35,024 nt of DNA from Verrucomicrobiota bacterium (GTDB lineage: Bacteria > Verrucomicrobiota > Verrucomicrobiia > JABWAM01 > JAHFSZ01). The stretch spans positions 3,541 through 38,564 of the forward strand of contig JAHFSZ010000009.1 in the NCBI GenBank assembly GCA_023265515.1. The letters run 5' to 3'. The notes beneath the pieces are model-generated. The model did not search any database and was not told where the DNA came from. It saw nothing but the letters and a program-made list of their open reading frames with translations. Numbering within the stretch: the first letter of the stretch is position 1; every line of letters starts with the position of its first letter. The position numbers and the translations under genes are program-made. This document shows, in pieces, positions 1-35,024 of the stretch.

Positions 1-1550
1 TCAATCGTCGCGGGGGGCTTGGAGCTGACGTCGAAGACAACGCGGTTGACGCCTTTGACCTCGTTGATGATTCGGTTGGAAATCTTTCCGAGCAGGTCGT
101 AGGGCAGTTTCACCCAGTCGGCGGTCATGCCGTCCTGGCTTTCAACGGCCCGCACGGCGACCGTGAAGTCGTAGGTGCGCTCATCGCCCATCACGCCAAC
201 GCTGCGGCAGGGAAGCAGGACGGCGAACGACTGCCAGACCTTGTAATACCAGCCCGATTTTTTCATCTCATCAATGACCACCGAGTCGGCTTCGCGCAGG
301 ATGGAAAGTTTCACCGGCGTGATCGGCCCCAGGCAACGGACCGCGAGACCGGGGCCGGGGAACGGCTGGCGCCAGACGATTTCCTTCGGCAGGCCGAGCT
401 CCTCGCCAACGCGCCGGACTTCGTCCTTGAACATTTTGGCCAATGGCTCAACGAGCTTGAACTTCATCCGCTTCGGCAAACCGCCGACGTTGTGGTGCGA
501 CTTGATCAGCGCGGCCGGGTTGCCCGCGATCGGCACACTTTCAATCACATCCGGGTACAGGGTGCCCTGGGCGAGGTATTTGTAATGTCTTCCAGCGCGA
601 CCCTTCAACAGCTGGGAGGTGGCGTGCTCGAAGACGTGGATGAATTCGCGGCCGATGATCTTGCGTTTGCGTTCGGGGTCGGCCACGCCGCGGAGCTTGG
701 AAAGGAATTCCTTGGCGGCGTCGACATACACAAGCCGGATCTTGAAGTGTCGGCCGAAGACCTTCTGAACGACCGCGGCCTCGTTTTTGCGCAGCAGGCC
801 GTTGTTGACGAAGATACAAGTGAGCTGGTCGCCGATGGCCTTGTGCAGAAGGGCGGCGGCCACGCTCGAATCGACGCCTCCCGAGAGCCCGAGGATCACC
901 TTCTCACCGCGCACCTCCTGGCGGATCGCCTCGCAGCCATCGCGGATGGCCGAGGCTGTCGTCCACCCCTTACGGCATTTGCAGACCCGATGGACGAAAT
1001 TGGCCAGGATATCCTTGCCGCGGGGCGTGTGTGCGACCTCCGGATGGAATTGAAGGCCGAAGAGGCGTTTGGCCGGGTGCTCGAGGGCGGCGAATTCCGA
1101 GTTGTCCGTTTTGCCGATGACGCGAAAGCCCTTCGGCATGCGCGTGATCTTGTCGCCATGAGAATTCCAGATCAGGAGCTCTTTGGGCAACCGGGCGAAA
1201 AGAGTGGAGTGGCTCCTCAGGAAGAGGCGTCCTTGTCCGTACTCACGCAGCATGCCGCGGGCGACCGCGCCCCGGAAATAATCCGCCATCAGCTGAAGCC
1301 CGTAGCAGATGCCGAGCGCCGGGATGCCGAGCTCGAAGATTCTGAAATCCGGCAGAGGCGCGCCCCTGGCATAGATGCTCGCCGGGCCGCCGGAAAGGAT
1401 CAGCCCGGACGGTGACAGTGCCGCGATCTTCCGGGCGGAAAGATTGTAGGGGACGATTTCCGAGTAGACCGAGCACTCGCGGATGCGCCGGGCGATGACT
1501 TGGGTGTATTGGCTCCCAAAGTCTAAAATGATGATCTTGTCCATCTTCAT
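1..1550 (-). CDS. guaA: GMP synthase (glutamine-hydrolysing), 3' end cut by window edge
   Basis: GuaA makes GMP from XMP using ATP and glutamine, the last step of guanine nucleotide synthesis. Translating the minus strand from 1550 gives an N-terminal class I amidotransferase domain: GSQYTQ near residue 12, the nucleophile Cys82 in GICYGLQ, and FHPEV around residue 170. An ATP-pyrophosphatase P-loop, SGGVDSS, begins at residue 223, and the C-terminal dimerisation part ends in SSKPPATI. The frame is still open at position 1 with two bases of the next codon, where the family normally ends in E-W-E, so only a few codons are missing. ATG at 1550 or 1544 are both possible, and no Shine-Dalgarno sequence is seen before either. 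It follows guaB3 directly; the whole gap between the two genes is a heptad inverted repeat. Confidence 0.97.
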
Positions 1551-1552
1551 GA

Positions 1553-1658
1553 GCGTTGAGCGTATGGCGTATAGCGGATAGGGCAGAACCGAATCCCAAA
1601 AAAAACAAAACAAATATGAGATGGAATTTCTATACGCTGCACGCTATCCGCTATCCGC
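1553..1658. repeat. Period-7 inverted repeat filling the guaB3-guaA gap
   Basis: The left arm, 1553-1580, has four consecutive heptads of type GCGTATA. The right arm, 1631-1658, has four of the reverse-complement type TATCCGC. On the transcribed strand 23 of 31 positions of the two arms can pair; the AGCG core of each heptad is kept and the three following bases vary. The 50-base loop is T-rich on the minus strand. The right arm ends one base before the guaB3 stop and the left arm ends two bases before the guaA ATG, so the element occupies the entire intergenic RNA and would include the guaA ribosome-binding region. Confidence 0.85.
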
Positions 1659-2819
1659 TCATTTGCCCATGCCAACACCCTGCACGGTCTGAAATAATTT
1701 TCCCTCCGACTTGATCGAAGGCGCGATGATGATTTCGGTCCTCTGCAGCTCGCGGATGGTGGAGGCGCCGACGCTGCCCATGCACGTCGTCAAGGCGCCC
1801 ATCAGGTTTTGCGAGCCGTCGTCGAGATTGGCGGGCCCGAAAAGGATCTGCTTGAGAGAGCCGGTGACTCCGACCTTGATTCGCGTTCCGCGCGGCAGGT
1901 TTGAGTGCGGCGTGGCCATGCCCCAGTGGAAGCCCTTGCCGGGGGCTTCCTGGGTGCGGGCGAACGCGGAGCCGATCATGACCGCGTCGGCGCCGCAGGC
2001 GAACGCCTTGCAGATGTCGCCGCCCTTGTTCATGCCGCCGTCGGTGATGATTGGAATGTATTTGCCGGTGCGCTTGTGGTGCTCGTCGCGCGCCGCGGCG
2101 CAGTCGGCGGTCGCCGTCACCTGCGGGACGCCGAGGCCGAGAACGCCGCGCGTGGTGCAGGCGGCGCCAGGACCGACGCCGATCAGCACTCCGGCCGGGC
2201 CGCAGGCCATCAGCTCAAGCGTGGCGGAGTAGGTGACCGTGTTGCCGATCACGACGGGGATTTTCATCTTGCTGCAGAAGTTGCCGATATCGAGCGTCTT
2301 GTATTCCTTGGAGAGGTGCCGCACCGTCGAAACCGTGGACTGAATGACGAAGATGTCGGCGCCGGCTTCCTGCGCGATCTTGCCGAAGCGCTCCGCGCGC
2401 TGGGGAATGGAGGAGACGACCGCGGGGACCTTGGCCGCCTTGATTTCGCGGATGCGCGCGGCGATCAGGTCCTCCTGGATCGGCTCGGTGTAAATCGACT
2501 GGAGGATCTGGGTCGCCTCCTCCTTGCTCGAGTTGGAGATGCGATCGAGGACTTCGGCGGGATTCTTGTAGCGCGTCTGGACGCCCTCGAGGTTGAGGAC
2601 CGCGATGCCGCCGAGCTTGCCCATCTCGATGGCGAAGGCGACGTCGACGACGCCGTCCATGGCCGAGGCGAGGATGGGGACTTTGAATTTCAGGTCGCCG
2701 ATCTGGAACGTCGTGTCGACCTCGTTGGGATTGATGGTGACGTCGCCGGGCACGAGCGCGATTTCGTCAAAGCCGTAGCAAATGCGTGCCTTCCGATTTC
2801 TTCCGATCCACATGCCCAT
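1659..2819 (-). CDS. guaB3: GuaB3-type IMP dehydrogenase (no CBS domains)
   Basis: The 386-residue protein is a TIM-barrel IMP dehydrogenase family member that would oxidise IMP to XMP with NAD+, feeding GuaA encoded next. The active-site loop GPGAACTTRG carries the catalytic Cys221. Phosphate-binding segments are at 259-262 (TDGG) and 277-283 (ADAVMIG). The sequence runs straight through the usual CBS insertion site, and the GFHWGM segment (about 296-301) is typical of the GuaB3 branch of actinobacteria and cyanobacteria rather than canonical 480-residue GuaB. The start is ATG 2819, with GGAGG ten bases upstream; a second ATG two codons later is less well spaced. It is likely co-transcribed with guaA. 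The absence of CBS domains implies no Bateman-type nucleotide feedback. Confidence 0.93.
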   Translation of the reverse strand: MGMWIGRNRKARICYGFDEIALVPGDVTINPNEVDTTFQIGDLKFKVPILASAMDGVVDVAFAIEMGKLGGIAVLNLEGVQTRYKNPAEVLDRISNSSKEEATQILQSIYTEPIQEDLIAARIREIKAAKVPAVVSSIPQRAERFGKIAQEAGADIFVIQSTVSTVRHLSKEYKTLDIGNFCSKMKIPVVIGNTVTYSATLELMACGPAGVLIGVGPGAACTTRGVLGLGVPQVTATADCAAARDEHHKRTGKYIPIITDGGMNKGGDICKAFACGADAVMIGSAFARTQEAPGKGFHWGMATPHSNLPRGTRIKVGVTGSLKQILFGPANLDDGSQNLMGALTTCMGSVGASTIRELQRTEIIIAPSIKSEGKLFQTVQGVGMGK

Positions 2820-2901
2820 AGGCTTGAATCCTCCGATAAAATTTTTGACCTCCAGAAACTTCCCAGGCTGCTGGAGAACAACCTATCGGTGGATCCGCGC
2901 T

Positions 2902-2918
2902 GGCAACGGTGAGTTGCC
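2902..2918. promoter_or_regulatory. Small hairpin in guaB3 leader region
   Basis: A perfect 6-bp stem (GGCAAC / GTTGCC) with a 5-base loop lies about 83 bases upstream of the guaB3 start. It could be part of the 5' leader. No known riboswitch consensus was recognised around it, so a role is only conjecture. Confidence 0.3.
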
Positions 2919-2986
2919 GGGCGTGGCCGGCCCCGATTAAAGAACATTTTAAAAAAAGCAGGCCGACACAAGATTAAAATTTCGAG

Positions 2987-3026
2987 TTCGTCAAAATGGA
3001 GGCGTTAATTGACCCATTTTGACGAA
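2987..3026. promoter_or_regulatory. 13-bp perfect inverted repeat upstream of guaB3 (possible operator)
   Basis: The arms TTCGTCAAAATGG (2987-2999) and its exact reverse complement (3014-3026) are separated by 14 bases. It is A/T-rich in its core and is not followed by a T-run in either direction, which argues against an intrinsic terminator. On the minus strand the downstream arm contains TTGACG, a -35-like hexamer, but only a weak -10 partner follows. It lies 168-207 bases before the guaB3 start and just next to a heptad element, so a regulator-binding site for guaB3-guaA is a reasonable guess. Confidence 0.45.
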
Positions 3027-3037
3027 AATGAGCACTC

Positions 3038-3107
3038 GCTATCGGCTTTCGGCTTTCCGCGTTCGGCTCTCCGCCGACTGCCGACGGCCTACAGCCGACC
3101 GCCCTCT
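3038..3107. repeat. Ten in-register heptads at the 3' end of the tonB-like gene
   Basis: Ten consecutive 7-base words fit the pattern GCNNNCN without a slip from 3038 to 3107. The left words contain TCGGC and the right words GCCGA, so the two halves are inverted around the short centre TCTCC (3068-3072) and could fold into a long imperfect hairpin. The array ends two bases from the stop codon of the tonB-like gene (3110-3112). Confidence 0.8.
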
Positions 3108-3109
3108 GA

Positions 3110-3844
3110 TTAGGGTTTGACCGATTTGAGCTCGACCGTCCATGAGACTCGCAGATGGCCCCACGTCAGGCGGTCGCCTGGTTGGCCGGAGGGAGTGAAG
3201 GAGATTTCGCGCGCCAGCTTGAGGCCAAGATCGTCGGTCGCGTCATCGCCGCAGGAGCGCTCAAGCACGGCCATGCGGACCGCGCCTGACGCGTCGACTC
3301 CGATCGAAATCTCGCTCGGAGTCAGGAGCTCGCCATGTGTCACTTTCGGAAATTCCGGCAGGGACAAGATTGGGCGGCTTTGCATTTCGCCGTAGAGGCT
3401 GACGATGCTGAGCTGTGGCGTTTCGGGCTGGGGGGGGACCGGGGTTTCGATGAGCAGAGCGGGATCCTGCTTCGACCAGCTGCCAGCACGGGTGGGTGAC
3501 ACGGTGCCGCTGGTCCGGAAATAGGGACGCTGGAACTGGTAGGGCGTCGTTTGGATCGAGAGATCGAATGTTGCCGGCGGGGCATCCGGCGTATTCAACA
3601 AATAGGCCTTCGAGTAACTTTTCTCGTTGGGCAGGACCATCAGCGTCGGATCAAAATAGGCGGACCAGCCCGAGGGATAGCGATCGGCGTCGGTCGAAAC
3701 GTCGAGCGACACTTGCAGGGGTTCGGTGGTCTTGCGGATTGCGATGTCGCCGTTGGCCGGGATGGATCGGTCGACAAAGGAATTTCCGATGAAGAGCACG
3801 ACAAAAAATACCAGGCCGGCCAGAAAGAAAGGCCATTTCGGCAT
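3110..3844 (-). CDS. TonB-like energy-transducing protein
   Basis: This 244-residue protein begins MPKWPFF with a single N-terminal membrane segment (about residues 4-20), then a periplasmic region with a Pro-rich linker (PVPPQPETP). The C-terminal domain (about 165-244), with SIGVDASGAVRMAVLERS and a closing beta strand LRVSWTVEL, resembles TonB C-terminal domains. It is the last gene after exbB and exbD, so it probably couples their proton motive force to outer-membrane transport. I chose ATG 3844, 16 bases after the exbD stop; a longer open frame reaches 3952 but would overlap exbD and place non-hydrophobic sequence before the membrane anchor. The family assignment is by pattern and context only. 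Confidence 0.6.
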   Translation of the reverse strand: MPKWPFFLAGLVFFVVLFIGNSFVDRSIPANGDIAIRKTTEPLQVSLDVSTDADRYPSGWSAYFDPTLMVLPNEKSYSKAYLLNTPDAPPATFDLSIQTTPYQFQRPYFRTSGTVSPTRAGSWSKQDPALLIETPVPPQPETPQLSIVSLYGEMQSRPILSLPEFPKVTHGELLTPSEISIGVDASGAVRMAVLERSCGDDATDDLGLKLAREISFTPSGQPGDRLTWGHLRVSWTVELKSVKP

Positions 3845-3860
3845 GCCCTGATCTTTGGCG

Positions 3861-4367
3861 TTAGTTGGCCTCGTGAGCAGGGGCAAGGGTTCCATCGGAG
3901 GGCGCCTCGGTTTTGGGCGGGTTCCTGGCGGCCGGCGAAGCCGCGGGAGCAAGCGAAGTGGCCAGAGTCACCTTCAAGTCCAATTCCCTCGAGGTCTGAA
4001 GAATCGAGACGAGCGTCTCGGTCGGCACGCCGCGGTCGATCTTGGCGATCAGGGAGTCGCCTGGGAAAGCCGCCTTCGCGTCGCTCAGGACCTGCCGGAG
4101 CTGATCGAGCGTGGTGAGCTGATCGTTGAAGAAGATCTTGTCGCCATCGGGGCGGTCCGAATCATGGCTGACGACGAGAATGAGCCGGCTTGGGGCGGAG
4201 CCCGCCGCCGCATCCCGTGTCGCAGGCAGGACAATCGGCTCACCGACCTGCAGGACGAAGAACGAGGAACAGAGCAAAAAGAAAAGCAGAAGGAGCAGGA
4301 TGACGTTCAAAAGCGGGATGAAATCCAGCTTGCCCGCGTAGTAGGAGCTGTAAGTCGCGAAGCGCAT
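3861..4367 (-). CDS. exbD: ExbD/TolR-family biopolymer transport protein
   Basis: The 168-residue protein has a short cytoplasmic N-terminus and one membrane helix that opens with the family signature L-D-F-I-P-L-L-N. The aspartate at residue 15 is the expected proton-carrying residue. A periplasmic alpha/beta domain (about 55-140) and a Pro/Ala-rich tail follow. ExbD works with ExbB as a proton-driven motor in the inner membrane that energises TonB. It starts nine bases after exbB and is followed within 16 bases by the tonB-like gene, so the three form one operon. Confidence 0.88.
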   Translation of the reverse strand: MRFATYSSYYAGKLDFIPLLNVILLLLLFFLLCSSFFVLQVGEPIVLPATRDAAAGSAPSRLILVVSHDSDRPDGDKIFFNDQLTTLDQLRQVLSDAKAAFPGDSLIAKIDRGVPTETLVSILQTSRELDLKVTLATSLAPAASPAARNPPKTEAPSDGTLAPAHEAN

Positions 4368-4376
4368 GGCAATGGC

Positions 4377-5027
4377 CTATGTCTCGGTAAGGTCAAACTC
4401 CGACCGGCGGCGGGAGCGCTCCTGTTCGGCGAAGAGGATGAGAATCTGGGTGGCGCAGAGCTCCATGTCGTTGATCATTTCGTCACGCCGCGAGATGAGG
4501 TAGTTGTAGCAAATGTAACCGGGGATCGCCGCCGCCAAACCGGCTGCCGTGCAGATCAGCGCCTGCCATACGCCGCTGGCGAGTGTCGTTGCGCTGACCA
4601 AACCGCCCTCCTTGGAGATTGCCAGAAACGCCGCGATCATTCCCATGACGGTGCCAAGCAGCCCCAGGAGCGGGGCGATTTGCGCGCACGAGGCGATGAA
4701 GAAAAGTTTCTTGTTGAGGCGGCGCATTTCCTGGATCACCACCACGTCGATCGCCTCCCGGATCTCGTCCCGGTTCCGGTCGTGGTTGATGATGGCCGCC
4801 CGGGCGACCTGGGCGACCGGACTGTGGGCCTCCTGTTCGCAAATCGTGATGGCCTCGGCATGGGCATTGGCCCGGATCCGTTTGGAGATCCCCAGCAAAA
4901 AATCGTGAATCTTGATCTGCGCCCGGTGGTAGTAATACCAGCGCTCCACGAAGGCCAGGAGGCCGAACAAAGCGACCAGGATGATGAGCCAGAGCACGGG
5001 TCCGCCAAGCTGTAAAGTCGTGAACAT
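4377..5027 (-). CDS. exbB: MotA/TolQ/ExbB proton channel protein
   Basis: The 216-residue product has three membrane segments (about 8-27, 110-135 and 150-178) with a cytoplasmic loop between the first two. The conserved APLLGLLGTVMGM motif (119-131) and the AAGLAAAIPGY helix are diagnostic of the MotA/TolQ/ExbB channel family. I prefer ATG 5027 because it gives the usual short N-terminus before the first helix; a TTG at 5048 would add seven residues. Neither start has a clear Shine-Dalgarno sequence. First gene of the exbB-exbD-tonB-like set, downstream of the HIT gene and separated from it by a heptad element. Confidence 0.9.
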   Translation of the reverse strand: MFTTLQLGGPVLWLIILVALFGLLAFVERWYYYHRAQIKIHDFLLGISKRIRANAHAEAITICEQEAHSPVAQVARAAIINHDRNRDEIREAIDVVVIQEMRRLNKKLFFIASCAQIAPLLGLLGTVMGMIAAFLAISKEGGLVSATTLASGVWQALICTAAGLAAAIPGYICYNYLISRRDEMINDMELCATQILILFAEQERSRRRSEFDLTET

Positions 5028-5142
5028 TCGATACCATGCATAGTTCAAAAGGCCATGAATCGCAAGGATTTATGGGGTTCCGAGTATGCCGCATTCACTA
5101 AAGAGGCTGGGGGCAAGGGTTTGCGGCCATTCTACTGTGTGT

Positions 5143-5239
5143 CGTTTACCGTTAACCGTTCACCGTTTACCGAAAGGATCGGAGGTGGGCCGGTTGCACC
5201 CATGTTTTGTGGTCAACGGTACACGGTGAACGGTGAACG
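5143..5239. repeat. Period-7 inverted repeat (CGTTNAC word) between HIT gene and exbB
   Basis: The left arm has four perfect-register heptads CGTTTAC, CGTTAAC, CGTTCAC, CGTTTAC (5143-5170). The right arm has GTCAACG, GTACACG, GTGAACG, GTGAACG (5212-5239). The arms are reverse complements apart from the variable position and enclose a loop of about 41 bases. It lies 10 bases downstream of the HIT stop on the transcribed strand. The same word is used by the element at 16681-16745. Confidence 0.85.
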
Positions 5240-5249
5240 TTGAAAAGGA

Positions 5250-5588
5250 TCACCCGGGAGGCCAGCTCAGGGCACGGCCCCCCAGGAGGTGAACATGCAA
5301 ATGGGGCACCGACTCTCCGCCATCCCGGCCGTTGTTGATGACAAGCCGGTAGCCAGAGCGGTCAATGCCGAGCTTCCGGGCGATCTCGGCCGCGGTGAGC
5401 AGAACGGTGCCGATCAGCCTCGCATCCTCGGCTGAAGCGTCATTGATCCGGGCAATCGGCTTTTTGGGGACCACGAGGATGTGGGTAGGAGCCTTGGGGT
5501 TGGTGTCGCGGAAGGCGATCACCTCGTCCGTTTCATAAACGATGTCGCCGGGAATTTCGCGAGAGATGATTTTGGCAAACACCGACAT
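5250..5588 (-). CDS. HIT-family (HINT/PKCI-like) nucleotide hydrolase
   Basis: This 112-residue protein is the size of bacterial Hint enzymes, which hydrolyse AMP-linked phosphoramidates. It starts MSVFAKIISREIP and contains FRDTNPKAPTH, VVPKKPI and the histidine triad HLHVHLLGG near the C-terminus (about 96-104), with the catalytic histidines in place. ATG 5588 gives the normal N-terminus. It lies 42 bases after the ATP-cone-like gene and probably shares a transcript with nrdR. Cytoplasmic; the physiological substrate cannot be read from the sequence. Confidence 0.93.
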   Translation of the reverse strand: MSVFAKIISREIPGDIVYETDEVIAFRDTNPKAPTHILVVPKKPIARINDASAEDARLIGTVLLTAAEIARKLGIDRSGYRLVINNGRDGGESVPHLHVHLLGGRALSWPPG

Positions 5589-5630
5589 TTCTTCAGCGTA
5601 GCCAGCTTACTTGGAGGCGTAAAGTCTGAA

Positions 5631-6182
5631 CTAACTCACGCTGAGCCGGACCCCATCCATCGCCCTCCGGCCAAGCGTCTCCCGGATAAAGTCCACGATC
5701 TCGTCGTTGATCAGCCGGCAGCGGTTCCGCCAGCGCTGGTGGCCGGCGAGAAACTTGACGCAGCGCCTCAGGCCGATGAAAACATACGATTCGGAGCCGT
5801 TGCTCGAGGCCTTTTGGATATGGTCGCGAAGAATGTCGTAGAAGCGCAGCTCGAAGCCGTAGCCCGCCCTTTGGGCAAGCTGGTAAAGATCGCAAACCGC
5901 CTCGGATGCGTTTCCGGCCATTGGCGAGGGCGCGGCAAAATGGGTGAGCAGCTCGCGGGAGAGGTCGATGAAATCCTGAAGGGTCACGGTTTCCTTCTTC
6001 ATCTCATGGCGGATGTAGTGGGCGATCGAATTGACGATCTGCTCGACCATCCAAGGCTCGAGTTTCGAGCCGAGTGAATCGTTCTGGCCTGCGATCTCGC
6101 AGACCAACTGGCTCAGGTCCAGCGGTTCAACCCGGCCATCCGGGTAACACATCAAGAGGGCATGCTCGTTAAGTCGGATCAT
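5631..6182 (-). CDS. ATP-cone-like protein of unknown function next to nrdR
   Basis: The 183-residue protein is not a family I can name. Its N-terminal half follows the ATP-cone pattern: YPDGRVEPLDLSQL (about 13-26), then two helices ending in VTLQDFIDLSREL, the layout of the regulatory cone of ribonucleotide reductases and NrdR. The C-terminal half (about 90-183) is mostly charged helices with a patch HQRWRNRCR. A good Shine-Dalgarno sequence, AAGGA, stands seven bases before ATG 6182. It starts 27 bases after nrdR, so the two are probably co-expressed. A nucleotide-sensing role is inference from pattern and position. Confidence 0.7.
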   Translation of the reverse strand: MIRLNEHALLMCYPDGRVEPLDLSQLVCEIAGQNDSLGSKLEPWMVEQIVNSIAHYIRHEMKKETVTLQDFIDLSRELLTHFAAPSPMAGNASEAVCDLYQLAQRAGYGFELRFYDILRDHIQKASSNGSESYVFIGLRRCVKFLAGHQRWRNRCRLINDEIVDFIRETLGRRAMDGVRLSVS

Positions 6183-6209
6183 TTGAATATCCTTGGTTGA
6201 ATGGGTTGC

Positions 6210-6665
6210 TCAGGATTGGCCCGCCAGATTCTTAATCTCCTCGACAAATTCGTTGATGTCCTTGAACTGGCGGTAGACGGATGCGAACCGGACGTAGGCA
6301 ACCTCGTCGAGTTCACGGAGATGCTTCATGATTTTTTCGCCGATGGCGCGGGAAGGAATCTCGCGGTCGTACTCCTGTTCGAGCTCCTCCACGATCCCAT
6401 CCACCAACCGGTCAAGGGCCTCAACGCTGACAGGGCGTTTTTCGCAGGCTTTTTCGATGCCCCCGCGCAGCTTGGCCTTGGTGAACGCCTCATGCCGGGC
6501 GTCCTTCTTGATGACATGCCAATCCTCTCGGGCGATCTCCTCGTACGTCGTGAATCGGTAACTGCATTTCAGACATTCCCGGCGCCGGCGGATGACCATA
6601 CCGCCTTTGGAGTTCCTCGAGTCGATGACCTTGTCATCGGAATGACCGCATTTGGGGCACCGCAT
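6210..6665 (-). CDS. nrdR: Transcriptional repressor NrdR
   Basis: NrdR is a nucleotide-sensing repressor of ribonucleotide reductase genes. The 151-residue protein matches the family length. It has an N-terminal zinc ribbon with Cys3, Cys6, Cys31 and Cys34, an Arg-rich RRRRE segment, and an ATP-cone from about residue 46 to 136 (VIKKDARHEAF at its start). No ribonucleotide reductase gene lies in the window. A short inverted repeat lies just upstream (6680-6717) but does not match the NrdR-box consensus well. First gene of the nrdR, ATP-cone-like, HIT set. Confidence 0.96.
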   Translation of the reverse strand: MRCPKCGHSDDKVIDSRNSKGGMVIRRRRECLKCSYRFTTYEEIAREDWHVIKKDARHEAFTKAKLRGGIEKACEKRPVSVEALDRLVDGIVEELEQEYDREIPSRAIGEKIMKHLRELDEVAYVRFASVYRQFKDINEFVEEIKNLAGQS

Positions 6666-6679
6666 TGCGTGTTTGTTAT

Positions 6680-6717
6680 ACCTGTAGTGTTAGGTCAAAG
6701 GTTTACCCGCTACAGGT
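6680..6717. promoter_or_regulatory. 8-bp inverted repeat just upstream of nrdR
   Basis: ACCTGTAG (6680-6687) and its exact reverse complement CTACAGGT (6710-6717) flank a 22-base spacer, starting 15 bases before the nrdR ATG. One further G-T pair and one G-C pair extend the stem. It could be a leader hairpin or an operator. It lacks the A/T-rich centre of known NrdR boxes. Confidence 0.35.
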
Positions 6718-6832
6718 GGGAGTGTCAATCCGGAATTCGGTTTCTGTAAGTCTCTTCACGTCAGGGAGATGGGTCGAAAGAAAAAATTAACGTGAACAGA
6801 GGATCGTTCGAAAAAAAACAGAAAATGATTTT

Positions 6833-7033
6833 AAAAAAATATGAGATCGCGACGAGACTGCCTGTGCGCGGTAGCGCACAAGCCATCATGTGGGTAACCA
6901 TCCCGCAGAGGCGGCTCCGCCGCCAACCGAGGAGTGCAAGGCCCGACGACTGAACCCAAAGGAGCGTACGGGTGTGTACGTGACTGAAGCCCGAGTGAGG
7001 AACCACGCAGCTATGCGCCGCTTATCGTCGCGA
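6833..7033 (-). other. Multi-hairpin structured element after gyrB, with closing stem and T-run
   Basis: On the minus strand, two bases after the gyrB stop, a 187-base region begins whose ends form a perfect 9-bp stem (TCGCGACGA 6847-6855 with 7025-7033). Inside are perfect hairpins: TGTGCGC/GCGCACA (6863-6880, 7 bp), GGCGGC/GCCGCC (6910-6924, 6 bp), CGTAC/GTACG (6965-6980, 5 bp) and CGCA/TGCG (7006-7017). Seven Ts (6839-6833) follow the closing stem on the gyrB-sense strand. It may end the gyrB transcript, be a processed RNA, or be a dispersed palindromic element. The rest of the 6666-7035 gap is A/T-rich with no ORF I support. Confidence 0.55.
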
Positions 7034-7035
7034 GA

Positions 7036-9693
<2,658 letters not shown>

Positions 9694-9722
9694 CTAGGTG
9701 TGGTGGGTCAGGCAAGGGTTCC

Positions 9723-9765
9723 CGAATCGCGACGCGCCATGCCCCGAATCACGAACCGTCACCGG
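9723..9765. repeat. Single-arm degenerate heptad array at the nuclease gene 3' end
   Basis: Words of the type CGAATCR repeat with period 7: CGAATCG, CGACGCG, CCATGCC, then a one-base slip, CGAATCA, CGAACCG, TCACCGG. The array runs through the stop codon (9759-9761) of the nuclease gene. No inverted partner was found nearby. It is more degenerate than the other heptad elements, hence lower confidence. Confidence 0.5.
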
Positions 9766-10667
9766 GCGCAGAGCTGCCGGTAGAAGCAATTCCGGCACTT
9801 CCAAAGGTCTTCGGTCATCGGGAAGGCGTTGATATCCGCCTGGTTGCGGGCCGTGTCGACCAGCCTCGGGGTGATGTCATCGAAGTAGCGGCGGATGGAA
9901 GCCTCAAGCCGTTCGATCTTTTCGGGAGCGAGGCAGTTTGCACCGATGGTGTTGTCGCGCAGATAGACGGGGTAACCGAGCATCTGTTCGATGGGCACGC
10001 CCCACTTGCGGCCCGCGAAGAGGGCATAGCCGGCCAGCTGATCCTCGACGCTGTCGTCGGTCCCGCCGGTCTTCCAGTCGATCAGGTGGAGCTTTTCACC
10101 ATCGTGCCAGGCCAGGTCGATCTTGATGAAGAGCAGTTTGCCGTCGAAGACGAACTCCTCAAGTTTCTCGACGGTTCGGATCTGCTCCGCCGGCGAGGCG
10201 AGGATTTTTTGGGTCAGGTCGAGCTCGTAAAAATTCCGGATGATCTGGTAAGCTTCGTCACGCCATCGCTCGCAGGTTTCGCGGTCGGGTTCCGGGCCGT
10301 AAAAATGCTCGTAGAGGTTGTGGAAGTTTTTCGGGGATTGTTCCCAGCGCTTCTCGCGGCTTTCGCGCCAGGCCTGCCGCAGGCGGTCGCGGAGGCTGGT
10401 CAGGCTTTGCTCGACCACCGGGAGCGGCCGGCCTCGTTGGTGCGTGTCAAACACCTGCTCGATGACGTGATGGATCAGCTCGCCAACCAGCATCGGCAGG
10501 TTTTTCATCTTGTTGAAAACGTAAGACTGCCAGGCTTCCGGCGTGGCGCGCGCCCGGTCCCAGCCACCCCACGAGCCGTAGGCGCGCCAATAAAATTCCC
10601 GCGCGCATTTCGAGAGAGACATGGCCCGCGATTTGGACCAACTGAGCCTGTTGACGAGTTCAGCCAT
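9759..10667 (-). CDS. PD-(D/E)XK nuclease with Cas4/AddB-type Fe-S cysteines
   Basis: The 302-residue protein has the RecB/Cas4 nuclease layout. It starts with LSWSKSRAMSLSKC (Cys21). A helix GELIHHVIE (62-70) supplies His66/His67. The metal site is IKIDLAWHDG (Asp184) followed by LIDWKTG (Asp197, Lys199), and then a Q-L-x-x-Y helix. Three cysteines at the C-terminus (Cys291, Cys294, Cys300), together with Cys21, match the 1+3 cysteine pattern that binds a 4Fe-4S cluster in Cas4 and AddB. It has no helicase domain and there is no CRISPR array or cas gene nearby, so a DNA-repair exonuclease role is more likely. A GAGAGA sequence precedes ATG 10667. Confidence 0.85.
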   Translation of the reverse strand: MAELVNRLSWSKSRAMSLSKCAREFYWRAYGSWGGWDRARATPEAWQSYVFNKMKNLPMLVGELIHHVIEQVFDTHQRGRPLPVVEQSLTSLRDRLRQAWRESREKRWEQSPKNFHNLYEHFYGPEPDRETCERWRDEAYQIIRNFYELDLTQKILASPAEQIRTVEKLEEFVFDGKLLFIKIDLAWHDGEKLHLIDWKTGGTDDSVEDQLAGYALFAGRKWGVPIEQMLGYPVYLRDNTIGANCLAPEKIERLEASIRRYFDDITPRLVDTARNQADINAFPMTEDLWKCRNCFYRQLCAR

Positions 10668-10677
10668 TCTCTCTAGG

Positions 10678-10765
10678 AGTCAGAACTCAGGAATCAGAAT
10701 AACACCCGGCGCTTCGCGCCGGCACTCATGATTCTGAAGTCTGGGTTCTGGGTTCTGAATTCTGC
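10678..10765. repeat. Period-7 inverted repeat (TTCTGAN word) with nested GC hairpin, between ispH and nuclease gene
   Basis: The left arm has three heptads AGTCAGA, ACTCAGG, AATCAGA (10678-10698). The right arm has five: ATTCTGA, AGTCTGG, GTTCTGG, GTTCTGA, ATTCTGC (10731-10765). The arms are inverted (TCAGA against TCTGA). The loop contains a perfect 7-bp hairpin CCGGCGC/GCGCCGG with a 3-base loop (10706-10722). The right arm ends two bases from the ispH stop and the left arm starts 10 bases before the nuclease ATG. No T-run follows the GC hairpin. Confidence 0.85.
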
Positions 10766-10767
10766 GG

Positions 10768-11997
10768 TTAGTTGTACCCGAGCACGTCCTTGACCGAGAA
10801 GCCGCGCAGTTCCAGCAGGCGTGTGATGGACTGTTCGATCAGGTTGTTGGGACAGGAGGCGCCGGCGGTGATGCCAACGACGACTTCGCCCTCAGGGAGC
10901 CAGTTTTCGGTCTCGATCTCCTTTTGCTCGCGGTACTTGAAATGGATGATCTTTTTGTCGGATACCATCTTGCTCGAATCGCGGATGAAGTAGGTCGGCA
11001 GGACGGCCTCGCCCATCTCGGCGAGGTGGGCCGTGTTCGAGCTGTTGTAGCCGCCGACGACAATCAGGAGATTCGGCGGCTGCATCAGGAGTTTCTGCAG
11101 GGCGTCCTGGCGGTCCTGCGTCGCGCCGCAAATCGTGTCAAAGACCCGGAAATTTTCCCGGCATCCCGCCTCGCCGTCGCGGTCCAGGATGGCCTTGCGC
11201 AGGCGTCGCTGGACCTCCTCGGTCTCGCCGCGCATCATGGTGGTCTGATTGGCGACTCCGATCGCCTTCAGATGGATGTCGGGATCGAAACCAGGCGACA
11301 TGGAGCCTTCGAACCGCCCAAGGAATTCCTCCTTGCTGCCGCCGCGCCGGATATAGTCGCAAACATAATCGGTGTCTTCGAGCGTCAGGATGACGAGATA
11401 GTGGCCTCCGTTTTCGTAAGAGGCGCGGGAACTGGTGGCCTTGGTCTCCTCGTGCTTGGCCTTGCCGTGGATGATGCTGGTGACGCCTTCGCGGGCGTAC
11501 TGGCGTACTCGCTTCCAGACGCTCATCACGTCGCCGCAGGTGGTGTCGACCGTCTGGCAGCCGATGCGGGTGAGTTGCTCCATGACCTTCACCTCGGCGC
11601 CGAACGCAGGAACGATCACAATGTCGTTGGCCGTCACGTCCTCGATGTTGGCAACCTTGTTGGGGCCGGTGATGGTTTGGATGCCCATGGCCCTGATCTG
11701 CTCGTTGACCTCGGGGTTGTGGATGATTTCGCCGATGATGTATTTTTTCTTGTCCTTGAAAACCTTCGCGGCCGCGTAGGCAAGATCGATGGCGCGTTCG
11801 ACCCCGTAGCAAAAGCCGAATTCCTTGGCCAGTTTGACGGTCAGGTTGCCGGCCTTGAGGATGTTTCCATTGGCGCGGAGGTAGTCCACCAACTCACTTC
11901 GGTAGTGGGTTTCCACCTGGGCATGGACCTGCTCCATGATGTCGGGGCGTCTCAGGTTCACCCGTTCGGGCTTTGGTGTCAGTATTTCAGCACTCAT
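10768..11997 (-). CDS. ispH: 4-hydroxy-3-methylbut-2-enyl diphosphate reductase
   Basis: IspH (LytB) is the last enzyme of the MEP pathway and makes IPP and DMAPP. The 409-residue protein is the long, cyanobacterial/plant-like form rather than the ~310-residue E. coli form, with about 50 extra N-terminal residues and internal additions. The three cysteines that hold the 4Fe-4S cluster are present: Cys63 in FGFCYGV, Cys154 in DTTCGDV and Cys290 in DTICGATQ. IHNP (92-95) and the final AGASCPNN segment are also conserved. It faces the hpnD-hpnE gene across a 174-base divergent region, so precursor supply and squalene formation sit side by side. Confidence 0.95.
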   Translation of the reverse strand: MSAEILTPKPERVNLRRPDIMEQVHAQVETHYRSELVDYLRANGNILKAGNLTVKLAKEFGFCYGVERAIDLAYAAAKVFKDKKKYIIGEIIHNPEVNEQIRAMGIQTITGPNKVANIEDVTANDIVIVPAFGAEVKVMEQLTRIGCQTVDTTCGDVMSVWKRVRQYAREGVTSIIHGKAKHEETKATSSRASYENGGHYLVILTLEDTDYVCDYIRRGGSKEEFLGRFEGSMSPGFDPDIHLKAIGVANQTTMMRGETEEVQRRLRKAILDRDGEAGCRENFRVFDTICGATQDRQDALQKLLMQPPNLLIVVGGYNSSNTAHLAEMGEAVLPTYFIRDSSKMVSDKKIIHFKYREQKEIETENWLPEGEVVVGITAGASCPNNLIEQSITRLLELRGFSVKDVLGYN

Positions 11998-12115
11998 TGC
12001 GATCCATTAGTAGTCCAAGATGGCCTGTTCGTCCAGCGGTTTACCCGCCCCGGTGATTTGGAGGCAAAGGGAGGCCCTTTCAAGGCACCGGGATAGGCCG
12101 AGCGGACTTATCGGC

Positions 12116-12143
12116 TTGAGTCTCCTCCGCGTCCGGCTATCTT
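12116..12143 (+). promoter_or_regulatory. Possible sigma-70-type promoter for hpnDE
   Basis: TTGAGT (12116-12121) and TATCTT (12138-12143) are separated by 16 bases, each matching 4 of 6 consensus positions, and lie 28 bases before the hpnDE ATG. No other better pair was seen in the ispH/hpnDE divergent gap. By-eye call only. Confidence 0.3.
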
Positions 12144-12171
12144 CGTCGTCGATTCCGCAGCGTGATCCCCC

Positions 12172-14424
12172 ATGAAACTGAAGGCATCCTACCGTCATTG
12201 TTGGAAACTGGCGAAGCGGACCGGAAAAAACTTTTATTACTCCTTCGTGACCCTGCCGCGGGAAAAGCACATGGCCATGTGCGCGATCTACGCCTGGATG
12301 CGCCTGCTGGATGACTGTGTCGATGACGCTTCCGGGCCGCAGGAAGCGGGCCAGGCCCTTGAACAATGGGAAAAGAAGACGCGCGAGCTGCTTGCCGATC
12401 CGGCGGAGGCCGGCGATTCCGGCACGTTGTGGCCTGCATTCGTGGATACGGTCCAGCGCTACAACATTCCTGATGGTTATTTCTTCGAGATTATTCGTGG
12501 AGTCAGGATGGACTTGACCATCAACTCTTATCAGAGCTTCGATGAGCTCTATGAGTATTGCTACTGTGTAGCGTCTGTTGTCGGACTGGCGTGCCTGCAT
12601 GTCATGGGTTTTACCCATGCTCAGGCGAAAAAGCACGGCGAATGGCTCGGCATCGCCTTTCAACTCACCAACATCCTGCGGGACATCAAGGAGGATGCGG
12701 GCCGCGGCCGGATTTACCTTCCTGCCGATGAGCTGCAGGCCTTCAAGATCAACCCGAACGACATCCTGGAACTGCGTTGGAGCAGGGAGCTCCATGACCT
12801 TGTCGAATGTTATTCCTATCGCGCTGAAACTTATTACCTGAAGGCACAGCCGCTTTTCGACATGGTTCTGCCCGATGCAAGGCCCACGCTGGAAATCATG
12901 TCGGAAATCTATGGAGGAATTCTCCGGCGCCTGCGCGAAATCCATTACGACGTTTTCAACCATCGGGCCGCGCTCACGCGCCGTGCGAAACTGATGGCCG
13001 TGATCCGCCGCCGCTTTGCAAAAAGGCCGGCCGTGCCGTCCGGAGAGGCTGCTGCGCCCGATCTTTCACCGGGCAAAATCGCGATTGTCGGCGGCGGCGC
13101 GGCCGGGTTGGCGGCCGCGGTGGTGCTGAGTGAATTCGGGTATGAGATCTCCGTTTTCGAGAAAAAAAAGATGCTGGGCGGCAAGGCCGCCTGGTTTTCG
13201 GATGCGCGCCGTGACGAGGATCTTGAAAATCCGACCCATTTCTGGCTGACCCCGCATGCGAGCTCGGCCCGTTTTTTTTCCATGGTCGGCGCCCGGCGTC
13301 TGTTCGAGCTCCGGTCGGGGTGGCGCGTATTGGCGAAAAACAAAGTCGGCACCCTCAGGCCGTCGGAACGGCTCCCGTTTCCCTTCCACTGGCTGCCGTC
13401 GCTGCGGCGACTGGGGCTGGGCTGGCAGGAATGCCGATCCATCATGCAGGCAATGTTCCGCCTGGCGCGCTACGACCGGGAGGAGGAAATCCGCCTGGAT
13501 CGGTTGACCTTTCGGGATTGGCTCCGTTTTCATAAGCAGAGCGAGAATTCGGTCGAGCGTTTCTGGAAACCGTTCCTAAGCATCGGCATCCCCGACCGAA
13601 TCAGCCGGCTCTCGACCTGCCAGGTCGCATTTTTCCTCCAGCAGGTCGCAGTGTCCGGCCCGCTCGGGTGGTACGCTCCGACCGTGCCGGCCGGCGGCAT
13701 CTACGATGGGGTCTGCCGCTGGTTCCTCCATTCCCGCCATGTGGAAATCCGGACGGATGAAGACGTCAAAAGCGTTTTTTATGGCAACGACCAATGGAAC
13801 GTGCAGACGGGTGATGGCACCACGCACACATTCGATGAGGTGGTTGTCACCCTCTCGCGTGAGCTGGTTGGGCAGATTCTTCAGCCGAAGGATTACGCGG
13901 TGTTGACCGCGCGAGCCCAGTTCGACCAGCTCGGCTATGTGCCGTCGCTCCTGGCGCAACTTGAGTTTCGCCAGCCGCTGTTCGAGGCCTCCTCCTACAC
14001 CCTCCTCAATGAGGCGCCGTTTACCTGGGGCATCGCCTCGCCGGTCGCGCGGGCGAGCATGACGCAGGCGCCTTTTTCAGTGACCTTGGTGGGCAGCGAT
14101 TCGCGCCCCTATGTTTTCACGGAGAACCCGCAACTTCTCAACAATCGCCTCCGTGAGATTTGGGAAAACATCCTTGGTGAAGGTGAAGCTCCGGTGAACA
14201 CCGAACTGTGGTATGGTGTCGACCGCAATTTTGCCTCGGAGCCCGGAAGTTTTGCCCACCGGCCCTCGCAGGAAACCTCCCTGCCGGGACTCTGGCTCGC
14301 CGCCGACTGGACGAAGACCGGATGGCCCGCCGGGCTTGAGGGGAGCATTGACAGCGGCTTCCGCTGCGCCGAAAAAATCCTCGAAAAGCGCGGCTGGAAG
14401 ATCCGCCTGGTTCCCGAGGCCTGA
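12172..14424 (+). CDS. hpnDE: Fused presqualene diphosphate synthase / FAD-dependent squalene-forming oxidoreductase (HpnD-HpnE)
   Basis: Two enzymes are joined in one 750-residue chain. Residues 1 to about 285 are a trans-isoprenyl diphosphate synthase with the two Asp-rich motifs DDCVDD (47-52) and DIKED (171-175), as in HpnD, which condenses two farnesyl diphosphates. After a short linker, an FAD-binding fold starts at about 303 (IAIVGGGAAGLAAA, then a Glu at 330). The end, WLAADWTKTGWPAGLEG, is the C-terminal FAD signature of HpnE/carotenoid-desaturase-like amine oxidases. In bacteria HpnC, D and E make squalene for hopanoids. HpnC is not in the window. A phytoene synthase/desaturase pair is the alternative, but the ADWTxTGWPA ending favours HpnE. 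No Shine-Dalgarno sequence before ATG 12172. Confidence 0.85.
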   Translation: MKLKASYRHCWKLAKRTGKNFYYSFVTLPREKHMAMCAIYAWMRLLDDCVDDASGPQEAGQALEQWEKKTRELLADPAEAGDSGTLWPAFVDTVQRYNIPDGYFFEIIRGVRMDLTINSYQSFDELYEYCYCVASVVGLACLHVMGFTHAQAKKHGEWLGIAFQLTNILRDIKEDAGRGRIYLPADELQAFKINPNDILELRWSRELHDLVECYSYRAETYYLKAQPLFDMVLPDARPTLEIMSEIYGGILRRLREIHYDVFNHRAALTRRAKLMAVIRRRFAKRPAVPSGEAAAPDLSPGKIAIVGGGAAGLAAAVVLSEFGYEISVFEKKKMLGGKAAWFSDARRDEDLENPTHFWLTPHASSARFFSMVGARRLFELRSGWRVLAKNKVGTLRPSERLPFPFHWLPSLRRLGLGWQECRSIMQAMFRLARYDREEEIRLDRLTFRDWLRFHKQSENSVERFWKPFLSIGIPDRISRLSTCQVAFFLQQVAVSGPLGWYAPTVPAGGIYDGVCRWFLHSRHVEIRTDEDVKSVFYGNDQWNVQTGDGTTHTFDEVVVTLSRELVGQILQPKDYAVLTARAQFDQLGYVPSLLAQLEFRQPLFEASSYTLLNEAPFTWGIASPVARASMTQAPFSVTLVGSDSRPYVFTENPQLLNNRLREIWENILGEGEAPVNTELWYGVDRNFASEPGSFAHRPSQETSLPGLWLAADWTKTGWPAGLEGSIDSGFRCAEKILEKRGWKIRLVPEA

Positions 14425-14446
14425 CGGATGTTCCAGAGGATGCCGC

Positions 14447-15208
14447 TTAACGGCGGTTCCTCAACTCGGACTCGATCTCTTCGAGCAGTTCCGCGGTGCG
14501 CACGGCGTCGCGCTTGCGCTCGACGGAGAATTTGGGATCGGGTGGGCTGTCAAGAACGGTTCGGATCTCGCGGTACGCCTCCTTGTATTTTTTCTGATCG
14601 TAATAGAGTTCGCCGAGATAAAGGTGCCCCGTGCTCCGGGTGGGCGCGATATGGATCGCCTTTAGAAAGTAATTCTCCGCGAGCCGGTCGTCTCCGCCGG
14701 GAATGATTTGGTTGATCCGGCCCACCATCAGGTAAGCGCCGCCCGAATCGTAGCGGGGATCGAGCTCGAGCGTTTTTTTGGCATGGCCCATGATTTTTCC
14801 AGCCGCGCCGATCTTCGCGAAGATGGAGGAGTGGTCAATGTACTGGCCGTAATTGACGGCGTACCAATACCAGCCGTCGGGTTTTTCCGGATGGCGCTGC
14901 TTGATCTTTTCGGCCAGCTTGAAACCGATCTCAAAAGTTTCCATGGCCTTGTCCTCGGACTCCAGTAGGACGCCGATTTGCCAGCAGATGCGGCAGGCCC
15001 GAACCTGGACATCGAGTTGCTCGGGATTCTTTTTGAGCATTCGGCGGCAGAGATCGAGGGCGTGGCTGAGCTTTTGGACGTCGGATGGGTTGCTTGCAAG
15101 CTTGTCGACCTCCCTGAGCTGTAGGCGCGCAACGTCCGCCTCATCCTGGGCGACGCCGACGGCGGCCAAAAGGAGAGTGGAAAAACAGGCCAGCAGGATG
15201 CGGCTCAT
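14447..15208 (-). CDS. Exported TPR protein, resembling TRAP T-component (TatT-like)
   Basis: The 253-residue protein has an N-terminal signal peptide (hydrophobic residues 4-19, cleavage likely after GVAQ). The rest is helical with TPR-like repeats. The central WYWYAVNYGQYI, then a helix pair leading to LELDPRYDSGGAYLMVGRI, looks like TatT, the periplasmic TPR partner of some TRAP transporters; a later repeat is HLYLGELYYDQKKYKEA. No TRAP permease genes are in the window, so the role is open. It ends 22 bases from the hpnDE stop (convergent) and starts 10 bases after the aminotransferase gene, with which it is probably co-transcribed. Confidence 0.75.
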   Translation of the reverse strand: MSRILLACFSTLLLAAVGVAQDEADVARLQLREVDKLASNPSDVQKLSHALDLCRRMLKKNPEQLDVQVRACRICWQIGVLLESEDKAMETFEIGFKLAEKIKQRHPEKPDGWYWYAVNYGQYIDHSSIFAKIGAAGKIMGHAKKTLELDPRYDSGGAYLMVGRINQIIPGGDDRLAENYFLKAIHIAPTRSTGHLYLGELYYDQKKYKEAYREIRTVLDSPPDPKFSVERKRDAVRTAELLEEIESELRNRR

Positions 15209-15218
15209 GAAGGACCCG

Positions 15219-16613
15219 TCAAGCCGCCCGTTTTGCGCTCAAGGCCGCCTTGACCAGATTCGTTCCCATGTCCCACATCGCGCCGGGGAATTTATAGCAG
15301 CTCTGAAGTACTTCATCGAAGGCATTGAGAAAACGGTCGACCTCTTTTTCGCCGATGATGAGCGGGGGTGTGATTTTGATGACGTCGGAGTGGTGGCTTG
15401 CCACCTGCGTCAGGATCCGGTGGTCCTTCAGCAGAGGGATCACGACCATTTGGGCGAAAAGACCCTTTCCCGCCGCCTGGATCAGCTTCCATGCGGCACG
15501 AAGTTTGAGAGACCTGGGTTCGGAAAATTCGACGGCGATCATCAGACCCTTGCCGCGCACGTCGCTGATAAATTCGTGCTTCTCCTTGAGCTTCAGCAGC
15601 CCATCGATCAGCCGCCTGCCCATGCGGTCGGCGTTCTCGGCGATCTCTTCCTCTTCCATCACGTGAAGCGCGGCCAGCCCGCACGCCATGGCGAGATTGT
15701 TGCGGCCAAAAGTGGTCGAGTGGACGACGCATCGGTCCATCCTGCTGAATGTCTTGTTGTAGATCTCCCGGCGCAGCAGGATCGCCCCGCACGGGACAAG
15801 GCCGCCGCTGAGCGACTTGGCCAGGCAAACGATGTCGGGCTCCAGGTTCCAGTGCTGGAACGCAAACCATTTGCCGGTGCGGCCCAGGCCCGTCTGAACT
15901 TCATCGGCAACCAGCAGCGTCTCATAACGGCGGCAAAGCTCCTGCGCGCGCGCCCAATAGTCGCCTGCCGGAAAGTGGACCCCCTTGCCTTGAATCGGCT
16001 CGATGAAAAACGCGGCGAATTCGCGGGTCCGCAGTTTTCCTTCGAGGATGGCGAGATCGTCGAGCGGAACCGATTCGCTCTGGAGAAGCCGGCCGAAACC
16101 ATCCTTGAACATCCCGCTGCCGTTCATGGCGAGCGATCCGGTCGAAAGGCCGTGGAAAGCGTTGTCGACATAGAGTAGTTTGTCGCGGCCCGTCGCGCAA
16201 CGCGCGAACTTGATCGCGCCCTCGACCGCCTCAGTGCCGGAGTTGCAGAGAAAAGCGGCATTCAAATGGGGAGGGGAGCGCTTGACGAGCGCTTCGGCCA
16301 GCAGCCCGCTCAACAGAGAGCAGTCCATCTGCACCATGTTGGGCAAATCCAGATCGAGGACATCGCGGATGACCTTTTTGATCGCGGGATGGTTGCGGCC
16401 CAGGTTCATGGCGCTGTAACCGCCCAGAAAATCAAGATAGTCGTTGCCTTCCTGATCCCAGAGATAGGCGCCCTCGGCCCGCTTGTAAACCTTGTCAAAA
16501 CCGATGGTCCGAAGGACCTTGACGAGGGCCTGGTTCACATAAAGGTCGTGGAGCGTGTAATTTTCCCCAAGCCGCCTTTCAACAATATCTTTGATCTCAA
16601 AAGCCATGACCAT
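15219..16613 (-). CDS. Class III PLP-dependent aminotransferase
   Basis: The 464-residue enzyme belongs to the ornithine/putrescine/acetylornithine aminotransferase class. Visible motifs are NSGTEAVEGAIKFAR (124-138), the FHGLSTG phosphate segment, IEPIQGKG (204-211), the PLP-pyridine Asp237 in VADEVQTGLGRTG and the Schiff-base Lys266 in LAKSLSGG. Amino-donor specificity cannot be read. Because it lies near hpnDE, the hopanoid aminotransferase HpnO is one possibility; a general diamine or beta-amino-acid aminotransferase is equally possible. ATG 16613 or ATG 16607 may be used; a GAAGAAAG stretch precedes both. A heptad element separates it from the YyaL-type gene. Confidence 0.9.
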   Translation of the reverse strand: MVMAFEIKDIVERRLGENYTLHDLYVNQALVKVLRTIGFDKVYKRAEGAYLWDQEGNDYLDFLGGYSAMNLGRNHPAIKKVIRDVLDLDLPNMVQMDCSLLSGLLAEALVKRSPPHLNAAFLCNSGTEAVEGAIKFARCATGRDKLLYVDNAFHGLSTGSLAMNGSGMFKDGFGRLLQSESVPLDDLAILEGKLRTREFAAFFIEPIQGKGVHFPAGDYWARAQELCRRYETLLVADEVQTGLGRTGKWFAFQHWNLEPDIVCLAKSLSGGLVPCGAILLRREIYNKTFSRMDRCVVHSTTFGRNNLAMACGLAALHVMEEEEIAENADRMGRRLIDGLLKLKEKHEFISDVRGKGLMIAVEFSEPRSLKLRAAWKLIQAAGKGLFAQMVVIPLLKDHRILTQVASHHSDVIKITPPLIIGEKEVDRFLNAFDEVLQSCYKFPGAMWDMGTNLVKAALSAKRAA

Positions 16614-16680
16614 TTCTTTCTTCGGAAAGCTCGGAAATTACGCGTGTTTGCTGCGTTTAGCAAGCCTCTCTCTTTCGGGT

Positions 16681-16745
16681 CGTTTACCGTTTACCGTTCA
16701 CTGTTTACCGTGGTCGCGGGTTCGGTAAACGGTACACGGTTCACG
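16681..16745. repeat. Period-7 inverted repeat (CGTTNAC word) overlapping the yyaL-type stop codon
   Basis: The left arm is CGTTTAC, CGTTTAC, CGTTCAC, TGTTTAC (16681-16708). The right arm is GTAAACG, GTACACG, GTTCACG (16725-16745). The stop codon of the thioredoxin-domain gene (16741-16743) lies inside the last right-arm heptad, and the array seems to run on into the final codons. The word is the same as in the element at 5143-5239. Confidence 0.85.
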
Positions 16746-18978
16746 GTTCGCCGCCGGAGGATGACGCTTTTTTGGGCGAAAGAGGTCGAAGGAGCTCGTC
16801 CAGTTTCTTTGCGTCGAAAGTAGGCAGTTTGCACGCGAAATTTTCACAAACATAAGCCGCCGGCTTTCCGCCGATCGGTTTCAGGGTCCCGAGGAACGGC
16901 TGGATTTTGGAGAGGGCGGGGCGGGCTTCCTCGTCGACGACGATCAGTGTCTTGAACGGAATGAACCTTCGGTTCACGACGCGCAGAAGCTCCCGCGTCT
17001 GCGGCGATTGGCGGTCGCCGGCGATGATGATCTGGGCAGGCTTCTCGAGCCAATAGAAGTAGGCCGCGACCATCTCAGGAAGAATGAATGGGCCTTGGAT
17101 CAAGCGCCCGGCGAAGAGCCCAAACGTTTTTTCCGCCATGGCGCGGAGCTCCTCGCGTCCGGTCAGATGCGAGAGCCGGATCAAATTGAGCAATGCAACG
17201 GAATTGCCGGAAGGTTCGGCATTGTCCGTGTCGTCTTTCAGCCGGACCAGTTGATGCTCCTTGTCCTCCGGCGTCATAAAAAAGCCGCCATTCGCCGAAT
17301 CGTAAAAGAGTCTCGTCTGCGTTTCGTTGAGGTCGATCGCCCATGCCAGCCAGTGGGGATCGAAGGTCGCCTCATAAAGGTCGAGCAGGCCTTGGATCAG
17401 AAAGGCGTAGTCGGTCTGGAAGCTCTGACGGTCCGACTCCCCATCCCGCCACCTGTGCCGGAGTTGCCTGGTTTTTGGATCGTAGAGTTTGGCTTCAATA
17501 AACTTTGCGGCGCGCGCCCCGGCCTGCGCGAGCGCCGGGTCGTCGAGCGCCTGCGATGCCCGGGCGAAGGCGGAGATCATCAGGCCGTTCCATGAGGTCA
17601 GGATCTTGTCATCGAGATGGGGGTGGACCCGCCTGGCCCGAACCTCGAAAAGCTTTTGCGCGCTTTCGCCGAGGATTTCCGAGATTTGCCCGGCGGTTTT
17701 TTTGTGTTTTTGCGCGATTTCCGGAAGCGACGACGTCTGGTGCAGGATGTTGGCCCCGTGGCCGCCTGCTGCCGAGGCGGGAAAGTCCTCGAAATTGCCG
17801 TGCTCCGTGACCCCGAAGTAGTCGTCGAAGATGGCCGCCTTCTCCGGACCAAGGATCTGATCGATTTCATGCTTGCTCCAGACATAAAACTTTCCCTCGA
17901 CGCCCTCGCTGTCCGCGTCCTCCGCGGAATAAAAGCCGCCGTCCGGATGCGTCATTTCGCGCTTCACGTAATCGAGCGTCTCCCGGGCCACCCCAGAAAA
18001 GAAATCATCGCCGGTCAACTGATGGGCTTCGACGAGCGCCACAACGAGCTGGGCATTGTCATAAAGCATTTTCTCGAAATGGGGCACGAGCCACCGTTCA
18101 TCGACTGAATAACGCGCGAAGCCGCCGCCCAGCTGGTCGTAGATGCCTCCGCGCGCGATCTGCCGGAGCGTGTGTGTTGTCATGGCGAGCGTCTCGGACT
18201 TGCCGGTCTTGGCAAAGCGCCGTGTCAGAAAATAAAAGACCGCGGGGCGCGGAAATTTAGGCGCGCCCCCGAAGCCGCCGTGCACCCGGTCATAACTGCC
18301 GGCAAAATGTGATTCGCACTTCTGGAACACTTCCGGAGTCAGCAGCGCGTTCCCCGCGGGGATCGCCGCATAGCCGCGGATGGCATTGGTCAGCTGGTCG
18401 GCCGACTTTTCCAGCTCCTCCGGTTTCTCCGTCCAGATTTGGTGGATGCGCTCGAGCAGCTCGATCCAGCTTGATCGCCCGTAGCCCGCCTTCGGCGGAA
18501 AGTAAGTGCCGCCATAAAACGGCTTTAAGTCGGGCGTCAAAAAAACGTTCAACGGCCAGCCGCCGCCGCCTGTCATCGCCTGGACAGCCGTCATGTAAGT
18601 GGCATCGACGTCGGGCATCTCTTCCCGGTCAACCTTGATGTTCACAAAATACTTGTTCATCAGCGCGGCCGTTTTGGGATCCTCGAACGACTCGCGCTCC
18701 ATTACATGGCACCAGTGGCAAGTCGAGTAGCCGATGCTCACCAGGATCGGTTTTTTCTCCCGGCGCGCCTTCTCGAATGCCTCCGCTCCCCACGGGTACC
18801 AGTCCACCGGATTGTGCGCGTGCTGGAGCAGGTAGGGGCTTTTTTCACGGGCGAGGCGGTTGGCGGTGTGTCGGCTTGAATCAGGGCTGCTCATCATTCT
18901 CCATGCTCCGGCGGCGGCCAAAACGACAATGATTACGGTAAAAAACCAAGCCCATCGCTGGATTTGTTTTCGGGTCAT
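16741..18978 (-). CDS. Membrane-anchored YyaL/SSP411-type thioredoxin-domain protein
   Basis: The 745-residue protein has an N-terminal membrane anchor (about residues 8-26), which most YyaL proteins lack. A DUF255 thioredoxin-like domain follows: [17 protein letters not shown], then [11 protein letters not shown] with Cys87-x-x-Cys90, and [13 protein letters not shown]. The remainder is an (alpha/alpha)6-barrel-like region resembling N-acylglucosamine 2-epimerase-type folds, with [14 protein letters not shown] and [12 protein letters not shown]. The family is widespread (SPATA20 in animals), with an unsettled function. The anchor suggests it faces the periplasm. ATG 18978 was chosen; a GTG at 18990 adds four residues. 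The last codons overlap a heptad repeat. Confidence 0.88.
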
Positions 18979-19161
18979 TTTAACTAACACGTTTTGGGCA
19001 ACCGGTTGGGAGTGTCGAAAATTCTGAAGAAACGTTTCGAATATGCAAGTCCATCAACAAGAATTTTTCAAGGGGGCGTGCCTTTAACCTCTGCCGAACG
19101 GCGGTGCTTCACTTGCCCGAGCCGGTCTCCGGGTGTAAAATGAAGGTAGAAACCTACGTCG

Positions 19162-19401
19162 ATGATTGAAAAAAAGAAGACCCTATTTGATACGAAGCTC
19201 TACAGACTGGCGCTTCGAACAGCCGAGAAGGATTCCTTTCGTCAATTGCTTGCAGCGCATGAATCCGATGTTCCCGAGGAAGACCTGAGCTCCGACGAGA
19301 TCCAGAGATACAAGGAACAGGCGCGAGTCACGGCGGCGGACCTGGTTGAAAAAGGCGTTGCCGACGCCTCGGAAAACCGGGCCCATCCCCACAATCACTA
19401 A
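19162..19401 (+). CDS. Small charged protein of unknown function upstream of kamA
   Basis: This 79-residue frame starts MIEKKKTLFDTKLYR and is predicted to be mostly helix, rich in Glu, Lys and Arg, with a His-rich end (AHPHNH). I do not recognise a family. It lies 48 bases before the aminomutase gene, reads the same way, and fills the gap after the YyaL-type gene, so it may be the first gene of the kamA-galE operon. Only a weak AAGGT sequence stands about 12 bases before the ATG. Coding status rests on position and frame alone. Confidence 0.5.
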   Translation: MIEKKKTLFDTKLYRLALRTAEKDSFRQLLAAHESDVPEEDLSSDEIQRYKEQARVTAADLVEKGVADASENRAHPHNH

Positions 19402-19449
19402 TCCCGGCCGCTTGACAACGGAAAGCTTCGCCCTGTAGGCTTTTGGGCA

Positions 19450-20664
19450 ATGAGCACCTTTGATTCGGGGCGGTTTGAGCCGCTCAAACTGTTCCTGCCT
19501 GCTGATCGCTCCGATTGGCCCGATTGCTCGCCCGAAGAGTGGGGCAACTGGGGCTGGCAACTGAGAAACCGCATCACAGCGCTTGAAGATCTGGAGCGGC
19601 GGATCGACCTGACGCTGGAGGAGCGGGCCGGCGTTCGCCTCTCCGGTGGCAAGCTGGCCATGGCGATCACGCCGCAGTTTTGGGGGATCATCGAGAAGAG
19701 CGACCCCGACTGCCCGATTCGCCGCCAGGTGATCCCCAACATTGCCGAAACCCGCTCCGAGCCGAATGAAATGATCGACCCGTGTGGCGAGGATTCGCAC
19801 TCGCCGGTGGCGGGGCTGGTCCATCGCTATCCTGACCGTGTTCTGTTCCTGGTGACGGACCGCTGCGCCGCCTATTGCCGCTATTGCACACGCAGCCGGC
19901 TGGTCAGCAACGCCAGCGGATACGATTTCCATCCGGAAACCGAAAACATCCTGGCGTACTTGCAGGCCCATGCGGAAGTTCGCGATGTCCTGCTCTCCGG
20001 CGGTGACCCGCTGCTGCTCAGCGACGCCAAGCTTGATTACCTGCTCGGCCGTCTTCGGGCGATACCGCACATTGAATTTCTGAGAATCGGCTCGCGCATA
20101 CCGATCTTTCTGCCGCAACGGATCACGCCGGGCCTGATCGCCGTCCTCAAAAAACACGCGCCTGTCTGGATGAGCATCCACACGAACCATCCGCGCGAGC
20201 TGACAACCGAGGTCAAGGAGGGCCTTGACCGGCTGGCGGATGCGGGTGTGCCGCTCGGCAACCAGAGCGTCCTGCTCAGGGGGGTCAATGACGATCCGAC
20301 GGTGATGAAGGCGCTTGTCCATAAGCTGTTGATGTGCCGGGTCAGGCCGTACTACCTCTATATGTGCGATCTCATTCAGGGCGCTTCGCACCTGCGCGCC
20401 TCGCTCCAGTCCGGCATCCGGATCATTGAATCGCTCCGCGGATTCACCTCGGGTTATGCCGTCCCCCAGCTGGTGATTGACGCGCCGGGGGGCGGGGGCA
20501 AGGTGCCGATCAATCCGGATTATGTGATCTTCCAGGACGAGGACAAGGTGCTCTTCCGCAATTATGAGGGCAAGGTCTTCGAATATCCGGAGGCGGAGCG
20601 TGCCGCAATGGCGGATCCGGAGATCCGCCGTCTCATGGAACTTGTGACTCTCGACCGCCGCTGA
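19450..20664 (+). CDS. kamA: Lysine 2,3-aminomutase-like radical SAM enzyme lacking the C-terminal zinc site
   Basis: The 404-residue protein matches lysine 2,3-aminomutase along its length: WNWGWQLRNRI near the N-terminus, the radical SAM cluster CAAYCRYC (Cys139, 143, 146), LLSGGDPLLL, the PLP lysine Lys351 in DAPGGGGK, and both lysine-binding acids as inferred from the clostridial enzyme (Asp307 after Cys306, and Asp344). It would convert L-lysine to beta-lysine. The chain stops at EIRRLMELVTLDRR and lacks the C-terminal CxCxxC zinc ligands of clostridial enzymes. EpmB, which modifies elongation factor P, is the shorter relative; no EF-P gene is here. No strong Shine-Dalgarno sequence. galE follows after 19 bases. 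Confidence 0.88.
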   Translation: MSTFDSGRFEPLKLFLPADRSDWPDCSPEEWGNWGWQLRNRITALEDLERRIDLTLEERAGVRLSGGKLAMAITPQFWGIIEKSDPDCPIRRQVIPNIAETRSEPNEMIDPCGEDSHSPVAGLVHRYPDRVLFLVTDRCAAYCRYCTRSRLVSNASGYDFHPETENILAYLQAHAEVRDVLLSGGDPLLLSDAKLDYLLGRLRAIPHIEFLRIGSRIPIFLPQRITPGLIAVLKKHAPVWMSIHTNHPRELTTEVKEGLDRLADAGVPLGNQSVLLRGVNDDPTVMKALVHKLLMCRVRPYYLYMCDLIQGASHLRASLQSGIRIIESLRGFTSGYAVPQLVIDAPGGGGKVPINPDYVIFQDEDKVLFRNYEGKVFEYPEAERAAMADPEIRRLMELVTLDRR

Positions 20665-20683
20665 CTTCATTTATCACTGCTAA

Positions 20684-21655
20684 ATGAAAGTATTTGTCAC
20701 AGGAGGGGCGGGTTACATCGGCAGTGTTTGCGTCGAGGAGCTTCTCAATGCGGGCCATGAGACGGTGGTTTTTGACAACTTGAGCGAGGGCCACCGCAAG
20801 GCGGTTGACCCGCGTGCCGCCTTCGTCCAGGGCGAACTCTCCGACTCCAAAAAACTGCTCAAATCTCTTCGCGACTTTAAGGCCGACGCCGTCATGCACT
20901 TCGCCGCCAGCGCGCTGGTTGGCGAGTCGATGGTCAACCCCTCCAAGTACTTCGAGAACAACCTCGCCTGCGGCATCCAGCTTCTGACTGCCGCCCAGGA
21001 GGCCGGCGTGAAGCGCTTCATTCACTCCTCCTCCTGCGCGACGTATGGGATACCCGAGCGCGTGCCGATCACCGAGGAAATGCCGCAGTGCCCCATCAAT
21101 CCGTATGGCCAGACGAAGCTGATGTTCGAACAGATTCTCCAATGGTATGATCGAATCCACGGCATCCTATTCGCCAATCTCCGCTACTTCAACGCGTCCG
21201 GCGCCTCTGAAAAGTTTGGCGAGGACCACCGGATCGAAACGCATCTCATCCCCAACATCCTGAAGGTGGCGCTCGACCAAAAGCCAAACGTCGAGGTTTA
21301 CGGCAACGACTATCAAACCCCCGACGGGACCTGCATCCGCGACTATGTCCATGTCCTGGATCTGGCGTCGGCTCATCTCCTGGCTCTCGACCTGCCCCAA
21401 TCCGACAGTTTCAACATTGGAACCGGAGCCGGCACCTCGGTCCAGCAGGTGATCGACGCCGCGCGCCGGATCACGGGCCGGACCATCACCGCCATCATGA
21501 AACCGAGGCGGCCCGGCGATCCTGACACGCTGGTTGCGTCCGCCACCAAGGCCAAACGCGTGATGGGTTGGGAGGCCCGGTTCACCAAAATCGATACCAT
21601 CATCGAATCGGCGTGGAAGTGGCACCAGCAACATCCGGACGGATATCCGGAATAA
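20684..21655 (+). CDS. galE: UDP-glucose 4-epimerase
   Basis: The 323-residue extended short-chain dehydrogenase has the NAD-binding TGGAGYIGS (6-14), catalytic Ser117 in SSSCATYG, and Tyr141-x-x-x-Lys145 in YGQTK, followed by LRYFNASGA. RDYVHVLDLASAHLLAL and FNIGTGAGTSV are typical of GalE. It interconverts UDP-glucose and UDP-galactose for surface polysaccharides. It begins 19 bases after kamA and ends seven bases from the stop of the convergent gene. A paralogous UDP-sugar epimerase is possible, but the motifs fit GalE well. Confidence 0.94.
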   Translation: MKVFVTGGAGYIGSVCVEELLNAGHETVVFDNLSEGHRKAVDPRAAFVQGELSDSKKLLKSLRDFKADAVMHFAASALVGESMVNPSKYFENNLACGIQLLTAAQEAGVKRFIHSSSCATYGIPERVPITEEMPQCPINPYGQTKLMFEQILQWYDRIHGILFANLRYFNASGASEKFGEDHRIETHLIPNILKVALDQKPNVEVYGNDYQTPDGTCIRDYVHVLDLASAHLLALDLPQSDSFNIGTGAGTSVQQVIDAARRITGRTITAIMKPRRPGDPDTLVASATKAKRVMGWEARFTKIDTIIESAWKWHQQHPDGYPE

Positions 21656-21662
21656 GTTTTGT

Positions 21663-22082
21663 TTACTCGCCGGTCGAATTAATCGAGCTCTCGATGTAAT
21701 CAATCGTTTCGGCCACGGTGGAGTTCAGGATGTTGGCCTTGCCCTGCTCGAAGGCGGCCGCCCAATCGGCGTAGGCCAGCTGAAAATCCTCCTGAAGGTC
21801 CTCGGGAAGCTTGTGGTTTTTGCTGAGCACCTTGACGACGCTATTGTCGATGGCCGCCTCCGTGAAAGGCAGGTGTGTGATCACGTCGCTGAATCCGGTT
21901 TTCTGGAGGGGGTTTTTGATGTTGAGACCCCTTACGGTGACGTGGACGATGGTTCCCATCTCGGAGTGCGTTTCGACTTTGCAGATAACCAGCGACGAGC
22001 CTTCTTCACCCGAGCGAGCCTTGTAGCTCCATTCCTGTTTCGGCTGGTAGACGGATTCATCGGTGTTTTTCAGGGAGCTCAT
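21663..22082 (-). CDS. Hypothetical cytoplasmic protein
   Basis: The 139-residue protein has no signal peptide or membrane segment and no family I can name. An N-terminal beta-rich stretch (EWSYKARSGEEGSSLVICK, then GTIVHVTVRGL) is followed by THLPFTEAAIDNSVVKVL and a helical, acidic C-terminus. It starts six bases after the bPH2 membrane protein gene and so is probably translated from the same message; it may work with it. Nothing more can be said from the sequence. Confidence 0.7.
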   Translation of the reverse strand: MSSLKNTDESVYQPKQEWSYKARSGEEGSSLVICKVETHSEMGTIVHVTVRGLNIKNPLQKTGFSDVITHLPFTEAAIDNSVVKVLSKNHKLPEDLQEDFQLAYADWAAAFEQGKANILNSTVAETIDYIESSINSTGE

Positions 22083-22088
22083 GGCGCG

Positions 22089-22604
22089 TCAATCAGGGAT
22101 CGACTCGTTCATATCCAGTTCGCCGACCCGCTTGCGGTCGCGGCACGCCTCGACATGTTTGCGGATCAGATCGCTGAACTCCTTGGGGCCGGACACCGCT
22201 TCAATGACGAAGGTCGGCGTCGTCCGATCGGAGGTTTGCAGGATGAGATTGCCGAGCGAGAAGAGCCGCAGGAAGAATGGCTGGAGGACGGACAGGTCCT
22301 TGACCCGGTAAAGCTCCATGGTGTCGGTTTGCTTGGAAAAGATGCCGCGTGTGATCAGAAATCGTTCCGTCGTCAGCTCGTAGACGCGTGACTGGAGCTT
22401 AAGCCATTCACGGAGCGCAAACCCGATGGGAACAAGCATCAGGAGAAGATCAGTCCATAGAACCAGGGACGGGATGTTTTCGTTGACGCGCGCCACCATT
22501 ACAAGAGCCGCCAGGAGAAGAAGAACGATGAGGCCGCAAATCAGAAACGGTTTCAGGTTCAGGATCTGCGACGAATGCCCCTTCCAAACGGTGGTTTCTT
22601 CCAT
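22089..22604 (-). CDS. bPH2-domain (YdbS-like) membrane protein
   Basis: With ATG 22604 the product has 171 residues. Two hydrophobic helices (about 20-38 and 45-63) are followed by a bacterial PH-like domain: RVYELTTERFLITRGIFSKQTDTMELYRVKDLSV, with the Y-E-L-T-x-x-R-F start and the V-K-D-L strand typical of this fold, then SLGNLILQTSD. A longer frame from a TTG at 22643 would add 13 residues with no signal sequence. Function of the family is poorly known; membrane or envelope association is implied. Operon with the downstream hypothetical gene. Confidence 0.82.
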   Translation of the reverse strand: MEETTVWKGHSSQILNLKPFLICGLIVLLLLAALVMVARVNENIPSLVLWTDLLLMLVPIGFALREWLKLQSRVYELTTERFLITRGIFSKQTDTMELYRVKDLSVLQPFFLRLFSLGNLILQTSDRTTPTFVIEAVSGPKEFSDLIRKHVEACRDRKRVGELDMNESIPD

Positions 22605-22692
22605 GGCTCGGCGGATTATGCCAAGCCCGCGCGCCTCAAACAAGCATTCTCAGGTTTCGGCGCGCGAGTAAAACTCCGAGGGGTGGACCTAA

Positions 22693-23019
22693 TCAATAAT
22701 CGCGACGTCCACCACGGCGTTCGCGGCCGCCTCCACCACCGAATCCGCCACCCGAGCGGGGCGGACGCTCCTCGCGGGGACGGGCCTCATTCACCTTGAT
22801 GGCGCGGCCGTCCAGATCCTTGCCGTCGAACTGCTGGATGGCTGCTTGCGCATCCTGTTCGGAAGCCATCTCCACGAACGCGATGCCGCGGCTGCGACCC
22901 GTGAATTTATCCACCAGCAGATGGATTGATTCGACCGTGCCGGCCTGGCTGAAATGTTGCTGCAGTGTCGCATCTGTCGTGTGGTAAGACAGATTCCCAA
23001 CGTATAGGCGCTTGCCCAT
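22693..23019 (-). CDS. Small RRM glycine-rich RNA-binding protein
   Basis: The 108-residue protein is a single RNA recognition motif with RNP2 LYVGNL (4-9) and RNP1 RGIAFVEM (about 44-51), followed by a Gly/Arg-rich tail ending in RRGGRRDY. It matches the cyanobacterial/verrucomicrobial-type small RNA-binding proteins, often linked to cold response or RNA chaperoning. A strong Shine-Dalgarno sequence (AAAGGAAAGG) just before ATG 23019 settles the start over an upstream one at 23061. The 244 bases upstream hold no ORF I support and no clear promoter. Confidence 0.93.
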   Translation of the reverse strand: MGKRLYVGNLSYHTTDATLQQHFSQAGTVESIHLLVDKFTGRSRGIAFVEMASEQDAQAAIQQFDGKDLDGRAIKVNEARPREERPPRSGGGFGGGGGRERRGGRRDY

Positions 23020-23263
23020 GCCTTTCCTTTCGATTTTCTTTCGATTCCAAACGCACAACACTCAACGACTGGTTTCCACTCGGAGCCCGGGATCCCGCTG
23101 AAGCTGTCGCGAAAGACTATTCAGGCAGTCCACTGAATCGGAATGAGGGTTGCGCGTTTTTCGATGCGCCCAAATCTAGGCGCTCTTCTCCGGAAAGCAA
23201 TTCCTATTTTTTTGGAGAAAATTCAGAGGACGAAGCATCGGATGGGGAGGGTTTTGAAATTGG

Positions 23264-24463
23264 TCACGGGGTGAAGTAATCGATCTCAAATGCCGTGGCT
23301 TCCATCTCGGCGGCGCTCATGCGGCGGTTGCGCGCCGCTTCGCCCCAGCTTTCGCTGAAGATCACTTCGTCCCGGGTGTCGTTGAAACCCGTGATCACGG
23401 AGGCGTGGCTGGCGGCCGAACTCGCCGGCCATCGCGCTCGCTCGCCGCGGTCAGGCTTCGGAAGGCGGATGGAGGGATCTTTTTCGAACTGCCGCGCAAA
23501 CTGTGTGTGAAACTCGTCTCGTACACGGTCGAATTTCCGGCCGACAATGACAGGCTCGCCCTTGAGAAGGAATTTTTTCGCCTTCCTGAAATCAAATGAC
23601 CTGTCCACTTTGAGCTTGAGCTTGGCCTCCTTCGCGCAAGCGGAATAAACAGCGCCGAGATCGGCATTGGCCGCGTCACCTTCCTTGTAGCCGGCCTTGG
23701 CCGCGACCAGATCGACGTTCACCGGCAATCCATAATACCGCGTGAGCATCGTCAGCGTCCCGATCGCGCAGTACCCGCGCTCCCCCTGCTCGACGACCGG
23801 AAGGTTCTGGATGACGATATCCCCGTTCGCGAGCCGCGCGACGTTGGCCTGGATATCCAGACGCCTCCCGACCAGTCCCGCCTGGCCGTCCGGAACCGAG
23901 AGAAGCTTTTTCGACGCCTCCTCCTGCGCCGGCAGGACCGAAATCGCAATCAGCTGGTTCTCCTCCGCGAAAAGCCGGACCACGAGGCCGCCTGCCGCAA
24001 AATCGGTGACGCGTGACCGGAGAAGCTGGGACTTGCCGACGTTGCGCCGCTGACCGGTGCCGTAGAGGGAGGACAGCTCCCGGATCAGGCCCGCTTCCAG
24101 GCTCTTGAATTTCGCTTCGAATTCCTTCTGCGATTTTTTCAGCCCGGCATCCCGCGCCTCGTGGCTCCCGAAAAAATTCCCCGCCTCGAGGTAGGTGACA
24201 TTGAGCTCGGCAAGCTTTTCGCCGTCAAAATACGCCTGGACCTGTTCGGGCGCCGTCCCGAAAACCATGGCGCTTCCAGACATCTGGAGGGTCCTGCCCT
24301 GCGCGTTCGTGCCGACGGGCCTCCAATCCCCGGGTAGAAGCGACGATTGCCACGTCTTCGGACTGGCCAGGACGGCCCCCAGATCGGCAGGTTCCTGCGC
24401 CATCGATGAAAAGGGAAGGGCGAGGGCCATCCAACAGAGAAGTCTGAGGAGGGCGTCTACCAC
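23264..24463 (-). CDS. Exported C39-like cysteine peptidase
   Basis: With GTG 24463 the protein has 399 residues and a signal peptide (hydrophobic 5-19, cleavage likely after SSMAQ). Residues 25-210 form a domain I do not recognise. The C-terminal half is papain/C39-like: Gln226 and nucleophile Cys232 in EQGERGYCAIGTLTMLTRYYG, His353 in SHASVITGFND, and a final SESWGE like the papain-fold NSWG box. Unlike bacteriocin transporters it has no ABC or membrane part, so it would act as a free periplasmic or secreted peptidase. The GTG lies inside the last codons of the preceding gene (7-base overlap), implying translational coupling. Last gene of the five-gene exported cluster. Confidence 0.75.
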   Translation of the reverse strand: MVDALLRLLCWMALALPFSSMAQEPADLGAVLASPKTWQSSLLPGDWRPVGTNAQGRTLQMSGSAMVFGTAPEQVQAYFDGEKLAELNVTYLEAGNFFGSHEARDAGLKKSQKEFEAKFKSLEAGLIRELSSLYGTGQRRNVGKSQLLRSRVTDFAAGGLVVRLFAEENQLIAISVLPAQEEASKKLLSVPDGQAGLVGRRLDIQANVARLANGDIVIQNLPVVEQGERGYCAIGTLTMLTRYYGLPVNVDLVAAKAGYKEGDAANADLGAVYSACAKEAKLKLKVDRSFDFRKAKKFLLKGEPVIVGRKFDRVRDEFHTQFARQFEKDPSIRLPKPDRGERARWPASSAASHASVITGFNDTRDEVIFSESWGEAARNRRMSAAEMEATAFEIDYFTP

Positions 24464-24978
24464 TTGTACTTGGTCTCGCCCGAGATGTTTTTCGATGCTG
24501 ATTTGCCGATTGCGTCAAGGACCATCATCGGGGCGGTCTTGCCGTTGTAGGAATAGGGTGTCCACCAGGCGGGCTTGGTTTCGTTGGTGATGCCGCGTGC
24601 CGTGACGTAAACGTAATCGGCGCTCCCCGGGCTGTAGACGCCGCCGCGGCGGTATTTTTTGTAAGACTCCTGCTCCGAGACGAGTTTCTTGAAGAAGCTC
24701 AGCGACTCTTTCGGAAACTCAACGCAGACATGGTTGTAGTCGAGGTCAAAGAGCCGGACCCAGTAGCGTTCGGTATCGATCTGGTTGACGGCTTGGCGGT
24801 AATGAAATTTCAACCGGAACGTTTTTTGGTCGAGCGACAGCACCTTCTCCGAAACCTCGGGGATCGTCAGGGTTTCGATCTGAGGCTCTTTCTGGGCAGG
24901 CGCAGCCACTGGCCATAGCAGGAGCAGGATCGCGGCGGCAGCAGCGCAAGATGGCAGATTTTTGCTTGTTGGTTTCAT
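24457..24978 (-). CDS. Small exported protein with C-terminal SKNxSGETKxxW motif (copy 1)
   Basis: This 173-residue protein has a signal peptide (Ala/Leu-rich residues 11-28, cleavage likely after APAQ). The mature part has LTIPEVSEKVLSLDQKTFRLKFHYR, then a beta-rich stretch and a Tyr-rich loop, and ends exactly with SKNISGETKYKW. The protein encoded at 34328-34756 has the same layout and the same ending, so they are paralogues. I know no named family with this ending. Function unknown; the all-beta look and export suggest a binding or structural role. It follows the TPR lipoprotein gene by 58 bases and overlaps the peptidase gene. Confidence 0.75.
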   Translation of the reverse strand: MKPTSKNLPSCAAAAAILLLLWPVAAPAQKEPQIETLTIPEVSEKVLSLDQKTFRLKFHYRQAVNQIDTERYWVRLFDLDYNHVCVEFPKESLSFFKKLVSEQESYKKYRRGGVYSPGSADYVYVTARGITNETKPAWWTPYSYNGKTAPMMVLDAIGKSASKNISGETKYKW

Positions 24979-25036
24979 GGTTCGCTATGCGCCGCCGCAT
25001 TCTTAACAGCAGTCGCCGGTTTTGTCGAACCCGACT

Positions 25037-26365
25037 TTAACCTTTCGCCAACTCGATGGGCGTGGGGGGAGCTTTGGGCTTGAGGCGTTTCTTGACGATG
25101 TTCCAATGGATCGCCCGGAAATTTTTTTCCAGGTCTGCGTTGCCCGGATAACGTTTGAGACCCTCGATGGTGGCGTGCTTCGCGTCGAAAAATTGTCCGG
25201 TGACGTAGTAGCAGTGTCCGAGTCCCATGAAGATGCCGACATCCCTCTCGCCAAGCGTGTAACTTTGCCGAAAAGCGCGGATCGCGGACGCATAATCTTT
25301 CAGGTCGACGAAAGCATGGCCCGCCATGCGCCACTGATGGCCGTCGTTTGACTCCAATGCCGCAAAATTCTTGAAAGAGACGGCCATGCCCCTTCGATCA
25401 TTCAGCATCCCGCAGATTCGGCCCATCAGGTAATGCGCGTAAGGCTCACGCGGATCCAACTGGATGCATTCGGTTGCGTATGCCTTGGCCTTGACGGGCT
25501 GGTTAAGATTCCAGAAGCAATAGGCCGTTCGCAGAAGCGCCCATTTGTAATACGGGTCGGAGGAGAGCTGTCCAGCGGAATGGATCCGTTCGAAGGTTTG
25601 AAGAAGCGGAATCGCCGCTTCCGGGCGGTTGCTGTCGATGTGGAATGCGGCCAGGAGAGGATAGACCTTGAAATTATTCGGGTCGATCCGGATGGCGGAT
25701 TCGAGATGTTCCATCGCCCTGGCATGATCGCCGAGTTTCAAGGAAGTTCGGCCGATGCAATAGTGCACGTCGGGATTGTCAGGGACGAGAGCGAGGGCCT
25801 TCTCGAACAAGGCCAACGCTTTTGCATCGAGGTTTTTTTCATTCAGAATTTCCCCTCTTGCCAAATACTGCTTCGCCATTTCCTGGTTGCCGGAAGCATC
25901 CGGCTTCCATGGGATCACTTCGAAGTCAACCGAATCGGAGAGCGTCTCCAGCTTCTGTTCTTCGGCGATGAAACGGCGGATCCGTTCAACGTCCGCCCGC
26001 ACCCGGACCACGTCCTCGTCCAGGTTGACCGAGCGGATTTCGATCCAGTCGGCGCCGGGGGAACCCGCGGCGGCCCGGTGGCCGGCGATCACCAGCGGCA
26101 GAAGCAGGACTTCCTTGCGGCCGTGGTTTTGCTTGGCTGCCTCGGCCGGTTGAAACTCGATGAGCCATCCCGTCTTCCATGGGAGTTCCAGTCGGGAGAC
26201 GGTGAAGGGGGAGAGGACGTCCTGGGATCGGAACGCGGGATCGAGCGCCGCGTGAAGCGCCGGGTCGGGCGTCGCTTTCGGTTTGCACGCGAGCAGGCAG
26301 ATGCCGGCGGAAACGACCACGAGTCCGGCGAGGGCGATTCCGGCAGCCAGGATTTTTTTTCGCAT
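25037..26365 (-). CDS. TPR-repeat lipoprotein
   Basis: Starting at ATG 26365 gives 442 residues with a lipoprotein signal ending in LLAC (Cys27). Residues 30-170 are a domain without clear similarity. From about 175 onward there are six or more TPR units, such as ALALFEKALALVPDNPDVHYCIG, HLESAIRIDPNN and KAKAYATECIQLDPREPYAHYLMG. An upstream open frame to 26689 lies inside the previous gene and is Arg/Gly/Pro-rich, so it is not used. TPRs imply protein-protein contacts, probably with other products of this cluster at the membrane. It starts 26 bases after the glycine-zipper gene. Confidence 0.82.
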   Translation of the reverse strand: MRKKILAAGIALAGLVVVSAGICLLACKPKATPDPALHAALDPAFRSQDVLSPFTVSRLELPWKTGWLIEFQPAEAAKQNHGRKEVLLLPLVIAGHRAAAGSPGADWIEIRSVNLDEDVVRVRADVERIRRFIAEEQKLETLSDSVDFEVIPWKPDASGNQEMAKQYLARGEILNEKNLDAKALALFEKALALVPDNPDVHYCIGRTSLKLGDHARAMEHLESAIRIDPNNFKVYPLLAAFHIDSNRPEAAIPLLQTFERIHSAGQLSSDPYYKWALLRTAYCFWNLNQPVKAKAYATECIQLDPREPYAHYLMGRICGMLNDRRGMAVSFKNFAALESNDGHQWRMAGHAFVDLKDYASAIRAFRQSYTLGERDVGIFMGLGHCYYVTGQFFDAKHATIEGLKRYPGNADLEKNFRAIHWNIVKKRLKPKAPPTPIELAKG

Positions 26366-26391
26366 GGAGGATGTCCGATGGGTGCGGTCGC

Positions 26392-27765
26392 TTACTGGTT
26401 TCCGTAATGAATTGTCCCGTCCGGGCGCCGGTGCGCGCCGGGAGGAAGACTTTCCGAGGAAGGCGAGCCTGTCGAGGATTGCTGAGTCTGTTGTGGAGAC
26501 TGATTCATTCCCTGGCCCATGGCTCCGAGAATCGCCCCGAATGTGTCGAGCGCCTGCGCTGCCTGGGCCGCGTCCCGGGCGCGGCGGGCGCGCTCCGCGG
26601 CGATCAGTTCCTGCTCCTCGCGAAGACGCGCCAGTTCGTCCTGTCGTTCCCATTCGCGGCGGGCGCGCTCTTGCTCGCCGACTTCCCATTCCACGTCCTT
26701 TTCCAGTTGCGCGATTCGATCGAGCACCGACTTCTCCGCGGCGGCGAGCGCGCCATTCGGGTCGATTCGGCTCGGGCCGTACCCGTCCGGATGGTCCCGG
26801 TTGCTCTCATAAATGCCGACCTTGATTTGAGTCAGCGCCTTTTGGAAACCGGGATCGCGAAGATCATCGAGGCTCGGCGGGCCAAAAACCGGCGGCGGCC
26901 TGTTCCAGATTTTTTTCCAAACTTCAAATGCCTGAGGCGTCAGCACCTGCTTCATTCGCTCGATCTGTTTGAGCCGGTCGAGCGCTTCGGGAGTCAAATT
27001 GGCTTGCTCGGCGTTGATATCGGCGCGGCCCTGGGCATCGGCGCCGCGCGGGTCTCCATAATAGATTTCGGCGCCCTTGTTGAGCCCCGCGTCGACGATC
27101 GGCTTGCCGTACTGGTCGTAAACCTTGCCGCCTTTCCACGCGCCGTAAGCTCCGCCGACGACGCCTCCGACCACCGCTCCGGGCGGACCGAACGTCGCGC
27201 CGCCCACCGCCATGCCCGCCTGGCCTCCGGCCCACGCGCCGCCGGCCTTGACGCTGTCGCTGAGCCTGTCGTTGACCAGCGTGCTGGTTCCACCCACAAT
27301 GTCACCCGAGGCCAGTTCTCCGGCCCCCGTGGCATAGACGCCGGCCTTGTCCATCATTCCGGCGACCTCTCCCGCCTTGCCAAGCTTGTCCTTGGTTCCC
27401 TGCCAGCGGTTCTTCACCTGATTTTGCGCGGCGTTGAACGAGTTCATGCTCTTGACCGTTTTCTGCAGTTCGTTTCGCGAGACGAACCTGCCCGTGATTG
27501 GATCGACCAGCGCACCGCTTTTGTCGAGGGACAGTTGGCCGGTCCGTGTCAGCATTTCTCGCGCAGTCCCGGCATCGAACGGACCCTTGGTGTGAGCGAG
27601 TGCCTCGGATGCCGCCGACAGAGAATCGGAAACCTCACTGGCGCCCTGGCCGGCCATCAGCCCGGCCTGGTCCCACGCAGGACCGGTATCATGAGATTCA
27701 TCGGCTCGCAGGCCGGCGGCGAACCCTGCTAGGACAACCAGCGCAATCACCAGTCGAAGTTTCAT
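26392..27765 (-). CDS. Exported glycine-zipper / coiled-coil protein of unknown function
   Basis: This 457-residue protein has a signal peptide (residues 3-20, cleavage likely after GLRA). A helical region of about 120 residues is followed by a glycine-zipper segment (about 175-215) with GGQAGMAVGGATFGPPGA and VVGGVVGGAYGAWKGG, a pattern of membrane-inserting or pore-like helices. After a DYxYGDPRG-type middle comes a long Glu/Arg-rich coiled coil (about 350-405) and a Gln/Ser-rich tail. I do not recognise a family. Its start overlaps the stop of the upstream lipoprotein gene by four bases (ATGA). Confidence 0.75.
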   Translation of the reverse strand: MKLRLVIALVVLAGFAAGLRADESHDTGPAWDQAGLMAGQGASEVSDSLSAASEALAHTKGPFDAGTAREMLTRTGQLSLDKSGALVDPITGRFVSRNELQKTVKSMNSFNAAQNQVKNRWQGTKDKLGKAGEVAGMMDKAGVYATGAGELASGDIVGGTSTLVNDRLSDSVKAGGAWAGGQAGMAVGGATFGPPGAVVGGVVGGAYGAWKGGKVYDQYGKPIVDAGLNKGAEIYYGDPRGADAQGRADINAEQANLTPEALDRLKQIERMKQVLTPQAFEVWKKIWNRPPPVFGPPSLDDLRDPGFQKALTQIKVGIYESNRDHPDGYGPSRIDPNGALAAAEKSVLDRIAQLEKDVEWEVGEQERARREWERQDELARLREEQELIAAERARRARDAAQAAQALDTFGAILGAMGQGMNQSPQQTQQSSTGSPSSESLPPGAHRRPDGTIHYGNQ

Positions 27766-28781
27766 GATCCGTTCTCCGAAGCGCGGTTGAGCGCGTACAT
27801 CCGCGCGTAGTCGACCAGGTCGATGCGTGTGAGTTTGAGTTTGTTCGGTTTTCCCCTGAAGAGGAAGCTCACGAAATAGCCGCTCCCTTCGGTGGGAACC
27901 AGGAAGACCATCGACGACTCGCGGCCGAGCAAAAACGAGATGGCCCGCAGCGAGGCGAAGTTCCCGGGTGGAATCCGGGCCAAGGCCTCTCGGACCGCGG
28001 GAAGGGTTTCATCGGCGGATTTTACGACGTCGCGAATTTTTCCGGATCGCGCCAACTCGAGCGCTTTCACCGACGCCGCGCGCATGGGTGCCAATCGGGG
28101 ATCCTCGCCCGGTAGAGGCTCGCGAATTTCGTCGATCTCCGTGAGGTTTGTCAGCAGAAGCAGGGAGACGCCGGCATAGTTCACCTCCGTGACAAGTTCC
28201 CGATCCTCGAGAGCGGGGATGGCCTTGCGCCAGTTTCCACTGCCTTTGGAAAAAACCGCCTCGATGTCTCGTACTGCCCCGGCCGTGGCATCGCCGACCG
28301 CCGCCGGCTTGAAAGTCTTCATGCGGAGCCACGCGGGCGCGGGGACGAACGGCGGCTCGCCTTTGTTCCGGACGAAATCGCCCATGAGCATTTCCGCGTC
28401 GGCGATCTTGGGGCCGTCGCCATCGACCTGCCAGGAGGTGAGGAGAAACACATCGCTCCAGGGATGATAGAAGGCCACCACGGGGTTCTTGCCTTCCATA
28501 TTCCCGAACGTGATGATCGAAGTGTTGAGAAAGTAGGACCAGCCCACCTTGGGGTTGGTGAAATTCCAGATCTTCTTGTCAAAGGCCTGGAACTTCCTGA
28601 TCGCCTCGGGCGTGGCGAACTTTTCGAGGGCTGGGCTCAGATCGTAGAGACCGGCCTGCCGGAGGGAGAGAACCCCCTGGCCCACAAGAAATTGGCGATC
28701 TTTTTGCGTTAACTTGCTCCCGCAACCGGCCCAGAGCAGGGCAATTATTACGCAACTCAGTATAAAAACAGGGCGTGTCAT
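27762..28781 (-). CDS. Putative lipoprotein, first gene of exported-protein operon
   Basis: The 339-residue protein has a signal sequence ending in LLWAGC (Cys20), a lipobox-like site although Trp at -3 is unusual. The mature protein mixes alpha and beta: KKIWNFTNPKVGWSYFLNTS, VAFYHPWSDVFLLTSW and a C-terminal LGRESSMVFLVPTEGSGYFVSFLFRG. I know no named family. It is the promoter-proximal gene of five codirectional genes down to 23264, all encoding exported products. A possible promoter lies 27-56 bases upstream. Confidence 0.72.
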   Translation of the reverse strand: MTRPVFILSCVIIALLWAGCGSKLTQKDRQFLVGQGVLSLRQAGLYDLSPALEKFATPEAIRKFQAFDKKIWNFTNPKVGWSYFLNTSIITFGNMEGKNPVVAFYHPWSDVFLLTSWQVDGDGPKIADAEMLMGDFVRNKGEPPFVPAPAWLRMKTFKPAAVGDATAGAVRDIEAVFSKGSGNWRKAIPALEDRELVTEVNYAGVSLLLLTNLTEIDEIREPLPGEDPRLAPMRAASVKALELARSGKIRDVVKSADETLPAVREALARIPPGNFASLRAISFLLGRESSMVFLVPTEGSGYFVSFLFRGKPNKLKLTRIDLVDYARMYALNRASENGS

Positions 28782-28807
28782 CAGGTTTCCGAACGACGAG
28801 TTTAATC

Positions 28808-28837
28808 ACCTTACCAAAGGCCAAGAGTCTCTGTCAA
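28808..28837 (-). promoter_or_regulatory. Possible promoter of the exported-protein operon
   Basis: On the minus strand a perfect TTGACA (28837-28832) is followed after 18 bases by TAAGGT (28813-28808), a weak -10. It lies 27 bases before the ATG of the first operon gene. The spacing is acceptable but the -10 matches only 3 of 6. Confidence 0.3.
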
Positions 28838-28884
28838 AACTGTATTGTCCGAAATGGGCAAATAATGCATCTCCGATTCGAATT

Positions 28885-28913
28885 TTGACAATTGAGCGGA
28901 CCTGGAACAAAAT
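28885..28913 (+). promoter_or_regulatory. Possible promoter of the glycoside hydrolase gene
   Basis: A perfect TTGACA (28885-28890), a 17-base spacer and CAAAAT (28908-28913, 4 of 6) face away from the operon promoter. A start site about seven bases on would leave almost no leader before the TTG at 28922, which counts against it. Confidence 0.22.
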
Positions 28914-28921
28914 GAGGAATC

Positions 28922-30322
28922 TTGAACCGGGCCGGACTATTTGCATTTCTCATTGTTGCAATTTCCCCGCAAAGCCTTTGGGCCCAAGAGGGTGCCTTGC
29001 CCAAGGTCGAAGCCCGGCGGACACCGCAAGCGCAGTGGAGTTTTTATCCGACGCGGACCGTCCATCAGCTTCCTGGTTTTACGCCGGTCGCAGCCGATCC
29101 CGCGCGCCTGGACAAATACGGCGGGCTGGCGTCGCAGAAGACGGTCGCCACGGGTTTTTTTTACGTGAGGAAGGCGCAGGATCGATGGTGGCTGGTCGAT
29201 CCGGAGGGTTGCCCATTCCTGCATGTGGCGGTCGTGGCCGTGTCTCCGGGGAAAACCCGTGCCAACCGCGACGCGCTCGAGCAGAAATTTGGGACGGAGG
29301 AGAAATGGGCGCAAGCCACCACGAAAATGCTCAGGGACCATGGCTTCAACGGCTCTGGCGCATGGTCCGACGCTGAGCTGATCCGCAAGTCGCCGACTCC
29401 CCTGGTTTACACGCTCCTGTGGGATTTCATGAGCGGCTACGGCCAACAACGCGGGGGCACCTACCAGAAGCCTGGCAATACGGGCTACCCGAACGACACC
29501 ATTTTCGTTTTCGATCCGAAATTCGAGGCCTACTGCGATGAGCGTGCCCGTGAACTGGCGAAGACGAAGGACGATCCGTATCTGCTCGGGCATTTCTCGG
29601 ACAACGAGATGCCGTTTCCCTCCGATGCCCTGAGGAAATATCTCGAACTCAACAAGGACGACCCCGGCTGCAAGGCCGCGAGGGAGTGGCTCGAAAAACG
29701 GAAGGGCCTGGCCGCCAAGACCGGGGAGGTCAACAGCAAGGACTGCCAGGAGTTTCTCACCTACATGGCGGCCCGGTATTTCGACATCACGTCCAAGGCA
29801 ATTAAGAAATATGATCCCAACCATCTTTTCTTCGGATCGCGCTTTCACGGCCGGGACCTCGACGACCAGAACCTGTTCAAGGGCGCGGGGCCTTACTTGG
29901 ACGCGGTTGCGGTCAACTACTACAATGAATGGACGCCGCAACCGTGGCGGCTCAAGAACTGGGAGAAATGGTCCGGCAAGCCCGTGATCATCACCGAGTG
30001 GTACGTGAAGGGCGCGGACGCAGGCTTGCCGAACAATTCCGGCGCCGGCTGGATCGTGAAGACTCAGCAGGACCGCGGGCTGTTTTACCAGAATTTCGCG
30101 CTCGGCCTCTTGCAATCCAAGGTCTGCGTCGGCTGGCATTGGTTCAAGTACATGGATAACGATCCTTCCGACATGACAACAGACCCTTCCAATCGGGACT
30201 CCAACAAGGGAATCGTCACGATACGCTACGACGAGTACAAGCCGTTGCTCGACGCGATGAAAGAACTCAACGAGCAGGCGTATGCGCTCGTCGACTACTT
30301 TGACAAAAACCCGCAGCGGTAA
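28922..30322 (+). CDS. Exported GH-A-clan glycoside hydrolase (agarase/GH50-like)
   Basis: The 466-residue product starts with TTG, preceded by GAGGA, and has a clean signal peptide (FAFLIVAI, cleavage likely after SLWAQ). No in-frame ATG could replace it. RWWLVDPEGCPFLHVAVV (about 88-105) is common in GH50-like and related agarase-type enzymes. The TIM barrel carries the two catalytic glutamates expected for clan GH-A: Glu229 after Asn228 in HFSDNEMPF, and Glu359 in VIITEWYVKG. VNYYNEW and VGWHWFKYMD fit the sugar-binding face. It likely cleaves a beta-linked polysaccharide outside the cell or in the periplasm; the substrate is not readable. It ends three bases from the convergent stop. Confidence 0.75.
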   Translation: MNRAGLFAFLIVAISPQSLWAQEGALPKVEARRTPQAQWSFYPTRTVHQLPGFTPVAADPARLDKYGGLASQKTVATGFFYVRKAQDRWWLVDPEGCPFLHVAVVAVSPGKTRANRDALEQKFGTEEKWAQATTKMLRDHGFNGSGAWSDAELIRKSPTPLVYTLLWDFMSGYGQQRGGTYQKPGNTGYPNDTIFVFDPKFEAYCDERARELAKTKDDPYLLGHFSDNEMPFPSDALRKYLELNKDDPGCKAAREWLEKRKGLAAKTGEVNSKDCQEFLTYMAARYFDITSKAIKKYDPNHLFFGSRFHGRDLDDQNLFKGAGPYLDAVAVNYYNEWTPQPWRLKNWEKWSGKPVIITEWYVKGADAGLPNNSGAGWIVKTQQDRGLFYQNFALGLLQSKVCVGWHWFKYMDNDPSDMTTDPSNRDSNKGIVTIRYDEYKPLLDAMKELNEQAYALVDYFDKNPQR

Positions 30323-30325
30323 GCC

Positions 30326-30736
30326 TCAGGCAATTTCTCTTCTTATCCTCGGCAACAACCAATGCAGGAGGATCAACACCGCATAGCTTGCCGATCCCTG
30401 CCCGCCGAAAATCAAAAGGAACGCCAGTAGAACATCGCGAGAAAAGGGAATCCGGCTTTTGCCGGCGAAGGCGATCCAGAAACCCAAAAGTTCAGCCAGC
30501 AGAAGCAATGCGAGCGGGGCGACCAGCAGTTTGCATTTCGCCCAAAAACCCGCCTCCCTCCACAGCCAAAAAATGAGGCCCGCGAAAAGAGGCGGAAGCA
30601 CGCAGAGGACAGTCTTTGTAAGCGGGAAGGCAAAAGCGGCAGCGGCAGCGCTCAAGCAGAGCAACAGAAGAATTGAGATCCTGTTGGTTTGGATCACGCG
30701 CACCGCGGCGCGCCTCTTGTCGTTCAAAGAATCCAT
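30326..30736 (-). CDS. Small four-helix membrane protein of unknown function
   Basis: The 136-residue protein has about four hydrophobic segments (roughly 20-38, 42-58, 68-90 and 103-127), a basic N-terminus (NDKRRAAVR) and a basic C-terminus (PRIRREIA). No family is recognised. It begins 50 bases after the FecR-domain gene and may be co-transcribed with it. It ends three bases from the hydrolase gene stop. Confidence 0.65.
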   Translation of the reverse strand: MDSLNDKRRAAVRVIQTNRISILLLLCLSAAAAAFAFPLTKTVLCVLPPLFAGLIFWLWREAGFWAKCKLLVAPLALLLLAELLGFWIAFAGKSRIPFSRDVLLAFLLIFGGQGSASYAVLILLHWLLPRIRREIA

Positions 30737-30786
30737 GGATGCCTTGCTGTTGTCCCTAGGGCACCCGGCGCTGACGGACGCGCACT

Positions 30787-31650
30787 CTATTTGCCCGGAC
30801 CGCCGCCCTGAGGCAGTGGCGCAGGAGGAGGATTGGAATCGTGCTGGTTTCGCTGGGCCTCAATGGCTGATTCGGCACCGGAGTCGGTGACATAATGAAG
30901 GCCCTGTCCATCTCCGGTGATGGTGAGCTTGCCGGAGGTGAGCAATTTCTGCTGGGCGTCGATCGCGTCCTGAATCAACTGCTCGCTGCCGAGGGGGCCC
31001 TTGAACGACTTGAGCATCGTGGAGGTTCCGACAAGGCGCTTCAGGTCGATCGTTGTGGGCGGAGAGATGCCCTGGCCCGGCGTGTAAATGCAAAGCTGGC
31101 CCGGCTGAAGCGTCTCAGTCTGCCCCTGGAAGCTCAGCATCGACGTCCCCTCCAGGTCGATCAGTTTTACCGAACCGTCTTGCAGCACCGAAAACATGAT
31201 GGTCGTGCCCAGCACGGCTGCGGTGGCGGTCGGGCTGGTGACCGTCGCCCCGCCATTGCCCTTGGGAGTGTGCAGAAGAATGAACCCCGAGGAGAGATGA
31301 ACGTTGCGGCTGTCGGGTCTAAAAGTAAAAATACTGTTTGCGCCGAGGCGCGCGATTGTGTTGTCGTTAAAGCGCAGTTCGGCGCGCGACTCCTTGCCTG
31401 TTGTGAGCAGGCGGCCGCCACGGATCAGATCGCCAACCGCCGCGGGCCGCGTCGGCGCCTTGGTGGGATCGCGGTAGGGGGAAGGATCCGGGCCTGCCGT
31501 GGGGCCGGCCGCGGGACTTTCCTCTTGGAGACGCACGTCATGGCGGATTTCCGTCACCTTCGCGTTCCGAAGCAACTCGGGCGCCGCCATCAACGGGAAT
31601 GCGGCCAGGAAAACCCCCGCCATCGCAAGTGATAAGGTTTCTCTTTTCAT
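30787..31650 (-). CDS. Exported FecR-domain protein
   Basis: From ATG 31650 the protein has 287 residues and a signal peptide (SLAMAGVFLAAF, cleavage likely after LMAA). The central FecR domain (about 70-190) shows GDLIRGGRLLTTGKESRAEL, then FNDNTIARLGANSIF, and VLGTTIMFSVLQDGSVKLIDLEG. The C-terminus is Pro/Gly-rich (PPPAPLPQGGGPGK). No sigma factor or TonB receptor gene accompanies it, so it is more likely a periplasmic scaffold or sensor than a classical FecR. The longer frame to 31818 has no signal features at its start and reaches into the divergent gene. Confidence 0.85.
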   Translation of the reverse strand: MKRETLSLAMAGVFLAAFPLMAAPELLRNAKVTEIRHDVRLQEESPAAGPTAGPDPSPYRDPTKAPTRPAAVGDLIRGGRLLTTGKESRAELRFNDNTIARLGANSIFTFRPDSRNVHLSSGFILLHTPKGNGGATVTSPTATAAVLGTTIMFSVLQDGSVKLIDLEGTSMLSFQGQTETLQPGQLCIYTPGQGISPPTTIDLKRLVGTSTMLKSFKGPLGSEQLIQDAIDAQQKLLTSGKLTITGDGQGLHYVTDSGAESAIEAQRNQHDSNPPPAPLPQGGGPGK

Positions 31651-31709
31651 CCGTTTGCAGTTAGATTCCTCTCCATAGTAGGAAAACAACATCGTCCGGG
31701 AAAGGGAAA

Positions 31710-32078
31710 ATGTCAAATAATTTGGACTCGACCATTGATACGGCGGGCTTGCTTCACTTCCGCCACCACATTTTTCTCTGCGCCGATCAAACCAAACCCA
31801 ATTGCAGCCCGCGCGCAAAAAGCCTCGAATCCTGGGAATTTCTCAAAAGGCGGTTGAAGGAGCTCGAACTGTCTGGCCCGAACAAACTCGTTTACCGGAC
31901 CAAGGCGAACTGCCTGCAGATTTGCGCGCGCGGTCCGATCGCTGTGGTTTATCCGGAGGGCGTCTGGTACCACTCCTGCACTCCGGAAGCGCTCGAGCGC
32001 ATCATCCACGAGCATTTGATCGGAGGCCGCATCGTGAAGGAGTTTGTTTTCGCGGAACACCCGCTGAAGCCCGCATAA
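31710..32078 (+). CDS. Thioredoxin-like [2Fe-2S] ferredoxin
   Basis: The 122-residue protein has the cysteine spacing of thioredoxin-like [2Fe-2S] ferredoxins: Cys24 and Cys32 in [11 protein letters not shown], and Cys68 and Cys72 in [22 protein letters not shown] and the final helix [10 protein letters not shown] complete the fold. Family members carry electrons to oxidoreductases. A purine-rich AAAGGGAAA precedes ATG 31710. The gene stands alone between divergent fecR and convergent MgtC-type genes, so its partner is unknown. Confidence 0.9.
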
Positions 32079-32101
32079 GCCTTCCCGGATCAAAAATTGT
32101 T

Positions 32102-33346
32102 TCAGCCGGCGACCAGCCATCCGATTCCAAAAAGTGCGATGGCGATGAAGATCGTGTTCACCATCGCGCTCATCCTTCCTCGGGTGATGAGCGCCACCAT
32201 GCCGCCCTTGAGGATCGTGTTGACGATGGCGACGATCACGAGGGCCTTTGCCGCCACGTCGAGGGAAAGGTCGACGCTCGCCATGCGCGAGATCGACAGC
32301 GTGATGGCATCCACGTCGCTGAGCCCTGAAAGCCCGGCCAGCACCAGGATGCCGGAATTGCCGAACCAGACCCGTGCGGCCTTCGACAGCAGAAGAATGA
32401 ACGCGAGAAGGGCGCCGAACTGGATCGCCTTGGTCAGCTCGAGAGGGTTCTTGAGCAGCAATTCACCGGGGGTGGATTGGCTTTTGCTTTTTCTCCAAAG
32501 CCATGCCGAGCCCAGATAGCCGATCGCGCTCATGACCATCATCGGCGCCGCGACATGCTTGAGCAGCGCGGGATGAATCACACCGATGATGACCAGCATG
32601 CGCGGGAACATCGTGGCGCTGGCGATGGCCACGCCGGAGGCGAGAAGTGGATGCAGAGCGGAGTTGTGCCGGCCAAGGCGGGAAAGGTTCAGCGTCAGCG
32701 CAGTCGAGGAGGCCAGGCCGCCGAATACACCGGTCAGGCCGATTCCGTGGCGCGGGCCGGCGATCTTGATGGCGAAGTACCCGAGAAAGGAAATGCTGGC
32801 GATCAGCACCACCATCCACCAGATTTCGTAGGGATTGAGGACGTTCCACGGATCGATGGTTCGGTTGGGCAGGACAGGCAGGAGGACGACCGAGATGAGA
32901 AGCAGTTTGAACACGGCGTGGATTTCCTGGGGCTTGAGTCGCTCGACCCACGTGTTGAGGATCGGTTTGAGGCCGAGGAGGATGGTGATGACCACCGCCG
33001 CCGCCGCGGCTGGCGCCATGTAGCCGCGCACCGCCATCGCCCCAAGGGCGAAAGTGGCAAACGCGGCCACCATCGTGGTGACACCGTAGGATCGAGTGCC
33101 TGTCGCGGAGACGAAATGGGCTGTTGCCATCAGGATTGCGAACGCCAGAAACGCGAATCCGAGCAGGACGGTGCCGAGTTCGTTGGCAAGCAGGGCCCAG
33201 AGGCCGCCGAGCAGGCCGATGACACCGAAGGTCCGGACACCGGCCGGACGGCTTCCGCGTTCCGCGGCGCGATCATGCCAGCCGCGCTCGGCGCCGATCA
33301 GGAGGCCGATCATCAACGCGACGCCCAATCGCTCAAGAGTTTCCAT
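32102..33346 (-). CDS. MgtC/SapB-type membrane protein with DUF4010
   Basis: The 414-residue integral membrane protein has about 11-12 hydrophobic segments. The N-terminal part has the MgtC/SapB signature GLLIGAERGWHDR (about 14-26) and VRTFGVIGLLGGLWAL. The C-terminal region is DUF4010-like, with GLTGVFGGLASSTALTLNLSR and LAGLSGLSDVDAITLSIS, the second repeating the theme of the first. Function in this family is unclear; magnesium or stress adaptation is assumed from MgtC. It ends 23 bases from the convergent ferredoxin gene. The 219 bases upstream of it hold nothing I can identify. Confidence 0.88.
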   Translation of the reverse strand: METLERLGVALMIGLLIGAERGWHDRAAERGSRPAGVRTFGVIGLLGGLWALLANELGTVLLGFAFLAFAILMATAHFVSATGTRSYGVTTMVAAFATFALGAMAVRGYMAPAAAAAVVITILLGLKPILNTWVERLKPQEIHAVFKLLLISVVLLPVLPNRTIDPWNVLNPYEIWWMVVLIASISFLGYFAIKIAGPRHGIGLTGVFGGLASSTALTLNLSRLGRHNSALHPLLASGVAIASATMFPRMLVIIGVIHPALLKHVAAPMMVMSAIGYLGSAWLWRKSKSQSTPGELLLKNPLELTKAIQFGALLAFILLLSKAARVWFGNSGILVLAGLSGLSDVDAITLSISRMASVDLSLDVAAKALVIVAIVNTILKGGMVALITRGRMSAMVNTIFIAIALFGIGWLVAG

Positions 33347-33565
33347 GGATGGATCCGGCCCAGGTCAGGCGACTGCACCGGGGTCGATGAATGAGGGGTG
33401 CAAGACCAATATCGCTTAGATGCAGGAATTGCGCAATCGGATGGCCGGTCGGATCACTTCTCCAGCGTCCGGAAGCTTTGTCCGCGCGCGGCCAGCCCAT
33501 AGGCTTCGGATGTGCATGTGGCCGGGAGGAGAATCGCACAGCTCAGAGCGAGTTTCATGCGCACA

Positions 33566-33862
33566 TCACCGCGCTTTGGCCGCGTCCCACTTCGGCCCGT
33601 GCTTCACATCCTCTTTTTTAGTCCGCCGCAGTTCTTCCTTGAATTCAAACTTGGCGTTCTTTTCGGTCCATTCAGGCTTGGCGTCGTCGCCGGAAGTGAT
33701 CGCCTGCACGGGGCAGGTCTCGCGGCACGCGTCGCAGTCGATGCATTCGGCTGGGTTGATGTAAATCTGGTCCGGGCCTTCATAGAAACAGCTGACCGGG
33801 CAGACCTCGACGCAGTCGCCGTATTTGCAATTCACGCAAGTTTCATGAACGACGTAAGACAT
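33566..33862 (-). CDS. fdxA: FdxA-type seven-iron ferredoxin
   Basis: The 98-residue protein has the nine-cysteine pattern of Azotobacter ferredoxin I: Cys9, 12, 17, 21, 25, 40, 43, 46 and 50, within [17 protein letters not shown] and [16 protein letters not shown]. This pattern binds one 3Fe-4S and one 4Fe-4S cluster. A Lys/Glu-rich tail follows. The Shine-Dalgarno sequence AAAGGA stands before ATG 33862, which is preferred over a frame extending to 33901. It is a soluble electron carrier; no redox partner gene adjoins it. Confidence 0.95.
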
Positions 33863-33947
33863 GGGGATTCCTTTCAGTGAAGTATTACGAAGAACCTTCA
33901 AAATCTAGGTGATCGCGGCGCCAAAAGCAAGGACAGGCCTCCATAAC

Positions 33948-34274
33948 CTAGATGCGATCGACCTTCGCGGCGAAGATGAAATCGCTCTCCGTGAGCCCAT
34001 CGATTTTATGGGTCCAAATCGTCAGCCGCACCTTGCCCCATGCCAGATGAATATCGGGATGGTGACCCTCCGCTTCAGCGAGCTCGCCGACCTTGTTGGT
34101 GTAGTCGAGCGCCTCGCGGAAGTTCTTGAACCTGTACTCCTTCTCAAGGTGATGCTCGCCGACGGTCTTCCAGTCGCCGCCCAGCTTTTCCAGCAGCGCG
34201 GCCAACTCGCCTCCTTTCAGCGGGGGAATGCCGCCCTTGCACGGGACGCATTTCTTTTCGGCAAGGCTGCTCAT
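33948..34274 (-). CDS. Pterin-4a-carbinolamine dehydratase
   Basis: The 108-residue protein is the usual size. It starts with the K-K-C-V-P-C-K-G-G segment often seen in bacterial members, and has the active-site region EGHHPDIHLAW (His71, His72, Pro73) followed by THKIDGLTESDF (His89, Asp98). It dehydrates 4a-hydroxytetrahydropterin formed by aromatic amino acid hydroxylases. No hydroxylase gene is in the window, so its use here may be in other pterin or cofactor salvage. Confidence 0.94.
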   Translation of the reverse strand: MSSLAEKKCVPCKGGIPPLKGGELAALLEKLGGDWKTVGEHHLEKEYRFKNFREALDYTNKVGELAEAEGHHPDIHLAWGKVRLTIWTHKIDGLTESDFIFAAKVDRI

Positions 34275-34294
34275 GCGGCCATTTTCTTTTTTCT

Positions 34295-34329
34295 CAATTC
34301 CAAGTTCAAGGTTTTAAATTCTGGAATCT
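34295..34329. repeat. Short heptad array at the 3' end of the SGETK copy-2 gene
   Basis: AATTCCA, AGTTCAA, GGTTTTA, AATTCTG, GAATCTA (34296-34330) run in period 7 up to and into the stop codon (34328-34330). ATTCCA and TGGAAT at the ends are complementary. The word resembles the TTCTGAN type of the element at 10678-10765. It is short and degenerate. Confidence 0.5.
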
Positions 34330-34756
34330 ACCAGTGAACCTTCGTCTCTCCGGAGGTGTTCTTGGAGAGACTCCGCCCCCTGGCTTCGAGCAGAAGTCCC
34401 GTGTAGGTGGAGTCCTTGGAAAGGGGAAAGGACGAGTGGAGAATGCCGTAGACCGAATCTCCCTTCGAGGCGGTGGTGGAAAATTTTCGCATCACCTCCA
34501 ATCCTTCCTTGGAGAAGACCACGTAAAGGGTGCTGTCTCCATGCAAGTAGACGGAGTAGAGATCCTTGTCGATCTGCGTGATGCCGGAGCGCGAGAAGAA
34601 CTTCAGCCGGATCAACTGGCCCTCGAGATCGATTTTTTTCTCCATTACCTCGGTGATCGTGAATGAGCCTGCGAACTTGAAATCCGCGAAGGAGGCTGCC
34701 GCCGGAACAAGGAGGACCGCCGCCAGAAAGGTCCAAAATCGGGATGGCGGCATCAT
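34328..34756 (-). CDS. Small exported protein with C-terminal SKNxSGETKxxW motif (copy 2)
   Basis: This 142-residue protein has a signal peptide (FLAAVLLVPAAAS, cleavage likely after SFA). The mature part, FTITEVMEKKIDLEGQLIRLKFFSR, lines up with the copy at 24457-24978, as does KEGLEVMRKF with KESLSFFKKL. It ends in SKNTSGETKVHW: nine of the last twelve residues are identical to the other copy. It lacks about 30 residues, mainly in the Tyr-rich loop. It starts six bases after the stop of a lipoprotein gene, so again sits in an exported-protein operon. ATG 34756 or 34753 may be used. Confidence 0.75.
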   Translation of the reverse strand: MMPPSRFWTFLAAVLLVPAAASFADFKFAGSFTITEVMEKKIDLEGQLIRLKFFSRSGITQIDKDLYSVYLHGDSTLYVVFSKEGLEVMRKFSTTASKGDSVYGILHSSFPLSKDSTYTGLLLEARGRSLSKNTSGETKVHW

Positions 34757-34762
34757 GGTGAG

Positions 34763-35024
34763 CTAAAACTTCTTCTTATACTGGAAAAAGTCAATTCCGT
34801 CGACGGGCTGGGTTTGCTGGCGCTGACGATATTCCGTTGGGGCGTACTCCGCGCCGCTGAGGCGCTGCACCTGGTTGGTTCCCGTGTCAGCACGGTCACC
34901 CATGCGGACGCCCGGCCCTGTCAGTCCCTCCTTGTCACGGTCCGGAACGATCAGTGAGGATGGTTTATCGGTTGATTCGCAAGAGCAGAAGCCGATGCAG
35001 ACCAACAGCGAGCTGAGGAGTAGG
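34763..35024 (-). CDS. Small putative lipoprotein, 5' end beyond window edge
   Basis: The minus-strand frame stays open to the right edge, reading ...LLLSSLLVCIGFCSCES, a hydrophobic signal sequence followed by a likely lipidated Cys (in FCSC). The true start is therefore probably outside the window; a TTG at 35005 inside the hydrophobic stretch is unlikely to be it. The mature part of about 70 residues is polar and Gln/Asp-rich, ending in GIDFFQYKKKF. No family is recognised. It is followed after six bases by the SGETK copy-2 gene. Confidence 0.6.
   Translation of the reverse strand, partial: LLLSSLLVCIGFCSCESTDKPSSLIVPDRDKEGLTGPGVRMGDRADTGTNQVQRLSGAEYAPTEYRQRQQTQPVDGIDFFQYKKKF

Follow-up and report, generated by a model that had tools for sequence, protein, structure and literature searches.

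Heptamer repeats in bacterial genomes have been noticed for decades and have been ascribed to polymerase slippage or, in Xanthomonas, to G-quadruplexes. The Xanthomonas repeats (in Xcc and Xac) are built from GGGAATC/GGGANTN heptads in which five positions are conserved and two vary, and arrays range from 2 to 26 units, four units being the commonest number (PMC4692102). Each genome carries 70–75 convergent inverted pairs. The repeats are 89–93% intergenic, lie closer to the preceding gene, and are rare between divergent genes; the authors linked the unit number of four to G-quadruplexes, which need four G-tracts (PMC4692102). The cyanobacterial STRR/LTRR and the TAACTGA repeats are also intergenic heptanucleotide words, arranged as direct, variable-number repeats that can supply stop codons, and the repeats in a Beggiatoaceae genome lie mostly just ahead of start codons, with one inverted case in 170 (PMC4679880).

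Two further systems share parts of this arrangement. REPINs are extragenic inverted doublets with a variable spacer, accompanied by singles, in which the hairpin is kept by compensatory changes (PMC3116915). On plasmid pSM19035, ParB/Omega occupies parS with one dimer per 7-bp repeat, and at least four contiguous repeats are required for full activity (PMC9499535).

Here, we describe heptad elements in a draft genome of a Verrucomicrobiota bacterium (GCA_023265515.1), beginning from a single stretch of 35,024 nt (JAHFSZ010000009.1:3541-38564, referred to below as the window). A preliminary description of this window had pointed to seven intergenic sites built from degenerate 7-base words, with different words at different sites but one architecture.

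Sample and analysis

The host draft genome comprises 2.2 Mb in 103 contigs and is 88.5% complete. We analyzed 1,186,700 bases of sequence, window included (~54% of one MAG), in which a simple home-made codon-usage caller identified 1,053 genes (91% coding). The period test was an ungapped lag score of ≥14, with second-order Markov shuffles as the control. Because word classes drifted in an iterative weight-matrix scan (class I, for example, became the reverse complement of class E), strict templates were used for the tests of polarity and pairing. For class C, a loose template returned 393 matches, which is noise, and it was replaced by a stricter template.

A period of seven across the genome

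The period-7 observation is confirmed as real, period-specific, and genome-wide. The host sample contains 127 lag-7 segments versus none in the shuffles, so the first refutation test set in the preliminary description, a lack of genome-wide excess, came out in its favor. At the same score, lags 5, 8, 10, 11, and 13 gave 0–5 segments each; multiples of three gave 5–17, as is usual for coding sequence, and the 49 segments at lag 14 are an echo of lag 7.

The sampled ~54% of the genome holds 71 two-arm elements and 84 single arms. These fall into at least eight word classes (defined from the same data on which they were counted), each with about five of seven positions fixed and two or three free: A, NNCAGAA; B, CGTKNAC; C, AGCGKNN (AGCGNNN in the window); D, GGCNNTC; E, ATTTCTN; F, CGTGNNT; G, TCGAANN; and H, GTTTNAN. 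GGG is absent from every class consensus word. By eye, some classes (TTCTGAA, GTNNAC) are partly self-complementary and others are not. Each class is common to some 10–46 arms at many loci in the sampled genome, so it was inexact to call the words locus-specific, although the idea of one architecture written in several words is supported genome-wide. Local clustering of single classes was looked for and is absent (3 of 24 neighbors, versus 3.7 expected).

Elements in the window

Five of the seven sites originally proposed (1553–1658, 3038–3107, 5143–5239, 10678–10765, and 16681–16745) are clear two-arm elements, whereas the other two (9723–9765 and 34295–34329) match at lag 7 in 56–57% of positions over a short stretch, below the calling threshold. 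The inverted arms reported at five sites are correct within the window. All seven sites adjoin or overlap the stop codon of a gene on the minus strand, as described; the choice of strand reflects the fact that most window genes lie there, and both strands are used genome-wide. The words stood as described, with the register refined to AGCGNNN, GGCNNTC, CGTKNAC, and NNCAGAA.

Element 1 has a class C left arm (1552–1581; four AGCGNNN units plus AG), a unique spacer (1582–1629) for which copies were looked for elsewhere and none found, and an inverted class C right arm (1630–1659; CT plus four NNNCGCT units). Its right arm touches the stop codon of the gene at 1659–2819 (−), and the gene at 3–1550 (−) starts at the other end. 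In element 2, the class D arms (left, 3037–3071, GGCNNTC; right, inverted, 3073–3103, GANNGCC) are separated by a spacer of only ~4 nt, and the right arm lies 6 nt from the stop codon of the gene at 3110–3895 (−). Element 3 belongs to class B (left arm 5143–5172, four CGTKNAC units plus CG; inverted right arm 5212–5239) and ends 10 nt from the stop codon of a HIT-family gene (5250–5588, −). The left arm of element 4 (10678–10702; class A, NNCAGAA) is degenerate, and the inverted right arm (10728–10765; four to five TTCTGNN units) lies 2 nt from the stop codon of a LytB/IspH gene (10768–11961, −); the spacer contains a strong hairpin, CCGGCGC-TTC-GCGCCGG (10703–10722). Element 5 is again of class B (left arm 16681–16710, four CGTKNAC units plus CG; inverted right arm 16723–16752), and its right arm encodes the last codons and stop (GAA CCG TGA) of a DUF255/DsbH gene (16741–18897, −).

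The two weak stretches, neither significant alone, have 20 of 36 (9723–9765) and 16 of 28 (34295–34329) lag-7 matches and overlap the stop codons of the genes at 9759–10667 (−) and 34328–34756 (−), respectively. They may be decayed elements or single arms.

Arm anatomy and pair polarity

Measured without word templates, arm length has a median of 31 nt (IQR 29–33, n = 161), equivalent to four heptads plus 2–4 bases, and weight matrices count exactly four heptads in 154 of 226 arms. The outer flank of the arms has no consensus; on the inner side, 2–5 bases are conserved as a partial fifth unit. Pairs have the layout word, spacer, reverse complement, with one polarity per class (58 of 60 strict pairs, none reversed). 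Spacers range from 4 to >100 nt, with a median near 30, and are unrelated to each other. All 92 class B heptads have G or T at position 4, and most other fixed positions are 95–99% constant. Fixed and free positions distributed in this way resemble those of a recognition sequence, in which some bases are contacted and others are not.

As a separate observation, one class A array runs to ~12 heptads (L041, 935–1018), an unusual departure from four units in this genome.

At the free positions, neighboring heptads are about as alike as non-neighbors within the same arm, and are slightly to moderately more alike than heptads of other arms (0.46 vs. 0.45 in class B, 0.54 vs. 0.53 in E, and 0.53 vs. 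0.41 in A). Given that neighbors are hardly more alike than heptads from other loci, the arrays are not the product of recent slippage. More generally, replication slippage would account for the elements if a 7-nt unit suits the polymerase and repeats accumulate where they are least harmful. Period 7 does dominate in unrelated phyla too: lag 7 again leads in a set of 80 named loci (1.26 Mb) drawn from many phyla, with 15 segments versus 0–5. According to Mrazek 2007 (cited in PMC4679880), heptamers are also the commonest repeats of 5–11 nt in most genomes, and other genomes of the phylum contain long homogeneous heptad tracts. However, slippage predicts variable copy number and neighbor similarity, neither of which is seen here, and is thus already strained; the unit number is constant at four, inverted pairing of fixed polarity is obligatory, and the same word class recurs at many unlinked loci. 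We consider this explanation improbable.

Arms avoid pairing with each other

In the one genome on which this result rests, complementarity between the arms of an element falls below expectation: free-position identity between opposed heptads is 0.412, versus 0.490 ± 0.017 after within-class shuffling of right arms, and all 2,000 shuffles lie above the real value. Identical opposed heptads number 14 versus 28.6 ± 4.3 expected (none of 40 in class B and one of 56 in class C), and on folding, real elements are less stable than their arm-swapped counterparts by 3.6 kcal/mol, with the difference in this direction for 46 of 55. Because an element's own arms are less complementary than swapped arms, hairpin stability appears to be avoided rather than selected. 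The effect is present in the GC-richer classes A, B, C, and F and absent in the AT-rich E and H, as expected if the avoided property is hairpin stability. Loss of perfect inverted repeats during assembly would hardly explain the effect, because even by chance nearly perfect arms are rare (~1/58, run ≥21). The same-order genome G002 gave three pairs, one of them 26/28 complementary. Avoidance of arm pairing provides a clean statistical test that is applicable to published genomes.

These results bear on two explanations that involve folding. In the first, the element functions, as RNA or single-stranded DNA, in the form of a hairpin whose stem is interrupted by a mismatch in almost all of its 7-bp modules, and a structure-specific protein recognizes this form. 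Matches are most strongly depleted at offset 0, in register, which suggests that the arms are physically opposed. One or more mismatches are present in 218 of 232 opposed heptads, and the five class B heptads with agreeing free positions all have a mismatch at a normally fixed position instead (p = 0.018). However, such a stem needs no tandem identical words, the effect is missing from classes E and H, and a spacer of 4 to >100 nt fits poorly with it. We regard this reading as quite unlikely.

The second possibility is that the elements form RNA stem-loops at transcript ends, serving as terminators, mRNA stabilizers, or attenuators; the preliminary description had raised the question of whether the arms form transcript ends. 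The position just past stop codons, the inverted arms, and the strong hairpin in some spacers (10703–10722 in the window) all suit such a role. Against it, T-runs are not enriched (seven of 54 spacers and one of 54 sequences after the element, vs. 11% in controls), arm complementarity is below chance, elements often sit within co-directional gaps only 4–8 nt ahead of the next start codon, and the window contains no match to an Rfam family. Among the readings weighed here this is the least probable. The pattern of an intrinsic terminator, a stable hairpin followed by a T-run, is missing.

Position relative to genes

Nearly all of the two-arm elements are intergenic (68 of 71). Between co-directional genes, the element starts a median of 1 nt past the stop codon, and 87% start within 12 nt; where there is room of ≥30 nt on one side, 15 lie nearer the stop and two nearer the start (p = 0.001). 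Elements are depleted between divergent genes, which hold four of 62 elements versus 27% of intergenic sequence (p = 4e-5). The bias toward 3′ gene ends seen in the window holds across the sampled genome, and the second refutation test of the preliminary description, a lack of this bias, likewise came out in its favor.

When whole elements are removed, the residual gaps have a median of 10 nt, versus 26 nt for element-free co-directional gaps. Entry of whole units into existing junctions fits these observations, because the residual gaps are of usual size and a stop codon can be provided by an arm. Only 17.8% of 966 genes are preceded by a Shine-Dalgarno-like tetramer, about the frequency expected from base composition, and translation starts therefore seem largely Shine-Dalgarno-independent. 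This may be the reason that elements can sit so close to start codons.

The main rival to the explanation that we prefer (see below) is a REPIN-like selfish element, in which a putative transposase recognizes the arms and spreads them as inverted doublets, with singles as doublet remnants. Several features are those expected of such elements: dispersed extragenic doublets of fixed polarity together with singles, variable spacers, several families per genome, words that are genome-specific within one order, and whole units in operon junctions. REPINs have been described with this doublet layout, spacer, and singles, but their changes are compensatory (PMC3116915) and those in the arms here are anti-compensatory. 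A single Y1 transposase gene (PF01797) was detected in the genome, and its flanks carry classic GTAG-type palindromic REPs instead of heptads. Furthermore, no two spacers share ancestry, which is unexpected for recent copies when arms are ~97% fixed, and a search for autonomous versions, in which widely separated arms would enclose a gene, gave no convincing case. We consider a REPIN-like origin unlikely, albeit less so than the folding-based readings. Target-site duplications were looked for at the elements and none was found, and copies of spacers elsewhere in the sampled sequence do not exceed chance-length matches. Miniature elements of the MITE type were ruled out for want of a target-site duplication or a shared interior.

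The Y1 (RAYT) gene itself lies at ~4960–5480 of L044 (G000:C24), between inverted GTAG-type REP palindromes (TGTAGCGGCGATCTCC...). Ordinary REPs therefore coexist with the heptad elements.

Words and layout in other genomes

Facing arms occur in several of the 80 named loci (e.g., L136 from Opitutus, and L110). In G002, the word is CGCGGAA, which is absent from the host; 20 of 23 arms have four units, and the pairs have the same polarity in three of three cases. Class E of the host is absent from all five same-order genomes. Together, these data indicate that words change within the order and the layout stays.

Elsewhere in the phylum, long arrays (L229, L240, L234, and L241) switch word gradually or abruptly with the register kept, for example, from GTCAGAA to GTCAGTG and from CAATGAC to CAGAAGC. 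In-register switches of this kind show a way in which new words might arise.

A proposed mechanism

The best explanation we can offer, which we hold tentatively and at somewhat short of an even chance, is that the elements are protein-read arrays of four heptads facing each other at gene ends. We favor protein-read arrays because arm length, four units, and polarity are constant and positions are specifically constrained, and because neighboring heptads are hardly alike, pairing is avoided, and placement is at gene ends. A trans-acting protein would bind each ~30-bp arm cooperatively, probably with one subunit or dimer per heptad, and the two facing arms would together seed a single symmetrical complex spanning a neutral spacer. 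Whole units, or single arms, would have entered existing gene junctions and would be maintained by selection for the words, with the arm–arm hairpin a side effect that is selected against. Such a complex could have an effect on expression or on chromosome organization. By analogy, plasmid parS arrays may serve as a working model for how the arms could be read.

Some observations count against protein reading. At least eight word classes would need either several proteins or one permissive protein, and no expanded family of small DNA-binding proteins or paralogues that could read the words is obvious among the sampled proteins. The RHH_1 domain (PF01402), a short one, has no match in the genome (a MAG of 88.5% completeness). 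In addition, the reduced pairing does not extend to classes E and H.

A broader version is that "four heptads facing four heptads" is a sequence-independent layout in distant bacteria, written in lineage-specific words but constant in copy number, polarity, and placement at gene ends because diversifying DNA-binding proteins of one family read it with one subunit to each heptad, such that the Xanthomonas GGGAATC repeat would be one dialect and not a quadruplex device. We see this as possible but somewhat more doubtful than protein reading in the host alone.

Comparison with known systems

A single intron locus also has degenerate heptads on two opposing arms, but there the arms pair as a hairpin, whereas the elements described here are dispersed and avoid pairing. 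The pSM19035 parS sites share contiguous 7-bp repeats, four or more in number, in an arrangement that is direct or inverted; they comprise six sites on one plasmid, beside par and copy-control genes, in contrast to the >100 chromosomal sites here. Like REPINs (REP-BIMEs), the heptad elements are dispersed extragenic doublets of fixed polarity with a less conserved spacer, and there are singles in addition. However, REPIN arms have a palindromic core, are RAYT-linked, and change in a compensatory manner, and those of the host are tandem heptads, not RAYT-linked, and anti-compensatory.

The preliminary description had named the STRR/LTRR repeats as the nearest analogue. The likeness lies in intergenic heptanucleotide words, which in STRR/LTRR/TAACTGA repeats are at times split by related words. 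The constant four units, the inverted pairs, and the lack of a slippage signature do not fit a simple repeat of this type, and the Xanthomonas GGGAATC repeats (PMC4692102) are closer.

The Xanthomonas repeat is the closest known case and the sole reported match of the layout: about five fixed and two free positions, four units, convergent pairs, intergenic 3′ gene ends, and few elements between divergent genes. The differences are that Xanthomonas uses one G-rich word and the single host genome has eight or more, all free of G-runs, and that here copy number is tighter and the arms avoid pairing. Because the same number and layout occur without G-tracts, quadruplex DNA is not the general reason for the layout. 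A four-unit, inverted, gene-end arrangement in many non-quadruplex words argues against both slippage and G-quadruplexes as a general cause, and points instead to a common recognition machinery or to a class of dispersed element for which we found no name in the literature searched.

Follow-up and report, generated by a model that had tools for sequence, protein, structure and literature searches.

In Staphylococcus aureus, the glycine zipper of EsxX is sequestered in a hydrophobic groove of ExiB, a duplicated alpha+beta protein (PMC12744356). The glycine zippers of Tde1 permeabilize membranes (PMC10240207), the killing proteins of the Cdz system contain such zippers (PMC5380434), and the immunity proteins listed for polymorphic toxin systems include some with an NTF2 fold (PMC3482391). 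Here we compare with these systems a locus of five genes (A to E) from a Verrucomicrobiota bacterium, in which the gene for an exported glycine-zipper protein (B) overlaps that for a predicted alpha+beta protein (A). The locus lies in a stretch of 35,024 nucleotides, which as a whole is called the window below, of a metagenome-assembled genome (G000; 2.2 Mb, 103 contigs, 88.5% complete).

The likeness to EsxX/ExiAB of the S. aureus T7SS (DUF5085) lies in the combination of a membrane-active zipper protein with a duplicated alpha+beta partner, and a zipper is present in B. However, ExiAB is cytoplasmic and GyrI-like (SHS2), whereas A is predicted to be a periplasmic, NTF2-like protein. EsxX carries an LXG domain and leaves through the T7SS, whereas B has a Sec signal. 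Pfam gave no LXG match in B and no DUF5085 match in A. We infer that the A-B pair works most like this known type, in which a partner masks a zipper protein, but probably in a different compartment and with a different fold. The Cdz cluster of Caulobacter (CdzABCDI) resembles the locus in that exported zipper proteins and a protection gene are found together (PMC5380434). Yet CdzC and CdzD are only 84-86 amino acids long and use type I secretion, and CdzI is a small inner-membrane protein, whereas B is a protein of 457 amino acids with a Sec signal, and the ORFs of the window and Pfam scans revealed no adjacent type I genes. The polymorphic toxins with Imm-NTF2 proteins are comparable in their NTF2-fold immunity and in view of the variable C-terminus of B, but A fits no Imm model and B is without a recognized toxin or trafficking domain. 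An exported glycine-zipper hairpin, as in B, is also a feature of SlyB and the 17-kDa glycine-zipper outer-membrane lipoproteins, from which B differs in being without a lipobox, in having only a sub-threshold zipper match, and in coming with a partner, A.

Layout of the five genes

The first-pass annotation had described five overlapping or closely spaced genes between positions 28781 and 23264, and the ORFs and their junctions are as it described them. All five are open, tightly packed, and on the minus strand. Gene A (28781-27762, 339 amino acids) overlaps gene B (27765-26392) by the 4 bp ATGA. A gap of 26 bp separates B from gene C (from the ATG at 26365 to 25037, 442 amino acids), and a further 58 bp separate C from gene D (24978-24457, 173 amino acids), which overlaps gene E (from the GTG at 24463 to 23264, 399 amino acids) by 7 bp. 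The N-termini of all five products are Sec-signal-like, which bears out the earlier statement that only exported proteins are encoded. A fits the lipobox pattern with LWAGC and C has LLAC, and the signal peptides of B, D, and E are ordinary ones as judged by eye. Lipid anchoring of A is seen at some of its sites. Pfam matches over the cut-off were obtained only for C (TPR) and E (Peptidase_C39_2), and A and D have no Pfam match of any kind. In line with the annotation, which had recognized no system, no described system was found to fit the locus.

A promoter-like sequence, TTGTCA-18-CATTAT, is located upstream of A (28862..28891, minus strand); it is a consensus match only, of which the region holds four against 0.9 expected. 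Divergent from A across a gap of 140 bp, the gene at 28922-30322 (plus strand) encodes an exported protein of 466 amino acids that is glycoside hydrolase-like by eye and has no Pfam match. No secretion component is encoded within the operon, and no outer-membrane export system lies beside B in the window. A foreign base composition of the operon was rejected, as its GC and GC3 are in line with those of the neighboring genes. Elsewhere in the window are a separate FecR gene (30787-31665) and a gene (12172-14424, plus strand) for a single protein of 750 amino acids that combines a squalene/phytoene synthase domain with an FAD amine-oxidase domain.

Protein A and its predicted fold

Protein A has no family match in Pfam, NCBIfam, PHROG, or PADLOC, and neither a solved structure nor a published description was found for A or for the A-B pair, which also has no library entry; A of the window is the founding member here of a family without a library entry. 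Its structural model (AF2, 13 sequences; pLDDT 88.7, pTM 0.85) consists of helices and then four strands, an arrangement that occurs twice in succession. The single-domain matches in Foldseek are mostly NTF2/cystatin-like (SgcJ, AtzH, DUF4783, and the CaMKII hub). Several NTF2-like chains are matched with a probability of 0.97-1.0, but the matches are weak, with E values of at least 0.03 and TM scores of 0.4-0.5, and none of the 13 A members matches an NTF2 family in Pfam. By sequence, a tandem repeat in A is marginal (hhalign P 0.043). A is thus NTF2-like by prediction only, within an alpha+beta architecture that is modeled with confidence; a tandem of two such folds is suggested by this profile match together with the recurring order of elements. 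Conserved aromatic residues (W81, F84, W117, and W151) are placed around the first sheet of the model, and D110 is invariant. Matches of the A profile to HindIII and PP2A in the PDB (E 0.04-0.6) were taken as chance.

Fused forms of A occur at two other sites. At L062 (9932-11557, minus strand), the A domain is fused behind a FecR domain, and a B-type gene and a presumed outer-membrane barrel follow; at L053 (7645-9192, plus strand), it is fused behind a CBM_4_9-like carbohydrate-binding domain, whose match is just below the cut-off. A was absent from the phages, plasmids, and viral contigs searched, and as D was likewise not found in phages or viral contigs, a phage or plasmid origin was rejected.

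Linkage of A and B across four phyla

As a single query, A was found in 4 of 188 genomes of the class Verrucomicrobiia, and a five-row profile found it in 5 of 384. A scan of named genomes added sites in Nitrospirota (L052), Planctomycetota (L053, L056, and L058), and Omnitrophota (L054 and L055). Sampling of the phyla to which the Planctomycetales site and the Omnitrophota site belong gave 1 of 246 and 3 of 193 genomes, respectively. A is present in about 1% of the sampled genomes. The collected sites number 15 and come from Verrucomicrobiota, Planctomycetota, Omnitrophota, and Nitrospirota. An exported glycine-zipper gene of the B type adjoins A at 12 of the 14 judgeable sites (at L053 the contig is cut off). 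In the window and at L031, L034, L054, L055, L056, L058, and L063, A lies upstream with the 4-bp ATGA overlap; L033 is an exception, with B upstream of A. At L072, A has no B-type gene beside it and is located in the vicinity of Tad pilus genes, not far from a contig end; at L073 it is without a neighboring zipper protein. Two divergent A-B pairs each are carried by G003, a genome of the same order, and by G027, from another family. Recurrence of this adjacency in four phyla is beyond chance and shows that A and B are linked and form the conserved core of the operon.

The glycine zipper of B, GxxxGxxxG, is found at about residues 176-212, ahead of a coiled-coil C-terminal part, and matches Gly-zipper_Omp in Pfam below the cut-off; the protein contains no Cys residue. 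A PHROG match to tape-measure proteins (E 2e-6) spans the zipper region and was taken as an effect of composition. The B-type proteins share a core, AGxxAxGDxxG followed by a GxxxG-rich hairpin, and have a variable C-terminus. A profile built with B of the window left out finds this protein at 21.8 bits (E 8.7e-6 in a small search), against no more than 8 bits for local shuffles of the protein, and matches none of 312 other proteins encoded at these loci. Such a held-out test succeeds for 7 of the 12 B-type proteins. The remaining five (L052, L034, L032, L063, and L062) were assigned by position, export, and a Gly/Ala-rich hydrophobic stretch, and part of the A-B association therefore rests on architecture. 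A short C-terminal tail with two Cys and a final Arg (for example CSGPCR, CTPGCR, and CRCGRGR) is present on 7 of the 12 (L031, L032, L033, L034, L056, L058, and L063) but on only 1 of 243 other proteins (Fisher p 5e-10, with the close pair L056/L058 counted twice); B of the window does not have it.

Evolution is much faster in B than in A, and the two proteins' similarity matrices correlate weakly (Spearman 0.37-0.39, Mantel p about 0.02). The A tree mixes phyla and contains two supported groups. A of the window is nearest to the rows from Planctomycetota and Nitrospirota and not to those from other Verrucomicrobiia. To account for the Verrucomicrobiia rows, two or more changes on supported branches are needed. 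Because the tree mixes phyla and A occurs in only about 1% of genomes, horizontal spread of A is the simplest reading, with loss as the alternative.

The first-pass annotation had treated the five genes as one operon and had named the absence of a conserved gene order from all relatives as a refutation. Conservation was found, of A-B in four phyla and of A-B-C in one further genome, and the annotation is thus not refuted; as a unit of five, however, its operon holds only in part, since relatives of D and E are mostly single genes elsewhere, not conserved with A-B. A single conserved unit of all five was rejected, as only A-B recurs, with A-B-C once. The latter order is found at L063 in G027, where a homologue of C directly follows A-B. 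C has a TPR_2 match (E 1.1e-22) in five stretches and a specific N-terminal domain at residues ~35-160; it aligns with the L063 homologue over residues 86-429, including the region ahead of the TPRs. A profile of the N-terminal domain, of limited reach with its two rows (the window and L063), found only these two A-B-C sites among 188 genomes. TPR genes come after A-B at L052 too. On this Thermodesulfovibrionia contig (5010-16493), A-B is surrounded by genes that all run the same way, for a CsgG/fn3 protein, two TPR proteins, and two exported proteins with a C-terminal domain in common.

D, a small protein with an SGETK tail, is predicted to be an OB-fold protein: its model is of moderate quality (pLDDT 70.7, from three sequences), and Foldseek gave a probability of about 1.0 for the OB-fold, with E about 1e-3 at best. 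A paralogue with the same tail is encoded outside the operon (34328..34756, minus strand). A further homologue is located in a prophage-like region of G130 (L035, 9074-9517), beside antirepressor- and tail-like genes, and the family is otherwise nearly absent from 217 genomes of the class.

E, a papain-like protease, belongs with the C39-type peptidases (PF13529, PF11814), scoring 35.5 bits against Peptidase_C39_2 (PF13529; cut-off 24). Against PF03412, the family that is joined to an ABC exporter in the bacteriocin-processing type, it reaches 11.9 bits (cut-off 22), and unlike that type E has no ABC domain and is not fused to a transporter. Q226, C232, and H353 are invariant in seven aligned proteins, and E also retains the SxSWG motif seen in its relatives, but the third catalytic position is Glu371 in E and Asp in the relatives. 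Closer relatives of E are common, being present in 28 of 57 genomes of the class as single genes in other contexts. Proteases of the C39 type lie near A at 3 of the 15 sites (in G000, G003, and G717). At L031, the protease (DUF3335) follows A-B, and at L073 a PF13529 protease is three genes from A. E in G000 and the L073 protease in G717 are each the sole PF13529 member found, and for any given gene the chance that a PF13529 gene lies no more than five genes away is about 0.5% per site; the occurrence in the window was the starting observation and does not count as independent evidence. As E and the L031 protease show no homology by BLASTP, the association is a recurrence of a protease type and not of one close family. 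With such proteases at three sites, the earlier suggestion of an adaptor and a protease that serve a membrane-inserting protein is plausible.

Possible roles of the A-B pair

We suggest, with a rough probability of 0.4, that A is a periplasmic chaperone or immunity partner of the membrane-active hairpin of B, with C as a scaffold and E as a processing protease. A and B would reach the periplasm via Sec. A would be made first, bind the glycine-zipper hairpin of B, and keep B soluble or inactive; such masking of the hairpin is itself inferred, on the model of ExiB and EsxX. C would scaffold the A-B complex, and trimming of B or of a partner by E would allow the hairpin to insert into a membrane. 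C, D, and E would then be lineage-specific helpers of a conserved exported pair. The target of B may be competitors or the cell's own envelope. The missing toxin or delivery domain and the ordinary Sec signal speak against a toxin, and rarity speaks against a housekeeping function; we therefore keep this reading at the stated strength. Weighing against it are L072 and L073, where A has no B-type neighbor, the 5 of 12 sites where the homology of B has no profile support, the single other site at which C accompanies A-B, the weak Foldseek matches of A (best single-domain E 0.03), and the Glu at the third catalytic position of E.

A more far-reaching form of this proposal seems doubtful to us. 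It holds that A-B is an unrecognized, horizontally spread envelope module, in which a tandem NTF2-like periplasmic A neutralizes or chaperones a fast-evolving, membrane-inserting zipper B, different C39-type proteases have been recruited repeatedly as activators, and A without B represents acquired immunity.

An antibacterial toxin-immunity pair is likewise a doubtful explanation. B would be a membrane-depolarizing zipper toxin with a variable C-terminus, secreted or held at the surface, A a periplasmic lipoprotein immunity protein, E and C would act in processing and release, and A without B, as at L072 and L073, would be orphan immunity. Glycine zippers do occur in the toxins Cdz, EsxX, and Tde1 (PMC5380434, PMC12744356, PMC10240207) and NTF2-fold proteins among the listed immunity proteins (PMC3482391); the rare, patchy, and phylum-mixing distribution of A, the two divergent pairs in G003 and again in G027, and the far greater variability of B than of A also fit. 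Nevertheless, searches of Pfam, NCBIfam, and PADLOC did not reveal a toxin, trafficking, or immunity domain; the Sec signal of B is an ordinary one, with no outer-membrane export system beside the gene in the window; and the immunity protein against a pore former is usually a polytopic membrane protein (PMC12744356).

Closer to the envelope machine of the first-pass annotation, the pair could instead serve the cell's own envelope, with B as a structural outer-membrane or surface protein that its zipper hairpin anchors or oligomerizes, and with A, C, and D as periplasmic assembly factors. The export signals on all parts agree with this, as do the fusions of the A domain to FecR (L062, with the presumed outer-membrane barrel next to it) and to the CBM_4_9-like domain (L053), the CsgG-domain and fn3 protein close by at L052, and the Cys-rich tails of 7 of the 12 B-type proteins, which could cross-link. 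We regard it as unlikely, since even among close relatives the genes are very rare (found in 5 of 384 genomes of the class), a distribution that speaks against a basic role in the envelope, and the neighbors vary from site to site. That A to E are only loosely grouped, unrelated exported proteins, among which only the A/B overlap is old and no physical complex is formed, would suit the single-gene relatives of D and E, the linkage of C at one other site only, and the unproven homology of B at five sites, but is very improbable given the adjacency of A and B across four phyla despite great divergence and a C-specific domain found only with A-B.

Family A thus has no entry in the four libraries searched, has a conserved partner in four phyla, and was found here almost only in metagenome-assembled genomes. 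If A masks the zipper of B, as we propose, A would be the counterpart of ExiAB in the periplasm, though with a different fold, and an example of how bacteria deal with membrane-active hairpins beyond the cytoplasm.
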